DNA of 64,000 bases from Paludibacteraceae bacterium. GTDB lineage: Bacteria; Bacteroidota; Bacteroidia; Bacteroidales; Paludibacteraceae. The stretch lies in contig JAGBVI010000119.1 of assembly GCA_017630395.1 (NCBI GenBank), positions 1-64,000 on the forward strand. Direction: 5' to 3'. Below the pieces are notes generated by a model. The model was not told the origin of the DNA and did no database searches. It saw only the letters and a program-made list of their open reading frames with translations. Made by a program: the position numbers and the translations under genes. This document shows, piece by piece, positions 1-64,000 of the stretch (position 1 is the stretch's first letter; the number at the start of each line of letters is the position of its first letter).

Positions 1-228
1 ACGGAAACTCAACGTCTGAGTCATTGGAGCATCTTCAACTCCCACCCATTGAAACTTACCTGTCAACATCAAGTGCGTACAACGTTCAGCACCCGCCACA
101 GCAGGATTGACCAAATAGTAATTAAAGTGATATTGATCACACACTATTTCATCTTGAGCTAATGTCCGTCCACAAAAGAGAACAGAACAAACAGCAACAA
201 ATAAATATTTAAAAAATCCTCTCATCAT
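1..228 (-). CDS. PorP/SprF-family T9SS membrane protein, N-terminal part (cut by window edge)
   Basis: The reading frame starts at one of two adjacent ATGs (228 or 225) and runs off the left end after 76 codons. It opens with a signal peptide (MMRGFFKYLFVAVCSVLFCG, cleavage likely after LAQ), then QYHFNYYLVNPAVAGAERC and GKFQWVGVEDAPMTQTLS. The pattern of an early 'N-P-(A/S)' and a following 'QW-G---AP-TQ' is the N-terminal signature of the PorP/SprF family. It matches the neighbouring complete PorP at residues about 20-65 (LNINPSATGN, RWQWIGLENSPKSG). SprF-type proteins help particular giant T9SS cargo reach the surface in gliding Bacteroidota. It lies 70 bp behind the other PorP and is probably the last visible gene of the 9.4 kb operon. 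Family assignment is good; the C-terminal barrel cannot be checked here. Confidence 0.8.
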   Translation of the reverse strand, partial: MMRGFFKYLFVAVCSVLFCGRTLAQDEIVCDQYHFNYYLVNPAVAGAERCTHLMLTGKFQWVGVEDAPMTQTLSFR

Positions 229-298
229 AATTGCATTTAGTTCAAAATACCCTAATATACATATACACCACCAGAACTAACATACAATAAAAACACCA

Positions 299-1243
299 TT
301 AGTCTTCAAGGAATCTAACTTGACTACCTTTTGATTTTTTAGGAATGCGGAATGAAAGCATTATTTCACTTGCATTAGACGACAAAGCATCAGCAACATC
401 TCCTAAACCTAATTCAAAGCTATAACCGATACGGAAATTTTTCAACTCAACACCGGCATTAAAATTTAACATATTAGAAGAAAAAGAATCCTCACCATTC
501 AAATCAGGACGATAAGTAATACCAAACCATAAGAAACGATTATAGAATAGAGAGATATTCAATTCAGCACGATTAGTAGTATTTCTATGTGTATAACACA
601 AAGCAGGAGCCAAATCGAACTTTTCAGAAAGATTAAACAATGCTCTAATATACCAATTAAATTGTCTACCTGGTAATGAAGTAGTTACATTCTCCTCATT
701 GGACAATAAATGACTAACAGATACACCAAACATCAACTTAGGCATTGCTAACTCAACACCAAAATCCATATCAGGATGAACCTCAGACAATTTTTCTCCG
801 TAATTCAAAGTCTCCTGATTCATCTCTTCCGGATCAATCCAAATATGCTGAGCCGGATCAAAATAGTGGTATAAAATACCAGCTGAAAGACCCATTGAAA
901 GCAATAAACTCTCGTTCAAGTTCAAATGATAAGCGTAGGCTGCCTTAACATTTAAAGTTCTGTTAGCAACACCTAAATCATCGTAAGAAACAGTCATACC
1001 AATGCCAGAACGAATAGACTCAAAATAATTAGTCAAATTCAAAACTCCAGATTTTGGTGAGTTTTCCAAACCAATCCATTGCCAACGACCTAACAAAAAG
1101 ATGTCAACATCATCAGTATTACCCGTTGCAGACGGATTGATATTCAATCTCGAGAAAAACTGTTGGGAGAGCATAATATCACGTTGAGCAAAAACATTTG
1201 CACTCACGAATAGCAATATAATAAAACCGAATAACTTTTTCAT
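299..1243 (-). CDS. PorP/SprF family type IX secretion system membrane protein
   Basis: A protein of 314 residues, the usual length for the family. The signal peptide is MKKLFGFIILLFVSANVFAQ. The mature start has QQFFSRLNINPSATGN, then WQWIGLENSPKSG, both typical of PorP/SprF. The rest alternates short amphipathic strands and turns, ending RIGYSFELGLGDVADALSSNASEIMLSFRIPKK, as in an outer-membrane beta-barrel. PorP/SprF proteins are outer-membrane partners of T9SS cargo with type B C-terminal domains. Here the gene follows the OmpA-family gene by 17 bp, downstream of the giant cargo, the same order of parts as in sprB/sprF-type loci. I infer that it serves the 2654-9445 protein specifically. 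No odd features seen. Confidence 0.88.
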   Translation of the reverse strand: MKKLFGFIILLFVSANVFAQRDIMLSQQFFSRLNINPSATGNTDDVDIFLLGRWQWIGLENSPKSGVLNLTNYFESIRSGIGMTVSYDDLGVANRTLNVKAAYAYHLNLNESLLLSMGLSAGILYHYFDPAQHIWIDPEEMNQETLNYGEKLSEVHPDMDFGVELAMPKLMFGVSVSHLLSNEENVTTSLPGRQFNWYIRALFNLSEKFDLAPALCYTHRNTTNRAELNISLFYNRFLWFGITYRPDLNGEDSFSSNMLNFNAGVELKNFRIGYSFELGLGDVADALSSNASEIMLSFRIPKKSKGSQVRFLED

Positions 1244-1260
1244 CTTGAAACTTTATTACT

Positions 1261-2622
1261 TTATTCATTTAAAATTTTTATATCAACACGTCTATTTTGC
1301 TCGTGCTCAGGCTCGGTTTGAGCATCTGGAATAACGGGATCATGGAAACCTCTACCTACAGCAACCATGTCTTCAGCTTTAATGCCACGCTCAATCAACA
1401 ATTTACGAACATATTTCGCACGAACATCAGACAATTTCATATTATATTGATCAGAACCACGAGTATCAGTATGTCCACTAATTTCAAAGAGAGCACCAGG
1501 GAACTCTTTCATAGCACTTACCAACTCATCCAATTGCACCAAATATTCAGGCTTCATTTCAGACTTATTAAAGTCGAAGAAGAACAACACCCAATGGAAT
1601 CCCTTAGGTTCCACCAAAGCTATTTCAGGACTAATCTCAAAGTCAGGATCTGCACGATAAGGTTGAGGTAACCAAATATCATCTCTACCCTTACCTCCCG
1701 CGCGGTTAGACATAAACATGACTAACTTACTATTACCAATCAAGTTATAATCATTAGATTTAGTATTATAAGTAGTATCCAAATTGACAGGCTCTGTCCA
1801 AACTTCGCGTTTCACCTTCTTCATAACACTATCAACAGTATCTAAGACATCAAATTCCATTTTTCTCAAATGAGAAATATACAAGTCATATCCACCTTTA
1901 CCACCAGCACGATCTGAAGTTAAATACATAACTGTATCAGCAACAACAAAAGGATAATCTTCTTTTGACTTACTATTTAACCTAACTACACTGTCGCTTG
2001 CATTTTTAGGCATTTGCCACTCAGCTGTTGCATCACTACCTTTTGCACGATCAATATACCAAATATCACGACCTCCATAAGATTGCTTCGGAAAATCAGC
2101 AGAGAAATAAATACGATTACCACCCTTTGCTATGGTAGGGTTATAAAAACCTGAAACTCTGTTATATCGATAAGTCCAACCGGCCATAACGGTGGAAGAA
2201 CCTTTAACATTCTTTCTTAATTTTTCCAAACCTTCGATACTCATTAATTTAGGAGTTGAAAATTGACCTCCAGTCATTTGAGCTTCATACAAGTCAGAAT
2301 TACCAAGTTCATCAATTCTTGCAAAATAAATTGTTCTTCTTTTAGGATCATAGGCAAACTGCCCCATAATTCCTAGTCCACAAAGCTCCTTACAAACTTC
2401 TACATTTTCCAACTCATACTTACTACTGATTGTAGCACTATAAGCAGTATCCGCAACAAACCACACAACTTTACCATCTTTATAGAAAGAGATTGGCCTC
2501 TCTTGCATAGATGTATTTACATCAGAGGAGACAATTTCGTATCCCTCAACATATTCCTTGTGAATAGCTGATACTGAACCAACTAAACAAGAAACAATCA
2601 AAAATAGAAAAAACCGTTTCAT
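1261..2622 (-). CDS. OmpA-family peptidoglycan-binding protein with PD40-like repeats
   Basis: A protein of 453 residues with signal peptide MKRFFLFLIVSCLVGSVSA. The middle holds beta-propeller (PD40/WD40-like) repeats, seen as IYFSADFPKQSYGGRDIWYI, MYLTSDRAGGKGGYDLYIS and MFMSNRAGGKGRDDIWL, at roughly residues 170-325. The last 110 residues are an OmpA C-terminal domain: FFDFNKSEMKPEYLVQLDEL, ISGHTDTRGSDQYN, LSDVRAKYVRKLL and QNRRVDIKI, with the usual peptidoglycan-binding Asp and Arg. It resembles the propeller-plus-OmpA proteins that travel with PorP genes, and P. gingivalis PorE has a related domain mix, although PorE is a lipoprotein. It lies 31 bp downstream of the giant cargo gene and 17 bp upstream of porP, so the three are surely co-transcribed. 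Probable role: anchoring the secretion or adhesin assembly to the cell wall. Confidence 0.88.
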   Translation of the reverse strand: MKRFFLFLIVSCLVGSVSAIHKEYVEGYEIVSSDVNTSMQERPISFYKDGKVVWFVADTAYSATISSKYELENVEVCKELCGLGIMGQFAYDPKRRTIYFARIDELGNSDLYEAQMTGGQFSTPKLMSIEGLEKLRKNVKGSSTVMAGWTYRYNRVSGFYNPTIAKGGNRIYFSADFPKQSYGGRDIWYIDRAKGSDATAEWQMPKNASDSVVRLNSKSKEDYPFVVADTVMYLTSDRAGGKGGYDLYISHLRKMEFDVLDTVDSVMKKVKREVWTEPVNLDTTYNTKSNDYNLIGNSKLVMFMSNRAGGKGRDDIWLPQPYRADPDFEISPEIALVEPKGFHWVLFFFDFNKSEMKPEYLVQLDELVSAMKEFPGALFEISGHTDTRGSDQYNMKLSDVRAKYVRKLLIERGIKAEDMVAVGRGFHDPVIPDAQTEPEHEQNRRVDIKILNE

Positions 2623-2653
2623 AAATTTATATAACTACTAACTTTATTACTAA

Positions 2654-5600
2654 TTAATCGTATTTAACAATTTCAATAGTTCCGCTTACAATCTTACCAT
2701 TCAAAAGTTTTACCTGAGAAAAGTAAACTCCCGGATCCGCCATAACTCCTTTGTGAGTTCCATTCCATCCATTAGCTCCTTCAAAAACTTTTTGACCATA
2801 ACGATCAAAGATTATAACTTCATACCCTTCCATATAAACGTCATTCAAGCCATCTTTAGTGTGAGGAGTAAATGCGGTAGGCAAAACAACACCCAATTCT
2901 AATTGAGCAAAGGCTACCGGACAAACACCATCGGTCGCATAAAGAGAAAATACAGAAGTACTCCTTGGCATATATTTTTCTAATATTACATCATTAGTTT
3001 TACCTATAGAAACATCTCCATCCATCCATTCAAATTCTAAAGGTTTTCCAGATAAAACATTCGCAGTCAAATCTATTTTAGCACCAATAGTAACATTGGA
3101 TACATTAGAAGTTAATTCAACTGTAATTGGTTCATGTACAATAATAGGTCCAACATGCACAGTCTCATCTTCACAAACCCCATTGCTTGCTGTAACAGAA
3201 TAAAAAGCTTCTCCAGGTAATTGAGGATAAGCAAAAGAATAAATATTATTATCCTTATTCGGAATAACTTTATCGCCACTCCATGTTATATTACGAGCAG
3301 TTCCCTGCAAAACACCAAGTCCTAAATTTACAGAGTCACCTAAACAAATATCATAAGCACTACTTGCAACATCTAAAACAAATGGTTGATAAACAGCAAC
3401 TGAAAAAGAATTTTCTGCTGCCGATCCAATAGTATTACATACTCCATCATAAACTTCAACCTTAAATGCATTATCACTAACCGTTGGTTCAATGGTAAAA
3501 TAATCCTCTGTAGAAGTAGAAAGGATTTCTTTAACTACCTTATTCTCACTATTATACCAAACATATTTAGATGGTTCTCCTTGAGTAACCTTTGCAGCAA
3601 ACGTAATTGGGTTAGGCGTTTCGCCTTCACAATACGCATCTGCTGAAGGAATTAATTCAACTTTAATAGGAGCATTAACTTTTAATTCAACCTGCGGAGT
3701 TTCGTAAGAATAGACTGAACCTTGAGGGTCTCCAAACATCTGAACTCCATAACAAATACCATCAGATATGAAAGAAAGAACTTTATAATTACCTGCTTTT
3801 AATTGATTAGTTTCATAAGCCCTATTATCAAAATCTGATAATGGTACAAAATTACCATCAGTTTCTGCAGAACTCTGATACCAAGAATAATATTTCACAT
3901 AATTAGCCGACTGTTCAGGCTTGAAATTTGCCAACTCAAATTTCACATTTTCATTTTCACAGATAGGATCTTTTGAAACATTGATTGAAGCTGTAAAAGG
4001 TGTTAAAACAACTGTACCTACCTCTTTAGTAATCGTAGAACAGATGTTATCATCTACAACTATCTTAAAACGTAATGAATCTCCTGGCGAATACTCATCT
4101 AGATGCAAACCAGATGTTTGAACAATATTATTAGATAACTGTTCATACCCGAATTCACCCTTACGATCATAATATAATTTCAAATCATAGGATACTGTAC
4201 CTGATTCATCATCAGAATTTGATACATTATAACTTAAAATCACTAGGTCCTTTTCTGAACATATAGTATCCCTATTAGGAACTCTATAACTTAATCCAAA
4301 ATCAACTCTTGAATCGGATTTATAATTCAAGGAAATGTTTGTTGAAGATTTGATTGTATCTGTTGCGCAGATACCATCTGTTACAGATAACCTAAACTCA
4401 TTATTGACACCTGGAGATAACCACTTATCAGTCAAGATAAATGTATTACTTGTAGTGGTTTCCTTCAGTACAGGTAATGACAATCTTTCCCAAACGTAGT
4501 TGTCAATATGATTTGCTGCATTCGCAGGAGTAACAATAGCTTTCAGTGTAACTTGCTCTGGATTTTCCGGATCAATACAATATGTTTGACCACTTGATTC
4601 AACTGCAACTTTAAACGGAACATTTACATCAAAATTTAAGCGAGAATCAGATTCCACAGCCTCACAAATTCCATCTTCAGCAACCACAAACAACTCAAAA
4701 GAGCCTCCTGCTGTAAACAAATCAGGATAAGCAACCGAGGTTATTGTCAAAGAATCACTCAACTTATTTGTTTCACTTTTGACATCCTCTTTTAGCGTAA
4801 TTTTATTTCCATCTTTAACAGCATACCACGTAAACTTATTAATCAAAGCTCGAGAAGAAGCAGGTTCAACCTTGATAACAGCAATCGCAGAACCTGTACT
4901 ACAAATAACTTTAGCTTCTGATGATAAAGACACACTATATTCTACATTAATATCCTTAACAATATTTGCGGAATATTTAGATGAGCAAATTCCATCATCT
5001 CCTATAAATTCAATACTTGTGTTTGGAGAAGCTTCATCAACTATAAATGAACATGACAATTCTGACGATGGAACAACTTCCCCATTAACTTTCCAAGTAT
5101 AAGTTTCAAATAGAGAACTTGCTTTTGCTGAATCTAATTTTGCTTCTACTTTATATGTTCCTCCCGGCTTTATGCAATTATCGTCAGGAACTATAATTTT
5201 AACACCTGTACCGTTCAATAATACTTCAGATTCAGGAGAAACTGCATCACTCTCACATTTATCATCATACGTCATCACTCTAAATTTAACACTATTTCCG
5301 GCTGTAAATAGCTCTGGATATTTAACCTTATTTAAAACTAAATGATAACTAGTTGAGTCTGAATTAACTACTGTACTATCAATTAATTTATCTCCCAAAT
5401 ACCACTTTAATCCAATATCTAAAATATTGACCAAAGATTTTTTCGGAGAAACAGAAGCTGTTAACATTAGCGTATCTGTATCCAACAAACAAACTTTGCC
5501 CGGAGAGGCCAGAGCTAAACTAATTCCACCCTCACGAATTGGTATATTCAATGATGATATCTCACTTGCTTGATCTATAGTTTCACAAACATCAGATAAA

Positions 5601-8600
5601 GAAGAAGAAATAGCTACTGTCATAGTTTGCGAAGTATAATCTCTCAGAGCAGAATTCATAAGATTCCATATAGGCTCAGCAGTTTCATTATCATACTCTG
5701 CTGTTACTTTTCCATCTTTATCTGTGAATTTAACATGCCAATTGTATTGATACAACTTATTCAAAATTGCTAAACTATCAGCAGCAGAACCTACAAAATC
5801 TTTAAGTCCGATTTTCATTGACAAAGCAACTTCTGTGGGGTCTGACTCCTCAGAAATACACACTGGATTAGCACTTGGGATAATTTGCAATTGATAATAT
5901 CCATTATGCAACTCAAATGGGATTTCCAAAACTGATAGTGGATCGAAACAATACTTATCTGTTTTAACATTAGAAGGTTTCGCAATTACCTTACCTTCAA
6001 AAACAGATATTTTTGCTAAAGAATCCTTATTGACGATAAGAGTCATGGTAGAATCAAAGCCATCTGCAGATACTGAGTACTCAAAGTCGTACAAATCATT
6101 ATCCTCTATCAAATTACCTTTACTATCATACCACTCAAAATCAAAATCAGCATCGCTTAAATTTCTTCTAACTGCAACATCTACTTTATTACAACCTTTA
6201 ACAATACCCTGTGCAGGATTAGTCAATTTTAAAAGTGTAGTCAAATTAATTTTCAAATCAACTTCATCACTACAATCATCTGCGATAGTGGTTGAATCGC
6301 CACCTTCATAATAGTAAATAAACTTCATATTTACTATATCTTTATATTTCTTTTGTATGGTTTTACCTTTATACGAAATAGAAACGGTAGAATCAGTTGT
6401 ACTAAGAATCTTTATATCCAAAGAATCAGACAACCCTGTCAATTGAGGCTGCATTTTATTGGTTACAGGATCTAACTTAGGTGCAAACAAAGTATCATTA
6501 TTTGCATCAACCCAAGCAGCTAACCATGTTATATCATCTTCAACTGTACCACGAGTGGCAGTAGGAACAATGCGAGAATTTATGCTATCGCACGCCTCAA
6601 ACTCAAGAATTTTATCAATTTTACCTCCAAAAGTATTTTTAATTGTAATAATAGACTCTGAGACATTATTGCTAAACGCACAAGATTGATCAGAATTTCC
6701 CGGCTTCTCCTCACGAGCCTTAGCCCAAACATCTTCAAAATTATCCCCGGTGACAACACGATACTTTATTGTCCCTGAATAACGAGGATCATCTGTAGAA
6801 ATCTTTATCGTATCTTTTATTTCTCCATTCTCTGGACTTCCACCTTTAGCTAAACTTGGATTTTCTTTATCATATTCAACCATATCAATCCAAGCTCCAT
6901 TCTCCAAAATTTGGAACATGAAATAAGACTCTGGCTCCGGTGTTCTTCTATGAGCAACTAAACTTAAAGAATCTTTCTGACAAGAAACAACATCATTACC
7001 CAAAGTATCACCAGCACTATTATATACAACCATATCTACTTTAGGAATGCAAACAGAAAAAGTAATATCATCAATCAAGATATCATTTCCAGATCCTGAT
7101 TGACCATTATTATATACAACCACCCAGAAATCACCAATTTTGTCAGTTAGTTCAATATATTCATCGATACGATGCCATTCAGATGCTCCGGATGCAACAT
7201 TCCCGGTTTCAACTGTTGCCAATCTATTTGCCCCCTGTACACTAGACAAAACCTGATCATCATCTCCAAATTCACGCAATAAAAGAATAGTCATATTCAC
7301 AGGATTACCCGACCCGGCCATAGCATTACGAACATCCATACCAAACGTAAATCGTCTATCAGGGCAAATACTTACATGCTGAGCATATATAGCTGCTCCG
7401 GGAGCTGAACCTGCATTTACAAACAACATAGCTCCATTCGTATTACCTGTGGCATCTGTAGTCGAGATAAAATCATCTGACTCCTTTTGTTGGTCACATG
7501 AGTCAGGATTCATTACTATCGCATAATAGCCATCTTGCAAACGCAACCCTCCATCTCTCGTAGAACCCCACCAATTATAAAGAGCCAAACGCGGATTTTC
7601 TGCTAAGAACAAGTGTCCATCAGAAGCTACATAACAGTTTGCTGGCTCTGTTTTAGAAAATTGATTTTTCTTCGGAGTTACAACATATCCATTAGGATCC
7701 GGAGCAATATAATTTCTTATATTAAAGGTACTCTTAGCTGTATTATCCACACTAAATGGCAACGGAGTATGCTCTTCACCATTTTGATAATAGACATTAG
7801 CAGTATCAAACTGTGCAGACGGATAATACACCTGACCGTCAATCGTAATAGAAGACCTATGATTTACCTCTATAGAACCTTGATAAACATTAAAATTATT
7901 TACATACACATCTTCAGACATGAAATAACCAAATGTTTCATAGAACAATGTCTTTGCCTCCAATCCATCACAAAAAACATTTTGACTACAATCCGGCGCA
8001 AAATATATTATTGCAGTATCCAATCCATCATATTCTACGCGATACTTCCAATTGTTTGCTGTATCAACCGGCACGGTAAAACGATAGGTTTTAACAGAAT
8101 CTACAACTTCCCAATTCCCAATTTCCCTCGATGAATCATCCACTTTAATTTTAGACCATTTAAATATTGTTTTATTTAAATCTTCCAAAACAGCTGTTCC
8201 AGATGCCATTAAGACATTAGAATCTTGTAAACAAGAGACCATCGGATAACGAGATGCAATAAAGAATGTACACTCTTCAACCAATAAAGTCAACTCCCCA
8301 ACCAAAAATCCATCTGCATAAAGAGTATAGGTTGTTGTTGCTGTAGGCTTTACCGTCAAGTTAGGGACAGACGTTGTTTCCAAAGCCACACCATCTGCAT
8401 ACCACTCATACTTTGAAGCTTTATTGAAATTTGTTGAAAGCTCAGTCTCTTTTCCTAAGCACAAAACATCTTTTTTTGCAGTAAATGTATAACCACACTC
8501 TGCCATACTCTTTGGTATTAAGTCTATAGACCCAACCAACATTCCGTCTGCATACACTTGATAGGTTTCATTTCCTTTTGGTCTCACCTCGAGTTTATTG

Positions 8601-9445
8601 CTAGTTGTTTCTTGTTCTTCCGACGTGGTAACATTAACCCAACGATAGGTTGAAGCGCCCTCAAAAGTACAAGTCATCTGAATAGGCTCACTCAAACAAG
8701 CAGACGCATTGTTTGCTAAAATTGAATATCCACATCCATCCAACTTCACAGGAATATCAATAAAATTTTCCGCAATCAACATCTCATACTCAACAGTATT
8801 AAACGTTGAATCTCCATCAACTACCAAAGTATCAATTCTACTAGTTTTTCTTAATATCCTATTAAAGAACCGTACAACTTTGGCCGCTGTGTCCAATTTA
8901 TCTTCCAAAGTTTCATTATCATCAAACTGAGTTAAAAACAAGGTATCTTGATTGTCTACATCTACTTTTGCCCAACGAATTAAATCTCCGGCAATAACAT
9001 TATCTGCATGCAACGAAACTCCGTTTCTGCGGCATGCCTCTTTGGTGCTTGGAGTAATATATCCATCTGCTCCACCCGCTTTTACCGTTATAGTCTTTGC
9101 ATCTGCATCCGCAAAAAAACTATACACTCCAACAGCATGACTATTAGATGTATAACATCCATTCTCAATCCATGGATTAGCTGTAAAAAAACCAGCATTA
9201 TCATTAAAAATCCAATGATTCTCTCCGTCATAAGATAGAGCCACACCATCTATACAGATATACATCTGAATACCACCTGTTGGAAAGTCAACTGTGACAC
9301 TATTACCTCCTTGTGAAAATTCTTGCCCATTACTCAATCTAACTGAGATAGCAGAATAAACACCTGAAAACCACATCATTCCCAACAATGGCAACAACAC
9401 TCTTTTTATCATTCGACCTACCATTTTTTCTTTTATGTTTTTCAT
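2654..9445 (-). CDS. Giant surface protein with Ig-like repeats and T9SS type B C-terminal domain
   Basis: About 2,263 residues from the chosen start. An ATG at 9478 is also open, and 9412 gives the most compact signal peptide (MIKRVLLPLLGMMWFSGVYS), so the start is uncertain. Residues about 250-400 hold two or more Ig-like units (TTYTLYADGFLVGELTL). About 505-810 is a beta-sandwich ending NDILIDDITFSVC, like extracellular CBM/MAM-type folds. From about 830 to 2,180 runs a long series of domains of about 90-110 residues, each opening with a Cys motif (ICSEKD, CIDPEN, CENENV, CEGETP, ICLGDS). The last 80 residues, with TAFTPHTKDGLNDVY, IIFDRYGQKVFEG, GWNGTHKG and GVYFSQVKL, are the CHU_C / gliding-motility-associated type B sorting domain recognised by the T9SS. 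Probable surface adhesin or matrix protein. It is first in an operon with OmpA and PorP genes. Confidence 0.88.
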   Translation of the reverse strand: MKNIKEKMVGRMIKRVLLPLLGMMWFSGVYSAISVRLSNGQEFSQGGNSVTVDFPTGGIQMYICIDGVALSYDGENHWIFNDNAGFFTANPWIENGCYTSNSHAVGVYSFFADADAKTITVKAGGADGYITPSTKEACRRNGVSLHADNVIAGDLIRWAKVDVDNQDTLFLTQFDDNETLEDKLDTAAKVVRFFNRILRKTSRIDTLVVDGDSTFNTVEYEMLIAENFIDIPVKLDGCGYSILANNASACLSEPIQMTCTFEGASTYRWVNVTTSEEQETTSNKLEVRPKGNETYQVYADGMLVGSIDLIPKSMAECGYTFTAKKDVLCLGKETELSTNFNKASKYEWYADGVALETTSVPNLTVKPTATTTYTLYADGFLVGELTLLVEECTFFIASRYPMVSCLQDSNVLMASGTAVLEDLNKTIFKWSKIKVDDSSREIGNWEVVDSVKTYRFTVPVDTANNWKYRVEYDGLDTAIIYFAPDCSQNVFCDGLEAKTLFYETFGYFMSEDVYVNNFNVYQGSIEVNHRSSITIDGQVYYPSAQFDTANVYYQNGEEHTPLPFSVDNTAKSTFNIRNYIAPDPNGYVVTPKKNQFSKTEPANCYVASDGHLFLAENPRLALYNWWGSTRDGGLRLQDGYYAIVMNPDSCDQQKESDDFISTTDATGNTNGAMLFVNAGSAPGAAIYAQHVSICPDRRFTFGMDVRNAMAGSGNPVNMTILLLREFGDDDQVLSSVQGANRLATVETGNVASGASEWHRIDEYIELTDKIGDFWVVVYNNGQSGSGNDILIDDITFSVCIPKVDMVVYNSAGDTLGNDVVSCQKDSLSLVAHRRTPEPESYFMFQILENGAWIDMVEYDKENPSLAKGGSPENGEIKDTIKISTDDPRYSGTIKYRVVTGDNFEDVWAKAREEKPGNSDQSCAFSNNVSESIITIKNTFGGKIDKILEFEACDSINSRIVPTATRGTVEDDITWLAAWVDANNDTLFAPKLDPVTNKMQPQLTGLSDSLDIKILSTTDSTVSISYKGKTIQKKYKDIVNMKFIYYYEGGDSTTIADDCSDEVDLKINLTTLLKLTNPAQGIVKGCNKVDVAVRRNLSDADFDFEWYDSKGNLIEDNDLYDFEYSVSADGFDSTMTLIVNKDSLAKISVFEGKVIAKPSNVKTDKYCFDPLSVLEIPFELHNGYYQLQIIPSANPVCISEESDPTEVALSMKIGLKDFVGSAADSLAILNKLYQYNWHVKFTDKDGKVTAEYDNETAEPIWNLMNSALRDYTSQTMTVAISSSLSDVCETIDQASEISSLNIPIREGGISLALASPGKVCLLDTDTLMLTASVSPKKSLVNILDIGLKWYLGDKLIDSTVVNSDSTSYHLVLNKVKYPELFTAGNSVKFRVMTYDDKCESDAVSPESEVLLNGTGVKIIVPDDNCIKPGGTYKVEAKLDSAKASSLFETYTWKVNGEVVPSSELSCSFIVDEASPNTSIEFIGDDGICSSKYSANIVKDINVEYSVSLSSEAKVICSTGSAIAVIKVEPASSRALINKFTWYAVKDGNKITLKEDVKSETNKLSDSLTITSVAYPDLFTAGGSFELFVVAEDGICEAVESDSRLNFDVNVPFKVAVESSGQTYCIDPENPEQVTLKAIVTPANAANHIDNYVWERLSLPVLKETTTSNTFILTDKWLSPGVNNEFRLSVTDGICATDTIKSSTNISLNYKSDSRVDFGLSYRVPNRDTICSEKDLVILSYNVSNSDDESGTVSYDLKLYYDRKGEFGYEQLSNNIVQTSGLHLDEYSPGDSLRFKIVVDDNICSTITKEVGTVVLTPFTASINVSKDPICENENVKFELANFKPEQSANYVKYYSWYQSSAETDGNFVPLSDFDNRAYETNQLKAGNYKVLSFISDGICYGVQMFGDPQGSVYSYETPQVELKVNAPIKVELIPSADAYCEGETPNPITFAAKVTQGEPSKYVWYNSENKVVKEILSTSTEDYFTIEPTVSDNAFKVEVYDGVCNTIGSAAENSFSVAVYQPFVLDVASSAYDICLGDSVNLGLGVLQGTARNITWSGDKVIPNKDNNIYSFAYPQLPGEAFYSVTASNGVCEDETVHVGPIIVHEPITVELTSNVSNVTIGAKIDLTANVLSGKPLEFEWMDGDVSIGKTNDVILEKYMPRSTSVFSLYATDGVCPVAFAQLELGVVLPTAFTPHTKDGLNDVYMEGYEVIIFDRYGQKVFEGANGWNGTHKGVMADPGVYFSQVKLLNGKIVSGTIEIVKYD

Positions 9446-9478
9446 ATTAGACAAATCTTTATACCAACAATTACACAC

Positions 9479-9807
9479 ATGCGCAAAAGTTATAATTTCA
9501 CATACTTTCGCACAGAATCGAACAAAAATAAATATTTCACATTAATCATCAAAGAAAAATGCAAAAAAAATATAAAATTAATACGTTAAAACAGAAATTT
9601 TGCTCAATTTTAATCTATTCATGCAAACGAAACAATCTATCGAACTTCAAAAAAAAGAAATTTGCTATTTTAGATAGCTTTATATAACGACAAATCTGAT
9701 AGAAACAAGATGCAGAATAAGCAAAATATACAAGAAATCTGTATTATTGCAAATACCGAATAACTCAATCTTGGTAACTACAAAATAAATCAACCCAAAA
9801 GATTCTC
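9479..9807. other. Gene-free stretch between the msbA-like gene and the giant cargo gene
   Basis: AT-rich spacer of 329 bp. The left part carries the operon promoter given separately. The rest (about 9560-9807) shows no open frame, tRNA or clear hairpin with a T-tract. I see nothing else in it. Confidence 0.6.
9523..9553 (-). promoter_or_regulatory. Promoter of the giant cargo/OmpA/PorP operon
   Basis: Read on the minus strand there is TTTG (9553-9550), 19 bases, then TATTTTTG (9530-9523). This is a full match to the Bacteroidota primary sigma factor pattern TTTG-N17-23-TAnnTTTG. Transcription would begin near 9516, about 70 bases ahead of the ATG at 9445. Promoter position is inferred from the pattern alone. 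Confidence 0.6.
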
Positions 9808-11640
9808 CTAAAAAGATTGCATTGTATATAGTTTCGAATAGGCTCCATTTTTAGCCAACAACTCTTCGTGACCACCTCGCTCAACGATTTCTCCATCTTT
9901 CATCACACAAATAACATCTGCATTCTTTATGGTTGACAATCGATGAGCAATCACAATGGAAGTTCTTGTTTTCATTAGCCTTTCTAATGCTTCTTGAACC
10001 AATTTTTCTGATTCTGTATCCAATGCAGAAGTTGCCTCATCTAAAATCAATATGGACGGATTCTTTAAAATTGCTCGAGCAATACTTATCCGTTGACGTT
10101 GACCTCCGGATAGTCTTGACCCTCTATCTCCTATATTAGTCTGATAGCCATTCTCCATAGCCATAATAAACTCATGCGCATTGGCGACTTTAGCAGCTTC
10201 TATTACCTGCTCCAAAGTTGCATTTTCAACACCAAAAGTAATATTATTAAAAACGGTATCATTAAACAATATGGCCTCTTGATTTACATTTCCCATATAA
10301 GACCTTAAATCATATAAAGCCATATCCTTAACATTAACTCCATCTATAGTAATCTCTCCCTTTTGTACATCATAAAACCGCGGCAACAAATCCACCATAG
10401 TTGATTTTCCTGAACCAGACTGACCAACCAAAGCTACAATCTGCCCCTTCCCAACTGTCAGTGAGACATCTTTAAGCACCCAATCCTCCCCATATTTAAA
10501 CCATACATTCTTATATTCAATTTTAGAAGAAAATGGCTTAATTTTCACTGGATTGGATACTTCTTTCAAAGGATTAACTGCATCAAGAATCATATCAATA
10601 CGTTCTAATGACGCCATTCCTTTTTGAATACTATACGAAGCCTTTGATAACTCTTTAAACGGATTTATGATACTATAAAATATGACCAAATAATAGATAA
10701 ATTCAGCAGCTGACAGAGATCCAGTATCATTTAAAATCAACATTCCTCCAAATATCAGCACAATTGCAATCGTCGCAGTTCCTAAAAATTCGCTCATCGG
10801 ATGCGCTAAAGTGTACCTACGATTGACCTTCATAACAGTTCGACGCAAAGTTTCATTTAGATGCCTAAAATTGCGAGTTACAGCCTTTTCCGCATTAAAT
10901 GCCTTGATAATTCTCAAACCTCCCAACGTCTCCTCAATTTGAGAGAGCAACTGTCCGGACTGACTTTGAGCATCTTTTGACGACTTTTTTAAAGACCGTC
11001 CAACTTTACCCATAAGCAAGCCTGCAAATGGCAAAACACAAAGAACAAACAGCGTCAACTTCCAACTGAGTAATAACAACACTCCCAAATAAACAACAAT
11101 CATGATAGGATTCTTTGACAACAACTCAATTGAACTCATGATAGAAACCTCAACTTCATTAACATCTCCTAACATTCTCGCCATTATATCTCCCTTGCGT
11201 TGCTTCCCAAAAAAGCCTAAATTCAAATCTACTACCTTATCGTATAATTGATTTCTAATATCTCTAACCAACCCAGTTCGCAATGGTATAATAAAATAAC
11301 TTGCTAAATATGCTATACCGGTTTTAAAAAAGGTCAAAACTACTAAAAATGCCCCCAACAAAAAGAGAGTATTCATCGCACCATTTGTTTCTATATAGTT
11401 AGAAACCCACCAATACGCATTATTTTTTATGACGTCCATACTCCACTCAAACGGCATATAAGAATAAGATACGTTGGTAGTTTTAAAAAGAATCTCTAGA
11501 ATAGGAATTATTAGTGCAAATGAGAAAAGACTAAACACTGTAGAGAGTATGTTGCACAAAATATTAAGTACAACATACCACTTATAAGGGAATACAAATC
11601 TCTTTATCAGTGTCAAGAAGTTAAATTGGGGCAATTTCAT
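9808..11640 (-). CDS. ABC transporter, fused permease and ATPase (MsbA-like lipid exporter)
   Basis: A half-transporter of 610 residues. Residues about 15-330 are a six-helix exporter membrane domain (WYVVLNILCNILSTVFSLFS onward). From about 370 comes an ATPase domain with Walker A GQSGSGKST, signature LSGGQRQRISIARA, Walker B ILILDEATSALD and H-loop IVIAHRLS. Order and length are those of type IV (MsbA/LmrA-like) exporters, which act as homodimers in the inner membrane. In Bacteroidota this subgroup is usually annotated as lipid A or multidrug exporter, and the substrate cannot be read from the sequence. The gene starts 3 bases after the purB stop, so the two are very likely one transcript. 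The next gene on the left is over 300 bp away. Confidence 0.85.
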   Translation of the reverse strand: MKLPQFNFLTLIKRFVFPYKWYVVLNILCNILSTVFSLFSFALIIPILEILFKTTNVSYSYMPFEWSMDVIKNNAYWWVSNYIETNGAMNTLFLLGAFLVVLTFFKTGIAYLASYFIIPLRTGLVRDIRNQLYDKVVDLNLGFFGKQRKGDIMARMLGDVNEVEVSIMSSIELLSKNPIMIVVYLGVLLLLSWKLTLFVLCVLPFAGLLMGKVGRSLKKSSKDAQSQSGQLLSQIEETLGGLRIIKAFNAEKAVTRNFRHLNETLRRTVMKVNRRYTLAHPMSEFLGTATIAIVLIFGGMLILNDTGSLSAAEFIYYLVIFYSIINPFKELSKASYSIQKGMASLERIDMILDAVNPLKEVSNPVKIKPFSSKIEYKNVWFKYGEDWVLKDVSLTVGKGQIVALVGQSGSGKSTMVDLLPRFYDVQKGEITIDGVNVKDMALYDLRSYMGNVNQEAILFNDTVFNNITFGVENATLEQVIEAAKVANAHEFIMAMENGYQTNIGDRGSRLSGGQRQRISIARAILKNPSILILDEATSALDTESEKLVQEALERLMKTRTSIVIAHRLSTIKNADVICVMKDGEIVERGGHEELLAKNGAYSKLYTMQSF

Positions 11641-11643
11641 ATC

Positions 11644-12987
11644 TTACATTCCTGTATAATTATGCGGAGTTATTGCCAACAACTCTGCTTTTACTTCATC
11701 ACTCACATCCAACATAGAGATAAACTCTTTGATCGAACTTTCTGTAATTTCAGAATTAGTTCTTGTCAACGCCTTCAAAGCTTCGTACGGATTTGGATAC
11801 CCTTCTCTTCTCAATATTGTTTGAATTCCTTCTGCAACAACAGCCCAACATTTGTCCAAATCTGCATACAACGCTTTCTCATTCAACAACAACTTACCAA
11901 TTCCTTTTAATGAACTTTGCAACGCTATTAAAATATGACCAAATGGTACCCCAACATTTCTCAAGACAGTAGAGTCTGTCAAATCTCGTTGCAATCTCGA
12001 AACCGGCAATTTTGAGGATAAATGCTCCAATATCGCATTTGCAACACCTAAATTACCCTCTGCATTTTCAAAATCAATCGGATTAACTTTATGAGGCATA
12101 GCAGATGAACCAACTTCTCCTGCCTTAATTTTTTGCTTAAAATATTCCATTGATATGTATTGCCAAAAATCACGATTCATATCAATCATAATCGTATTAA
12201 TACGCTTCAAACCATCAAAAATGGCACCTAAATTATCGTAGTTAGAAATTTGAGTTGTCCATTCCTCTCTTTGTAAACCTAATTTTTCACTAACAAACTT
12301 ATTGCCAAATTCCTTCCAATCTTTTTGAGGGAAGGCAACATGATGGGCATTAAAGTTTCCTGTAGCCCCTCCAAACTTAGCCGAAATTGGCAGTTGTTTT
12401 AGCTGAGACAACTGAACTTTTAAACGACTCACAAATACCATTATTTCCTTTCCTAATCGTGTTGGAGACGCTGGTTGACCGTGTGTTTTTGCCAACATTG
12501 CTATATCTTTCCATTCTGCAGCTTTCTCTTCCAACTCTGCTATTAAGTTTTCCAACAATGGATAATAACTTTTTTCTAAAGCTTCCTTAATTGAATAAGG
12601 TATCGACGTATTATTAATATCTTGTGATGTCAATCCAAAATGGATATACTCTTTATATTTTTGCAAAGACAAAGCATCAAATTTTTCTTTTATGAAATAT
12701 TCTACGGCTTTTACATCGTGGTTTGTCACTTTTTCGATTTCCTTAATCTTTTGAGCATCTTCTACAGAAAATTCTTGATAAATTCTTTGTAATTGTACAA
12801 AAATAGTTTTGTCAATACCTGATAATGCCGGAAGTGGAACTTCACAAAGTGCAATAAAATACTCAATCTCAACCAAAACTCTGTAACGAATCAAGGCAAA
12901 CTCAGAAAAGTACTCAGATAATTCTTCAGTTTTACTCCTATATCGTCCATCAATAGGAGAAATAGCCGTCAATGCATTCAATTCCAT
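11644..12987 (-). CDS. purB: Adenylosuccinate lyase
   Basis: A protein of 447 residues, close to the 456 of the E. coli enzyme. It opens MELNALTAISPIDGRYRSKT, typical of the E. coli-type PurB. The fumarase/aspartase superfamily signature GSSAMPHKVNPIDFENAEGN carries the catalytic Ser loop. HGQPASPTRLGKE and TSQDINNTS are the other conserved active-site stretches. It splits adenylosuccinate to AMP and SAICAR to AICAR, releasing fumarate, in cytosolic purine synthesis. It is first in a two-gene unit with the ABC exporter (3-base gap). A TACCTTTG promoter element lies about 40 bases upstream. Nothing is missing or unusual. Confidence 0.95.
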   Translation of the reverse strand: MELNALTAISPIDGRYRSKTEELSEYFSEFALIRYRVLVEIEYFIALCEVPLPALSGIDKTIFVQLQRIYQEFSVEDAQKIKEIEKVTNHDVKAVEYFIKEKFDALSLQKYKEYIHFGLTSQDINNTSIPYSIKEALEKSYYPLLENLIAELEEKAAEWKDIAMLAKTHGQPASPTRLGKEIMVFVSRLKVQLSQLKQLPISAKFGGATGNFNAHHVAFPQKDWKEFGNKFVSEKLGLQREEWTTQISNYDNLGAIFDGLKRINTIMIDMNRDFWQYISMEYFKQKIKAGEVGSSAMPHKVNPIDFENAEGNLGVANAILEHLSSKLPVSRLQRDLTDSTVLRNVGVPFGHILIALQSSLKGIGKLLLNEKALYADLDKCWAVVAEGIQTILRREGYPNPYEALKALTRTNSEITESSIKEFISMLDVSDEVKAELLAITPHNYTGM

Positions 12988-13024
12988 ACTATATCAAAAT
13001 TTATATTTCTTATTTTGTACCTTG

Positions 13025-13032
13025 CAAAGGTA
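13025..13032 (-). promoter_or_regulatory. Promoter -7 element of purB
   Basis: On the minus strand TACCTTTG followed by C, matching TAnnTTTGC. It sits 38 bases ahead of the purB ATG. No convincing TTTG lies at the expected upstream distance, so only the -7 half is supported. Confidence 0.5.
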
Positions 13033-13096
13033 AGAAACTGTTTTTAATTTTTTTACTCTCAAAGAAATTTTTATCGATTTATATCGAAAGTCAAAC

Positions 13097-14482
13097 TTAT
13101 TCTTGACTCTTTTTCCACTTTTCGATGGACTCTTCGAACTCTTTTATTCTTTTCTCTCTTTTATTAGCTCTGAACCAATCTGAGACCTCAATTCTTTGAG
13201 GAATATCTGCCCCTAAATCTTTCATTACTAATTTTCCAGAATCGTCTTTTATTAAAACTACTTTGTCATATAATTGATGAGTAGATGTAAAAGTATTCAT
13301 AACAATAGAATCAAAGCTAACCTCAAATTTCTGATAATATCTATCCGCTGTCCCCCACTTGGCAACATCTCCATAAAACTTCATCGGATAATCTTTTTGA
13401 GAAGAGTAAGTTACTAAATAAAGGGGCTCTTTTAACTCATTTGTTGTTGTCGAAGAAGATCTGGCATAAACATGTTCATGACCTTGTAACACTACATCAA
13501 CATTATAATCTTCTAAAACATCCTCAAAAAAAAGTCTTACCATCAAACCATTAAAAAAGCCTTTAGTTGAATGTACAGGATGGTGTAACACAACCACTTT
13601 CCATTTTTTATCAGATTTTGCCAACTCATTCTTCAACCAAACTCTTTGAGCAAAATAATTCCAAAAATCACGATTAGAATCTAAAAAAAAGAATTGTGCA
13701 TCTCCTCTTGAAAACGTATATAAAGAGTTATCAAGAACACCAAACTCTTTCATACGAAGAGTATCCTGAATGAAATAGGGAAACACCAATGGAAATCTCC
13801 CCTCCAAACGTCGTGTAACTCCTTTCAAGTATTCGTGATTACCCGGCACAGAAAGAATTGGACACGTAGCTGACAATGTATCAAAAGAACGAAAAACCTC
13901 TGACCAATATTTATCCATTGGACGCTCAATTAAATCTCCTCCAAAAAGCACAAATGCTCGTTCTTTGTTACTTAACATAGCTTGGTGAAAAAGAGAATCA
14001 AATGAGCCATTCAGCTCATCTTGTACATCGCCAAAAAAAAGAAAGGAAAATACACTATCGCACTTAGGCATTGAAAACTCAAACCACTGAGTTGTATCAA
14101 CACCGGAACAAACTCGGTATTTATAATCACACCCTTCTTTCAATTCTGTCATATTGGCTCGATAAAAAGTTGATTTCCCAGAACGAGATTCAAAAGTTAC
14201 CGCTTTAGCCTCTGCAACATAGAGTATATCATGATGACTAGGGGACCTATCTACATATTCAACACACGCACTTCGCACGATTGAATCATGTTGCCATGTG
14301 ATAGTTCTATGATTTGGCAACTCGCCGTTTGTCATCAATATTCTTGATGGTGATTGCAATACTGAATATGATGGCTCTGGGGGATTTCCAAACCAAACAT
14401 CCCATCTAGAAACCACCCAAATAGAAAGCGCAAACATCACCAAGAGCACTACTCCTCTCTTTATAACTACTACCCTACTCAT
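13097..14482 (-). CDS. Calcineurin-like metallophosphoesterase (purple acid phosphatase-like), membrane-anchored
   Basis: A protein of 461 residues. A hydrophobic segment at about 8-26 (VVLLVMFALSIWVVSRWDVW) anchors or exports it. Residues about 45-140 look like the fibronectin-type N-terminal domain of purple acid phosphatases (HRTITWQHDSIVRSACVEY). The catalytic domain has all metal motifs: FLFFGDVQDELNG, FGGDLIERP, VPGNHEY, VVLHHPVHS and VLQGHEHVYARS. These fit a dinuclear-metal phosphoesterase facing the periplasm. The substrate is unknown. A charged tail (EKRIKEFEESIEKWKKSQE) ends the protein. It lies 11 bases after the decarboxylase gene, so the two are probably co-transcribed, but no shared pathway is evident. 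Confidence 0.85.
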   Translation of the reverse strand: MSRVVVIKRGVVLLVMFALSIWVVSRWDVWFGNPPEPSYSVLQSPSRILMTNGELPNHRTITWQHDSIVRSACVEYVDRSPSHHDILYVAEAKAVTFESRSGKSTFYRANMTELKEGCDYKYRVCSGVDTTQWFEFSMPKCDSVFSFLFFGDVQDELNGSFDSLFHQAMLSNKERAFVLFGGDLIERPMDKYWSEVFRSFDTLSATCPILSVPGNHEYLKGVTRRLEGRFPLVFPYFIQDTLRMKEFGVLDNSLYTFSRGDAQFFFLDSNRDFWNYFAQRVWLKNELAKSDKKWKVVVLHHPVHSTKGFFNGLMVRLFFEDVLEDYNVDVVLQGHEHVYARSSSTTTNELKEPLYLVTYSSQKDYPMKFYGDVAKWGTADRYYQKFEVSFDSIVMNTFTSTHQLYDKVVLIKDDSGKLVMKDLGADIPQRIEVSDWFRANKREKRIKEFEESIEKWKKSQE

Positions 14483-14493
14483 TCAAATTTAAA

Positions 14494-15885
14494 TTAATAA
14501 CCTAAAATCTTTAACATAGATTTAAAACTTTGCTCCTTTGCAAATAACTTGGTTGTATACTCTCCATTCTCATCTTGATCAATTACAACCAACTTAGGAG
14601 CTGGTAACAAGCAATGCTTAATACCCCCATAACCACTCAATGCTTCTTGATAGGCTCCCATATGAAAAAATCCAATAAATTGCTCTCGATCCGGCTGCAT
14701 CTTTGGCAAGAATATCGCATTAGAATGGACTTCTGCATTGTAAAAATCCTCACTATCACACGTTAACCCGCCCAAATGAACTCTTTCATACTCTGAATCC
14801 CAATTATTGATTGCCAAAAATGGGAAACGCTGATTAATTGCCCACGTATCCGGCATTGTGGTGATAAATGAACTATCAATCATATTCCACAACTCTCTGT
14901 CGTTTTGTTGTTTTTGATTAACAATAGAGTAAAGCATTGCTCCACTCTCTCCCACTGTATAAGATCCAAATTCTGTAAAAATATGTGGCTCCGGTACTCC
15001 ATGAAGCGAACATGTATTTTTTATTTGCGCTACAATTTCTTCTGCCATATATTCGTAATCGTACGTAAAATCCAAATGCGCCTGAATAGGGAAACCTCCA
15101 CCAATATTCAAACTATCTAAATCCGGACAAATCTTACGTAATTCACAATACATGTTAATTCCTTTATTCAATTCATTCCAATAGTAGGAAGTATCTTTTA
15201 TACCGGTATTGATAAAGAAGTGCAACATTTTAAGTTTTACTTGCTTGTTATCTTTGATCTTCTCTATGTAATATGGAATGATATCTTTATACCGAATTCC
15301 TAATCTAGATGTATAAAAATCAAACTTAGGTTCCTCTTCTGCTGCAATTCTAATACCGACAGAAAATTTTTTATCGAAATCTTTTTGCAACAAATCCAAC
15401 TCAAATTTATTATCAAGTACAGGAATTACATTTTCAAAACCAAGTGAAATCAAATGCTGTATATTCTCTATATATTGAGGAATTTTAAATCCATTACATA
15501 TAACAAACCTCTTAGGATCCAAGTTGCCAGATTCGTACAAACATTCCAACAAGTTGATATCGAATGCAGACGAAGTTTCTACATTAACACCTTGTTTCAA
15601 AACCTCTTCCATAACAAAAGAGAAATGAGAACTTTTAGTACAATAACAATAATTATAGTCTGCTTGATAATCAACTTTTGCCATTGCTACATTGAAGAGT
15701 CTCCTGGCTCTTTGAATATTCATTGATATTTTCGGTAAATATGCGATGCGCAAAGGGGTGCCATACTGTTTTATTACATCCATTAAAGGTACACCATACC
15801 AATAAAGTTCATTATCCTTAACACTAAACTCGTCATTTGGAAATTCAAACGACTGCTCGATTAAATCCACATACTTATTCTTCAT
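14494..15885 (-). CDS. PLP-dependent decarboxylase, alanine-racemase fold (arginine decarboxylase-like)
   Basis: A protein of 463 residues of the Orn/Lys/Arg decarboxylase group 2 (fold III). The PLP lysine is K84 in NYCYCTKSSH. Further family landmarks are HFFINTGIKD, LNIGGGFP (phosphate-binding Gly loop), EFGSYTVGESG, GGLTCDSEDF (the Cys contributed across the dimer) and HMGAYQEALSG. Bacteroidota carry a short form of about 460 residues usually annotated as biosynthetic arginine decarboxylase, without the extra insertion of the 630-residue E. coli SpeA. That is the best call, giving agmatine for polyamine synthesis. No agmatinase gene is nearby to confirm it. Diaminopimelate decarboxylase is less likely because its usual EPGR motif is absent. 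A TAATTTTG promoter element is at 15931-15938. Confidence 0.7.
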   Translation of the reverse strand: MKNKYVDLIEQSFEFPNDEFSVKDNELYWYGVPLMDVIKQYGTPLRIAYLPKISMNIQRARRLFNVAMAKVDYQADYNYCYCTKSSHFSFVMEEVLKQGVNVETSSAFDINLLECLYESGNLDPKRFVICNGFKIPQYIENIQHLISLGFENVIPVLDNKFELDLLQKDFDKKFSVGIRIAAEEEPKFDFYTSRLGIRYKDIIPYYIEKIKDNKQVKLKMLHFFINTGIKDTSYYWNELNKGINMYCELRKICPDLDSLNIGGGFPIQAHLDFTYDYEYMAEEIVAQIKNTCSLHGVPEPHIFTEFGSYTVGESGAMLYSIVNQKQQNDRELWNMIDSSFITTMPDTWAINQRFPFLAINNWDSEYERVHLGGLTCDSEDFYNAEVHSNAIFLPKMQPDREQFIGFFHMGAYQEALSGYGGIKHCLLPAPKLVVIDQDENGEYTTKLFAKEQSFKSMLKILGY

Positions 15886-15930
15886 TTCTCAACTTAATAA
15901 ATTTAGGGTTTGAACAAATTAATAGACACA

Positions 15931-15938
15931 AAATTAGT
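15931..15938 (-). promoter_or_regulatory. Promoter -7 element of the decarboxylase/phosphoesterase pair
   Basis: Minus strand TAATTTTG, fitting TAnnTTTG, 45 bases ahead of the 15885 start and just downstream of the fabG terminator. The upstream half-site is not clear. Confidence 0.4.
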
Positions 15939-15958
15939 TTAATACTCAAAAAAAACAC

Positions 15959-16012
15959 CAATCCGACTCACTTACATTACTAATAAAGTTCCAATGCAAG
16001 TAAATCGGATTG
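15959..16012 (-). terminator. Rho-independent terminator of fabG
   Basis: Minus strand reads CAATCCGA ... TCGGATTG with a second inner pairing (CTTGCATT / AATGTAAG). A run of Ts follows just beyond the stem (GGTGTTTTTTTTG). It sits about 60 bases after the fabG stop and before the next gene's promoter. Confidence 0.75.
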
Positions 16013-16073
16013 CAAATCTAAGGATAATTTTTATTAAAAAAAATTATTTTACTGAAAGTTATATCACGATGAA

Positions 16074-16820
16074 TTACATATTCATACCACCACAACAATG
16101 AATAACTTGACCAGAAACATAAGAAGACATATCTGACGCTAAGAAAAGAGCTACGTTGGCAACATCTTCCGGAGTTCCGCCTCTCCTCAAAGGAATTGTT
16201 TTTGCCCACTCATTACGAACCTCCTCGGATAATTGCGCCGTCATCTCTGTGATAATAAAACCTGGTGCAATGCAATTGGCGCGAATTCCTCGAGACCCAA
16301 ATTCTTTTGCCGTTGATTTTGCCAAACCAATCATTCCCGCTTTAGATGCAGAGTAATTACATTGTCCTGCATTTCCAGAAACACCAACAACCGAACTCAT
16401 ATTAATAATGCTTCCGCCTCTTTGACGCATCATTATAGGTGCACAAGCATGTATAAAATTAAATGCAGATTTCAAATTTACAGTTAAAACAGCATCCCAT
16501 TGTTGCTCAGTCATACGTAACATCAAGCCATCCTTTGTTATTCCTGCATTATTTACTAAAATATCAATACTTCCAAACTCTTTATGGATTTCTTCTACTA
16601 CTTTATGTGTTTCATCAAAGTTCGCCGCATTGGATGCATAGCCTTTTGCTTTTACGCCTAAAGCAATAATCTCTGATTCTGTTGCTTGCGCATTCTCATC
16701 AATATTCAAATCTGTAAAAGCAATATTTGCCCCCTCACTTGCCAATTTCAACGCAATTGCCTTCCCAATTCCTCTTGCAGCTCCTGTAATTAACGCTGTT
16801 TTCCCATCTAATAATCCCAT
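16074..16820 (-). CDS. fabG: 3-oxoacyl-[acyl-carrier-protein] reductase
   Basis: A short-chain dehydrogenase of 248 residues, the usual FabG length. The NADPH-binding motif is TGAARGIGKAIA, then NNAGITKDGL. The catalytic set is Ser in INMSSVVGVSGN, then YSASK (Tyr and Lys). The C-terminal NCIAPGFIITEMT and YVSGQVIHCCGGMNM match FabG closely, including the conserved end of VSGQ-IHV-GGM. It reduces 3-oxoacyl-ACP in fatty acid elongation. The gene stands alone, with a promoter element 127 bases upstream and a strong terminator behind it. Confidence 0.92.
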   Translation of the reverse strand: MGLLDGKTALITGAARGIGKAIALKLASEGANIAFTDLNIDENAQATESEIIALGVKAKGYASNAANFDETHKVVEEIHKEFGSIDILVNNAGITKDGLMLRMTEQQWDAVLTVNLKSAFNFIHACAPIMMRQRGGSIINMSSVVGVSGNAGQCNYSASKAGMIGLAKSTAKEFGSRGIRANCIAPGFIITEMTAQLSEEVRNEWAKTIPLRRGGTPEDVANVALFLASDMSSYVSGQVIHCCGGMNM

Positions 16821-16946
16821 AGTATAAACGTTTTTAATAAGGGCATAAACCCCGATTTAAGTTAAACAATTATTTAGGTCTCTACAATTATTTGCTCGAT
16901 TTGCATCTCTACAAAACAATTCTTAGAATACACCTCATTTCACCCA

Positions 16947-16954
16947 CAAAGATA
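16947..16954 (-). promoter_or_regulatory. Promoter -7 element of fabG
   Basis: Minus strand TATCTTTG, matching TAnnTTTG, 127 bases ahead of the fabG start. The leader would be about 120 bases long. Confidence 0.45.
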
Positions 16955-17202
16955 GACATTAATTTTGGTTTAAGGAATAGTTATCGATTACTTCTGACAA
17001 ATACAGCAAAACAATTTAATTGAGTTCTATAAATTACGGTTTATATTTTTGTCATATTTGTTCGACTGCTTTTAAATTCGTTTTACTTATCTAACTTAAT
17101 TCATTCAAACATAACACTTGTTCCTTTTCGAATATACTCAAGCAAACAAAATAAACTTCAAAATCATCTCGACAAAACATTCAGAAATTTCCTTAACACA
17201 AT

Positions 17203-17394
17203 ATAAGTAGCCATTTAAATTTTATTTTAAATTTATTTTAAGTCTCTCCCTTATTTTCAGCCTCTTTGAGAGCTATTTAACCTATTTTTTATTATTCTTT
17301 TTTTAATAATAGCCCAATATTTTCCACAAAAGAATAACAAAAAAAAATTTTAAAACTCAATAGATAGGCTCGAAATAAAATTTAAACGACTTCT
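17203..17394 (-). repeat. Dispersed palindromic element, copy A (reverse orientation)
   Basis: About 192 bp. Read on the minus strand it starts AGAAGTCGTTTAAATTTT and ends in an imperfect inverted copy of the same sequence. The other copies are B (24152), C (26248), D (43326) and E (50648). The inner part pairs TTATTCTTTT with AAAAGAATAA. Where other copies have GCAT pairing with ATGC, this one has GCCT pairing with AGGC. It is the most diverged at its left end (ATAAGTAGCC). Confidence 0.8.
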
Positions 17395-17497
17395 AAATCT
17401 CAGGTGATAAACTTTTCGGGTCTACTGGATTTGCGACTACGAACTAAATTGTCAAAACCCACCTTAAATCAACTTTTAGCATCAATTGCCCTATTCT

Positions 17498-18217
17498 TCA
17501 ACTTTCAATAGGATTAAATTCATGTAAAATAAAGTTATTTGCTTTTTCCCAATCAGATTTCCTATCTACGTCAAAAATCTTTTTCATGGGATACATCCTT
17601 ATATCTAATCCACTTTCTATAAGGAACATCTGAAAATCCCTCATTCTGTTTATACCTTTTTGCTGTGCAATATGGATATATTTAGAAATATCCCGGGTAA
17701 ATCCATAAATTCCACCAGAAACATATCGGACTGATTCATCGCATTTTTGGTCAGAGATTTCAACAATATTCCAATCTAAATCACCTTTTATATAAAGGGG
17801 AGAATCGTCATCCACATAATCGGTTACAGGAAAGAGTCCACTCGAAGTTGTAGTCTTTAAACATCTAACATATTCGGCAAATTCTACCTCATCAAATATT
17901 GTATCAACAGTTGTAATACAAAACGGACAAGACAATATGGTAGGACACAAACTACATAGACTATCAAATGAACCCAGCGTACTTTTCGTAATCAATTGAA
18001 AGGGAATTGAATAATCTCTATTATCCCAATAATCCATCAACTCTCTCATCTCTTCATTAATAATAATAGATACACTTGTTGCTCCATTATCAATAAATAT
18101 ACGCAACAATCTATCAATCATCGATTCGTCTCCGAGAGTAACCAATGGTTTAGGCAACAAAATGCCATCGGCTCTTAAACGAGACCCCTCTCCTGCCGCA
18201 ATTATTCCAAAATGCAT
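17498..18217 (-). CDS. Nucleotidyltransferase family protein (sugar-phosphate nucleotidyltransferase type)
   Basis: A protein of 239 residues starting MHFGIIAAGEGSRLRA. The upstream TTG at 18223 is an unlikely start. The N-terminus is the NTP-transferase signature, (A/G)AGxGSR(L/M) followed by LPKPLVTLGDESMIDRLL, where Arg and Lys bind the nucleotide. TTVDTIFDE supplies the metal-binding Asp region and YVSGGIYGF the sugar-side loop. The C-terminus has FDVDRKSDWEKAN, like Rossmann-fold NDP-sugar pyrophosphorylases and MobA-like enzymes. It would activate a sugar phosphate in the cytosol, but the sugar and nucleotide cannot be told. It is isolated from its neighbours by spacers of 676 and 176 bp, so context gives little help. 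Confidence 0.75.
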   Translation of the reverse strand: MHFGIIAAGEGSRLRADGILLPKPLVTLGDESMIDRLLRIFIDNGATSVSIIINEEMRELMDYWDNRDYSIPFQLITKSTLGSFDSLCSLCPTILSCPFCITTVDTIFDEVEFAEYVRCLKTTTSSGLFPVTDYVDDDSPLYIKGDLDWNIVEISDQKCDESVRYVSGGIYGFTRDISKYIHIAQQKGINRMRDFQMFLIESGLDIRMYPMKKIFDVDRKSDWEKANNFILHEFNPIES

Positions 18218-18393
18218 AAACAATAATTTTCTTATTATAACAAATAAGAATCTATATTGTTTCTCTATTAAATTGGACTAAAAAAACTTTTAAAAAATTA
18301 TGATTTATGTTTACTTAAGCCTCTTATATCTCAAGATTACAAAACCCACAACAGATCAACTTAAAGTAAAAGTCGAATAAGAGCGACTTAAAC

Positions 18394-19113
18394 CTATTCA
18401 AAATTGAATGACAATACTATTAACCGAGAAGTCAACTTGGAAAGTGCATGAGTGTATTTCATATCGGAAATATCAGCAATCTCCGGTCGGTCTCGCTCTA
18501 ATACATCTCCTAAACCAAAATAAAATTTTAACTCAGGACATAATTTAAAATAGGGCAAGTAAAAATCGATTCCAACTCCAAACTCAACGCCATAATCTAC
18601 TTGTTTTAACATAATAGAATTTTCGCTATCTCTACCCATATCTACTGTCATAGCTGCCCCTGCAAGCATATAGGGGCGATAATTATGTTTTCGTTGTCCT
18701 CTAATTTTAAATGAAAGAGGAAATTCCATTATATTAGACTGAACAGTGATTGTACCATCTTCACACTCCACACCTTCAGAATCTCGAAAAACTAAATTTC
18801 TCTGATTAAAAAGTAAAACAGGGGTAAACCTCATATTTAACCAACTAAAAATACGCAAATCGGAAATTATACCGACTGAAAAACCCGGCATAAGTCGCGT
18901 ATCTTCACCAAACCACACTTTACCATCTTCATCAACAACACTAGAATGCATTGGATTAAAATCCATCATATTTAACCCCAAAATAAACCCAAAATGATAG
19001 AGTTTATTATCAACACTAACCAAATTATTCACTTGTCCGTGGGCATGTTGAGCCCTTAATGGCATTTCAACCAATGACAATAAAACTAATATGCAAAAAA
19101 CTATCTTTTTCAA
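18394..19113 (-). CDS. PorT-like outer-membrane beta-barrel protein
   Basis: A protein of 239 residues with signal peptide MKKIVFCILVLLSLVEMPLRAQ. Then comes KLYHFGFILGLNMMDFNP and a series of short amphipathic strands: ARG-flanked FTPVLLFNQRNLVF, NIMEFPLSFKIRG, YRPYMLAGAAMTVD, VDYGVEFGVGIDFYLPYFKLCPELKF and SRLIVLSFNFE. Length, the opening 'hFGf-lG-N--dF' and the ending fit PorT, a T9SS protein of P. gingivalis (about 240 residues, outer-membrane beta-barrel 2 group). PorT is often beside ubiE, which is not here, so a different small barrel of the same group remains possible. The T9SS cargo and PorP genes at the start of the window make PorT sensible. Confidence 0.65.
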   Translation of the reverse strand: MKKIVFCILVLLSLVEMPLRAQHAHGQVNNLVSVDNKLYHFGFILGLNMMDFNPMHSSVVDEDGKVWFGEDTRLMPGFSVGIISDLRIFSWLNMRFTPVLLFNQRNLVFRDSEGVECEDGTITVQSNIMEFPLSFKIRGQRKHNYRPYMLAGAAMTVDMGRDSENSIMLKQVDYGVEFGVGIDFYLPYFKLCPELKFYFGLGDVLERDRPEIADISDMKYTHALSKLTSRLIVLSFNFE

Positions 19114-19481
19114 TTCTTCCTAAATAATCTACTATGTACCAAACTTAGAACTATTAGACGATTAGTCTCTAAATTATATCCTCACGCTTCATCAAAAGTA
19201 AAAACGAAAAAACTCACTTTTTATTTTCTCTATAAAAACTTTTTTCTATTCCTACGATTTAAGAATCGCCATAAATTGCATTATATATAGGCATGGTCCA
19301 TAAATTCACCATTTATAACAACGTACAAATAGGGAGAGGACAACCCTTCCTGTACTTTTTTTGATTAATTTAGGCATATACTATTTATCAATTTATCAAA
19401 ATGCCAACTTTGGTCCAAACCTTCACCCTGCAATCTATATAAAATAAATTCAAATTTCCGAGAAATGAATTTATAAAACTC
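19114..19481. other. Gene-free stretch upstream of the PorT-like gene
   Basis: A 368 bp AT-rich spacer between two minus-strand barrel genes. No frame, tRNA, terminator-like hairpin or clear promoter match was found. I see nothing definite in it. Confidence 0.5.
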
Positions 19482-20279
19482 CTAATTGAAAGAATAACTA
19501 ACTCCAACAACACCAAATATAGGGTACATATTAAAAGTTATTGTTTCAAAATCTGATTTAAAAATATTATTAAGTCCCCAATTAAGATCTAGAAAGAGTC
19601 CCATTTTTTTGTAAACAGCCCAATCGACTCCCATAGTCAATCCCCATTGAAAACGTCTCATATCTTCAGAAAAATCAAAAGTTTGAGCATCTTCACCAAT
19701 TTCTATTTTAGCTCCGGTAGGATCTCCTTCTCTCAAATATCCATTACAAACTTCTCCAGAAAACTCTCTACTAACCAAATAGGAAAAATAGGGACCAAAA
19801 TTAACATCCCATCTATCAGAAGGATACCACTCCACAGCAACTGGAATTGTTAAAGCCGTTTGAACAGCTTTCATTTGCACATCTCCTGTCCATCGTCCGG
19901 AAACAGTACCTCCTGCATCATCAGTAATACTCATGCTATAATTTTTCACAGTTGCATCTGCCACCATACCTTTACGCTCTAATCCAACTCCAACTTTCAT
20001 TCCTACCTTCTTGTCAAAAAGGATATGGTAAACACCATGCAATGAAAGATTACACAATGGCTTAAATCCATTTATAGAGCGCATTTCTGCTGGAAGCGGG
20101 AACGGCATTGTTCCACCAATACCATAACCTAATTTAACCGAAAAAAAACTTCCTTTAGACACTGAATCTTCAAGTTCTACACTCGGTTCTGAATGATTTT
20201 CTTTAACAACCAAATCATTAGCTAAAGCAGATAAAGACAACAACATGCCAACTGCCATAAAAAATACTTTTATTTTCAT
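19482..20279 (-). CDS. Outer-membrane beta-barrel protein
   Basis: A protein of 265 residues with signal peptide MKIKVFFMAVGMLLSLSALA. The mature part is a small porin-like barrel. Strands include FFSVKLGYGIGG, LSLHGVYHILFDKKVGMKVGVGLERKG, ALTIPVAVEWYPSDRWDVNFGPYFSYLV, FQWGLTMGVDWAVYKKMGLFLDLNWGLNNIF, and the closing YPIFGVVGVSYSFN with its terminal aromatic. The long loop VCNGYLREGDPTGAKIEIGEDAQTFDFSED is of the kind seen in surface loops. It lies 7 bases after the PCMD lipoprotein gene. In Bacteroidales such lipoprotein-plus-barrel pairs are common, and I infer the two work together at the outer membrane. The function is unknown. Confidence 0.75.
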   Translation of the reverse strand: MKIKVFFMAVGMLLSLSALANDLVVKENHSEPSVELEDSVSKGSFFSVKLGYGIGGTMPFPLPAEMRSINGFKPLCNLSLHGVYHILFDKKVGMKVGVGLERKGMVADATVKNYSMSITDDAGGTVSGRWTGDVQMKAVQTALTIPVAVEWYPSDRWDVNFGPYFSYLVSREFSGEVCNGYLREGDPTGAKIEIGEDAQTFDFSEDMRRFQWGLTMGVDWAVYKKMGLFLDLNWGLNNIFKSDFETITFNMYPIFGVVGVSYSFN

Positions 20280-20286
20280 ACTTAAA

Positions 20287-21411
20287 TTATTCGCAAATTA
20301 TACTTACCTCATCTACACACAAAGTACTACCCACTGCACCTTGAAATACATCTCCTCTTCTGCTAGACGAAAAGACCAACGAGAAATTATATCCATATTT
20401 TGCCAATCGTTCCGGATCAATTGTTTTGCCATTTTTCTGTTCAAATTTTATTGAAAAAGGAAGCCATTGATTTGTCGCTTTACCATCTTCAATCTCTGCA
20501 TATAAAACCAAATAAGGACTAGATGATGAATTGGTACCATCCAACATCACTTGATTTCCGTTTTCATCTGTATTTTCATAGAACATGGCATAAATATTAA
20601 AATCATCTACACCTTCAATTTCTTTATTGTTACCATCCGTAAGCACTTCGCCCGGTTTAAACTTATACCAACCTTTTATCTCCTTAGGTACCTTTTCAAA
20701 AGGTACGCCAAAACAAGTCGCTTTCAACGGTTCTTTTAGAGCCATACCCACATTAAAAGAACCCAAAAATAAATTTCCGGGGGCAATAGGCATCCCTACC
20801 ATTGCACCAAAACTTCCTGCCGAACGAGTTGTCAATTGCAGTCCTGTTCCCTCGTATCCATCTTCAACAATAATAGTAGGATAGCCCTCAGGTCCTACCC
20901 CCGAAGCCATACTAAAACCAGGGTTCCCAGAACTCCACCAACTCATAACTTCCACATCATCTACCATTTCATATACAATTTGATATTTCCCGGAACGGTC
21001 TAAAGTATAGTAATCAAAAGAAAATTGCTCCGGCAACTCTAATGAATTATAGGAGACAAAATAACGCCTTGACCACAGTCTATCCTCAGAAGTAACAACA
21101 TACTCAACTACCTTATTATCAGAAAAGTCATGCTTTGATCCACTCTCAGGAGAAATCGTTGCTCCCGGAGTTAATGTAAATTGGGGAGCTCTCTGTTTTA
21201 AGTCTCTACCAGACTGTACTAAAATCCCGATATGATCTTCGTTACTATAGACTTTTTTTATTGTATCTCCTTGTGTAATCAATATGTCCTTATCATCAAT
21301 CAAATTACACGACAAGATGTCAGCTTCTGCATTCATCGGTTCGTCTTTAATGCACGATACAGAGGCAAGCATTAAAAGAGACGAAAAAAACACTACTCTT
21401 AAATTTTTCAT
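20287..21411 (-). CDS. PCMD-domain lipoprotein (putative carbohydrate-metabolism domain)
   Basis: A protein of 374 residues with a lipoprotein signal MKNLRVVFFSSLLMLASVSC, lipidated Cys at 20. Residues about 30-125 form an N-terminal beta domain (ILSCNLIDDKDILITQGD, VEYVVTSEDRLWSRRYFVSY), as in proteins with a preceding DUF-type beta-sandwich. From about 130 to the end is the PCMD domain: FSFDYYTLDRSGKYQIVYE, MSWWSSGNPGFSMA, EGTGLQLTTRSAG, GNLFLGSFNV, KEIKGWYKFKPGE and VDDFNIYAMFYE, ending GSTLCVDEVSIICE. The domain is an extracellular beta-sandwich frequent in gut Bacteroidota and thought to bind carbohydrate. That is family-level knowledge and not proven. It is first of a pair with the barrel 7 bases downstream. 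Confidence 0.8.
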   Translation of the reverse strand: MKNLRVVFFSSLLMLASVSCIKDEPMNAEADILSCNLIDDKDILITQGDTIKKVYSNEDHIGILVQSGRDLKQRAPQFTLTPGATISPESGSKHDFSDNKVVEYVVTSEDRLWSRRYFVSYNSLELPEQFSFDYYTLDRSGKYQIVYEMVDDVEVMSWWSSGNPGFSMASGVGPEGYPTIIVEDGYEGTGLQLTTRSAGSFGAMVGMPIAPGNLFLGSFNVGMALKEPLKATCFGVPFEKVPKEIKGWYKFKPGEVLTDGNNKEIEGVDDFNIYAMFYENTDENGNQVMLDGTNSSSSPYLVLYAEIEDGKATNQWLPFSIKFEQKNGKTIDPERLAKYGYNFSLVFSSSRRGDVFQGAVGSTLCVDEVSIICE

Positions 21412-21520
21412 ATAAATACTTCTTAATATATCGTAAGAGTCAATCTCCTACTATTTTATTTACTCATGAATCTTTCCAAGAACAGTTTCATACAAAAGTT
21501 ACCGTAATAGAAAAATCGCA

Positions 21521-21550
21521 CAAAGTTAATCAATACTTTTGAGTTCGCAA
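21521..21550 (-). promoter_or_regulatory. Promoter of the PCMD lipoprotein/barrel pair
   Basis: Minus strand TTG (21550-21548), 19 bases, then TAACTTTG (21528-21521). This is a full match to the Bacteroidota pattern. It overlaps the last codons of the upstream gene and leaves a leader of about 100 bases before 21411. Confidence 0.55.
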
Positions 21551-22339
21551 AAGAGAAACACAACCTTCACTTCGTTCAAATACATAAACTCGGTCAAAAT
21601 CACTGAAATAAAGATGAGATAATGCATCGTGAGCAGTTAATGGATCATAGTCACTTGACATCAAAAAACTATTTTGGATAATAACCAACCACTGTTCATC
21701 ACAAGCTGGATTATACTTTTTCATTTTCTTATTTTTATCCATCAACCGTTGCGAAACACTAGCTATTGACAACGGCTTAACTTTAGTGGATATCGCAGCA
21801 TACCACAAACCCTCATACCAACGACCTGTGACATTATGAATATTTATACTTTTAATTTTAGCCGGTAAATTTTCATGCCCATATTTGGATGTTCGATCAA
21901 TCGTAAACTTCAATCCGGTTGCTTCGGGAATATTTTCCTTCACAAGAGCTGCCACTTGTTGTGCTAATCCCCTTCTAATCAAATCCCTCGCATGTTCATC
22001 AACCATTGCAACAATCGGACTAATATCATCATGAAAGAGAACTTCAACAACCAACTGCAAATCACAATTCTCGGCAATAATCTTTTGAGCTTCTTCCATC
22101 AATGAGGATAAAAAATCTTCATGGGCTCTTAAATTAAACTCTTTATCTGCTCGTTCATACTTCAACTCCGTCAGTTCAATTCCTATCAGTCTACCCTCAT
22201 TTCGCAACAAAAAATCAGGCGATTCCGATTTTGACAACTCGCCTATCGGAAACGACGAATAACAAGAGCGAAACATTTTTATTACCCCCCACTCTCGCTT
22301 ATCCTTTTTTTCTTGATTTCTACTTATCTCTTCAGACAT
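21530..22339 (-). CDS. Uncharacterised protein with a PD-(D/E)xK-like nuclease motif
   Basis: A soluble protein of 269 residues, without signal peptide or membrane segment. I do not recognise the family. Residues about 32-60 read FPIGELSKSESPDFLL, a Gly turn, then GRLIGIELTELKY. That is a helix Glu, then Pro-Asp in a strand, about a dozen residues, then a hydrophobic strand with Glu, the arrangement of PD-(D/E)xK nuclease cores. The usual Lys after Glu-x is replaced by Thr (ELT). The rest is mixed alpha/beta with QLVVEVLFHD, FTIDRTSKYGHENLPAKI and WLVIIQNSF, ending in a strand YVFERSEGCVSLL. It stands alone, with spacers on the upstream side and the PCMD gene downstream. A nuclease or a nuclease-fold protein without activity are both possible. 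Confidence 0.5.
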   Translation of the reverse strand: MSEEISRNQEKKDKREWGVIKMFRSCYSSFPIGELSKSESPDFLLRNEGRLIGIELTELKYERADKEFNLRAHEDFLSSLMEEAQKIIAENCDLQLVVEVLFHDDISPIVAMVDEHARDLIRRGLAQQVAALVKENIPEATGLKFTIDRTSKYGHENLPAKIKSINIHNVTGRWYEGLWYAAISTKVKPLSIASVSQRLMDKNKKMKKYNPACDEQWLVIIQNSFLMSSDYDPLTAHDALSHLYFSDFDRVYVFERSEGCVSLLRTQKY

Positions 22340-22805
22340 TATATATTCTGTAATAAATGAATTCTACTACAAACTTAAGAAAATTTTATTCATTCGCAAA
22401 TATCAAAATAAATTTTAAAGATCAAAACCGAAATAGGCAGTAAACAAAATTGGGGATTTGAGTGAAGGAATCTCATTTTATGCAATCCTGCATACTTGAG
22501 GTAAGCTCAATAAATTCATCGTTTTAAATTTTAAAAGCATAAATCTCACATGAGAAAATTTTCAGAATTATTTAAATTCTTTCTGCAACAAACTATTAGA
22601 CAAGCAGTCACGATACACGCACAACTCCGTCCTTTCGTAGACAATTTTCTCAAATAAATTCATAAATTTATCAAAATGAATTTATAGAACCCATCTTTAA
22701 TAAATCAATAAAAATCATGATGATTACACCCCAAAAGAGCATCATTTACGTTCTGCGCAACTAATTTATCTTCAAATTAAATTATCTACACAAAAGTTAA
22801 CAACC
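22340..22805. other. Gene-free stretch upstream of the nuclease-like gene
   Basis: A 466 bp stretch. A TAAGTTTG element on the minus strand at 22377-22370 is a plausible -7 site for the gene ending at 21530. The rest is AT-rich. I found no frame, terminator or copy of the dispersed element in it. Confidence 0.45.
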
Positions 22806-23789
22806 CTACTCTTTTGTAACATAGGATTTAATAGCCTCTCTATACTTCCATAAGAGAGCTAAAAGGATAAAGATAGAATAAGCATATAAAGAAGATCTTA
22901 ACAAATTTTCCCACACTGTATTACACTCTGCCTTTACGGGTTGAAAACTGGAAATAACAGTCACAATATCCAAATTCGCAGCCATATCTACAGAAATCTC
23001 ATCTGTAATCTTAAACAACTCCTTCATATCTTGGAAAAACATTTGTTTCTTGGTAGTTATAAAAGGAGCCTTTTTCTCTCCCATTGAAGAAAACTGCATA
23101 TATTGACCGGAAGCTGGATCTTTATGGAAATACTCAACTTTTTGGAGACTATCCAAATTCATTAACGCATTATGAAACATCCATTCTTTTTCTTCTAAAG
23201 CAGCCAAACGAGCAATATTCAAAGAAACCAAATAATTATTTTTAGAAAAATATGCGATCAAAGCCTCCTGAACTTCAGGAAAATACTCTATACCCCTAAC
23301 TTTAGCCGTAATAACTAACATATTAGGGACTGAAAATGCAACTGTGTCACCCAAATCAACATCATCTTCATAATCAACAAAATCTAAAATGGAATCTCTA
23401 TTAATATCCACAACAGCATGGGTATGGAAAGAAGATATTTTAGTAGCCACCTCCATTGAAAGATCCAATGCATTAGCAAGTCCTTCAAAATCATCATAAC
23501 GAGGATAATTACTTAAATTGCGCACCATATCCTTGTAGACCATAACATCTCCGTCATTCAATCTCAGACACAAATCAGCTTTATACAATTTATTTTCCTC
23601 TCTACACTCATAAATCGTATAAATAATCATACCAATAGTGCAAATTAGAAAAAGATATTTATATTGATAAGCCAAACGCAACATTGCTCCTAACAACGAC
23701 AATAACCACTTAAATGCAGATACTATTCCTACTCCGATTTTGGACATCACTACAAAAATATTCATCTCTTGTTGATCATTACTACTCAT
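22806..23789 (-). CDS. Wzz-like chain-length-determinant family membrane protein
   Basis: A protein of 327 residues with one membrane helix near the N-terminus (about 46-62, YLFLICTIGMIIYTIYE) and one near the C-terminus (about 303-318, LYAYSIFILLALLWKY). The part between is periplasmic and largely helical (LNIARLAALEEKEWMFHNALMNLDSLQKVEYF). This two-helix topology with a coiled periplasmic body is that of Wzz/polysaccharide copolymerase proteins. Residues 64-110 (ENKLYKADLCLRLNDGDVMVYKDMVRNL) sit where Wzz proteins have their first conserved segment. There is no kinase domain. It is probably involved in surface-glycan length control, but identity is low and it is more than 18 kb from the flippase. 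It has its own promoter at 23852-23881. Confidence 0.55.
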   Translation of the reverse strand: MSSNDQQEMNIFVVMSKIGVGIVSAFKWLLSLLGAMLRLAYQYKYLFLICTIGMIIYTIYECREENKLYKADLCLRLNDGDVMVYKDMVRNLSNYPRYDDFEGLANALDLSMEVATKISSFHTHAVVDINRDSILDFVDYEDDVDLGDTVAFSVPNMLVITAKVRGIEYFPEVQEALIAYFSKNNYLVSLNIARLAALEEKEWMFHNALMNLDSLQKVEYFHKDPASGQYMQFSSMGEKKAPFITTKKQMFFQDMKELFKITDEISVDMAANLDIVTVISSFQPVKAECNTVWENLLRSSLYAYSIFILLALLWKYREAIKSYVTKE

Positions 23790-23851
23790 AGTATATTTCG
23801 TTTTTTATAACACATTACTCTAACGAGTTCCCATTTATTAACACTGAACGA

Positions 23852-23881
23852 CAAATATACAAATATTATTCAAGCAAACAA
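23852..23881 (-). promoter_or_regulatory. Promoter of the Wzz-like gene
   Basis: Minus strand TTG (23881-23879), 19 bases, then TATATTTG (23859-23852), matching the Bacteroidota pattern, 63 bases ahead of the start. Confidence 0.55.
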
Positions 23882-24151
23882 TTAATCATGTAAAGTTTTT
23901 ATTTGCACTTGAACAAAATATCCTAAAAATTGTTTGAATTAATGTAGTTGTTTAAATTTATTTTGATTTATTTAAAACGATAATAATTTTATATGACAAT
24001 TTTCACAATAAAAAAAATCGTTCTGCACAAAATCCAAGTAAGTTCAAGCTACTAAGATGGAGTTCTTGTTCAACGCCATTATTTGGTGTCAAACAAAAAC
24101 TTCACATTTAGGTAATCTCAAAAAATTTGAGTGAGATAATAAAAAGTACTT

Positions 24152-24342
24152 AGGAACTGTTTAAATTGTAATTTAAATAATTTTGAGTTTCACACTCCTA
24201 TTTTCGGCATCTTTGAGATTCTTTTTTTAACTATTTTATTATCTTTTTTAATAATAGTCCGCTATTTTTTTATAAAGGGATAATATAAATAAATTTAAGA
24301 AACTATCTCAAATATGCACGAAATAAAATTTAAACAACTTCT
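24152..24342 (-). repeat. Dispersed palindromic element, copy B (reverse orientation)
   Basis: A 191 bp element. The minus strand begins AGAAGTTGTTTAAATTTT, and the far end is the inverted form (AATTTAAACAGTTCCT). The internal landmark GCATATTTGAGA pairs with TCTCAAAGATGC. It is homologous along its length to copies A and C-E. It faces copy C across the LRR/tpx segment in inverted orientation. Confidence 0.85.
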
Positions 24343-24766
24343 TAAAATTAAATCGTTTTTTATTGGAGAAGAACAGATATGTACATCATAACCAAGTCGG
24401 CATAAACGATTGAAACAAGTTAAACTTAAAAACACTCAAAACAATTAAAAAAATTAACTTAATTTATAGCGATTACCTATAAAAGTTGTTTTAAATTTGC
24501 TAAAGAAATTATCTAATTAAATCGGTTGGTTCAGACAAGGTTTGAACACGATTATTTATGGTGTGTAAAAATTGACAAGTTGCTGACTGTTGAATTTTAT
24601 GCGTTTAATTACGAATAAAAAGAGACGGAAGTAATTTGTTTGATATGACATGCTGTCTTGTCGCTAAAACTGAATAATATAGATAAGCAAAGAGTTTTAG
24701 CGAGTTCGTTAACAACTTCACGAAAATAAGACAATATGAATTTTCAAACAAAACAGATTAAAAAAG

Positions 24767-25507
24767 ATGAAAAATTACAATTTTTCTGACATAGAGTTTA
24801 TTAACAATCTAATAAATGAGAATCAGCTGCCTATTCCTCTTAACGATCCAAATAAATGGCATCAAAACAAAAGAGGAGAACAATTTGATATTATATGGAA
24901 CAAATCCAAATTCAGTCGAATTATCGGAATTCGTATTCATGGACATAAAATCAAGGTATTAAATTTTCCGAAAGACAACAAAATCATTTATCTTGAATGC
25001 GGTAATAATGGTCTAAAAGAGATTGACTTATCCTCACTCAAGGATTTGCATTTTCTCTCTCTTCCGAACAATTTACTGACCCAAATATCTTTATCCAACA
25101 ATCCTTATCTGAGAACTGTTACATTAAATCAAAATAAGATATCGATTTTGGACGTAAGAGAAAATAAAAGACTAAGAGAAATTTATATCGCTAAAAACCA
25201 ATTAAAAAACATATCTGCAATAGGTAATAACATAATTGAATATATAGACTATTCATACAATAATTTACCAGATTTTAGCTTTGACCATTTTCAGAATCTC
25301 AGGTATCTTATCTGTACAAATAACAATATTATCAAATTAGACACATCAAAATTACCTTTATTACATTACCTTGATTGTTCTAATAATCATCTTTCGGAGA
25401 TCAATATATCTAATTGTCCAGAATTGATTATTTTAGATTGCGAAAATAATCAAATTAAAGAATTAGACACATCGTCTAATCCTAAATTAGAGACCCTTGT
25501 TAAGTAA
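24767..25507 (+). CDS. Leucine-rich repeat protein, no signal peptide
   Basis: A protein of 246 residues. The first 70 are non-repetitive (NLINENQLPIPLNDPNKWHQ, KFSRIIGIRIHGHKIKVL). From about 72 to the end run some eight repeats of about 21 residues of the form L--L-C-NN-L--ID-S--P-L: IYLECGNNGLKEIDLSSL, HFLSLPNNLLTQISLS, YIDYSYNNLPDFSF, YLICTNNNIIKLDTS, YLDCSNNHLSEINIS and ILDCENNQIKELDTSS. This is the short LRR type found in many Bacteroidota proteins, a curved protein-binding solenoid. Unlike most such proteins it has no signal peptide, sorting tag or anchor, so it is predicted to be cytosolic. Partner and role are unknown. It stands alone between two inverted copies of the dispersed element (B upstream; C beyond tpx). 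Confidence 0.75.
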   Translation: MKNYNFSDIEFINNLINENQLPIPLNDPNKWHQNKRGEQFDIIWNKSKFSRIIGIRIHGHKIKVLNFPKDNKIIYLECGNNGLKEIDLSSLKDLHFLSLPNNLLTQISLSNNPYLRTVTLNQNKISILDVRENKRLREIYIAKNQLKNISAIGNNIIEYIDYSYNNLPDFSFDHFQNLRYLICTNNNIIKLDTSKLPLLHYLDCSNNHLSEINISNCPELIILDCENNQIKELDTSSNPKLETLVK

Positions 25508-25541
25508 CAGAAAAATTCTTGATCTAGAATTTCTCTGTTAC
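25504..25541. terminator. Hairpin between the convergent LRR and tpx genes
   Basis: GTAACAGAAAAATTCT and AGAATTTCTCTGTTAC pair around a 6-base loop (TGATCT), starting 3 bases before the LRR stop. The A-rich and T-rich arms could terminate in both directions. There is no long T-tract beyond the stem, so the terminator call is tentative. Confidence 0.5.
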
Positions 25542-25578
25542 GACATATTACAATTAAATAAAAAAAATGTTTCCAAAA

Positions 25579-26121
25579 TCAAAAAATATCGTTCAAAGAA
25601 ACCGAATAACTATCTTCTGTAATAGCCTCCAAAGAGTTTATCACAAGATGATAGTTGGGTTCGTCTGCAATATCTTGAACCATTTCCCGATAACGCACAT
25701 ACCCTTCTCTATCTAAAACCAAGACTGCTCTTGCCATAAGACCTTGCAACGGAGAGTCTACTATACGAACTCCATAATCAGTTGAAAAATAATTATTTCT
25801 GAACTCAGACAGCATTATTACATTTTTGATTCCTTCTACCTCACAAAAACGTTTTTGAGCAAAAGGTAAATCTTTAGATATACATAACACCATTGTATTA
25901 GGTAATTTCGCAGCCTCCATATTAAATTTCCTAACTGAAGTTGCGCAAGTCTCGGTATCCAAACTAGGGAATATATTTAAAATCACTCGTTTCCCTCGAA
26001 AATCACTCAATGAAACAATAGAAAGATTTTTATCTACCAAGCAAAAGTCAGGGGCTTTTGTTTTTTTCTTAGGTAAATTTGCATTCGTATTTACTTCTAG
26101 ACCTTTAAATTTTAATTTCAT
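25579..26121 (-). CDS. tpx: Thiol peroxidase (atypical 2-Cys peroxiredoxin)
   Basis: A protein of 180 residues. The peroxidatic Cys is C59 in FPSLDTETCATSVRKFN, the Tpx form of the PxxxT-x-x-C motif. The resolving Cys is C93 in RFCEVEGIKNV, matching the Cys60/Cys95-type pair of E. coli Tpx. SEFRNNYFSTDYGVRI and ARAVLVLDREGYVRYREMV are also typical. It reduces hydroperoxides with thioredoxin in the cytosol, although some bacterial Tpx are periplasmic. There is no signal peptide here. The family is usually about 165-170 residues, and the small excess is at both ends. It converges with the LRR gene. Confidence 0.93.
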   Translation of the reverse strand: MKLKFKGLEVNTNANLPKKKTKAPDFCLVDKNLSIVSLSDFRGKRVILNIFPSLDTETCATSVRKFNMEAAKLPNTMVLCISKDLPFAQKRFCEVEGIKNVIMLSEFRNNYFSTDYGVRIVDSPLQGLMARAVLVLDREGYVRYREMVQDIADEPNYHLVINSLEAITEDSYSVSLNDIF

Positions 26122-26510
26122 AGTATTTATTCTAATGGATTATTTTGGAATATAACAATATCTGCTTAGTTTTGTTTTAAAATTAGTATTTAATAACTAC
26201 AAGGAGATAATAAAAGGTAATTGGTCTAAAGTTCGTTATAAAAATTTAGAAGTTATTTAAATTTTATTTCGAGCATATTTGAGAGAGACTTTTAAATCTG
26301 TTTTTATTCTTCTCTTGCAGAAATAGTGGACTATTATCAAAAAAGGAGAATAAAAAAAGGTTAAAAAGAATCTCAAAGGTGACGAAATTAAGAGAGTGAA
26401 GCTCTAAAATAATTTTTAATAAAATTTAAAACAACTTCTTATTATATCGAACTCTTTCATATAAATTACCCGAATTTATCAATGTCGTTCAAGCAAAATT
26501 TATTTATAAA
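26122..26510. other. Gene-free stretch between divergent tpx and the metallopeptidase lipoprotein
   Basis: A 389 bp spacer. About half is repeat copy C (26248-26439). Both flanking genes must have their promoters here, but no full match to the Bacteroidota pattern stands out on either strand. Confidence 0.5.
26248..26439 (+). repeat. Dispersed palindromic element, copy C (forward orientation)
   Basis: 192 bp from AGAAGTTATTTAAATTTT to AAATTTAAAACAACTTCT, so the two ends are inverted repeats of about 20 bases. The internal GAGCATATTTGAGAGAG faces AATCTCAAAGG on the other arm, and the centre pairs TTTTTATTCT with GGAGAATAAAAA. It is very close to copy E. Confidence 0.88.
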
Positions 26511-27701
26511 ATGAAACTAACTACAAAAATTTCAACTATCATTCTTATACTCCTTCTAACAAATTGTAAAGATGACAAGATTCAATATGATATTGACCCA
26601 ACTCTAAAACCTTATTTAGAGTCGTTCTTAAATGAGGGCAGGAAAAGAGGCGTAAACCTTACTCCGGAAGAGGACGGGCTAATCATGAAATTCTCCAATT
26701 TAAAAGCTCCGACGATTGGATTATGTACCTATAGCGATCCTATTTTAGTAGAGATAGATAAAAAATATTGGGAAGAGACCTCCGGATATGCCAATAAAAA
26801 CGATTTAAGGGAAAATGTAGTATTCCACGAATTATGTCATGGGCTGCTTAATCGTGGTCACACCAATGCAACGTTGGAAAATAGCGAATGGAAGAGCGTC
26901 ATGTGCGGAGGCGACACATACATGGACAGGAATTGGAATATAAACTATAGTGGTTACAGAAAAGAATACTACCTTGATGAGTTATTCAATATCCGAACTT
27001 CCGCTCCAGAATGGTCCAAAGTCTTTACTTTCTCCGAAGATAAAGGTGAACTATATGCCAACATGGATCTATCACAACCTTACGAAACTATACAAAACAA
27101 TATTAGCTACAATATTGAGAATGGAGAACTCAAGATTTTACGGAATACAGAAAAAGACACACCTCAAAACATCATTCAATTAGAAGACGAAATCAACGGA
27201 AATTTTTACTACGAAGTTTCTTTTAAATGTCGTCAAATGTACGCTGAACAGCTTTCTGGGATCTCTGTTGGATATGCAAATAAGGAGGGGGATATGTCAT
27301 ATCATTATTTTTATTTCAACGAAAACAACCATTACAATGACTGCAGATATTATATTGCCCACTCAGAGTGCTATGGTCCATTTGCAGAAGTTGTAAAACC
27401 TCGCTTGCAAACAAGCCAATTTAATCACTTCGCGATTCAAAAAAAGGATAGCGAACTATTTTTCTACGTAAACAATGAATTAATATATCGTAATGATTAT
27501 GAAGTCAACAATACGTTTCATCACTTTGGATTGATTATCCCTAACAAAAGCCTATTTACAACTAATCTAGTACAAATATCTACTTTACAAAGTGGAGGTA
27601 GCACCAAAAGTTCTACCACTAGAAAAATACCAACCACGTCAACATATATAGTTCCAATAGAGCCTAATTTTATCTCTATCAAGGCAAATTCTATATATTA
27701 G
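26511..27701 (+). CDS. Putative zinc metallopeptidase lipoprotein with C-terminal beta-sandwich
   Basis: A protein of 396 residues. The lipoprotein signal is MKLTTKISTIILILLLTNC (Cys19). Residues about 25-165 resemble a putative metallopeptidase family of Bacteroidota. The zinc motif is VVFHELCHGLLNRGH (H106, E107, H110, H117), that is HExxHx6H, one residue longer than the metzincin spacing, followed by WKSVMCGG with a Met like a Met-turn. From about 185 to 360 is a jelly-roll-like domain (NISYNIENGELKILRN, YYEVSFKCRQM, SYHYFYFNENNH, FNHFAIQKKDSELFFYVNNELIYRND), similar in layout to laminin-G/glycan-binding folds. The tail is Ser/Thr-rich. It is predicted to sit on the outer membrane. The substrate is unknown. 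It stands alone, with repeat C just upstream. Confidence 0.65.
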   Translation: MKLTTKISTIILILLLTNCKDDKIQYDIDPTLKPYLESFLNEGRKRGVNLTPEEDGLIMKFSNLKAPTIGLCTYSDPILVEIDKKYWEETSGYANKNDLRENVVFHELCHGLLNRGHTNATLENSEWKSVMCGGDTYMDRNWNINYSGYRKEYYLDELFNIRTSAPEWSKVFTFSEDKGELYANMDLSQPYETIQNNISYNIENGELKILRNTEKDTPQNIIQLEDEINGNFYYEVSFKCRQMYAEQLSGISVGYANKEGDMSYHYFYFNENNHYNDCRYYIAHSECYGPFAEVVKPRLQTSQFNHFAIQKKDSELFFYVNNELIYRNDYEVNNTFHHFGLIIPNKSLFTTNLVQISTLQSGGSTKSSTTRKIPTTSTYIVPIEPNFISIKANSIY

Positions 27702-27890
27702 GTTGAGACATAATAAAAACTTACTATTCAAGAAACTTTTAAAACATATCAAAAGTAGGCTTCATAACTAAATCATTACAAGCAAGATATGAAAAAAAAA
27801 ACAAAAACATTTGAACAAAATCTCAGATTATAAAAATTAGGAAAGGTAATTTATGAGAGTTACCGCAAAATTTGGAAGAGATAAAAAGAC

Positions 27891-27920
27891 TTGTTTTCTC
27901 GCTACTTTATTGTATCTTTG
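27891..27920 (+). promoter_or_regulatory. Promoter of the DEAD-box helicase gene
   Basis: TTG (27891-27893), 19 bases, TATCTTTG (27913-27920) then CC, a full match to the Bacteroidota pattern. It lies inside the long open frame that begins at 27853, so translation must start downstream of it, at the ATG at 27964. Confidence 0.65.
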
Positions 27921-27963
27921 CCAAGAATTTTTCAAAAAAAAGCTTTCGGGCAAACATTATTTT

Positions 27964-29742
27964 ATGGCTACATTCAAAGAATTAGGATTGTGTGATGAGA
28001 TCCTACAAGGTATAGAGGAACTTGGGTTTAAAGAACCAATGCCTATACAAGAAAAAGTAACCCCGTATTTATTGGGAGAAGGGAAAGAAGATTTAGTGGC
28101 ATTGGCTCAAACAGGCACAGGAAAAACAGCCGGCTTTGGCCTGCCTTTACTACAATTAATAGATAATAATACAAACTCAATACAAGCATTAATTCTTTCT
28201 CCCACAAGAGAGTTATGCATACAGATATCTAACGATTTAAAGAATTATGCGAAATACCTTCCTAAAATGAAGGTAGTGCCTGTTTATGGAGGAGAAAATA
28301 TCGTAACACAATTCAAACAACTTGACATCCCACCACAAATATTAGTCGCAACACCTGGTCGATTGATTGATTTGATTGAACGAAAAAAAGTTAATCTATC
28401 CGGAATCAAGTACTTGGTATTAGACGAGGCTGACGAGATGTTGAATATGGGATTTCAAGATGACATTGAGCGTATTTTAGATGAAACTCCGGAAGGAAGA
28501 CGCACATTATTGTTTTCTGCCACAATGCCCAAAGAGATTGCCAATATTGCAAAAAAATACATGAAAAGCAGTATTGAAATTGCAATTGGTAAAAAAAATT
28601 CAGGTACAGAAAATGTAGAACACGTTTACTACATGGTGCAAGCAAAAGATCGCTATAGCGCCTTGAAACGTATAGTTGACATAAACCCAAATATCTATGC
28701 AATTATCTTCTGCCGTACAAGACAAGAGACAAAAGAAGTGGCAGACAAACTAATGCAAGATGGCTACAATGCTGATGCACTACATGGTGATCTTTCACAA
28801 GTACAACGAGACACAGTAATGCAACGTTTTCGAATAAAGAACTTGCAGATTTTAGTAGCAACCGACGTTGCTGCACGCGGTTTGGACGTTAATAACTTGA
28901 CTCATGTTATCAACTACAATCTTCCTGACGACATAGAAAATTACACTCACAGAAGCGGACGTACCGGACGTGCAGGAAGAAAAGGTGTCTCTATCTCCAT
29001 CATTCACACACGAGAAAAAAGCAAAATCAAGAACATCGAAAAAGTCTTACATCGGACCTTTGTTCAAGAAAAAGTTCCAAGTGGGTTGGAGGTCTGCCAA
29101 AGCCAACTATTCTCACTGATTTCTAAAATAGAAAACGCAGGAGAGGATATTAATCACGAATTGATCGCTCCCTATCTTCCGGTAATCATGGATCGTTTGA
29201 AAAATCTAAGCAGAGAAGAATTGATTGTAAATTTTGTCTCACAAGAATTTAATCGATTCTTAAACTACTATAAAGATGCTGCCGATCTTAATATCCCGGA
29301 AAAGAAAGAAAAACGAGAAGGTAAGAGAGATAGAAAAGGTGGAGGTAATTTTACCCGATTAAAAATTAACGTTGGAGAACGAGATGGTTTCACGCCGAAA
29401 CGAGTTCTAGGGCTAATAAACGACACAACAAACAACAAAAATATAGGCATTCATGACATCGAGATAACCCAAAGATATACTTTCTTTGATGTTAAAAGTG
29501 ATATGGTACGTTCGATGATGAATGCTTTCGAAAAAAGAAAAGAAGAAGGAGTACAGCTTTTAGAAGTATTTAAAGATCGTCGTTCTCGCCGTTCTAACGA
29601 AGATTTTGGACAATCAAAGAAGAAAAAAGGAAGTTCTCAAAACTATGAATATAGGAGAGAGAGCAAAAAACGAAACGAATACAAAGGAGAATCACAAAAA
29701 GAATTCAAAAGGAACAAAGATAGTTTCCGCCGAAAAAGATAA
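27964..29742 (+). CDS. DEAD-box ATP-dependent RNA helicase with DbpA-type RNA-binding domain
   Basis: A protein of 592 residues from MATFKELGLCDEIL. The frame is open from 27853, but a promoter lies between, and the extra 37 residues look non-coding. All core motifs are present: Q motif (GFKEPMPIQEKV), AQTGTGKT, PTRELC, DEAD, SAT, then the second RecA lobe with IIFCRTRQ, ATDVAARGLDV and HRSGRTGRAGRKG. About 450-535 is a DbpA-like RNA-binding domain (FTRLKINVGERDGFTPKRVLGLINDT, IGIHDIEITQRYTFFDVK). The end is a basic, disordered tail rich in Lys, Arg and Glu. Such helicases remodel structured RNA, in DbpA's case during ribosome large-subunit assembly. In Bacteroidota they are often called DeaD/CsdA. 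The next gene follows after 3 bases. Confidence 0.92.
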   Translation: MATFKELGLCDEILQGIEELGFKEPMPIQEKVTPYLLGEGKEDLVALAQTGTGKTAGFGLPLLQLIDNNTNSIQALILSPTRELCIQISNDLKNYAKYLPKMKVVPVYGGENIVTQFKQLDIPPQILVATPGRLIDLIERKKVNLSGIKYLVLDEADEMLNMGFQDDIERILDETPEGRRTLLFSATMPKEIANIAKKYMKSSIEIAIGKKNSGTENVEHVYYMVQAKDRYSALKRIVDINPNIYAIIFCRTRQETKEVADKLMQDGYNADALHGDLSQVQRDTVMQRFRIKNLQILVATDVAARGLDVNNLTHVINYNLPDDIENYTHRSGRTGRAGRKGVSISIIHTREKSKIKNIEKVLHRTFVQEKVPSGLEVCQSQLFSLISKIENAGEDINHELIAPYLPVIMDRLKNLSREELIVNFVSQEFNRFLNYYKDAADLNIPEKKEKREGKRDRKGGGNFTRLKINVGERDGFTPKRVLGLINDTTNNKNIGIHDIEITQRYTFFDVKSDMVRSMMNAFEKRKEEGVQLLEVFKDRRSRRSNEDFGQSKKKKGSSQNYEYRRESKKRNEYKGESQKEFKRNKDSFRRKR

Positions 29743-29745
29743 TTT

Positions 29746-30351
29746 ATGGAGGATACCTACCTAACACTATCAACAATATCAGAGGGATTGTATAAAGAAA
29801 AGGGGAGCAAATTTCTCGCTTTTGCAATCCCCGTTTCGTCGGTATCCGAAATAAAATCTATTTTAGAGGAAAAACGGAAAGAATTTTACGATGCCAGACA
29901 TGTCTGTTATGCCTACATTATCGGAACAGAGAAACAAGAAAGCAGATCTAACGATGATGGAGAACCATCTGGTACAGCAGGTAAACCAATCTTAGGTTCT
30001 TTACTCTCCAAACAACTGACCAACGTACTTATTGTTGTTGTTCGATATTTTGGAGGAACTAAATTAGGAACTTCCGGACTAATAAATGCTTACAAAGAAG
30101 CAAGTTTTGATGCGATAGCAAACAATGAAATAGTAGAAAGAAAAATTGAAGTCCCTATCGACATTCTCTTTGATTATATTTGCATGAACGACGTTATGCG
30201 GATTATAAAAGAGATGGGACCAACTATCCTACAACAAGAATTCGACAATCAATGTCACATACTTCTAACAATTAGGAAACGAGACTACCCTCTTATCTAT
30301 TCTAAATTCAAGGATATTGATGGAGTAACAATAAAAGATGAAAAACAATAA
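29746..30351 (+). CDS. YigZ/IMPACT family protein
   Basis: A protein of 201 residues. The N-terminal UPF0029/Impact domain (about 1-125) has YKEKGSKFLAFAIPV, DARHVCYAYIIG, ESRSNDDGEPSGTAGKPIL and VVVRYFGGTKLGTSGLINAY, the family's signature stretches. The rest is the small C-terminal domain of YigZ proteins (VPIDILFDYICMNDVMRI). Bacterial members have unknown function, and eukaryotic IMPACT regulates GCN2. It starts 3 bases after the helicase stop, so the two form one transcript, a common pairing only by operon structure. The length is normal. Confidence 0.88.
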   Translation: MEDTYLTLSTISEGLYKEKGSKFLAFAIPVSSVSEIKSILEEKRKEFYDARHVCYAYIIGTEKQESRSNDDGEPSGTAGKPILGSLLSKQLTNVLIVVVRYFGGTKLGTSGLINAYKEASFDAIANNEIVERKIEVPIDILFDYICMNDVMRIIKEMGPTILQQEFDNQCHILLTIRKRDYPLIYSKFKDIDGVTIKDEKQ

Positions 30352-30399
30352 AACTTATAAACAACCCATACAAAACCTACAAAATATGTCTTTTTTTTG

Positions 30400-30407
30400 T
30401 ATCTTTG
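30400..30407 (+). promoter_or_regulatory. Promoter -7 element of the GT4 gene
   Basis: TATCTTTG (then TC) fits TAnnTTTG. It is 122 bases ahead of the ATG at 30530, and no clear TTTG stands at the right distance upstream. Confidence 0.45.
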
Positions 30408-30529
30408 TCAGGATTATTAGGTTGTTCAAGAAAGATGATTGACTATTCTTATTTAAAGGTGATTTTCTTCAAAAAAAGTACATAGCCTTTATCGGATAAG
30501 AATACAAGATTGGTAATAAAACAGAAACA

Positions 30530-31651
30530 ATGGGCCCAAAAAAGGTATTACATATTTCGAAATATTTTCCTCCTTACAAAGGAGGCATTGAAGATATATG
30601 CAAAAGTATTGTTGAGAGTTTATCGGAATACAAAAATTTTGTATTCTGCTACAACGATGATTTGGAAGATAGTCACACAAATGAAAACGGGATAGAAATT
30701 CTTCGTGTCAGCACTTACCTCACTGTGTTTAGTCAGCCTATCGCACCTTTCTACAAATACAAATTAAGGAAAGTCATAGAGAGTTTTCAGCCGGATATAA
30801 TTCACTTACACCTTCCCAATCCGTATGCCGCTTACACCGTTAGCACGTTGAAAGATAAAAAGACAAAACTTATCGTTCATTGGCATTCTGATATTATCAA
30901 CCAAAAATTGATATATCCTCTATTTTCGTTCCTTGAAAAACGAATTTTAACTTTAGCCGATTGTATTTTTGTTACAAGTCCGAATTACCTTGAAAATTCA
31001 GCTCCACTCAAACCTTTTAAAGAGAAATGTTCTATTGTTCCTAATGGGATATACGAATCTAAAATAAAATTTATCCCAAACGATACAACAATAAAGAATA
31101 TCAAGGAATTAAGTCAGGGGAAAAAGATTGTATTTTTTATGGGACGTCACGTTGCCTACAAGGGAATTAATTACTTAATTGAGGCAGAGCAATACATAAA
31201 GTCTGACTGCGTAATTTTTATAGCCGGGAAAGGACCTCTGACAGAAAAACTACAAAAACAAAATAAATCATCTCGCATTTTCTTTTTAGGCGAGATTGCT
31301 GATTCTGAAATCGGTTGTTACATGAATGCTGCAAAAATATTTGCATTCCCATCCATTACAAAAAACGAAGCATTCGGCGTTGTTTTAGCAGAAGCAATGT
31401 ACTCTTATCTTCCTGCCATTACATTTACAATCGAAGGGGCAGGTGTAAATTGGGTAAATTTGAACAACATAACCGGTATTGAAGTTGCCAATAAAGATTA
31501 TAAAGCCTTTGCTCAGGCCATAAACAAATTATTATCAGACGAAGAATTACGTAAACAAATGGCTCAAAATGCTCACGACCGCATTGAAAAGAACTTCACA
31601 ACAAAAAAGATTGCCGAAATCGTAAATGAAGAGTATAAAAAATTGCTATGA
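30530..31651 (+). CDS. Glycosyltransferase family 4 protein
   Basis: A protein of 373 residues with the GT-B fold of family 4. The N-terminal lobe opens with KKVLHISKYFPPYKGGIEDI, the usual Gly-Gly donor-side start. HWHSDIINQ and VPNGIY follow. The C-terminal lobe has KKIVFFMGRHVAYKGINYLIEA and IFAFPSITKNEAFGVVLAEAMY, the E-x7-E motif that holds the nucleotide sugar. A retaining transferase using an NDP- or GDP-sugar is expected, adding sugar to a lipid-linked or surface glycan at the cytosolic side. It is the first of a cluster of glycan genes, but the neighbouring GT2 genes run the other way. Donor and acceptor are unknown. The closest named family type would be mannosyl- or rhamnosyltransferases. 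Confidence 0.87.
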   Translation: MGPKKVLHISKYFPPYKGGIEDICKSIVESLSEYKNFVFCYNDDLEDSHTNENGIEILRVSTYLTVFSQPIAPFYKYKLRKVIESFQPDIIHLHLPNPYAAYTVSTLKDKKTKLIVHWHSDIINQKLIYPLFSFLEKRILTLADCIFVTSPNYLENSAPLKPFKEKCSIVPNGIYESKIKFIPNDTTIKNIKELSQGKKIVFFMGRHVAYKGINYLIEAEQYIKSDCVIFIAGKGPLTEKLQKQNKSSRIFFLGEIADSEIGCYMNAAKIFAFPSITKNEAFGVVLAEAMYSYLPAITFTIEGAGVNWVNLNNITGIEVANKDYKAFAQAINKLLSDEELRKQMAQNAHDRIEKNFTTKKIAEIVNEEYKKLL

Positions 31652-32059
31652 TTATCCTTTCAACACCATCAATAAATCACAAAAAAACACTTGAATACCA
31701 TTTAGGTTGATTATCTTTTGATGAAAAAAAGATTAAAAGACACTTTCAATAAAAAAGAGCTTTAAAAGTATGAATAAAGAATTTTCGTTCTGTTTTTCTA
31801 AAAATTTGTGTAAAACATTGCCATAACGTTCTAAGTTTAAAAGTTATTATAACCGAGATGTTGGTTTTATGAGCCAATAATGCTCTTGCTTTTAGATATT
31901 GGACGTAACGCTCCTCTCCCATCGGATTATTAGATTGAGCTATAGACAAATTATGCCTAAGCTGAGCATTTTAAACTTGTACCTTATACCCTTCTTGATA
32001 CAACCTAAAAAATACCAATAATCTAAAAAATTAAGAGAGAAAAATCCAGTTACAACATC
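31652..32059. other. Spacer holding a decayed gene
   Basis: A 408 bp stretch between the GT4 gene and the GT2 pair, which converge. The centre (31746-32030) is a broken minus-strand frame described separately. The remainder is AT-rich with nothing else recognised. Confidence 0.5.
31746..32030 (-). pseudogene. Decayed gene fragment, possibly a transposase C-terminus
   Basis: The minus strand holds a coherent stretch ending at 31746. Its last 90 or so codons read, in pieces, LVFFRLYQEGYKVQV, a stop, then NAQLRHNLSIAQSNNPMGEE, RYVQYLKARALLAHKTNISV and IRKTERK-type basic/aromatic residues up to HTFKALFY. The internal TAA and the lack of any start or N-terminal part show it is broken. The basic, Trp/Phe-rich helical ending resembles the tail of DDE transposases of insertion sequences, but I cannot assign a family. 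It lies between glycosyltransferase genes, where insertion remnants are common. The left border of homology is a guess. Confidence 0.4.
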
Positions 32060-32797
32060 CTAATATAGAGACTTATTTATCGTACGACAAATGAATTCAA
32101 AAAGAATACGAAAACGATAATAAAATTTGAGCGGCAAAGACAAGGTACTCTTTTTTGAACTTGATGACAAATTACCATCATGCCTGCGATAAAGCATAGT
32201 GGGAGAAGTAATCAGCCTCACCTTACCACATCTTTCAGCCAACAATCCCAACCAAATATCATGTGGCACCAACGTTTTTGGGAAAGGCATTGCCGCTGAT
32301 TTATTTAACAAGCTCCGCTTAAATGCCATGCAACAACCCAAGTACGAATTATTTATCAAATTATAAAATATTCCGGTGCGAGATTTATTCAACTTAAAAT
32401 AGGACGAATATAATTCATTTAACTGAGAATCAACAACTATACAATCAGACAATACTAAATCGCAATCTGCTAATGCATTCATAAACGTAGCAACTTTCCC
32501 ATCTAACCAAATATCATCTTGATCAGAAAAAAATATAACATCTCCACTGCTATTATTTATCGCATTTTCAAAATTATGAGTTGCGTAATCAAAAGAATAT
32601 TTTTGCTTACGCTTATCATGATGAAAAACCTTAATACGAGGGTCATTGAATTCTTGAAGAATGGTTAAAGTCAAATCGGTTGAACCATCGTCAGAAACAA
32701 CCACTTCATCACTGTCCCCCAATTGTTTTAAAATTGAAGTTAGTTGCTCCTTTAAAAACAACTCTTCATTGTATGTTGCCAAACAAACAGAAATCAT
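32060..32797 (-). CDS. Glycosyltransferase family 2 protein
   Basis: A protein of 245 residues, GT-A fold. It opens MISVCLATYNEELFLKEQL, then VVVSDDGSTDLTLTIL, the nucleotide-binding Asp region, and DVIFFSDQDDIWLDGKV, where the DQDD motif replaces DxD. The acceptor side has YLGCCMAFKRSLL, PHDIWLGLLAE and LYRRHDGNLSSS. This set (SDQDDIW, GCCMAFKR, HD-W, YRRH--N) marks the subgroup often annotated as alpha-L-Rha alpha-1,3-rhamnosyltransferase. The substrate is unproven. It overlaps the upstream GT2 gene by the 4-base ATGA, so the two are translationally coupled. It is clearly related to the gene at 57101-57832. Confidence 0.85.
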   Translation of the reverse strand: MISVCLATYNEELFLKEQLTSILKQLGDSDEVVVSDDGSTDLTLTILQEFNDPRIKVFHHDKRKQKYSFDYATHNFENAINNSSGDVIFFSDQDDIWLDGKVATFMNALADCDLVLSDCIVVDSQLNELYSSYFKLNKSRTGIFYNLINNSYLGCCMAFKRSLLNKSAAMPFPKTLVPHDIWLGLLAERCGKVRLITSPTMLYRRHDGNLSSSSKKSTLSLPLKFYYRFRILFEFICRTINKSLY

Positions 32798-33612
32798 ACA
32801 TTTAAAATTGTTCTGATTTTATAAAAGAGGTACTTAAAAACAGAACCATATCCTATCTGTTTCAACATCCTCCATTGCAACCGATTCTCTTGAACAACAG
32901 ATTGTATCTGAACTATTTTCTCCTTAAACACATTCTTTTGTTCAATCGCACCTACCACATTATTCGCATGCTGACGATACATAATAGTCGGCTGAGATAG
33001 AGATTTAATTTCACCTCCATTTTTAAGCACATTTAAAGCTATCCATGCATCATGCATCCTTGTTTCCGGTAAAAATGGGAGCGCGCAATCAACAGCCAAT
33101 CTGTTAATCATCATAGCACAACCGGTCACATAATTTTTCACTCCTAAAAAATTAAAATCATGTTGTGCAATATTAATATTGGAATACTCCCAAAAAGAGT
33201 TGGAAATTATATTTAAATCAGCGTCTACCACAAGCAAATCAGAATGAACCAAAAGCGGTTTCTCAGGAAATTTACGTTCCTCGTCCAACATACAAGAATA
33301 TAAGATTTCCAACTTATTAGGCATCCATACATCATCTTGATCACAAAATAGCAAATAGAGTGCAGAGGAAGATTTCAACAATAACTCAAACGAAGAGATA
33401 ACACCCACATTCCCATTCGATGGCAATAGTGTAATTCGACTATCTTTTGAAATATAATCCTGAATAACACTCATAGTGGCATCTGAAGAACCATCATCTC
33501 TAATTAACAGATTCCAATCTTGGTATGTTTGGGCTAGTATAGAATCTAACAACGCACCAAGATAAAGCTCTCCATTATAGGTTGACAATAATATTTGAAC
33601 ATCCATTTTCAA
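32794..33612 (-). CDS. Glycosyltransferase family 2 protein
   Basis: A protein of 272 residues of the same subgroup as the next gene. Landmarks are VQILLSTYNGELYLGALLDS, LLIRDDGSSDATMSVI, LYLLFCDQDDVWMPNKLE, NYVTGCAMMINRLA, MHDAWIALNVLKNGGE and TIMYRQHANNVVGA. The GT-A active-site motifs are intact and there is no membrane segment, so it should act at the cytosolic face on a lipid-linked glycan. It is the first gene of a two-gene unit, overlapping the 32060-32797 gene by 4 bases. Together they may add consecutive sugars of one repeat unit, which is inference from the coupling only. No promoter match was found upstream in the 335 bp before the tRNA gene. Confidence 0.85.
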   Translation of the reverse strand: MKMDVQILLSTYNGELYLGALLDSILAQTYQDWNLLIRDDGSSDATMSVIQDYISKDSRITLLPSNGNVGVISSFELLLKSSSALYLLFCDQDDVWMPNKLEILYSCMLDEERKFPEKPLLVHSDLLVVDADLNIISNSFWEYSNINIAQHDFNFLGVKNYVTGCAMMINRLAVDCALPFLPETRMHDAWIALNVLKNGGEIKSLSQPTIMYRQHANNVVGAIEQKNVFKEKIVQIQSVVQENRLQWRMLKQIGYGSVFKYLFYKIRTILNV

Positions 33613-33946
33613 CTTCGTTATTTAATATAGCATCTGCGATAAAAAACACCTCTAAAATAAATTTGAAATAAGATAATAACTAAAAATTAGGTCAAGATGA
33701 TTTTGAAAGTTATTTTGTTTTGATTGTTTATATTTACGAACGATTTGCATAAATCGTAACAGAGCGAATATGAGCAAGATAGGCAAAATACATTCAAAAA
33801 GAACCTAAAAAGGATTTAAGAATAAAAAATCACAAAAGCAATTTTAATAAGGTAATCTCAAATTCTTTCCACAAAGTAAGTAAAAAAAAAACTAATTTTA
33901 AAATTAATATTCAAAAGTGTTTTGTATCTTTGCGTCATAAAAATCA
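33613..33946. other. Gene-free stretch before the tRNA
   Basis: A 334 bp AT-rich spacer. It holds the tRNA promoter element at its right end and a short perfect 7-bp stem at 33740-33757 (ACGATTT GCAT AAATCGT) without a T-tract. No copy of the dispersed element and no frame are seen. Confidence 0.5.
33925..33932 (+). promoter_or_regulatory. Promoter -7 element of tRNA-Thr
   Basis: TATCTTTG followed by C, 14 bases ahead of the tRNA 5' end, an ideal distance for a stable RNA start. It is preceded by TTTTG directly, while the distal half-site is unclear. Confidence 0.6.
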
Positions 33947-34019
33947 GCCGCTATAGCTCAGTTGGTAGAGCGCCGCATTCGTAATGCGTAGGTCGCGAGT
34001 TCGAGTCTCGCTATCGGCT
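33947..34019 (+). tRNA. tRNA-Thr (anticodon CGU)
   Basis: A 73-base cloverleaf. The acceptor stem GCCGCTA faces TATCGGC with one mismatch at the fifth pair. The D arm is GCTCAGTTGGTAGAGC. The anticodon arm CCGCA TTCGTAA TGCGT gives anticodon CGT, reading ACG (Thr). The T arm is GCGAG TTCGAGT CTCGC. CCA is not encoded. A promoter element lies 14 bases upstream and a strong terminator follows. Confidence 0.93.
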
Positions 34020-34026
34020 CATAAAA

Positions 34027-34086
34027 AAACGATGCTCCAAAATAGTTTAATACTATTGAAGCATCGTTTCTCTCTTTTTTTATTTT
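34027..34086. terminator. Bidirectional Rho-independent terminator for tRNA-Thr and rimO
   Basis: AACGATGCT ... AGCATCGTT with inner AATAGT / ACTATT forms a long hairpin around TTTAA. On the plus strand a T-rich run (TTTCTCTCTTTTTTT) follows. On the minus strand the stem is followed by a run of seven Ts, just after the rimO stop. It serves both converging genes. Confidence 0.85.
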
Positions 34087-35378
34087 CAAAGCACCTCTCC
34101 AAACAACTCAAATGCCTCTGCATCAACAATTTTCACGTCATAAAAATCGCCAATATTCAACATTTTGTTTTTAGGAATTAACACTTCCGGATCTACCTCT
34201 GGCGAATCAAACTCTGTCCTACCCACATAACAATCGCCCTCTTCCCTATCAATTATTACACGCAAAACAGCCCCTATCTTAGCACGATTTAACTCCTCGG
34301 AAATTTGTTGTTGAATTTCCATAAGTTGGTCAACTCGTGCTTGCTTCACCTCAAAAGGGATATCATCATCAAAGTGAAGAGCCGAATAGGTTCCTTCTTC
34401 TTCAGAATAAGGGAAAGCCCCCATACGCTCGAATCGCATCGTTTTTACAAAATTCATCAAAGCCTCAAAATCAGCTTCACTTTCGCCTGGGAATCCCGCC
34501 AACAACGTAGTTCTCAGATGAATCCCCGGCACCTCATCTCGAATACGTCTTATAAGTTCTATGGTCTCATTAGAAGAAACATTTCTACGCATTCTTTGTA
34601 AAACCGGGTCACTAACGTGTTGCAGAGCAATATCAAGATAATTACAAACATTATCACGCTCTCTAATTACCCGAAGAATATCATAAGGGAACTTTGCAGG
34701 ATAAGCATAATGTAGGCGAATCCACTGCACCCCAGGCACATCTGAAATTTTCTCAATCAACTCTGCTAAGCGAAACTCACCATACAAATCTTTCCCATAA
34801 TAAGATAAATCTTGAGCAATAACTTGGAACTCCTTTACACCTTGCTGAACTAACCATTCAACTTCAGAAACAATCTCCTCCATAGGACGAGACCGATGCC
34901 TACCCGTAATGATAGGAATTGCACAATAAGCACAATATCTGTTACACCCTTCAGAAATTTTCAAATACGCAAAATGAGAAGGCGTAGTAATAGTTCGATG
35001 TAACGCAGACTCTTGTTGAAACGATTTTCCCAAATCAGTGACAATCTCATTCCAAGAAAACTTGCCATAAAACTTATCTACTTCTGGGATTTCCGATGGT
35101 AAATCATCGATATATCTACCAGATAAACATCCCATCACAAATAGCTTTTTAATTTTTTTTGATTGTTTCATGGAGACCAATTCGAGGATAACATTGATGG
35201 ATTCCTCCTTGGCATCACCAATAAACCCACAAGTATTAACAATTACGATATCGCACTGAATATGCTCTGGGTCATGACGAACAATATAGCCACACAACTC
35301 CAATTGTCGACTCAATTTTTCAGAATCAACAAGATTTTTTGAACAACCAAGATTAATTATATCGATCCGATTTCCCAT
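34086..35378 (-). CDS. rimO: Ribosomal protein S12 methylthiotransferase
   Basis: A protein of 430 residues, the normal RimO length. The N-terminal MTTase domain carries three cluster cysteines (C12 in NLGCSKNLVDSE, C50 in VNTCGFIGDAKEES, C84 in MGCLSGRY). The radical-SAM cluster is C145-x3-C149-x2-C152 in SEGCNRYCAYCAIP. The LGCSKNLVDSE opening separates RimO from MiaB. A TRAM domain ends the protein (IGAVLRVIIDREEGDCYVGR). It adds a methylthio group to Asp of ribosomal protein S12. It lies 10 bases after ftsY, so the two share a transcript, and ends at the shared terminator with the tRNA. Confidence 0.95.
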   Translation of the reverse strand: MGNRIDIINLGCSKNLVDSEKLSRQLELCGYIVRHDPEHIQCDIVIVNTCGFIGDAKEESINVILELVSMKQSKKIKKLFVMGCLSGRYIDDLPSEIPEVDKFYGKFSWNEIVTDLGKSFQQESALHRTITTPSHFAYLKISEGCNRYCAYCAIPIITGRHRSRPMEEIVSEVEWLVQQGVKEFQVIAQDLSYYGKDLYGEFRLAELIEKISDVPGVQWIRLHYAYPAKFPYDILRVIRERDNVCNYLDIALQHVSDPVLQRMRRNVSSNETIELIRRIRDEVPGIHLRTTLLAGFPGESEADFEALMNFVKTMRFERMGAFPYSEEEGTYSALHFDDDIPFEVKQARVDQLMEIQQQISEELNRAKIGAVLRVIIDREEGDCYVGRTEFDSPEVDPEVLIPKNKMLNIGDFYDVKIVDAEAFELFGEVL

Positions 35379-35388
35379 GTTTCAAATC

Positions 35389-36339
35389 TTAACGAAACAA
35401 AGAGTCAACAAATTCCTTTTTATCAAAAACCTGCAAATGATCTATACCTTCTCCAACTCCTATGTACTTAACAGGAATTTTAAATTGATCAGAAATACCT
35501 AAAACGACACCTCCTTTTGCAGTTCCATCCAACTTTGTAATAGCCAATGAGGTTACTTCAGTCGCTTTGGTAAACTGTCGTGCTTGTTCAAAAGCATTTT
35601 GTCCCGTAGAACCATCTAACACCAATAAAACCTCATGCGGAGCATTCGGTATAATTTTCTGCATAACCTGCTTTATCTTAGTCAATTCGTTCATTAAATT
35701 GACCTTATTATGCAAACGTCCGGCAGTATCAATAATAACGACATCTGCCCCATTTGCTTTGGCCGAAGACAACGTATCATAAGCCACCGAAGCAGGGTCA
35801 GCCCCCATCTTTTGCTTGATAACCTGACAATTTACCCGTTCTCCCCAAATAACAAGCTGTTCAACTGCAGCTGCTCTAAAAGTATCCGCAGCCCCTAAAA
35901 AGACTTTTTTTCCGGCCTTCGTGAATTGATATGCCAGTTTCCCTATAGTTGTAGTTTTTCCAACACCATTTACACCAACAACCATAATCACGTAAGGTTC
36001 ATCAGAAACCGGAAGAGAAAAATCACCTCCATCCACCGTGTTATTTTCTTCCAACATGGATGAAATTTCATCTTTTAAAATCGAATTCAATTCACTTGTA
36101 TTCACATACTTATCCTGAGCAACACGATTTTCTATGCGCTCTATTATTTTCAAGGTAGTATCCACTCCAACGTCAGATGTAATTAACACCTCTTCGAGAT
36201 TATCCAACACCTCGTCATCGACCTTAGATTTACCAACGACCGCTCTTGCAATTTTTGACAAGAAACTCTCTTTTGTCTTTTCCAGACCCTTATCCAAAGT
36301 TTCTTTCTTTTCTTTAGAAAAAATACTAAATAGACCCAT
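35389..36339 (-). CDS. ftsY: Signal recognition particle receptor FtsY
   Basis: A protein of 316 residues from MGLFSIFSKEKKETLDKGLE. The GTG at 36360 lies in the promoter and is not used. The N domain is helical (TKESFLSKIARAVVGKSKVDDEVLDNLEEVLITSDVG). The NG GTPase motifs are GVNGVGKTTTIGKLA, DTFRAAAVEQL, IIDTAGRLHNK, TKLDGTAKGG and GVGEGIDHLQVF. The acidic A domain found in E. coli is missing, as is usual in Bacteroidota. It docks SRP-ribosome complexes at the inner membrane. It is first of the ftsY-rimO pair, with a TATCTTTG promoter element 21-28 bases upstream of the start. Confidence 0.95.
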   Translation of the reverse strand: MGLFSIFSKEKKETLDKGLEKTKESFLSKIARAVVGKSKVDDEVLDNLEEVLITSDVGVDTTLKIIERIENRVAQDKYVNTSELNSILKDEISSMLEENNTVDGGDFSLPVSDEPYVIMVVGVNGVGKTTTIGKLAYQFTKAGKKVFLGAADTFRAAAVEQLVIWGERVNCQVIKQKMGADPASVAYDTLSSAKANGADVVIIDTAGRLHNKVNLMNELTKIKQVMQKIIPNAPHEVLLVLDGSTGQNAFEQARQFTKATEVTSLAITKLDGTAKGGVVLGISDQFKIPVKYIGVGEGIDHLQVFDKKEFVDSLFR

Positions 36340-36359
36340 AAGCAATGAATTAAACTGCA

Positions 36360-36367
36360 CAAAGATA
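36360..36367 (-). promoter_or_regulatory. Promoter -7 element of ftsY-rimO
   Basis: Minus strand TATCTTTG, matching TAnnTTTG, giving a leader of only about 15 bases before the ATG at 36339. It is divergent from the next element. Confidence 0.55.
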
Positions 36368-36410
36368 CGATTTTTAATTTTTAATTTTTCGAAATCTTAT
36401 ATACTTTCTG

Positions 36411-36418
36411 TATATTTG
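36411..36418 (+). promoter_or_regulatory. Promoter -7 element of the TPR/barrel pair
   Basis: Plus strand TATATTTG followed by C, 22 bases ahead of the ATG at 36441. The spacer between ftsY and this gene is only 101 bp and serves both directions. Confidence 0.55.
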
Positions 36419-36440
36419 CAAAAACCAAATTTATAAAAAA

Positions 36441-39400
36441 ATGAAGAAGTTACTAACTCTTATAGTAATAAACTTTTGTATATTAGGAATATACGCTCAA
36501 AAAACAGTTGAAAATGTACATCCGGACAGACTTTATATAGAAGGTAAAAAAGCATACGATTTGCAACAATATGGTGTTGCAGAACGCTATTTTTCTGAAT
36601 ATTTTCAGAAATTAAATAAAGATCGTTCACCTTTGTACAGTGAAACAGAATACTTTATTGCAAGTTGCTCCTACAAACTGAATGATTGGGAAGCTAGAAA
36701 AAAACTGGAAAAATTCAAGAGTAATCATCCTCAGTCCCCATTTGTGGATAGAGCCAATTTCTTATTAGGAAACATCCATTTTAAGCAAAAAGAGTATTCA
36801 GAAGCAGCTCAATTTTACAACGAATGTAATGCGAACAAGTTGAATAAGTTCGAACATAACGAACTGCTATTCAAAAACGGGTTCAGTCATCTTGAGATAA
36901 AAGATTACAACAAGGCACAAAGACTATTTTCTACCTTATTACAAGATTCAACTCGTTACAACTTATCTGCAAAATACTATAACGCCTACATAAGTTATTT
37001 GCTACAAGATTACAACAAAGCACTTCCGGAATTTTTGTCATTACAAAATGAGAAAGATTATGAGAATATAATACCTTACTACCTATTTCAAATTTATTAC
37101 ACAAAAAAAGAGTATGATTTGGTATTGAAAACAGGAGAAGATTTATTGGATAAAGATCCTAAAAATTCTAATAACAAAGAGATATATCGCATTTTAGGAG
37201 AATGCTACTATGGAAAAAAAGATTATCCCAAAACCATTCAATACCTATCTCGCTATTTGGAAGAATCTAAACAAGTAGTAAGAGAAAACATGTATATGTT
37301 GGGAGACTCCTATTTCCAAACGAAAGATTACAAAAAATCTATCGAATGTTTCCAGAAAGTAACTGCAGTTGAAGATGCAATGACTCAAAATGCGTATCTA
37401 TTCTTGGGAGCCTGCTACATAAAAGAAAATAATAAAAACAATGCCCGCTTATGTTTTCAATCAGCAAGTAGAATGGAGTACGATTTACACGTCAAAGAAG
37501 AGGCTGCATACAACTATGCGCTAGTTGTTTATGAACAATCATATTCTCCATTTAATGAATCCATTACGGCCTTTGAAAATTTTATAGCCAATTTCCCAAA
37601 ATCAGGATATACAGATAATGTATATAGCTACATGGTAAACTTATACTTAACCACAAAAAATTATGAAGAGGCTCTTACTTCAATAGAAAAAATAAAAGAA
37701 AAAAATCTGCAAATATACGAAGCTAGGCAACGTTTACTCTATAGTTTAGGTATTAAGAATTTTACCGAAGCCAACTATGGCGAAGCGATTGAATACTTCA
37801 ATAAATCTCTGAATGATGGGAAATACAATCGAACATTGGAAGCCTCAACACTATTTTGGAGAGGTGAAGCCTACTATAAGTTAAAGGATTACACAAAAGC
37901 TTCAACAGACTTTGAAACGTTTGTCAACTCTATAGGAGCAAGAAATTGTGACGAGTTTAATTTAGCACATTATAACGTTGGATACAGTTTTTTTACGAAA
38001 AAAGAGTATGACAAGGCATTAACATGGTTTAGAAAATACATTAACTTAGAGAGTGAAAATCAAACATTAATAGCGGACGCTACAAATCGAATTGGAGATT
38101 GTTATTTCAATCAACGTAATTTTGAGAATGCAACCCAAAATTATGCCAAAGTGTATGCTCTTAACGGACCGGGAGCTGATTACGCATGCTTCCAAGAGGG
38201 TTTTATACAAGGATTGCAAAAAGATTACCCCAAGAAAATATCAACATTAGAAAAACTGATTAAAACTTTCCCTCAATCAGAATATATTGCCGACGCAAAA
38301 TATGAAATTGGTCGGGCCTACATTATGTTAGGTAAAAAAGAAGAGGCTATAGATTTATATTCAAAATTATCTAAAGATTACCCCCATAGCGTTTTAAGTC
38401 GGAAGGGAAAACTACAAACAGCTATGTTATACGATGAAATGGCACAAACTGATAATGCTATAAAATGTTATAAAGAGATTGTAGACTTCTTCCCTCAAAG
38501 TGTAGAAGCAAAAACTTCATTAGAAAGTTTAAAAACGATTTACTTTGAACAAAATAATATTCAAGGTTATGCAGATTATGTAGAGTCATTAGGAGGATTA
38601 GTTTCTTTCAAAAAATCAGAACAAGACTCTTTAACTTATTTGGCGGCAGAAAGACAATTCCTAAAAGGAGAATTCAATAATGCAATCTCTAGTTTTAAAA
38701 ATTACTTGGAAAATTTTTCAAATGGAGGATTTACATACAACGCAAAGTTAAATTTAGCTAATAGTTATTTTGCTATCGATGATAAAACAAATGCAATAAA
38801 TGAATATAAATTCATCGCAAGTAATTTAGGAGCACCTGATAGAGAATTGGCTTTATTGAGATTATCAGAAATTTACTTCGATCTAAAAGAATATGATAAT
38901 GCAATTTCGGCAATGAGTACATTAGATAGTATAAGTCAAAATCCAGAAAATAAACAAAATGCAAAAATTGGGATTCTGCGTTGTCACAATCAACTAAGCA
39001 ATACAGAGGCATCAATAATAGCGGCAACTGAAATCATTGAAAATGGGAAAATTCTCGATCCTGCATTAACTAGAGAAGCTCTCTACATTCGCGCAATGGC
39101 ATATAATCAAAACGGGGACTCAGCAAAAGCATTTAATGACTTTAAATTATTATCTGAAAATTGCTTAGACGAGTATGGAGCAGAAGCTCAATATAATGTA
39201 GAGTTGTACTTTTTCAATTCCAATGATTTAGCAAGTGCGGAAAAAGAAATTTTTGAATTTATTGAAAAGAATACTCCTCATCAATATTGGCTAGCAAAGA
39301 GTTTTATCCTTTTATCTGATATCTATATGAAACAAGGAAAAGATTTTGAAGCAAAACAATATCTTCTCAGTGTTAGAGAGAATTATAAAGGGAAGGATGA

Positions 39401-39473
39401 TATTGCATCCGAGATAAAAATGAGATTAGACGAAATTGAAAATAGAGAGTTTGATAAAATTGTAAATGAATAA
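36441..39473 (+). CDS. Large exported tetratricopeptide-repeat protein
   Basis: A protein of 1,010 residues with signal peptide MKKLLTLIVINFCILGIYAQ. Almost all the rest is TPR: pairs of helices with the A-x-x-(Y/F)-x-x-x-(L/I)-x-x-(Y/F)P pattern, for example AERYFSEYFQK, YPKTIQYLSRYLE, ESITAFENFIANFPKSGYTDN, YGEAIEYFNKSL, YDKALTWFRKYINL, ISTLEKLIKTFPQSEYIADA and AINEYKFIASN. I count roughly twenty repeats. The 'FPxS-y-xDA' spacing is of the BamD/YbgF-like kind found in envelope proteins. It is probably a periplasmic scaffold. The gene is followed 15 bases later by an outer-membrane barrel gene, a pair that recurs in Bacteroidales, so I infer a common envelope role. No function is established. 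Confidence 0.82.
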   Translation: MKKLLTLIVINFCILGIYAQKTVENVHPDRLYIEGKKAYDLQQYGVAERYFSEYFQKLNKDRSPLYSETEYFIASCSYKLNDWEARKKLEKFKSNHPQSPFVDRANFLLGNIHFKQKEYSEAAQFYNECNANKLNKFEHNELLFKNGFSHLEIKDYNKAQRLFSTLLQDSTRYNLSAKYYNAYISYLLQDYNKALPEFLSLQNEKDYENIIPYYLFQIYYTKKEYDLVLKTGEDLLDKDPKNSNNKEIYRILGECYYGKKDYPKTIQYLSRYLEESKQVVRENMYMLGDSYFQTKDYKKSIECFQKVTAVEDAMTQNAYLFLGACYIKENNKNNARLCFQSASRMEYDLHVKEEAAYNYALVVYEQSYSPFNESITAFENFIANFPKSGYTDNVYSYMVNLYLTTKNYEEALTSIEKIKEKNLQIYEARQRLLYSLGIKNFTEANYGEAIEYFNKSLNDGKYNRTLEASTLFWRGEAYYKLKDYTKASTDFETFVNSIGARNCDEFNLAHYNVGYSFFTKKEYDKALTWFRKYINLESENQTLIADATNRIGDCYFNQRNFENATQNYAKVYALNGPGADYACFQEGFIQGLQKDYPKKISTLEKLIKTFPQSEYIADAKYEIGRAYIMLGKKEEAIDLYSKLSKDYPHSVLSRKGKLQTAMLYDEMAQTDNAIKCYKEIVDFFPQSVEAKTSLESLKTIYFEQNNIQGYADYVESLGGLVSFKKSEQDSLTYLAAERQFLKGEFNNAISSFKNYLENFSNGGFTYNAKLNLANSYFAIDDKTNAINEYKFIASNLGAPDRELALLRLSEIYFDLKEYDNAISAMSTLDSISQNPENKQNAKIGILRCHNQLSNTEASIIAATEIIENGKILDPALTREALYIRAMAYNQNGDSAKAFNDFKLLSENCLDEYGAEAQYNVELYFFNSNDLASAEKEIFEFIEKNTPHQYWLAKSFILLSDIYMKQGKDFEAKQYLLSVRENYKGKDDIASEIKMRLDEIENREFDKIVNE

Positions 39474-39488
39474 ATAGTTTCTCCAAAT

Positions 39489-41234
39489 ATGAAAAGGTTA
39501 ATATTATCCATCATTATTATATCTTTTTCTAATTCTATCGTACTTGCTCAAAGAGATGCAAGCAACGATACCACAATTACAAAAGATATAGAGATTGTAA
39601 AAGAATATAATCCCGTAATTAAAGATGCCGGCAAAATCAACACTATGCCGGAGCTAAAGGATATACAAAGCGAGAAGAAACCTTCTTCTTACTCCGTTTG
39701 GACTTCTCCGATAACACTTGAAGCGAGCAAAATACAGCCCTTAGATTATGCCCTTCCGGCAAAAGAACAAAGCAAATTCTATAACAAGAGAATGATTCGT
39801 CTTGGAGGAGGTAATTATGCTTCTGCATTAGGCGAAATCTACACCCCTATATTTCAAAATAAAAGAAACGACTTAAACTTGATTTTGCTACATAAATCTT
39901 CGTTTGGCTACATTAATTTGACCCCCGAATCATATCCCGGATTGCTAGAAAATCTTGAATCGCAAGCAACGACAAATAGAAATAAGGGCAAATTGTCTTA
40001 TTCTCGAAATATCAAAAATAAAGAATTAAGTTCTTTTGTAAAGGCTGATTATAACTTCTTTAAATATTATGGCTATGACACTGCAATAGATGAATTAGCC
40101 CAGTCTGGAATATACAAAACAAACAATGATTCCAATAAACAATCAATTTTTAAGTTGGCTGCCAATATTCGTTTCAAAAGTAAAGATTACATATCTAAAT
40201 GGAAATATGATTTTCAAACAAACTATCGCCTATTTTCCAATAGAAATGAGTTGAAAGAGCATACCATCTTTACAGATTTGAATGGCGAGTATCGCATGGA
40301 GTCATCCTCATTCGGAATTAATTTCAATATGCATAATATCATAATGGATAGACCGGAGAGTAACGACATGTTTAACTACTCTAAGGAGAGAAATTTGCAT
40401 AGCTACACCATGCTTAAGTTTACCCCTCACTACGCTTACCACAACGAGATCGCCAAGATTATAATCGGAGTAAAAGGTTCATTCAGCATTGGACAAGGGA
40501 AAAAAGGAGCTATAACGCCAGATATATACGCAGATGTAAGAATAGCCAAAGAGAAAGTTTATTTATATGCTGGAGTAACTGGAGACTATGTCGTCAACAA
40601 CTACTACAACACAATAGAAGAAAATAAATATATCGCATCTGACACAAGATTAGAAGATACTTACATACCTATTGATGTGTATGCAGGATTTAAATTTAAA
40701 TTTGCAAAACGATTGGATTTTAACATTCGGGCAGGATACAAAATTATAAACAACGCCTATTTCTTCGTAAATAAACTTTCTCCAGACTCTCTAATTCTAA
40801 ACCAATTCGAAGCCGTTTACGAAGAAAATGCCGGAGTGTTTGAAGCAGTAGCAAAATTAGCATACGATTGGAATGAACGACTAAACATCCGCTTAGGAGC
40901 TAAATTTAACAAGTGGTCTTTGTCTAAATATGAATATGCTTGGCATAGACCTAATTGGATTCTAGATTTTCACTCATCCTATCTAATTACAAAAGATGTA
41001 CGAGTTAATTTATGTTATGCATTCGAAGCTGGACGATATGCTTTAATAAATAACAATGCAATCAAATTAAACAACACGCACAACTTAAGTCTTGGAGCGG
41101 ATTGGAATATATTGAATTGGTTAAATATATTCATAAATCTCGACAACATAACTAACACCCAATACCAAGAGTGGTATGGATATACAAAACAAGGATTTAA
41201 TATTTTAGGAGGAGTCTCCTTCTTACTAAAATAA
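39489..41234 (+). CDS. Outer-membrane beta-barrel protein, TonB-receptor-like, partner of the TPR protein
   Basis: A protein of 581 residues with signal peptide MKRLILSIIIISFSNSIVLAQ. The mature N-terminus has ITKDIEIVKEYNPVIKDAGKI, a short linear motif before the barrel. Then follow long alternating strands (KRMIRLGGGNYASALGEIYTP, LNLILLHKSSFGYINL, KLAANIRFKSKDYISKWKYDF, RLDFNIRAGYKIINNAYFF). The end NIFINLDNITNTQYQEWYGY followed by GFNILGGVSFLLK is the typical last two strands of TonB-dependent receptors. There is no plug domain, and at 581 residues it is shorter than a full receptor. It is probably an export or assembly barrel. It directly follows the TPR gene, 15 bases apart. Confidence 0.75.
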   Translation: MKRLILSIIIISFSNSIVLAQRDASNDTTITKDIEIVKEYNPVIKDAGKINTMPELKDIQSEKKPSSYSVWTSPITLEASKIQPLDYALPAKEQSKFYNKRMIRLGGGNYASALGEIYTPIFQNKRNDLNLILLHKSSFGYINLTPESYPGLLENLESQATTNRNKGKLSYSRNIKNKELSSFVKADYNFFKYYGYDTAIDELAQSGIYKTNNDSNKQSIFKLAANIRFKSKDYISKWKYDFQTNYRLFSNRNELKEHTIFTDLNGEYRMESSSFGINFNMHNIIMDRPESNDMFNYSKERNLHSYTMLKFTPHYAYHNEIAKIIIGVKGSFSIGQGKKGAITPDIYADVRIAKEKVYLYAGVTGDYVVNNYYNTIEENKYIASDTRLEDTYIPIDVYAGFKFKFAKRLDFNIRAGYKIINNAYFFVNKLSPDSLILNQFEAVYEENAGVFEAVAKLAYDWNERLNIRLGAKFNKWSLSKYEYAWHRPNWILDFHSSYLITKDVRVNLCYAFEAGRYALINNNAIKLNNTHNLSLGADWNILNWLNIFINLDNITNTQYQEWYGYTKQGFNILGGVSFLLK

Positions 41235-41276
41235 AACCCAATCTTCACAATTGATTTTTGCTTAATTACAGCATCA

Positions 41277-42020
41277 ATGAGCTTTTTTGTTCTGACACCT
41301 ATAATAGGATTAATATTGTTCTATGCATTTTATTACTCTTCAATAAATGAAGAGGAGGAAATCACGTTGTCTCAAAAAGCAATTATACAGCTAATTGCAC
41401 AAACAATGAAAGCAGATGGGCAACTAACCAAAAGCGAATTGAATGTAGTCAAAGAATATTTATTAGCTAACTACAATGAGAATGTTAGTAAAAAATTATT
41501 ACTATACCTAAGAACTGTTTTAAAAAGAAATTTGGAGATACAGGATATCAGACCTTTATGCCTTAGGATTAATCAAACAGTAAATTACAAAGGAAAACTA
41601 AGCGTATTGTCTGTCTTGTTTAAAATTGCATACGCACAAGGAGAGATTACCCAAAAAGAATTTGAAATCATCCAACTATTTGCCCGATTTTCCTGCATAA
41701 GACATGAAGACTTTAGAGCAATTTCACAACTGTATATTAATAATGGGAACTATAGAAAAAGACGTACCCAAGAACAAAATAACTACAAGTATCAGAGAAC
41801 AACAACTCAACAAACATACAATAGCAAAAAATGGGCATACGATGAATTAGGCATTCCAGAAAATTCGTCCCCTGATGAGATAAAAAAAGCATTTAGGAAA
41901 TTAGCTCAAAAATACCATCCGGACAAATTAAACAATGCATCAGAAAGAGAGGTAAAATATGCAACTGAAAAATTCAGGAAAGTAATCAATGCTTATGAAG
42001 CACTAATTGAAGATAAATGA
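41277..42020 (+). CDS. DjlA-like membrane co-chaperone (TerB-like and J domains)
   Basis: A protein of 247 residues. One membrane helix at the N-terminus (MSFFVLTPIIGLILFYAFYY). About 28-150 is a TerB-like helical domain (KAIIQLIAQTMKADGQLTKSELNVVKEYLL, KAYAQGEITQKEFEIIQLFARF-type). A Gln/Arg-rich linker follows, then a J domain at about 183-247: WAYDELGIPENSSPDEIKKAFRKLAQKYHPDKLNNA, with the HPD tripeptide that stimulates DnaK. The layout is that of E. coli DjlA, a minor J protein linked to envelope stress and capsule signalling. The start lies 42 bases after the barrel gene, and the end overlaps the flippase start by ATGA, so it is coupled to the glycan locus. Confidence 0.83.
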   Translation: MSFFVLTPIIGLILFYAFYYSSINEEEEITLSQKAIIQLIAQTMKADGQLTKSELNVVKEYLLANYNENVSKKLLLYLRTVLKRNLEIQDIRPLCLRINQTVNYKGKLSVLSVLFKIAYAQGEITQKEFEIIQLFARFSCIRHEDFRAISQLYINNGNYRKRRTQEQNNYKYQRTTTQQTYNSKKWAYDELGIPENSSPDEIKKAFRKLAQKYHPDKLNNASEREVKYATEKFRKVINAYEALIEDK

Positions 42021-43285
42021 TATCAACAATAATCAATAAGATCAGAAACAACTCCGGAATTTTTGGGAATATGGCATCTTTGAGTTTACTACAAATTGCC
42101 AACTACATTATTCCGATAATAGTAATACCTTTTATTGTAAGAGGATTAGGTGTTGATAAATTTGGGGTGGTAAGTTATGCGCAAAACATTATATCCTATT
42201 TTACGATAATTGTCACATACGGATTTGAATACTCTGCCACAAGAGAAATTGCAATAAACAAAAACAATCCAAAATCAATTCAAGCTACATTTTGGAATGT
42301 AATGATTTGCAAATTAATACTACTAGGAATATCTTTTCTCTTATTTATACTCCTTTCTCTATTTTTGGGAAAAATTCAAGAGGATTACAAACTCTACTTG
42401 ATTTTATTCTGCATCAACATAGGTTTTACCCTATTCCCTACTTGGTTTTTTCAAGGTATAGAGAATATGAAATCCATGGCTATCATAAACTTTCTAATCA
42501 AAGTGTTTGGAATGGGATTATCTATATTTTTTGTTAACACCCCTGATGATTACATAATATACGCAGCCATGCCTTCATTCTCGTACGCAATATTTGGAAT
42601 ATTATCCTTCATCTACGTTGTAAAAAAATACAATTTGGAATTCTGCTGTGACAAAAACGGGGTAATTCATGAAAGTAAAAAAGGATTTCCAATTTTTTTA
42701 AATTCTCTGTTTGCCACTCTATACACAACAGCTAATATAACCATACTGGGGCTATTTATGGATGACTATAACGTAGGTATATATTCCGGAGCCCATAAAA
42801 TTATCATGGCTATATTAATGGTAACAAGTATGCCTATAAATTTGGCCATCTTCCCATCTATCAGTAGGAAGATAGAAGAGTCTAAAGATAGCGGAATAAG
42901 ATATTATCAAAAAATGCTTTTTTACGTATTCTTACTTTCAGTTGTAGTCAGTTTTGGTTGCTATTTGTTCAGTCCTATATTAGTCAAAATAATGTTGGGA
43001 GAAGAATTCCTAAAAGCCATTCCACTATTACAATATTTCTCTGCACTACCCACCTTGGTAATCATGGCAAGCATGTTCACCGTGCAAGGCTTATACGGAT
43101 TAGGTTACGCTCGTTTCGCTCCTATCGTAGGACTTATTGTCGGTAGTATCTGCATTATATGCAACCTATACCTCATCCCCATATACGGTATTTTTGGTGC
43201 AGCCACATCGTGGATAATCGCCCAAATATTAGAAATTTTGCTATCCGGAGGGATTGTGGTGTACAAGACAAGAAATGGAGGATAA
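42017..43285 (+). CDS. Wzx-type oligosaccharide flippase
   Basis: A protein of 422 residues with about 12 membrane helices, the MATE-like polysaccharide transporter family. The opening NMASLSLLQIANYIIPIIVIPFIVRGLGVDKFGVVSYAQ is the family's typical first two helices. YGFEYSATREIAINKNN, FFQGIENMKSMAI and NLYLIPIYGIFGAATSWIIA are also characteristic. It moves undecaprenyl-linked repeat units to the periplasmic side. The gene overlaps the DjlA-like gene by 4 bases. The only polymerase candidates in the window are the 54470 and 60736 proteins, so this is part of the same 43-62 kb glycan region. After it come 319 bp without genes, with repeat copy D. Confidence 0.88.
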   Translation: MISTIINKIRNNSGIFGNMASLSLLQIANYIIPIIVIPFIVRGLGVDKFGVVSYAQNIISYFTIIVTYGFEYSATREIAINKNNPKSIQATFWNVMICKLILLGISFLLFILLSLFLGKIQEDYKLYLILFCINIGFTLFPTWFFQGIENMKSMAIINFLIKVFGMGLSIFFVNTPDDYIIYAAMPSFSYAIFGILSFIYVVKKYNLEFCCDKNGVIHESKKGFPIFLNSLFATLYTTANITILGLFMDDYNVGIYSGAHKIIMAILMVTSMPINLAIFPSISRKIEESKDSGIRYYQKMLFYVFLLSVVVSFGCYLFSPILVKIMLGEEFLKAIPLLQYFSALPTLVIMASMFTVQGLYGLGYARFAPIVGLIVGSICIICNLYLIPIYGIFGAATSWIIAQILEILLSGGIVVYKTRNGG

Positions 43286-43325
43286 TTGTTTTAAAGTGAA
43301 AAATGATTATTTGTTCAACAAATTT

Positions 43326-43517
43326 AGACGTTGTTTAAATTTTATTTCGAGCATTTTTGCGAGCGATTTTTAAGATTATTTTTATTATTCTTTCGCCGTT
43401 AATAATACTCTATTCTCAAAAAAGAATAATAAAAATAGACCAAAAAGCGCCCCAAAGATGCCGAACAAGGAAGAGTAAAACTCAGAAACTATTAATAATA
43501 AAATTAAAACAGCTTCT
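43326..43517 (+). repeat. Dispersed palindromic element, copy D (forward orientation)
   Basis: 192 bp from AGACGTTGTTTAAATTTT to AAAATTAAAACAGCTTCT, in the 319-bp spacer between convergent genes. In place of the TTTGAGAGAGATT arm it has TTTGCGAGCGATT, and the opposing arm has changed to AAGCGCCCCAAAG, so pairing is largely kept. The centre pairs TTTTTATTATTCTTT with AAAGAATAATAAAAA perfectly. Confidence 0.87.
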
Positions 43518-43604
43518 TATAGTGAATAAAATATGAACACTATCACGCCTCTATCCGTTATGATTATTTTTTTTAATCCATCCCAAGAAACGACTGATAT
43601 AAAA

Positions 43605-44552
43605 TTATTGATAAATTATCGAATACCTGATACGATTACATACATAACCGGAAGCGTCAATAGGAATAAAATCAATATAATCTGCGTATGTCCCATCCTC
43701 TTTCTTTAACAAAGACTTAGGGAAATCAAAACTATAACCTAACTTATTAGAAGTTACAAAACCAAACACATTTTTAACATCCTCTCTTTCATCTCCGTAA
43801 TTCATCCGAAAAGCTTTATCGTTTATAACAATATACAGCTCACTTAAAGGAAGGATACCTTCAAAACTCCAACCTAAAATTGAAATTGAAGGTTCATCTC
43901 GCACCAACAAGGTTTTATTCGCTCCATCAACAACACCTGCACTTAAAACATCTACAACAAATTGAACATTAGCATATTGCTTATAGGGTTCAGAAGGTTC
44001 ATCAACGACAGACAAAAGTTTGTATTCAACAGGGGATAACAAGGAATCTCCATCCGCAGTTACACCATATAAGTTAATTGTACTCGCCCACTCACCCTGA
44101 CTATTTTTAAGAATATTTCTATCAAACAAAAAAGAGAAACCTATTTTATTACCTAAATCAAGAGATAAAAGATTAGCGACATCATCTCTAACCACGTCAA
44201 AATAGGCAGGGTAATAGTTTTCGTTAACCTCCATATATAGTTCAGACAACGGGGTTTTATTATCTATATCAACAGCCCAACCCTCTATTTCGACTGTGTC
44301 CGTTTGATCAATTATTAAATAAGGTATCGTCATAACCTTACTATTACACACGTCAGCAACTATTCCTTGCTTCCACTCAACTGTTTTAATATTCTTAATA
44401 GGCAAATCTGGTCTTGTCTCTGCATCAGACATAGTTAAAAATGACTGATTTTTTAAATCATAGACAAAATCTATAAGAATAAACATACCACCTATGACCA
44501 ATGCGGCCACAAGATAATTAAGTACATTTCTTAAAATAGGATTTATATTCAT
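43605..44552 (-). CDS. Membrane-anchored protein with two GW-motif domains (paralog 1)
   Basis: A protein of 315 residues; I know no named family. One membrane helix (about 12-31, YLVAALVIGGMFILIDFVYD) and a periplasmic part made of two similar domains, about 50-182 and 192-313. Each domain has I-(E/L)GW-(A/S), then (P)LSELY-V, an R-(D/E)DV helix start, and G(F/Y)SF-F plus an LLK-like helix: IEGWAVDIDNKTPLSELYMEV and ILGWSFEGILPLSELYIVI. Paralogs with the same plan are at 45869-46831 and 53452-54411. A recurring opening is GIVADVCNSK. The gene lies 11 bases behind the acyltransferase (44564-45610) on the same strand, so a joint role in glycan decoration is likely. The fold is probably a beta-sandwich that could bind sugar. 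Confidence 0.7.
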   Translation of the reverse strand: MNINPILRNVLNYLVAALVIGGMFILIDFVYDLKNQSFLTMSDAETRPDLPIKNIKTVEWKQGIVADVCNSKVMTIPYLIIDQTDTVEIEGWAVDIDNKTPLSELYMEVNENYYPAYFDVVRDDVANLLSLDLGNKIGFSFLFDRNILKNSQGEWASTINLYGVTADGDSLLSPVEYKLLSVVDEPSEPYKQYANVQFVVDVLSAGVVDGANKTLLVRDEPSISILGWSFEGILPLSELYIVINDKAFRMNYGDEREDVKNVFGFVTSNKLGYSFDFPKSLLKKEDGTYADYIDFIPIDASGYVCNRIRYSIIYQ

Positions 44553-44563
44553 ATCACTAACTA

Positions 44564-45610
44564 TTATTTAATTTTTGCAATTAATTTTTCAATATCATTT
44601 TGAATAGGTTTCAATAAAAAAGTCCCAATCAACCAACTAAGAATCAAACTGATAATAAAAACAATAATCATATATACATATTGAAATAAAATCTCCGGAC
44701 ACCATGTTGGAATTACAAACACATCTCGCAAAGCAAATACAATCGGGAAATGAATTAAATATATTCCAAAAGATTGAGCGCCTAAAAATCGGATAACTAA
44801 TGATGATTTCTCATTAAACTCAAATTGCATTCGGGTTAATAAAACATAAACCATCAATGAAAACAACGTAAACGAAGGCATATAATCATGGATATGATTC
44901 AAATAAGAGAATTCATACTTTTTCAATATAATAATTAAGAATGAAATCACTCCCACAATCTTTAGAATATTAACCGACTTTTTATCTGTAAAAATTTTAT
45001 CAACACAAGCACCCATATAAAAATATAAAGACCACCCAACAAAAGGATTTACCCAAGCTGCAAAAGAAGTTGAGAAGAAATATGGAGAATAAGCAATCAA
45101 ACAATTTGTCAATAACAAAATAGAGATAAAAATGATAGCACCGCAACGAGATATAGAAGAAAAAATCCTAGATGTAAAAGGTGACATCAATACATTGCCT
45201 ACTAAAACATACATAAACCACAAATGAGAGGCTTGATGACCTGCAATAAAATCAATAGTAAAATGATACAACAGCCCGGAAAAACTTCCAGTTTCCATCT
45301 TTAAATTGTATGCCGATATAAACAACATATAAACCAACATTGGTAATATCAAATAGGCAAATTTCTTTAAATAAAAACGGAAGTACTGAGAATCATCTGT
45401 AAACTCACCCTGCCGCAAAGCAAACTTACCACTTAACATAAAAAAGATTGGATTACACAAAATAAACAATGTATCCACTATTTTTATGTAGACACCCTTA
45501 ATTCCAGTATCAGGAGTTAGGATCCACAACGTATGAACTCCCAAAACAAAAACACACGCAATAACTCTGATTAATTCAAATCTACAATCCCTTTGTTTTA
45601 AATTTCTCAT
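44564..45610 (-). CDS. Acyltransferase 3 family membrane protein
   Basis: A protein of 348 residues with about ten membrane helices. The family's N-terminal pattern is CRFELIRVIACVFVLGVHT, with the catalytic His at 26. Further landmarks are HLWFMYVLVGNVLMSPF and LGAQSFGIYLIHFPIVF near the end. These proteins acetylate or otherwise acylate surface sugars, using acyl-CoA or a membrane relay. The gene is first of a pair with paralog 1, 11 bases downstream. A TACCTTTG element is at 45669-45676. The acyl group and sugar are unknown. Confidence 0.85.
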   Translation of the reverse strand: MRNLKQRDCRFELIRVIACVFVLGVHTLWILTPDTGIKGVYIKIVDTLFILCNPIFFMLSGKFALRQGEFTDDSQYFRFYLKKFAYLILPMLVYMLFISAYNLKMETGSFSGLLYHFTIDFIAGHQASHLWFMYVLVGNVLMSPFTSRIFSSISRCGAIIFISILLLTNCLIAYSPYFFSTSFAAWVNPFVGWSLYFYMGACVDKIFTDKKSVNILKIVGVISFLIIILKKYEFSYLNHIHDYMPSFTLFSLMVYVLLTRMQFEFNEKSSLVIRFLGAQSFGIYLIHFPIVFALRDVFVIPTWCPEILFQYVYMIIVFIISLILSWLIGTFLLKPIQNDIEKLIAKIK

Positions 45611-45668
45611 TTCTGTCTGTTTATAATCTGTAAAAACGTATTTTACTTGGTTAACAATAACTTGACCA

Positions 45669-45676
45669 CAAAGGTA
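45669..45676 (-). promoter_or_regulatory. Promoter -7 element of the acyltransferase/paralog-1 pair
   Basis: Minus strand TACCTTTG, 59 bases ahead of the 45610 start. It is divergent from the element at 45805. No distal half-site was found. Confidence 0.45.
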
Positions 45677-45804
45677 AAATATTTAATTGAAAGGAGGGAT
45701 AATCTGAACAAAAAAAGGAATAGTTCTTCTTTAATAATTGTACTTGAGTATTAAAATTTTAGGATATTTTATTCCCTTCTGTAGTAGGGTTTGACAAATT
45801 TTAA

Positions 45805-45812
45805 TATATTTG
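45805..45812 (+). promoter_or_regulatory. Promoter -7 element of the paralog-2/LtaS-like/lipoprotein operon
   Basis: TATATTTG followed by C, 57 bases ahead of the ATG at 45869. A TTTGAC at 45790-45795 is too close (11-base gap) to be the distal element. Confidence 0.5.
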
Positions 45813-45868
45813 CAGAGAAAAATAATAAAAAAAATTACTAAAACACAAAAAAGAAAACCATTATCATT

Positions 45869-46831
45869 ATGAATAAAAACACAATAATTAAGTGTTCTCT
45901 ATTTCTGTCTTACCTAATTCTGATTGTCACAATTATTTGCTTATGGCACCAAGAACCAACCACGCCGGAGCTCAATCTTTTTTATAATCAAGAAAATGTT
46001 TTAGCCTCACTTCCAGATTATCCTAATAGACATATTAATAAACAGAATTGGAATAAAGGGGTCAATGTAGAATGCGGAGGAAATAGTCGCTTATCTAAAA
46101 ACAAATTTATTATAATCGAACCATGCGACTCCATTAGTATATACGGTTGGGCTATAGACAATGATAGGAATTGTCCAGTAAGCGAAATATATATGGAAGT
46201 GAATAACAAATACATCAAAGGGATTTATGGACTTCCTAGACCTGACATAAAAAGAGAATTAAAAATCCAAGGCTCATCATCAATCGGTTTTGTATTCCAT
46301 TTTGATCGGACCCTTTTGAAAAACGAAAATGGGGAATATTCTCAAAGCATAAAATTTCACATGGTTGACAAAGAAGAAAAAATGACTATTTCGGCAGTGG
46401 AATATACTCCTATATATAAGAACGAAAGACCCAATCTTCCTATTAGAAAGATCAATTCTCCTCATTGGGGGAAAGGACTTGTGATAGAACGAATTTATGG
46501 AGCCACCCTTGACAATGACACTAAAACTATTACTTTAGGCGATGAAGATATTCATATTGGAGGCTGGTACTTAGATTTGGACAACAACCAACAGGTGAAA
46601 AATATGTACATTGCAGTTGGTAATTATTTTTACAAACCAAATTTCATATCAGACAGACAAGATGTTGCGAATTTATTTGGGTTAAACGCCCCTAAAAATA
46701 TAGGGTTTGACGCAATTATTCCACAATATATATTTAGAGACGAAAAAGGAAAACAATTTGAATACATTGAATTTTTTCTAGAAGATCAAAATGGATACAT
46801 TTGTGAGCCTATCAAATTCAATTTAAAATGA
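45869..46831 (+). CDS. Membrane-anchored protein with two GW-motif domains (paralog 2)
   Basis: A protein of 320 residues with one N-terminal membrane helix (about 9-25, CSLFLSYLILIVTIICLW). Two domains follow, about 58-182 and 196-319. Each has the GW motif: IYGWAIDNDRNCPVSEIYMEV and IGGWYLDLDNNQQVKNMYIAV. Each then has an Arg-x-D(I/V) turn (GLPRPDIKREL, SDRQDVANLFGL) and IGF-(V/D) with a following short helix (RTLLKNENGEY, QYIFRDEKGK). It is paralogous to 43605-44552 and 53452-54411. The stop overlaps the LtaS-like gene start as ATGA, so it is translationally coupled to it. I infer an accessory or substrate-binding partner of that transferase. The function is unknown. Confidence 0.7.
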   Translation: MNKNTIIKCSLFLSYLILIVTIICLWHQEPTTPELNLFYNQENVLASLPDYPNRHINKQNWNKGVNVECGGNSRLSKNKFIIIEPCDSISIYGWAIDNDRNCPVSEIYMEVNNKYIKGIYGLPRPDIKRELKIQGSSSIGFVFHFDRTLLKNENGEYSQSIKFHMVDKEEKMTISAVEYTPIYKNERPNLPIRKINSPHWGKGLVIERIYGATLDNDTKTITLGDEDIHIGGWYLDLDNNQQVKNMYIAVGNYFYKPNFISDRQDVANLFGLNAPKNIGFDAIIPQYIFRDEKGKQFEYIEFFLEDQNGYICEPIKFNLK

Positions 46832-48564
46832 ATACTTCCGTAAAAAACTTACTTAATAAAAATAGTACGATTCTTCTATTTTTCATATTTATTCTCATCT
46901 CGTACATTAAGTGTGTGTTATTTGAGCATGTAGTATATTCCGAGATAAATTCTCTATTTCTATGCTATCATCTACCCAAAATAGTCATTTCTATCCTAAT
47001 TGGAAGTCCTATTCTCCTTTTGAAAAATCATAGTAAATGGTATGCTCTTGTCCTATCACTGATAATTGATTGCTGGTTTGTCGCAAATTTCGTCTACAGT
47101 AGATATAATGGTTCACCTATAGACGCAATGGTACTTAGCATGGCAGGAAATATGGATGGTTTCTGGAATAGTGTATTTCTCTTCTTAGAATTCAAGATAG
47201 ACATCTTACCGTTTTTACTTACTTGTTCACTCATCCCATTCCTATTCTTGAAATATCAACAAAAAGAGATTACCACTTTTATATGCGTGCTGCTAAGTTT
47301 ATATCCTCTCTCTTTCTTATCACACTACATGACAGTCAGAGAAAAACAATATTGGACGCCAGAAACCAAATTAGAACCAACAAATTTTGGGAAAATATTC
47401 CATATTGCAACTAACGTTTCAAACCCCAATGAAAATGTATCTCATATTTCATATAAATCAGATGCTGAAGATAACTCAGGAATTCACCTGCTAATTAATG
47501 ATTTAATAGTATTATCAGCTCTACAAAAAAACAACAATGTAAAACAATTAACAGAAAATGAAGTAAATTTATTGCATAAAGAGGGGTACTTCTCTGATTT
47601 ATCAGATTTAAAAAAATTTGACTCCAAACTAATAATTATTTTAGTTGAAAGTATGGAAAGTTGGATTCTTACAGAAGAAGCCATGCCCAATCTATGGAAT
47701 TACATGCAAAAACACAACCATATTTTTGCCTCCAAAATGATTTCGCAAACTCGTTTCGGAGGTTCAGCCGATGGACAAATGATTCTAAATACAGGTCTTC
47801 TCCCTCTTTACTATGGAGCTGCATGTTATCGTTTCCCGGGCAATACATATCCTGCAATTGCAAAACTAGCAAAAGGAAAATCTCTTTGCATACTACCTCA
47901 CAAATTGGATGTATGGAATCAAGTTGGCATGAGTTTGGCCTACGGATATACAGACAATGTTTCTTTGGACCTTGATGACGAAGTTCTATTCCGAGAACTG
48001 AATAAATACATAGAAAAAGATGAATATCAAGTGATTCAACTTCTAACAATGTCAACACATGCCTATTTTGATGCAGTTTCAGCAAAATCTAAATTAAATA
48101 CTGATCCAGATATGCCTTTATACGAACAAAATTACCTGAAAAGTTTTCACTACGTTGATGAACAAATGGGGAAATTTTTAAGCAAAATAGACTCTTCTGA
48201 ATCCTTTAAAAATCTGACAATAGTTATTACCGGAGATCACACAATTTTTCCGAAAGACAAAAGAGATGAATTAATGGAATACTCTAAATCCCATAACAAC
48301 GTATACAATCCGGAAGAATATACTTGCGCACTTATTCTATCGAACAAATTGGATAAACAGACTCACATAGACCAAGTCAGTTATCAAATGGACATTTACC
48401 CCACTCTAACCTCCTTGTTAGAATGTGGATATAAAAATTACAAAGGAATTGGAAAAAACTTACAAGAACGCAAGTTAACTCCTCAAGAAATAGAATACAA
48501 CAATGAAATAGAGTATTCTAACCTAATTATAAGTAGTAACTATTTTGGCTTGAATAATGATTAA
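46828..48564 (+). CDS. LtaS-like sulfatase-fold phosphotransferase (phosphoglycerol/phosphoethanolamine transferase type)
   Basis: A protein of 578 residues. About five membrane helices fill the first 165 residues. From about 265 is an alkaline-phosphatase-superfamily domain: LIIILVESMESWI (metal Glu at 274), ISQTRFGGSADGQMILNTG, LTMSTHAYFD, and VITGDHTIF (Asp470, His471). The layout is that of LTA synthase family proteins, which move phosphoglycerol (or phosphoethanolamine in relatives) from a phospholipid to a glycan. The residue in the nucleophile position appears to be Ser313 in FGGS, where LtaS has Thr. It lies in an operon with GW paralog 2 and a phosphodiesterase-like lipoprotein, overlapping both. 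It probably decorates the surface polysaccharide; the donor head group is unknown. Confidence 0.8.
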   Translation: MNTSVKNLLNKNSTILLFFIFILISYIKCVLFEHVVYSEINSLFLCYHLPKIVISILIGSPILLLKNHSKWYALVLSLIIDCWFVANFVYSRYNGSPIDAMVLSMAGNMDGFWNSVFLFLEFKIDILPFLLTCSLIPFLFLKYQQKEITTFICVLLSLYPLSFLSHYMTVREKQYWTPETKLEPTNFGKIFHIATNVSNPNENVSHISYKSDAEDNSGIHLLINDLIVLSALQKNNNVKQLTENEVNLLHKEGYFSDLSDLKKFDSKLIIILVESMESWILTEEAMPNLWNYMQKHNHIFASKMISQTRFGGSADGQMILNTGLLPLYYGAACYRFPGNTYPAIAKLAKGKSLCILPHKLDVWNQVGMSLAYGYTDNVSLDLDDEVLFRELNKYIEKDEYQVIQLLTMSTHAYFDAVSAKSKLNTDPDMPLYEQNYLKSFHYVDEQMGKFLSKIDSSESFKNLTIVITGDHTIFPKDKRDELMEYSKSHNNVYNPEEYTCALILSNKLDKQTHIDQVSYQMDIYPTLTSLLECGYKNYKGIGKNLQERKLTPQEIEYNNEIEYSNLIISSNYFGLNND

Positions 48565-49414
48565 CAAGAAGTTTTATAATCTTACAATTTTCATCATAAC
48601 TATCTTCTCTCTAATCGGTTGTGAGCAAGAGAATCCATTCGAAGATACAGTTATTGTTGTAGACACAACAATTGTAGAACTCGATACATCTATTGTACTC
48701 ATTGACACAACCATTGTTACTATTGACACAACTATTATACAAGATTGGACTCTTCAATTAAATGCTATTGAATATCCCAACTCAAAAATATGGTATCATG
48801 GAGCCAATACAATCGAAAAAGCAGTAGAAAAAAGCAAGAAATTTGAAGGAATCGAATTAGATGTAAATTTTGATCGCAACAGCAATAATCTTTATGTTTG
48901 TCACAACATTGAAGATACAATTATAGGGCTAACGCTTGAAGAGTGGTTTGATGCACTGCCAGAACCATCCTCCAACTACTTTTGGATAGATTTTAAAAAT
49001 CTGCATATAGACTATGTACATTTAGCATGTGAAAAAATATTATCTATAATAAACAAATACAACCTAAAAAATCGAATATGGGTTGAATATTACAATATCC
49101 CAGAATTAGAAATTGTAAAACAATATGGAATCTATACTATTCTAACAGTAGAAAACTCAGAATACCAACCATATAACTTATTTATTTGGCAATATTTTTT
49201 ACTAGGTAAAATATCTCAATTAAAACCAGAAGCCATAGGGTGCGACCATACCATGTTTAACAATCTAACCAATTTTTTTTCTGACTACCATATTTTCTTA
49301 TGGCATTCTACTGTTATATACACCGATGAATATGCATCAGAAACTCGTAAAATGTGCCAACATCCGGCAGTAAAAGTTGTTTTAGTGGACTACGAAGAAC
49401 CTATAAGCTACTAA
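48557..49414 (+). CDS. Lipoprotein with a GDPD/menorin-like phosphodiesterase domain
   Basis: A protein of 285 residues. Lipoprotein signal ending FSLIGC (Cys22). A linker at 29-63 repeats a DTT(I/V)V-type unit four or five times (TVIVVDTTIVELDTSIVLID). The rest resembles the PLC-like TIM barrels of the GDPD and FAM151/menorin families: WYHGANTIEKAVEKSKKFEG, then IELDVNFDRN (E100, D102), LYVCHNIED (H116) and YFWIDFKNL. His81, Glu100, Asp102 and His116 would be the metal and acid-base residues. The start overlaps the LtaS-like gene by 8 bases, so a linked role is likely, for instance turnover or trimming of the phosphoglycerol made by that enzyme. The family call is by pattern only. Confidence 0.55.
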   Translation: MINKKFYNLTIFIITIFSLIGCEQENPFEDTVIVVDTTIVELDTSIVLIDTTIVTIDTTIIQDWTLQLNAIEYPNSKIWYHGANTIEKAVEKSKKFEGIELDVNFDRNSNNLYVCHNIEDTIIGLTLEEWFDALPEPSSNYFWIDFKNLHIDYVHLACEKILSIINKYNLKNRIWVEYYNIPELEIVKQYGIYTILTVENSEYQPYNLFIWQYFLLGKISQLKPEAIGCDHTMFNNLTNFFSDYHIFLWHSTVIYTDEYASETRKMCQHPAVKVVLVDYEEPISY

Positions 49415-49513
49415 AGAGAATTCACGAAATACACCCCCATTTAAAAGAATTCAATAACTTTATATCCTCTACAAAAATAGTTTCAGACTGACGTGTGTAG
49501 GTAAATTTAACGT

Positions 49514-50320
49514 TCACTTATACCGAATACCCGCTATTGTTCCTTCAATTATGGACTTTATTTTTTCCCACTTATCATCTTGATAAACCAAAATATTTAA
49601 TGGTGTATATAAATAGTAAATTTTCAAAAATAAAAATTTATGAAAATAGTTTGGATACTCTTTCCATAAGACAATTTGAGACATTACAGTATCATGTAAC
49701 CTCTTAGGAGAGTATGAAATAATTCTTTTATTTCCCTTCTTATATGTATTCCCAAAATTTTGATTTAAAATTGCTCCCCCAATTTTAAAAACCTTTCCCC
49801 CGTTTTGATTTATCTTATATCCGAAATCAAGGTCAATTCCATCAACAAAAAATTCTTGTCTAAATCCTCCTAATGAAATCGATTTTTTAAGATCTATAAT
49901 AGAGCCAGAAGTGATAACATATCTGCATGGCTGAAAATTACCATATTCTATCTCTGACTTATTAATTTCAGGACCCGTCTGAACTAAATCTAACTCTTTA
50001 TCATACAAAGACTTAACTTGTTCTAAATAATATTCAAAATTTTCAAAGACACTATCTTGATCCATCGTCAACAAGTGACTAAAACCCTCTTGATTACAAT
50101 ATGCCACAACTTGATTTAATGAATACGAAATCCCACAATTATTATCTTCTCCTAAATATACAATCTTTTCATCTATATCAACCTCATGGAGAAGTCGATC
50201 TTTTATCGGTGTATTCTGCCAAATTACAATTTTCTCAACATAATCATAATAAGCTAAAACATTCCTTTTCAACAATTCTAAATCTGGATAATAAGTTATA
50301 ATACCGGCACACAGCTTCAT
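49514..50320 (-). CDS. Glycosyltransferase family 2 protein (rhamnosyltransferase-like)
   Basis: A protein of 268 residues. The start MKLCAGIITYYPDLELLKRN, then KIVIWQNTPIKDRLL, NNCGISYSLNQVV and HLLTMDQDSVFE are the landmarks of the WbbL/RfbF type of GT2 enzymes, where D-Q-D-S stands for DxD. FRQEFFVDGIDLDFGYKINQNGGKV is the base-binding region. It is a cytosolic transferase adding a sugar to the lipid-linked repeat unit; rhamnose is a guess from family resemblance. It converges with the lipoprotein gene and is divergent from the MBOAT operon. A promoter element lies at 50346-50353. Confidence 0.82.
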   Translation of the reverse strand: MKLCAGIITYYPDLELLKRNVLAYYDYVEKIVIWQNTPIKDRLLHEVDIDEKIVYLGEDNNCGISYSLNQVVAYCNQEGFSHLLTMDQDSVFENFEYYLEQVKSLYDKELDLVQTGPEINKSEIEYGNFQPCRYVITSGSIIDLKKSISLGGFRQEFFVDGIDLDFGYKINQNGGKVFKIGGAILNQNFGNTYKKGNKRIISYSPKRLHDTVMSQIVLWKEYPNYFHKFLFLKIYYLYTPLNILVYQDDKWEKIKSIIEGTIAGIRYK

Positions 50321-50345
50321 AATTCAAATTTTATAAATTACAAAA

Positions 50346-50353
50346 CAAATATA
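50346..50353 (-). promoter_or_regulatory. Promoter -7 element of the GT2 gene
   Basis: Minus strand TATATTTG, 26 bases ahead of the start at 50320. Confidence 0.45.
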
Positions 50354-50445
50354 CAATTTTTTAATTTATTCCATATTAACAATTACTTTTAAAGTAACAA
50401 AGATAAATTTCATCAAAATAAATTTAATTTATATCAAATAAATTT

Positions 50446-50453
50446 TAACTTTG
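50446..50453 (+). promoter_or_regulatory. Possible promoter -7 element of the MBOAT operon
   Basis: TAACTTTG followed by C, 427 bases ahead of the MBOAT start. If used, the transcript would pass through all of repeat copy E. No distal half-site is clear. Confidence 0.35.
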
Positions 50454-50647
50454 CAGAATAATAAATAGAATATTTTAATGTAATTTTTGCAGTCTAATTA
50501 TGATTGTTGTTAGAATTCAAATTAATTATACTAACTAAACAACAAGCAGACATCAGAACTGATTTAATAAAATAATTAAGTACAAAAACGTCCACAATAA
50601 ATTAAAAACATAAAACGTAGATTACGAAAATCACATTAAAAATAATA

Positions 50648-50841
50648 AGAAGTTGTTTAAATTTTATTTTGGGCATATTTGAGAGAGATTTTAAATTTAT
50701 TTTCATTATCCTTTTGTACGAAATAGTAGATTATTATCAAAAAAGAATAATAAAAACAGATTAAAAAGAATCTCAAAGATGCAGAAAAAGAAGAGTGTAA
50801 AGCTCAAAATCAATTTAATAATAAAATTTAAAACAGCTTCT
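50648..50841 (+). repeat. Dispersed palindromic element, copy E (forward orientation)
   Basis: 194 bp from AGAAGTTGTTTAAATTTT to AAATTTAAAACAGCTTCT. The arms GCATATTTGAGAGAGATT and AATCTCAAAGATGC pair; the centre pairs TTTTCATTATCCTTTT with AAAAGAATAATAAAAA with few mismatches. It is closest to copy C. It lies just ahead of the MBOAT gene. AATAAT occurs on both sides, which may be a target duplication or just AT-richness. Confidence 0.88.
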
Positions 50842-50879
50842 AATAATGCAACACAATAAAAGGAAAATAAATATAGGTC

Positions 50880-52298
50880 ATGGTATTCAGTAGTTTGATT
50901 TTTTTGTTTTTGTTTCTACCCGGAACTCTGCTTTTTTACTTTTTAACTCCCAACAAATATAAAAACATACCATTATTCTTATCTAGTATTTTTTTTTATA
51001 CTTGGGGGGAAGGCGACTTAGTAGTTTTACTCCTTTTATCATCTGTTATAAACTATTTTTTAGGAATATATATAGAACAAACCGAAAAGAAAAAATTAGT
51101 TTTAAGCCTAGCACTTGTCATTAATTTTGCCGCCTTAGGATACTACAAATACGCTGATTTCGCCCTAATGAATTACAATTACTTGATAGAATTTCTTGGA
51201 CTATCCTCATTGGGCATCAAAGATTTACCCAATATTGCACTACCAATCGGAATCAGTTTTTATACATTTCAGGCAGTGTCTTACATTATGGACATATACA
51301 GAAAGAAAACTTATGCAAACAAAAATTACATTGAATTTGCCACTTACCTATGTATGTTTCCTCAATTAGTTGCTGGACCTATTGTTAGATATATTGACAT
51401 AGAATCTCAATTTTCAAATAGAAAACCTCAAATTAATGCAGTATCATCCGGCATTGAACGTTTTATTATTGGATTGTCAAAAAAAGTACTAATCGCCAAT
51501 ACAATGGCTCAAATCGCAGATGAAATATTCAATACAAATATTTCTGAGATATCAACCCCCATTGCATGGATAGGAGCTTTTGCTTATGCTATGCAGATTT
51601 ATTTTGACTTTTCCGGATACTCTGATATGGCCATAGGACTTGGAAGAATATTTGGATACAACTTCCCAGAAAACTTCAACTACCCATACATTTCTAATAG
51701 CATAAAAGAATTTTGGAGACGATGGCATATCTCTTTATCATCCTGGTTTAGAGATTATCTATACATTCCTTTAGGAGGAAATAGAGTCGGGAAAATCCGC
51801 ACATTTTTCAATTTATTTATCGTATTTTTTGTAACAGGCCTGTGGCATGGTGCTAGTTGGAATTTTATCGTTTGGGGACTATGGCACGGAACATTCCTAA
51901 TCATAGAACGGATAGGATGGACTAAGGTTTTAGAAAAATCAAACTCCGTTATTCAACATTTATACACACTAACCATTGTCTTAATAGGCTGGGTTATATT
52001 TAGAGCAGACAATCTCCATATAGCTTGGGATTTTATCTACAAAATGTTTTCATTTGATTTCAATAACAGTTATTATACACAATATGCAAAAATAATGACA
52101 ATCAACTCTTTCAATGTATTGATCGCAATTCTTGCAATAGTTCTATCTTTTCCTATATACTCTAATATTGAAAAAATATTTAAACAGAATAATTCTCTAG
52201 ACTGGATATTTAAGATTGGTATAATAGTAATATTCTTACTATCTGTAATATTCATTAACTCTAGCAATTACAATCCATTTATCTATTTTAGATTCTAA
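50880..52298 (+). CDS. MBOAT family O-acyltransferase (AlgI-like)
   Basis: A protein of 472 residues with about eleven membrane helices. The start MVFSSLIFLFLFLPGTLLFYFL is the standard first segment. PIGISFYTFQAVSYIMDIYR, FWRRWHISLSSWFRDYLYIPLGGN and TGLWHGASWNFIVWGLWHG, with the conserved His near 322, are signatures of AlgI/PatA/DltB-type enzymes. It passes an acyl group, usually acetyl, across the inner membrane to a periplasmic partner. The next gene, 4 bases later, encodes an AlgJ-like SGNH protein, its expected partner. The upstream region holds repeat copy E. Confidence 0.9.
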   Translation: MVFSSLIFLFLFLPGTLLFYFLTPNKYKNIPLFLSSIFFYTWGEGDLVVLLLLSSVINYFLGIYIEQTEKKKLVLSLALVINFAALGYYKYADFALMNYNYLIEFLGLSSLGIKDLPNIALPIGISFYTFQAVSYIMDIYRKKTYANKNYIEFATYLCMFPQLVAGPIVRYIDIESQFSNRKPQINAVSSGIERFIIGLSKKVLIANTMAQIADEIFNTNISEISTPIAWIGAFAYAMQIYFDFSGYSDMAIGLGRIFGYNFPENFNYPYISNSIKEFWRRWHISLSSWFRDYLYIPLGGNRVGKIRTFFNLFIVFFVTGLWHGASWNFIVWGLWHGTFLIIERIGWTKVLEKSNSVIQHLYTLTIVLIGWVIFRADNLHIAWDFIYKMFSFDFNNSYYTQYAKIMTINSFNVLIAILAIVLSFPIYSNIEKIFKQNNSLDWIFKIGIIVIFLLSVIFINSSNYNPFIYFRF

Positions 52299-52302
52299 TA
52301 CA

Positions 52303-53436
52303 ATGAAAAAATATTTTTACATATACATCTTTTTTGGAATATTGTTTCTTATTTGCGGAGGAAACTATCTTTTATCTGATATTCAAACCCTTAATATAGA
52401 AAATAAGGCAACAAAATTAACAAGACCAACTATAAATGAAAGTAATGAAGAAATTCCTAATTACCGAATTATACCTTATTACGTCAAAAAGTGTAAAACA
52501 TTTTTTAAAAAATATGAAGAGTTCTATAATGACAATTTTATTCTCAAAGGAATATTCGTAAAATTATACAATAATCTAAAATGGAATATAGCAACAAATC
52601 CCAATCCTAAACAAATTATCGTAGGAGAGGATAATTGGCTGTTTTTGGGGAATTTTTACGATAACATTAATGAAACGATTTTAGGAATTGATACATTTAG
52701 TACACAAGAACTAAAATTAATGGAAGAAGTTCAATTAGAACGCAAAAGATTCTTAGACTCACTAGGAATTGACTACTATATTATGATTGCTCCTGAAAAA
52801 TCAACAATCTACGCAGAAAAATTCCCGATAAAGATGAATGTAGATAGAACAAAAACAGATCAAACCAGAGAACTTTTAACTCGACTAGGAATAACTGTAA
52901 TATTCCCAAAAGATGCATTGCTCGAGAAGAAAAATAATCTTCAACTATATTATAAATACGATTCTCATTGGAATGCAAATGGTGCCTACATAGGCTATTC
53001 TCAATTAATGGATAGCCTAAAAATAAAGCATCCAGAATTACAAAAGCTTTCTATTTCCGACTTTCACATTTCCACAGAATATAAGAATATTGAAAATGAT
53101 TTATCGAACATTCTTTTTATCGAATCTGATTGGGACAATATACCAGAATATGGATTAAAAAATTCTAATACTCTTCTATTAGAAAGAAGATTTGACCAAA
53201 ACAATCCTAAGATTAGGGTACAAAGCACTATTGGAAATACGAAGAAATTAATATCCCTTAATGATTCATACCTTCCTTTATTTGCAACATATATAGGAGA
53301 GTCATTTAAAGAATATGCTATGTATCAATTTGTTGGATTTCCTAACTTTTATTATGAAGTTATACTGAAAGAACGTCCAGACATCGTTGTATTTGAAATT
53401 GTTGAGAGAAGTATTTTTGCCCTTTGTCACAAATAA
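52303..53436 (+). CDS. AlgJ/AlgX-like SGNH acetyltransferase (DHHW-type)
   Basis: A protein of 377 residues with an N-terminal signal anchor (about 4-24, YFYIYIFFGILFLICGGNYLL). Landmarks are QIIVGEDNWLFLGN, DYYIMIAPEKSTIYAEKFP, and YYKYDSHWNANGAYIGY carrying the Asp220/His222 pair of the DHHW group. SLNDSYLPLFATYI follows, with the likely nucleophile Ser322. Such proteins acetylate polysaccharide in the periplasm, taking the acyl group from the MBOAT protein, as in alginate (AlgJ/AlgX) and cellulose systems. It lies 4 bases after the MBOAT gene and 15 bases before GW paralog 3, so all three are probably one operon. The substrate is unknown. Confidence 0.85.
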   Translation: MKKYFYIYIFFGILFLICGGNYLLSDIQTLNIENKATKLTRPTINESNEEIPNYRIIPYYVKKCKTFFKKYEEFYNDNFILKGIFVKLYNNLKWNIATNPNPKQIIVGEDNWLFLGNFYDNINETILGIDTFSTQELKLMEEVQLERKRFLDSLGIDYYIMIAPEKSTIYAEKFPIKMNVDRTKTDQTRELLTRLGITVIFPKDALLEKKNNLQLYYKYDSHWNANGAYIGYSQLMDSLKIKHPELQKLSISDFHISTEYKNIENDLSNILFIESDWDNIPEYGLKNSNTLLLERRFDQNNPKIRVQSTIGNTKKLISLNDSYLPLFATYIGESFKEYAMYQFVGFPNFYYEVILKERPDIVVFEIVERSIFALCHK

Positions 53437-53451
53437 TAAATTGTATAATTA

Positions 53452-54411
53452 ATGATAAATATAAAAAAAATTATTAATAAATATTTAACTATCAACACGG
53501 TCACTCTTTCGATAGTTATAATATTTTGCATGTCAATTATCGTTGATAGTTTTTTCTCTAAGATAAACAAGAAAGAACAAGAAAATTTTGAAGTTCCCAT
53601 CCTCCCAGAAGGGTTACCGCATTTGCCGATAGTAGAGAGAGTTTCCAATAACTATTGCAAAGGCTTTGTCGCAGACGTATGCAATAGCAAAATAACTCAA
53701 CCGCCCTTTCTTATTACTCAAAATTTTGAAGACATAACAATAGAAGGATGGGCTATAAATATCGATAAAAATGAAGAATTAAAAGCTTTATATTTAGAAT
53801 ACAATGGGAGAATTATACCCACTCAATACAACGATTTTCGTCCGGATGTCAAAAAACAAATAGGTTTGAATGGTTCTGCTTTTGTTGGATTTAAAATCAC
53901 CATTGAACAAGACTCGCTAAATTTGGAGGGAAACTCCAACATTGTAAGATTTTGGGGTGTAGATAAAGATAGTACTTGCATATTCCCCTCCAACGAGTAT
54001 AAGTTAATATTCCCGGTACAAAAACCTTCTGAGAATTACGTATCTAATAAAGACCTTACATTTGCTGTAACAAGTGTTGCTAATGGGCTTTCCGATAATA
54101 CTTTAAGAACATTAACAATTGAAGAATCACCCTACACAACAATAAAAGGTGAATTATCTTTAGGTGCGCTACCTGTGAAGACTATTTATATGGGTGTAAA
54201 TGGAATCACATATTTAATTTCATACAAACAAAAGACAAATAGTTCTGAACAACACTCAGAATCAAATCGATATGAATTTGAGACGTGTTTACCTTCACAA
54301 GCATTTTCAGCACAAGAAATAAATGGGACTAACAAAATAGAATTTATTGTTATGGGAAGAGACAATAAACTCTATACACCTATTAAATATAGCATTATAA
54401 AAGAGAAATAG
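53452..54411 (+). CDS. Membrane-anchored protein with two GW-motif domains (paralog 3)
   Basis: A protein of 319 residues with one membrane helix (about 15-33, NTVTLSIVIIFCMSIIVDSF) and two domains, about 57-188 and 200-316. The first has KGFVADVCNSKITQPPFLI and ITIEGWAINIDKNEELKALY, nearly the same as paralog 1, then FRPDVKKQIGL and VGFKITIEQ. The second is more diverged: the GW is replaced by KGE in TTIKGELSLGALPVKTIYMGV. It is last in the MBOAT/AlgJ-like operon. It is the third example of this protein type beside a glycan-modifying enzyme. It might present or bind the acceptor glycan; that is inference. Confidence 0.68.
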   Translation: MINIKKIINKYLTINTVTLSIVIIFCMSIIVDSFFSKINKKEQENFEVPILPEGLPHLPIVERVSNNYCKGFVADVCNSKITQPPFLITQNFEDITIEGWAINIDKNEELKALYLEYNGRIIPTQYNDFRPDVKKQIGLNGSAFVGFKITIEQDSLNLEGNSNIVRFWGVDKDSTCIFPSNEYKLIFPVQKPSENYVSNKDLTFAVTSVANGLSDNTLRTLTIEESPYTTIKGELSLGALPVKTIYMGVNGITYLISYKQKTNSSEQHSESNRYEFETCLPSQAFSAQEINGTNKIEFIVMGRDNKLYTPIKYSIIKEK

Positions 54412-54420
54412 AAAAAACAA

Positions 54421-54451
54421 TTGATTGGATGTAATTTTATATCTATCTTTG
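54421..54451 (+). promoter_or_regulatory. Promoter of the repeat-unit polymerase gene
   Basis: TTG (54421-54423), 20 bases, TATCTTTG (54444-54451), a full match to the Bacteroidota pattern. It shows that the TTG at 54425 is not a start codon and that the gene begins at the ATG at 54470. Confidence 0.6.
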
Positions 54452-54469
54452 TATTATAATACCAAGTTT

Positions 54470-55681
54470 ATGATATATTGTTTGATTATATATTGTATTG
54501 TAATGCTGATTATAGGATTAGGATGTTCCAAAAACAACATCTTCTCTCCTTCTGTTATGACTGCAACAATTTGGTTAGGATGTCTGTGTTTATTCATCGG
54601 ATTAAACCATACTTTGCCCGATTTAACTACAACATTCTTACTTTCAAATTTCCTTTGGATAAGCGGATTATGTTTTTCTTCATTGATCATTCAGTCTGCT
54701 ACATTCCCTAATCAAGGACTAAATGAGCCTAACCCTCTTATTAGAAATTTATTCCTAATTTTGTCTGTACTATACTTTCCGTCTCTTCTTGAATTTGCCC
54801 GAACAGCAATTGCCATTGGAGGGACAGGAAGTTGGGCTATGAACTTAAGGTTGGCTGCTCTTGGTAAAATAACCGGATTTGACGAGCCTTACGGAGGAAT
54901 AGAGGTGGTCATTTGGCAAGTATCTTTTCTTCTTGAACTTCTACAGTTTAAAAAGGAAAAATGGTGGAGATTGGCATTAATTTCATTCATATATCTCTCT
55001 TTTGGTTTCCTTACGATGGCAAAAGTGATATTTATGAATTTCTTCTTATTTAGTTGTTGTATTTTATACTTCAAGCAAGTAATTAAAATGAAACATATTT
55101 TGATGGGAATCTCACTATTGCTCATCTTTTTCTTTGGATTACAATCTCTAAGACAAACTATTAAGTTTTCAGATGTACACGATGACTTTTTTGTCACCTA
55201 CATTCTTAGTAACATGAGTGCATTTGATACTCTTCACCCTTGCACATCAGAACATTGGGGAGAAAATACATTTAGATTCATCTACGCCTTTGCATACAAA
55301 ATCGGGCTATCAGAAATAGAACCAGTTGACACACTATTAAAATGGATTTACAAACCCATTATGACCAACACCTACTCCGGAATGTACCCATTTTTTGTTG
55401 ATTTTGGCTATTGGGGGGTTTTCATATTTTCTATAATACTTGGATCTATTTATGGTTGGGCATTTAGAAAAGCGCAAATGGGAAATAATTTTCACATTTT
55501 GTTATATGCCATCTTTTTGAATATGATATTCATGCAGTATGCTGCAGAAATGTTTTTTACAAACTTTGCTGGATACATAAAATTGATTTTATGTTTGAGT
55601 ATCCCATTCCTCTTAACTAAAAGGAACATAAATTTAGCCTACAATAAGATTTTAGCAATAAAACAAAAAGCAATAAAATAA
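54470..55681 (+). CDS. Oligosaccharide repeat-unit polymerase (Wzy-like)
   Basis: A protein of 403 residues, all membrane helices and loops (about eleven). The start is MIYCLIIYCIVMLIIGLG; the frame is open further up, but a promoter overlaps that part. The C-terminal motif TNTYSGMYPFFVDFGYWGVF followed by FSIILGSIYGW matches the Wzy-type polymerases, where an Asn/Thr-x-Tyr-x-x-x-x-P-F-x-x-D-x-G pattern is typical. Its job would be to join lipid-linked repeat units in the periplasm. It follows the MBOAT operon directly and converges with the HAD gene. Sequence similarity within the family is always low, so the call rests on topology and this motif. Confidence 0.78.
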   Translation: MIYCLIIYCIVMLIIGLGCSKNNIFSPSVMTATIWLGCLCLFIGLNHTLPDLTTTFLLSNFLWISGLCFSSLIIQSATFPNQGLNEPNPLIRNLFLILSVLYFPSLLEFARTAIAIGGTGSWAMNLRLAALGKITGFDEPYGGIEVVIWQVSFLLELLQFKKEKWWRLALISFIYLSFGFLTMAKVIFMNFFLFSCCILYFKQVIKMKHILMGISLLLIFFFGLQSLRQTIKFSDVHDDFFVTYILSNMSAFDTLHPCTSEHWGENTFRFIYAFAYKIGLSEIEPVDTLLKWIYKPIMTNTYSGMYPFFVDFGYWGVFIFSIILGSIYGWAFRKAQMGNNFHILLYAIFLNMIFMQYAAEMFFTNFAGYIKLILCLSIPFLLTKRNINLAYNKILAIKQKAIK

Positions 55682-55695
55682 ATAATCATTCGCCA

Positions 55696-56331
55696 TCATC
55701 GCCCATACGCTTCGAACGGGATTTGATTGTTTTTTAATATTGAAATTGTTTTAGATGATGGATTTACCAATAAATTTTTTTCTTTTGCAACAGACAATAA
55801 AGGAAGATCATTATGATGATCTGTAATCAATACAGAAAGTTTCTCGTCCCTTTGAGCAAGTAATTCCATAGTAGTTTCTTTCTTCCTTTCTAAAAGATTC
55901 TCTTTCCAATCAGAATCTTCGTGAGGGTTAGGAGTACATATCACATCATCGAATTTTACGTCAAATGAATCAACAAAAGGCTTTACGTATAATTCAGGAG
56001 CAGCAGTACATAAATGAACTGCATATCCATTCTTTTTGTAATCCTTACATATCGAAAGTACACTTTCATTCACAAATTCATGTAATTTATCAACAAAAGT
56101 TGGAACAAAAGAGTTTAGGTCATTTTCAAAGAAATAATGCAATGTTCTTTTCTTGAGTTCACAATGCTTTATCAAACGCAATTTACGGAGCATTATTTGT
56201 TTGAAAAGAAAAGCAAACAAATCAATATCTTTTTCTCTTAATGCACTAATTGCCAATTCTTTGTAAAAAAACTCAAAAGAATTTATTGAAACAAAGGTTC
56301 CATCAAAATCTACAATAACTGCCTTTTTCAT
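55696..56331 (-). CDS. HAD-superfamily phosphatase, paired with a phosphoribosyltransferase
   Basis: A protein of 211 residues, HAD-IB (phosphoserine-phosphatase-like) type. Motif I is VIVDFDGTFVS (Asp8, Asp10), motif II VHLCTAAPEL, and motif IV VLITDHHNDLPLL. The cap is helical (FFYKELAISALREKDIDLFAFLFKQ). The start overlaps the upstream phosphoribosyltransferase gene by the 4-base ATGA, so the two are made together. A two-step PRPP route to ribofuranose in bacterial polysaccharides, a phosphoribosyl transferase then a phosphatase that removes the 5-phosphate, has been described. This pair inside a glycan locus fits it well. Role is inferred from the pairing. Confidence 0.75.
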   Translation of the reverse strand: MKKAVIVDFDGTFVSINSFEFFYKELAISALREKDIDLFAFLFKQIMLRKLRLIKHCELKKRTLHYFFENDLNSFVPTFVDKLHEFVNESVLSICKDYKKNGYAVHLCTAAPELYVKPFVDSFDVKFDDVICTPNPHEDSDWKENLLERKKETTMELLAQRDEKLSVLITDHHNDLPLLSVAKEKNLLVNPSSKTISILKNNQIPFEAYGR

Positions 56332-56924
56332 TTCTCTTTCGCGTCATTAGCCCATGGGAAACGAATAAGAACTCGATTAAATAATTTATAATCAACTTCT
56401 ATAATCGGATGTCGATGAGCGATTGTAACAACCGCAGTCTTTACCTTGTTATTAGAGAAATTTTCTTCTATATAATCTTTAATCATTTTAATTGTATATC
56501 CAGTATCAATACAATCATCAATTAGAAGAATGTTTTTGTTCCCTTCACTTAGTAATTGCCCCACCTCAGCAGAAAACGAAATATCTCCATGCCTCATAGG
56601 TTTTACAAATTTAGCCTTTAATTCGAGGAACTCCACTTCTAATATTCTAAGAAAATTTAATATAAATTCAGGTAATTTGCGTAATATGGTTTTTATATGT
56701 GAAACTTCCTTGGCACGTGTACCTCCGCGCTGAATTTTCACTTCTACATAAGTTGCATATTTTGATTTATCTTTCAATGTTTTATAGACCTCTCTAGCCA
56801 CAAAACCACCTCCAGTTTGAATGCCAACAACAACGTCAAAGACTTCACCACTTTCGTTTATTTGAGTAGCTAAATCTCTGCATGTTTTTACAAAACTATC
56901 ACCATATAAGTTTATGACTTTCAT
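56328..56924 (-). CDS. Phosphoribosyltransferase-fold protein, putative polysaccharide phosphoribosyl transferase
   Basis: A protein of 198 residues, type I PRTase fold. The PRPP loop is NILLIDDCIDTGYTIKMIKD (about 131-150), the D-D-x-x-(D/S)-T-G form. Upstream VVVGIQTGGGFVAREVY is the pyrophosphate loop. The part between (about 70-115, KEVSHIKTILRKLPEFILNF) is longer and more hydrophobic than in nucleobase salvage enzymes. It ends VLIRFPWAND, as hypoxanthine-type relatives do (FPWE). Salvage of a purine cannot be ruled out. Its overlap with the HAD phosphatase gene and its position among polysaccharide genes favour transfer of phosphoribose to a glycan, giving ribofuranose after dephosphorylation. 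A promoter element is at 57036-57043. Confidence 0.7.
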   Translation of the reverse strand: MKVINLYGDSFVKTCRDLATQINESGEVFDVVVGIQTGGGFVAREVYKTLKDKSKYATYVEVKIQRGGTRAKEVSHIKTILRKLPEFILNFLRILEVEFLELKAKFVKPMRHGDISFSAEVGQLLSEGNKNILLIDDCIDTGYTIKMIKDYIEENFSNNKVKTAVVTIAHRHPIIEVDYKLFNRVLIRFPWANDAKEK

Positions 56925-57035
56925 AAAGTCCAGAATATTTCACAAATTTTATATGTTTTTCTTTAGATGTTTAAGGCGTCTTCACTAAACCAACTTTCCC
57001 TTCTACAAAGAGAGTCTATTCACCCAAAACTCCGA

Positions 57036-57043
57036 CAAAGGTA
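57036..57043 (-). promoter_or_regulatory. Promoter -7 element of the PRTase/HAD pair
   Basis: Minus strand TACCTTTG, 112 bases ahead of the 56924 start and 58 bases before the stop of the upstream GT2 gene. No distal half-site was found. Confidence 0.45.
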
Positions 57044-57100
57044 ATAAAAGATTTCAATAAATAAAATATTTCTATAAAATAAGAGTTTGGGAAAGGTGAT

Positions 57101-57832
57101 TTACGATATGCATCCTCCCCTACCATGCAAATTTTTCCAATATCTACATAAAGAATGGTATAACATCACGCTTCTATATTTTATTTTAAAGAACAAACTA
57201 TATTCACTCTTTTCTGAACTCGTTGATAAATTGCTATCATGTCTTCTATAATTAATCAAACAACGTTTTGATATAGTTCCTTTGTATTCTAGGTGAAGAA
57301 TCGCAGCTATCCACATATCATGCCACAAAATACCTTTCGGAAATGGCAAAATATCAGAAAGACATTTTCGTTTAAAAGCCATACAACACCCTAAATAACC
57401 CATTTTCCAGAGATTATTTAAATAACCATATTTCGTTTTTCTAATTGTAAAATAATCAGCACCCTGCTTTACTCCTTCATCATTAATAATCTCTGCATTA
57501 TGAGAAACAAAATCATACGTCTGAAGTAATTGCTTTATTGTATCCACCTTATTCGGCTCCCAAACATCATCTTGATCAGAAAGGAATACATATTCTTGTG
57601 TTGATTGTTTAATAGCATTTTCAAAATTTTCAACAACTCCTCGATTACTCTCGTTTTCAAAAATTCTAATACGTTCATCATTAAACTCTCTCAAGATCTC
57701 TACTGTCCGATCTGTACTACAATCATCAGAAATAACAATCTCATCCTCTTTTGATAATTGAGGCAATATAGATTCAATCTGTTGACGCAGATACTTCTCT
57801 CCATTATATGTAGCTATGCAAACCGAAACCAT
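57101..57832 (-). CDS. Glycosyltransferase family 2 protein
   Basis: A protein of 243 residues, GT-A fold. Landmarks are MVSVCIATYNGEKYLRQQI, IVISDDCSTDRTVEIL, YVFLSDQDDVWEPNKVD, YLGCCMAFKRKCL, LWHDMWIAAIL and NYRRHDSNLSTSSEKS. They line up nearly one for one with the 32060-32797 enzyme, so the two are paralogs and probably use similar sugars. It is intact, soluble and cytosolic. It is upstream of the PRTase/HAD pair on the same strand, with 176 bp between, in which the pair has its own promoter element. The donor sugar is unknown; rhamnose is the usual annotation for this subgroup. Confidence 0.86.
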   Translation of the reverse strand: MVSVCIATYNGEKYLRQQIESILPQLSKEDEIVISDDCSTDRTVEILREFNDERIRIFENESNRGVVENFENAIKQSTQEYVFLSDQDDVWEPNKVDTIKQLLQTYDFVSHNAEIINDEGVKQGADYFTIRKTKYGYLNNLWKMGYLGCCMAFKRKCLSDILPFPKGILWHDMWIAAILHLEYKGTISKRCLINYRRHDSNLSTSSEKSEYSLFFKIKYRSVMLYHSLCRYWKNLHGRGGCIS

Positions 57833-57943
57833 AATCTAAATCTTTAGCAATAGAAACAGAATCAAAACGATATTATATTCTATTTATTCTGTAAAATTAG
57901 AAAAAAAACTAAAACCTAACAAATATGATAAGATATAAAATCG

Positions 57944-57951
57944 TACATTTG
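57944..57951 (+). promoter_or_regulatory. Promoter -7 element of the second acyltransferase gene
   Basis: TACATTTG followed by C, 28 bases ahead of the ATG at 57980, a fitting distance. No distal half-site was found. Confidence 0.5.
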
Positions 57952-57979
57952 CGATATAGTCAATAAAAACTTGTCACAC

Positions 57980-58978
57980 ATGAAAAGATTTGACATTTCT
58001 TTATTAAGAATATTAGCAATGCTTATGGTTACTTTTACCCACTGCATTGACCCTTATATCTTTGGAGATTTAAGCATATGGAATTTCGGAATTATTCAAA
58101 TTTCTAAATACAGACAAATACAAATGTTTATTCATGCAATTGATATTCCTATCTTTTGCTTTATTTCTGGATATTTATACGAATATATGCGGTGCAAACA
58201 TGCGAAGTACAGCAACACAATAAGTTTTTTAGTAGGAAAAGCAAAAATACTTCTTATCCCTTATCTGTTTTGGTACATATTTATTTGTATAATATTTCCA
58301 GAAAGGTGCTCAATAAAAGGAATAGTATATTCAATCGATCATTTATGGTTCTTATTAATGCTCATGTGGTGTTTTACATTTGCTTCTTTAACAATCAATT
58401 TTTGGGAAAAATCATCACCTTCAATAAATATAATGGCATTTATCTTATTTTCATCCTTATTCACTCTATTCAACAAATTCAACTTACTAACACAACTATT
58501 TTGCATAGATATGTTTATTTTATATTTTCCTATCTTTTTCTTAGGAATATTATTTGCAAAATATCATATTTTTACCCTAATAGAAAAAAGAGTTCATACA
58601 GCACTCTATTTCGTAGGATTTATGTTATCCTTATTTGCGTTATTTATATTCACAAGTGACAACTTTAGTTCTTATACTCTTTCTCGACTTATGGGCATAA
58701 TAATAACAATTATCTGTGGAGGATATCTTTATAAAATTAGGCAGAAACTTATTTTTCTAAGTAACCCTATCTTAAAATCTTTAGATGAAAATTGCATCGG
58801 AATTTACTTGTTACACCTAATTATCATTCTATTTTTATTTGAAAGTAACTTTGTAATCCAATTTATGAATCAACACACCATAATTGCCCCTATACTACTA
58901 TTTTTGACTTCATTACTATCTTCATGGGGGACTTCTATACTCATACGGAAAACATCCATATCCATAATAATTCGATAA
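57980..58978 (+). CDS. Acyltransferase 3 family membrane protein
   Basis: A protein of 332 residues from MKRFDISLLRILAMLMVTFTHC. A TTG nine bases upstream is in frame but less likely. About ten membrane helices. The N-terminal R-x-L-A-x-x-x-V-x-x-x-H pattern holds the catalytic His (His21). FCFISGYLYEY, IDHLWFLLMLMWCF and NCIGIYLLHLIIIL are typical of the family. It should acylate a sugar of the surface glycan. Unlike the 45610 gene, it has no GW-domain partner beside it. It stands alone between convergent and divergent neighbours. The acyl group is unknown. Confidence 0.83.
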   Translation: MKRFDISLLRILAMLMVTFTHCIDPYIFGDLSIWNFGIIQISKYRQIQMFIHAIDIPIFCFISGYLYEYMRCKHAKYSNTISFLVGKAKILLIPYLFWYIFICIIFPERCSIKGIVYSIDHLWFLLMLMWCFTFASLTINFWEKSSPSINIMAFILFSSLFTLFNKFNLLTQLFCIDMFILYFPIFFLGILFAKYHIFTLIEKRVHTALYFVGFMLSLFALFIFTSDNFSSYTLSRLMGIIITIICGGYLYKIRQKLIFLSNPILKSLDENCIGIYLLHLIIILFLFESNFVIQFMNQHTIIAPILLFLTSLLSSWGTSILIRKTSISIIIR

Positions 58979-59017
58979 AATTTAAATAGCATATTGGCAA
59001 GAATAAACATATCCCTA

Positions 59018-60739
59018 CTAGTTATTAGCTTCGTTCCTCACTTGGGGATTTCTAAACTGAATAGGGTTTCTATTAAATTCAGATGTTCTAGAGAATAACA
59101 CAATACAAGACCTCCCGGAAGAAATCTGTAATTGAAGTGTTTGCCACTCTCCTTTTCTATTTAAATCATAAAGATCTAGTTCTTTCGGATTCCTGTATTT
59201 GTCCTCAGAACTCACTCCTACAAATTGACCAATATACGAAGTATCTACTCTGCATTGAATCTCAAAAAACATTTTTTGCTCTGGCAAAACATCAAGAACT
59301 GCGAATTCTTTGAAAGCTACAATATCTAATTTATCGATAAAAGGAGATTCTGCCTCTTCTAAAAAATCATATACTTTCTCGCCTTCTGACAATCTTGAAA
59401 ATAGATTTTTATTAAAAAAATAGCCTTCGTCATTACTTTTATCTTTATAGGTTGTAAACAAAAGCAATAGAATAAGAATAAACGAAAATAAATAACATAT
59501 TTTATCTCCAAATCTATTTATTGATTTATTATTAGAATAATCTTCCCAAGAAAACACTAAAACAAACAAAGCTAATGTTGCACAACCGGCATATCTATCC
59601 AACATATTTTCAAAGAATAGAGAAACAAACAATATGCTTGATAATTGATAGTAGAATAATCTCTTGTCCCTCTCTGAATATAGTGAAAACGAAAGCAAAA
59701 GCAACAACAACAGAACAACTCCAACAATTCCAAATTCTAGTTGAAAACCTAAAAATTGGTTATGGGTATTATAGTTCGAAATATATCCTTGCATGAAATT
59801 GAATTGCTCATATTGTTTAGCCAATGGTTTTTCATAATTATTCACTCCCAACCCGCACAACTTGTGCTCTTTAATAAGTGATATAGCTGATTCCCAAATA
59901 TAAATACGTGGATCATCTAATGCTTTAATATTCTTTTGTTCTACTATCTTTTCTACTTGTTTTGACAACCGACTTTCCGGAAAAATTTTAACACTGACAA
60001 ATCCCAATAGTGCTATTATTATCACCACACTGAGTGTCTTTAATTTACTTCGTTTAAACGTATAAAATAATATAGTTCCTAAAACAACTAAAAATGCAAT
60101 ATCTTCTGCTCTTGAATTATTTAGAATAAAAAATAAAAATGTAATAACAAAATAGATGACTGAAAATCCTTTTGATACATAGTTTTTAGTCAATAAATAA
60201 AAAAGTGCAGCATAACTGATTACCAAATTTAAACAAACGTAAGTTCTATGCTGTAATACACAACAAACATGGGTAAAATTATCTATAAAATCCCTATGTA
60301 ACATCACATTATCTGCAATCCAATATTGATAACCTACATACAAACATGAATACGCAACAAAGAAAAAATTTCCTATAATATAAACTTTCAGAAATGCCCA
60401 AAAGTCTAATTTCCTTTTTCTTAGTAGTGCAACAATTGGTAATAACAATAAGATCAACCGTTGTTCAAATATTCGTTTAAAAACTAATTCTACATTATCT
60501 GCATAAAAAATTGTTAGAAAACTAATTACAGAAATTAGTAGCAGGATAAAAGCAGGTATAACACCTTTTGAAATATTCCACGCAAACTCTCTTTCAATAT
60601 AGAATCGAGTTAACGAATTAAACAAAAAAACAACTCCGAAAAAAATCAGAAAGGCAGATGATATTTTTTGAGGGAAACAGCAAAATAAAGCAAATAGATA
60701 GAAAGATAAATCCTCTAAATAATCTAGTTTTTTTATCAT
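59018..60739 (-). CDS. O-antigen ligase-like membrane protein (Wzy_C family)
   Basis: A protein of 573 residues from MIKKLDYLEDLSFYLF. An ATG two codons up is open, but 60739 gives the ATGA overlap with the upstream stop. About twelve helices up to about 420. The family's periplasmic loop has KLCGLGVNNYEKPLAKQY and YNTHNQFLGFQLEFGIVGVV, with the (T/S)-H-N-x-(F/Y)-L motif of WaaL and Wzy_C proteins. The last 130 residues (from about 440) look like an extra beta-rich periplasmic domain (DVLPEQKMFFEIQCRVDTSY). It may join the finished polysaccharide to its lipid or protein anchor, or act as a polymerase. It is coupled to the EpsG-like gene. Confidence 0.78.
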   Translation of the reverse strand: MIKKLDYLEDLSFYLFALFCCFPQKISSAFLIFFGVVFLFNSLTRFYIEREFAWNISKGVIPAFILLLISVISFLTIFYADNVELVFKRIFEQRLILLLLPIVALLRKRKLDFWAFLKVYIIGNFFFVAYSCLYVGYQYWIADNVMLHRDFIDNFTHVCCVLQHRTYVCLNLVISYAALFYLLTKNYVSKGFSVIYFVITFLFFILNNSRAEDIAFLVVLGTILFYTFKRSKLKTLSVVIIIALLGFVSVKIFPESRLSKQVEKIVEQKNIKALDDPRIYIWESAISLIKEHKLCGLGVNNYEKPLAKQYEQFNFMQGYISNYNTHNQFLGFQLEFGIVGVVLLLLLLLSFSLYSERDKRLFYYQLSSILFVSLFFENMLDRYAGCATLALFVLVFSWEDYSNNKSINRFGDKICYLFSFILILLLLFTTYKDKSNDEGYFFNKNLFSRLSEGEKVYDFLEEAESPFIDKLDIVAFKEFAVLDVLPEQKMFFEIQCRVDTSYIGQFVGVSSEDKYRNPKELDLYDLNRKGEWQTLQLQISSGRSCIVLFSRTSEFNRNPIQFRNPQVRNEANN

Positions 60740-61836
60740 GACCATATAAATTTATAATCTTGTACAATCCCTGAATGAAATACATAAATATAAAAGATAC
60801 AAAAACCGATTATAAGTACCACTGCTTCTGCTAATGCTTTGGGTTTAAAAGCTCTTATCAACAAAGGAATCAAAATGATCAATACGCAATTAAATACTTC
60901 ACTAACTCTTACTGAAAAAGCAGGAATTTGCGTAAAAAACAGATAACTACAAGACGACAAACAAGCCATATTCAACAAAACATTTACAGAAGGATTAATC
61001 TTCTCAATCTCTTTTTGATAATAAAAACAAACAATTATAATAAGGTTTTGAATCAAAAAAGCTACATTAAAGAAATTTACCTCTATAGGATTCTTCTCTT
61101 GCTCCTTCAAATACAATTCCAATTTAAACTGAAAGTACTCTGATGGAATTATTTTTAGAATATAAAATAAATCGACATGGGCGAAATAGATAAACATAGA
61201 AACTCCAAATGCAATACTCCAAAAAACAGGATTAGCTCTATACTTATAAAAGAAAAGAACCACTAATACTAATAGTGAGGAAAAGTGAAAAAAAGAGGCT
61301 AAAAAAATCCACAAACAAAAATTTAGTTTTTTATTATCTCTAAGTTCTGCAAGTGCAATAAATATAATTCCGATAGCCAATCCTGCACGTATTTGGGTCA
61401 TCTCATGTAACAAAAAGAGGTTGCATGAGTAAATAAACAAAGAATAAAACTCTAAATTCGATAGTCGCTTTATTCCATACATTTTTGCAGTAACACCTAA
61501 AATCGCATACAAAGTAAAAACAATCCATAAATTCGTCACATCAGAGTTTCCTAATGTTTTTAGATAGCTACATAATAATGAATGGCTCAATTCTGAAGAA
61601 CATTCAGAATAATACTTAAAAAAAGATTGCTTTAGTACAGATAAGTCAGGAGCTAAAGTGTACAGCCTTTCATAAATCAAATAATCTTTACTAACCTCAT
61701 GATTTCTCAATAAGACAACGAATAGCAATAAGAAACCACAAGCAATATATAACAACTTTTGACTACGTTCGTTGAAACGATTCGATACAATCGCAACCCC
61801 TGCTAAAAAAAGTGTTATAAGAACATATATAAGCAT
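60736..61836 (-). CDS. EpsG family polysaccharide polymerase-like membrane protein
   Basis: A protein of 366 residues with about ten membrane helices. The start MLIYVLITLFLAGVAIVSNR, then LLRNHEVSKDYLIYERLYTL, LFLLHEMTQIRAGLAIGIIFIALAELRD and SFFHFSSLLVLVVLFFYKY are the EpsG family's typical stretches: a R-x(3-5)-D-Y-x-x-Y loop, then Q-x-R-x-x-x-A and F-H-x-S. Members act as polysaccharide polymerases in several loci. It stops inside the start of the ligase-like gene (ATGA). With the 54470 protein the region has two polymerase candidates. Its promoter is at 61952-61982. Confidence 0.83.
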   Translation of the reverse strand: MLIYVLITLFLAGVAIVSNRFNERSQKLLYIACGFLLLFVVLLRNHEVSKDYLIYERLYTLAPDLSVLKQSFFKYYSECSSELSHSLLCSYLKTLGNSDVTNLWIVFTLYAILGVTAKMYGIKRLSNLEFYSLFIYSCNLFLLHEMTQIRAGLAIGIIFIALAELRDNKKLNFCLWIFLASFFHFSSLLVLVVLFFYKYRANPVFWSIAFGVSMFIYFAHVDLFYILKIIPSEYFQFKLELYLKEQEKNPIEVNFFNVAFLIQNLIIIVCFYYQKEIEKINPSVNVLLNMACLSSCSYLFFTQIPAFSVRVSEVFNCVLIILIPLLIRAFKPKALAEAVVLIIGFCIFYIYVFHSGIVQDYKFIWS

Positions 61837-62179
61837 TCTATCTCAATTTTATACTAGTGAAAAAGTACGTTGCACAAAACCAAATAAACACAACTACTCA
61901 TAAAAACAAGGCAATCTTTTCAAGTAAAAATATCGCCATTATTTCCTCTTACAAAGATATATATTTTAAACAAACCTACCAACTGAATTATAAATTCTGA
62001 CAACCCACGCAAGAAGAAAAAAGTGTGTCAGATACTTAAAAGTAAATGACACACAAATATTTGTAATTATTTATTAGAAATCACTCCTAAAAATTGCAAC
62101 CTCGTTTTTTTAACAATCCAATTAAAGGCTGATCTACTGTCAATTACCTTTGGGATAATCAACAGAAATCATTTTTAAA
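61837..62179. other. Gene-free stretch between carB and the EpsG-like gene
   Basis: A 343 bp spacer after carB. It holds the EpsG-like gene's promoter. No hairpin with a T-tract was found directly behind the carB stop; nothing else is seen. Confidence 0.5.
61952..61982 (-). promoter_or_regulatory. Promoter of the EpsG-like/ligase-like pair
   Basis: Minus strand TTG (61982-61980), 20 bases, TATCTTTG (61959-61952), a full match to the Bacteroidota pattern, with a leader of about 110 bases. Confidence 0.6.
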
Positions 62180-64000
62180 TTAATACTCTTGCCAACTCTT
62201 AATTTGAACTTTCTCTGGAGAAGTTGTACAGAAAGCCTTAATAAATGCACCTGCCAAACGTGCATTAGTCATTAACGGAATGTTATGATCGATTGAAGCT
62301 CGTCTAATTTTGTATCCATTAGTCAACTCTCTACGGGTATGATTCTTTGGAATATTAATAACTAAATCCACCTTGTGTTCTTGCAACAATGTCATAATGT
62401 TTTCGTTACTATTATCTTCGTCCGGCCAACTTACCATTGTAGATTCAATTCCATGTTCTGCCAAGAATTTTTGGGTTCCTTCGGTTGCATACATTACATA
62501 ACCATTTTCACTCAATATCTTGCAAGAGTCTAACAAATCAACCTTACCTCTTATATCTCCAGAAGAGACTAAAATACCCTTCTTAGGCACTTCATAACCA
62601 ACCGAAATCAAAGAGTTCATCAACGCTTCATCGAAATCAGCTCCGATACATCCCACTTCACCTGTAGAAGACATATCAACACCTAAAATCGGATCTGCTT
62701 TATGCAATCTAGCAAAAGAGAACTGAGAAGCCTTAACACCTACATACTCTATATCAAATGTTGAAGAATCAGGCTTTTCAACCGGTACATCCAACATAAT
62801 CTTCGTTGCAGTCTCAATAAAGTTGCGTTTCAACACTTTAGAGACAAAAGGGAAACTACGTGATGAACGCAAATTACACTCTATCACTTTCACAGAATTA
62901 TCTTTTGCAAGGAACTGAATATTGAACGGACCACTGATATTCAACTCTTTAGCAATTTTCTTACTAACTTTCTTAATTTGCCGTGCTGTTTCCAAATAGA
63001 TTTTTTGAGCTGGGAAAACTAAAGTTGCATCACCCGAGTGTACACCTGCAAACTCAACGTGTTCAGAAATTGCATATTCAATAACATCTCCATTTTTTGC
63101 TACTGCATCAAATTCAATCTCTTTAGCCCCTTGTAAGAATTCAGAAACAACAACAGGATATTCTTTTGACACCTTTGCAGCCATTTTTAAGAATGTATCC
63201 ATTTGTTCTCTATTGTAACATACATTCATAGCAGCTCCGGACAAAACGTAAGAAGGTCTGATCAATACAGGGAAACCGACCTCTTCAATAAAATTATCAA
63301 CATCCTCTGAACTTGTTAGCTCACCCCAACGAGGCTGATCTATACCTAATTGATCTAACATTGCAGAGAATTTATGTCTATTTTCTGCTCGGTCAATCGA
63401 AATTGGAGAAGTTCCTAAAATCGGCACATTCTGACGATATAATTTCATTGCCAAATTATTTGGAATCTGTCCACCTACCGAAACGATAACACCGCGCGGA
63501 GTCTCTAAATCTATAACATCTAGCACTCTCTCAAAACTTAACTCATCAAAATACAACCTATCGCAAATATCGTAATCTGTAGAAACTGTCTCCGGATTAT
63601 AATTAATCATGATAGACTTATAGCCTAATTTACGCGCTGTTTGAACAGCATTTACAGAACACCAATCAAACTCAACAGAAGAACCAATACGATAAGCACC
63701 CGAACCTAAAACTACTATTGATTTTTCATTTTTATATTCATAACTGATGCTATGCTCCTCTGCACCGTATGTCATATACAAATAGTTTGTCAACTCCGGA
63801 TGTTCAGATGCTATTGTATTAATTCTACGTACAGTAGGAAGGATATTTAACTTCTTACGTTGAGCTCTTACACGCAACATCTCTTTCTCCATATTTCCTT
63901 GCGGAGCTTCCGTATAACGTGCTATTTGGAAATCAGAGAATCCCAATCTCTTCGCCTCTTTAAGTACATCAGCTGGAATATTGTCTATATTATCGTATTG
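62180..64000 (-). CDS. carB: Carbamoyl-phosphate synthase large subunit, C-terminal part (cut by window edge)
   Basis: The frame is open to the right edge and gives the last 606 residues of a protein normally about 1,070 long. An internal TTG at 63946 is not the start. Its first part is the end of the oligomerisation region (VLKEAKRLGFSDFQIARY). The second ATP-grasp unit follows: VVLGSGAYRIGSSVEFDW, MINYNPETVSTDYDICDRLY, RPSYVLSGAAMNVCYN and FNIQFLAKDNSVKVIECNLR. The last 130 residues are the MGS-like regulatory domain (GILVSSGDIRGKVDLLDSCK, MYATEGTQKFLAEHGI, VINIPKNHTRRELTNGYKIR). It makes carbamoyl phosphate for pyrimidine and arginine synthesis with CarA, which is outside the window. Confidence 0.95.
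   Translation of the reverse strand, partial: QYDNIDNIPADVLKEAKRLGFSDFQIARYTEAPQGNMEKEMLRVRAQRKKLNILPTVRRINTIASEHPELTNYLYMTYGAEEHSISYEYKNEKSIVVLGSGAYRIGSSVEFDWCSVNAVQTARKLGYKSIMINYNPETVSTDYDICDRLYFDELSFERVLDVIDLETPRGVIVSVGGQIPNNLAMKLYRQNVPILGTSPISIDRAENRHKFSAMLDQLGIDQPRWGELTSSEDVDNFIEEVGFPVLIRPSYVLSGAAMNVCYNREQMDTFLKMAAKVSKEYPVVVSEFLQGAKEIEFDAVAKNGDVIEYAISEHVEFAGVHSGDATLVFPAQKIYLETARQIKKVSKKIAKELNISGPFNIQFLAKDNSVKVIECNLRSSRSFPFVSKVLKRNFIETATKIMLDVPVEKPDSSTFDIEYVGVKASQFSFARLHKADPILGVDMSSTGEVGCIGADFDEALMNSLISVGYEVPKKGILVSSGDIRGKVDLLDSCKILSENGYVMYATEGTQKFLAEHGIESTMVSWPDEDNSNENIMTLLQEHKVDLVINIPKNHTRRELTNGYKIRRASIDHNIPLMTNARLAGAFIKAFCTTSPEKVQIKSWQEY

Follow-up and report, generated by a model that had tools for sequence, protein, structure and literature searches.

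The window analysed here, a stretch of DNA of 64,000 nucleotides, contains five copies of a short repeat that are very likely copies of a MITE with an IS5-type partner. The explanation that we hold with considerable confidence is that of a non-autonomous, IS5-linked MITE in a Paludibacteraceae-type genome, which in addition carries a conserved fold that is probably selected as a single strand. In bacteria, MITEs are usually regarded as transient products of deletion whose interiors are dispensable. Here, the interior fold persists across Bacteroidales families while the sequence drifts together with the terminal repeats, and one strand pairs better than the other. If this is correct, some MITEs at least contain a structure under selection as a single strand, and the long-standing puzzle of folding MITE transcripts becomes directly testable.

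Copies, ends and insertion sites

An earlier note on this DNA described five copies that align end to end, two on the minus strand and three on the plus strand, and this description stands. Its boundaries were approximately right, except that they take in the first A and the last T, which are part of the duplicated TNA target; without these letters the element loses 1 bp on each side. Copy 1 (17207..17393, minus strand, 119.7 bits) is the most degenerate, with a degenerate end that moves its start from 17203 to 17207, and lies between target triplets at 17204-17206 and 17394-17396. It is followed by copy 2 (24153..24341, minus strand, 128.7 bits; triplets at 24150-24152 and 24342-24344), copy 3 (26249..26438, plus strand, 157.3 bits; 26246-26248 and 26439-26441), copy 4 (43327..43516, plus strand, 171.8 bits; 43324-43326 and 43517-43519) and copy 5 (50649..50840, plus strand, 151.6 bits; 50646-50648 and 50841-50843). 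Matching 3-bp TNA flanks can be read from the sequence at all five; on the plus strand they are TAA on both sides of copies 1 and 5, and TTA on both sides of copies 2, 3 and 4.

The window copies are 187–192 bp long, and the GC content is 22–28% in copies from the same genus and up to 42% elsewhere. The element is thus short (MITEs span 50–1000 bp) and AT-rich, with neither a transposase gene nor a maintained reading frame, as is typical of MITEs. Its ends have the form GAAG(T/C)TGTTTAAATTT...AAATTTAAACA(G/A)CTTC, giving MITE-like terminal inverted repeats of about 19 bp inserted in a duplicated 3-bp TNA target. A 16-base end motif, with up to two mismatches, occurs five times, against 0.68 expected in shuffles. 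The search for target-site duplications that the earlier note proposed found identical flanking 3-mers in 43 of 47 distinct copies from the own genus and genome G020, and in 43 of 59 copies from other lineages; 84 of these 86 are TNA, a target-site duplication such as MITEs have. In a shifted control on a set of 68 copies from all lineages, the flanks were identical in one.

In a search of the whole draft genome all 150 scored candidates matched, giving at least 150 places, so the element is not confined to these five copies, the finding that the earlier note had said would count against its reading. Contig ends of the draft assembly often fall within a copy, and the element breaks up the assembly of its host genome. 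Most copies are intergenic: 50 of 54 copies from the own genus and G020, and 23 of 25 from other lineages, have no overlap of more than 20 bp with an ORF of at least 90 aa. Orientation relative to the genes is unbiased (++ 10, -- 11, -+ 18, +- 4; n = 43, own genus and G020), which speaks against rather than for a function within the mRNA of a neighbouring gene, and a cis-regulatory role in a set orientation was rejected for this reason.

The presence of the element is patchy, and in one search it was found only in G000 and G006 among 16 genomes of the genus. Empty sites were sought, as had been suggested. For copy 5 of the window the upstream gene order is not common to the loci of relatives, and a single orthologous locus of the sister species G006 (L096) was therefore compared instead. 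All 12 congeners with both flanking genes lack the copy, with a gap between the genes of -2 to 9 bp, against 219 bp in G006. The element is dispersed, mainly intergenic and polymorphic in its sites, as MITEs are, the empty site coming from this one locus. Searches of plasmids and phages with one G342 copy as query gave no match in either.

A probable IS5-family partner

The search for a transposase with matching ends led to an IS5-family IS of about 925 bp in Paludibacteraceae, whose ends are closely similar to those of the MITE and whose target resembles that of the MITE. Only one copy of this IS was found in the own genome, and it is broken. The first 149 aa of its transposase match NF033580 with 119.7 bits (cut-off 110), as well as PF13340 and PF01609, which marks it as a DDE transposase of the IS5 kind. 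The first 16 end letters of the own-genome IS are those of the right end of the MITE, and the same type of transposase is flanked by ends of this type in other genomes also. Some relatives of the IS have stop-to-stop frames of 254–276 codons, and seven near-full-size copies (L047, L105, L106, L109, L110, L114 and L115) are 898–928 bp long. A TNA target is a mark of the ISL2/IS1031 subgroup of the IS5 family; among the IS copies having two ends, matching TNA flanks are found at just 7 of 12.

Ends shared between MITE and IS were found in the own genus, its relatives, G061 and G342, and in the last two the MITE ends track the resident IS. Judged from these sequences, the IS probably mobilises the MITE: its DDE transposase would bind the MITE ends in trans and insert the element at TNA. 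No intact cognate transposase was found in the own draft genome, where the single copy has stops, and at E ≤ 1e-8 no cognate was found in 10 of the 15 MITE genomes searched, including G389 (34 matches). In G254 and G175 a relative of the transposase is present with no MITE ends near it, only scattered matches (6 of 18 letters mismatched). Identity to a known IS family was the other finding that, according to the earlier note, would count against its reading. It holds for the ends only, which is as expected of a MITE. The reading of the repeat as a MITE, proposed in that note, is supported by the conserved terminal repeats, the TNA duplication, the empty sites, the intergenic placement and the IS5-family IS ends.

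A fold conserved between families

Using a covariance model, 393 Bacteroidales genomes were searched and the element was found in 14 further genomes, 12 of them convincing. Including the own genome, it is carried by 15 of the 393, in eight families. The G213 match is borderline (E 0.0018), and the G364 match (L243, 243 bp, E 0.006), which has similar ends and a different interior, was excluded from the convincing set. Elements in other families carry their own version of the ends. The interiors are only about 57% identical between lineages, yet even in distantly related gut bacteria they share one common fold.

The fold consists of a helix formed by the terminal repeats (P1), a long hairpin (P2) with a tip stem, and in many copies a small subterminal hairpin (P3). 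The facing blocks pointed out within the repeat are real, since the five window copies align as the arms of one hairpin, as do four of the five in a second alignment. In 38 diverse copies, 96.1% of the cells of the 19-pair terminal helix are paired. The tip loop is usually CGGG or UGGA, the two variable letters changing as a pair. In copy 3 the hairpin tip ATAGTGGACTAT (26323..26334, plus strand) has a stem AUAG/CUAU closing the loop UGGA; the consensus tip letters are absent from three of the five window copies (1, 4 and 5). A further own-genome copy, L006, has an RNA fold z of -8.4.

In an alignment across families, 56 of 65 pairs have changed on both sides, with a covariation score of 0.427, against 0.140 for shuffled and at most 0.102 for slid alignments; this alignment (A7) was fitted by a structural model. 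The consensus fold of a plain alignment of 16 sequences contains P1 and the tip, while P2 lacks its long stem there. Copies from the own genus show little covariation, at 3 of 61 pairs, or 6 of 65 in a second alignment (score 0.099, against 0.078 shuffled). When sequences were folded one at a time, independently of the model, all 57 distinct copies with a recognisable tip formed the tip stem, and 55 of these 57 formed the terminal helix; 11 copies that lack the tip letters were left out. The suggestion of a structured repeat of the REP/ERIC kind is partly right as well: the interior is a hairpin conserved across Bacteroidales with compensating changes.

Neither in the window nor at 11 loci did any Rfam family match the element at its gathering score. 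Lax thresholds at the 11 loci gave a tRNA in L079 that lies beyond the element, with all remaining matches below gathering scores, and identity with a known RNA family was rejected. An intrinsic terminator was also rejected, the T run that follows P3 in some own-genus copies being absent in other lineages.

Probable selection on one strand and its alternatives

The two strands are not equivalent. Mismatches of the type G.T number 330, against 183 of A.C, and the plus strand has the more stable fold in 73 of 77 copies, although the excess of G.T is missing in 2 of 12 groups. The fold favours one strand. Its persistence in distant bacteria despite the changed letters suggests that the folded strand itself does something. 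Selection on a single-stranded fold, whether of RNA or of DNA, appears likely on this evidence, and we lean slightly towards RNA. A read-through transcript would fold as a closed unit, so that genes could tolerate an insertion between them, and copies with an intact fold would survive as the next source copies. More tentatively, we hypothesise that the element may be a mobile structured RNA, mobilised by IS5, whose plus strand encodes the conserved fold of terminal-repeat helix, YGGR-tipped long hairpin and subterminal hairpin, selected in at least eight families including the own one, acting in trans or insulating itself, and outlasting its helper transposase.

It is somewhat unlikely that the hairpin is instead kept at the DNA level, with the plus strand folding back while single-stranded, for instance as lagging strand, so that its ends pair and transposase or excision is aided. 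The outer helix of the fold does consist of the terminal repeats, the fold is kept in every insertion orientation, which a function in moving the element itself would predict, and the strand asymmetry would suit single-stranded DNA as well. However, the own-genome IS has the end letters but only the small subterminal hairpin and not the long one, and no IS5-family DDE transposase is known to act on single-stranded substrates.

Imperfect palindromes can be repaired through template switching at replication (quasipalindrome correction), and the element is a near-palindrome, so that pairs could be rematched by mutation and the compensated changes be unselected. We consider this improbable, because such a process predicts no favoured strand, contrary to the asymmetry above, because unpaired positions flanking the tip stem remain unpaired in many lineages (L247 is an exception), and because most lineages retain the tip loop.

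A present or former small protein gene in the interior is highly improbable. The tip AAT AGY GGR CTA could be read as codons N-S-G-L with the variable Y and R at third positions, and G389, G061, G348/G411 and G254 have some copies in which the frame stays open for at least 40 codons. Stops nevertheless interrupt the frame through the tip in the translated own-genus copies (a set that does not include the window copies) and recur at the same places in the own genus, G342, G254/G334 and G055, frames are shifted between copies, a common start codon was not seen, and the paired change of both tip letters argues against codons; on the recurring stops and frame shifts a coding interior was rejected as the main reading. 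A host-domesticated regulatory repeat of the REP, ERIC or terminator kind would fit the intergenic placement and hairpin, and is highly improbable given the target duplications, empty sites, patchy presence, breaks in the assembly and unbiased orientation.

A literature search, with many journals outside its coverage, found no paper evidently on this element. ERIC, Correia/NEMIS and RUP are likewise small mobile repeats that lie between genes and give rise to folded transcripts; these and QMITE2 have been described mainly inside one genus or species. By their general descriptions, ERIC and REP differ from the present MITE in size, TNA target and IS5-type ends. Unlike ERIC, Correia/NEMIS, RUP and QMITE2, the present element keeps one fold at about 57% interior identity in several families, with compensating changes. 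It resembles QMITE2 in being a small, mobile, structured repeat between genes, a kind of element whose transcripts are described as folding (PMC10969869).

A close comparison within the Bacteroidales is with the MITEs of Porphyromonas gingivalis (BrickBuilt, MITE239, MITEPgRS/464 and MITE700), which lack a transposase and have terminal repeats resembling IS5-family ISPg1/3/4/9 (PMC4596501). The first nine letters of the ISPg4/MITEPgRS/464 end GAGACTGTTGCA are those of the IS ends GAGACTGTTTAAA of L052 and L113, and the sequences diverge beyond them (PMC4596501). The P. gingivalis ends are about 12 bp in most tabulated rows, some of these MITEs have internal tandem repeats, and the available part of the account describes no conserved fold (PMC4596501). 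MITECca01 of Cardinium, also in the Bacteroidota, is similar in being a small, mainly intergenic, multicopy MITE (about 240 bp, 169 copies) derived from a resident IS; it differs in belonging to the IS982 family and in not having been found in other sequenced Cardinium strains, and no hairpin is mentioned in the available part of its description (PMC9769881). Finally, the IS5-family elements ISCaa2/3/6/8 of the ISL2/IS1031 groups in Bacteroidota (893–991 bp, 264–275 aa) match the near-full-size IS copies found here in size (PMC3196728). The present MITE differs from such ISL2/IS1031 IS in lacking the gene and in possessing a long hairpin unrelated to them.

Copies, targets and surroundings of the element

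The five copies of the palindromic element reported in an earlier note (17203-17394, 24152-24342, 26248-26439, 43326-43517 and 50648-50841) are present, and align end to end as inverted-repeat elements. The boundaries differ slightly from those in the note: the element proper, GAAG to CTTC, stands, but the outermost A and T belong to the duplicated target and not to the element, which is 187–192 bp long in these copies. A 16-base end motif occurs five times in the window, compared with 0.68 expected from shuffles. Below, G, C and L numbers denote genomes, contigs and fetched loci.

The window comes from a draft genome (G000) of 3.57 Mb in 128 contigs. A DNA search, with the best 40 of 297 candidates scored, gave at least 46 matches. 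The genome-wide profile search proposed in the note used R1, a covariance model built from 15 copies of this genus and of G020, and gave at least 150 matches (all 150 scored candidates at E ≤ 0.01); these include contig-end pieces and a longer variant, and are not a clean copy count. A contig end truncates nine of ten places fetched from this genome, with the match reaching that end. The assembly is thus broken by the element itself, a sign that copies are numerous and nearly identical, and hence recent.

The element is a MITE with a TNA target and IS5-type ends. Identical flanking 3-mers, the target-site duplications that the note suggested counting, are found in 43 of 47 distinct copies from this genus and G020 having both flanks (TTA 24, TAA 17, TGA 1, TCA 1); for other lineages the figure is 43 of 59 (TAA 20, TTA 20, CTA 1, TCA 1, ATT 1). 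Three bases farther out, agreement falls to 1 of 68 in a control set of mixed lineages. A single TNA can be common to adjacent copies (L002, L008). Empty sites in relatives were likewise found. Beside a LolA-like gene (named by eye), the sister species G006 has a gap of 219 bp before the next gene, essentially the MITE with TAA on either side. In all 12 congeners in which both flanking genes were found, the gap measured by projection is −2 to 9 bp; two further congeners gave no match. The equivalent site in G000 is split over contigs C51 and C9, and since each ends in the MITE, the insertion appears to be common to G000 and G006.

Placement is intergenic, as the note had it: 50 of 54 copies from this genus and G020, and 23 of 25 others, lack an overlap of more than 20 bp with an ORF of at least 90 aa, as judged with a simple ORF caller.

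The probable partner insertion sequence

A search of the draft genome with PF01609 found nine places. Among the loci examined for ends, an insertion sequence (IS) on contig C8 provides the transposase with matching ends that the note had envisaged. It is 924 bp long, running from GAAGCTGTTTAAATTTAATT to inverted GAAGCTGTTTAAATTTATCT, with TTA on both sides; IS sizes for comparison are given in part of PMC3196728. The transposase gene is interrupted, and its open first 149 residues match NF033580 (IS5 family transposase) above cut-off, with further matches to PF13340 and PF01609. The best full-length relatives in named genomes (79–89% identity) are from horse-faeces Paludibacteraceae MAGs and Candidatus Physcocola equi, and several of these are long frames flanked by ends of the same type. 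It is on these relatives that the placement of the host near Paludibacteraceae rests, from a search in which records closest to the window may be missing. Matching TNA flanks are found in 7 of 12 two-ended IS copies, the exceptions being L106, L114, L116, L137 and L172; this set includes G000 and some shortened copies, and omits L296, seemingly L116 again.

In this genus the right end of the MITE resembles the transposase-proximal IS end, small subterminal hairpin included. The MITE ends also follow the resident IS in two other lineages. In G061 (Bacteroidales bacterium SW299) both carry GAAACTGTTTTGAATT, and in G342 the MITE right end is almost identical to GAGTCTGTTTAAATTTTACCAAAAT, which terminates an IS fragment. 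G254 and G175 have a more distant transposase (55% and 38% identity) without MITE-like ends. On the basis of the shared ends and targets, we infer that an IS5 transposase mobilises the MITE in trans. At E 1e-8, 5 of the 15 MITE genomes searched have a relative of the transposase. Many copies thus persist with no helper detected, although one that has diverged could have escaped the search. G389, a five-contig genome with 34 MITE matches (L235, L248, L255, L266-L272), gave no relative at this threshold.

Two other loci in G000 are worth noting. A further IS transposase (DDE_Tnp_1), decayed and interrupted by stops, lies in L043 (C68:29106-32621), slightly more than 1 kb from tandem MITE copies. 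In L042 (C11:1-2769) the contig opens with a MITE piece, followed about 90 bp later by an intact-looking DDE transposase frame of 356 aa; no second MITE-type end was seen within the locus.

Recurrence and fold across Bacteroidales

As a DNA query, the MITE matches only G000, G006, G020 and, weakly, G030 among 61 genomes (G000 included). A profile match in an IS-flanking locus of SW299 led to a 192-bp element with other letters and the same shape; the SW299 genome has 24 matches to it (20 fetched, 89–100% identity, one partial). With stricter filters, R1 gave matches in 15 of 393 Bacteroidales genomes, G000 included. Twelve other genomes are convincing, from eight families including its own; G364, with its unlike interior, and the borderline G213 are excluded from this number. 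A similarly filtered draw of 395 genomes across the phylum, some again Bacteroidales, gave only G000. Matches in the 16 positive genomes reach at least 128 in G006, 46 in G342, 34 in G389, 16 in G254 and 13 each in G055, G293 and G334, all lower bounds, the same search having given 3 in G061 compared with 24 by DNA search.

One fold is common to this wide distribution. Helix P1 is formed by both terminal repeats; P2 is a long hairpin with internal loops, whose end stem is capped by a loop of four bases, in most cases CGGG or UGGA; and P3, in many copies, is a small hairpin ahead of the right end. In A7, an R1 alignment of 38 diverse sequences, the 35 from other lineages have a mean identity to a copy from this genus of 83% across the terminal repeats and 57% across the hairpin. 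Within A7, 90.2% of 2305 cells are paired and both sides have changed in 56 of 65 pairs, counts that lean towards the model to which the alignment was fitted. The covariation score is 0.427, compared with 0.140 (sd 0.007) after shuffling and no more than 0.102 when pairings are slid. Around the same loop, tip stems read AATAG/CTATT, TTTAG/CTAAA, GATAG/CTATC or GACAG/CTGTC, depending on lineage.

Model-free evidence is weaker but in agreement. A MAFFT alignment of 16 sequences did not recover the long stem of P2; 7 of the 27 pairs that it predicts, lying in P1 and the tip stem, have changed on both sides. This genus alone gives 3 of 61 pairs, or 6 of 65 with G020. Among the 57 distinct copies whose tip is recognisable, single-sequence folds pair the tip stem in all 57 and P1 in 55; a further 11 copies, including three in the window, lack the tip letters and are excluded.

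The interior was also considered as a gene and rejected: stops recur at the same places in several lineages and the frame shifts among copies. The tip reads N-S-G-L in one frame, largely open in some copies (G061, G389, some of G348 and G411, one of G254).

Several variants were noted. In L243:338-580 (G364), similar terminal repeats with TTA flanks enclose an interior that is unrelated and consists of several hairpins; this 243-bp element may be a second MITE within the same IS group. L250:1501-1708 (G175) has a small palindromic insert beside the hairpin tip, the outer fold still being predicted. In a composite of about 393 bp, a second inverted-repeat insert (about 200 bp, ends AGGTG(A/G)GTTCTATAAATTCA) lies in the right arm of the hairpin. 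The insert is at one position, and the composite is found at several sites (L301-L305, L307 and L310; G000 contigs C25, C53, C77, C27, C15 and C44, and G006 C40), with matching TNA flanks in five of seven measured copies.

Strand asymmetry and its interpretation

A palindrome relevant solely as double-stranded DNA should have equal numbers of G.T and A.C mismatches. The fold is asymmetric: a self-alignment scoring both alike, applied to a chosen part of all copies with identical copies counted once, gave 330 G.T and 183 A.C (77 distinct copies, 12 lineage groups). G.T exceeds A.C in 10 of the 12 groups, the exceptions being G030 (4 and 5) and G389 (40 and 41). In 73 of 77 copies the + strand folds more stably than its complement, the four exceptions all belonging to the group of this genus and G020; these copies are not independent samples inside a group, and the groups themselves have ancestors in common.

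These observations suggest that the single-stranded fold is under selection, rather more likely as RNA than as single-stranded DNA. There are two main rivals. A single-stranded DNA fold could have a role in transposition, or correction of the palindrome could keep pairs matched without selection. Orientation to neighbouring genes is unbiased, both in 43 copies from this genus and G020 with both neighbours (++10, --11, -+18, +-4) and in 20 others (++5, --6, -+6, +-3). Selection on the fold, if real, is therefore more likely to bear on how the element itself spreads or is tolerated than on a fixed function for a neighbour.

Parallels are known, and stable folding of MITE transcripts is stated in part of a review (PMC10969869). 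In the part of PMC4596501 concerned with them, P. gingivalis MITEs are linked to IS5, as here, and one end type has the same first nine letters as the IS ends found here. MITECca01 of Cardinium, in the relevant part of PMC9769881, is close in size and abundance, its family being IS982; parts of PMC5771137 and PMC12730594 provide background only. The literature search found no paper evidently describing this MITE, and no Rfam family fits it, so that it would seem to be previously undescribed, but of an already known sort. At gathering score the window has a single Rfam match, a tRNA gene at 33947-34019.
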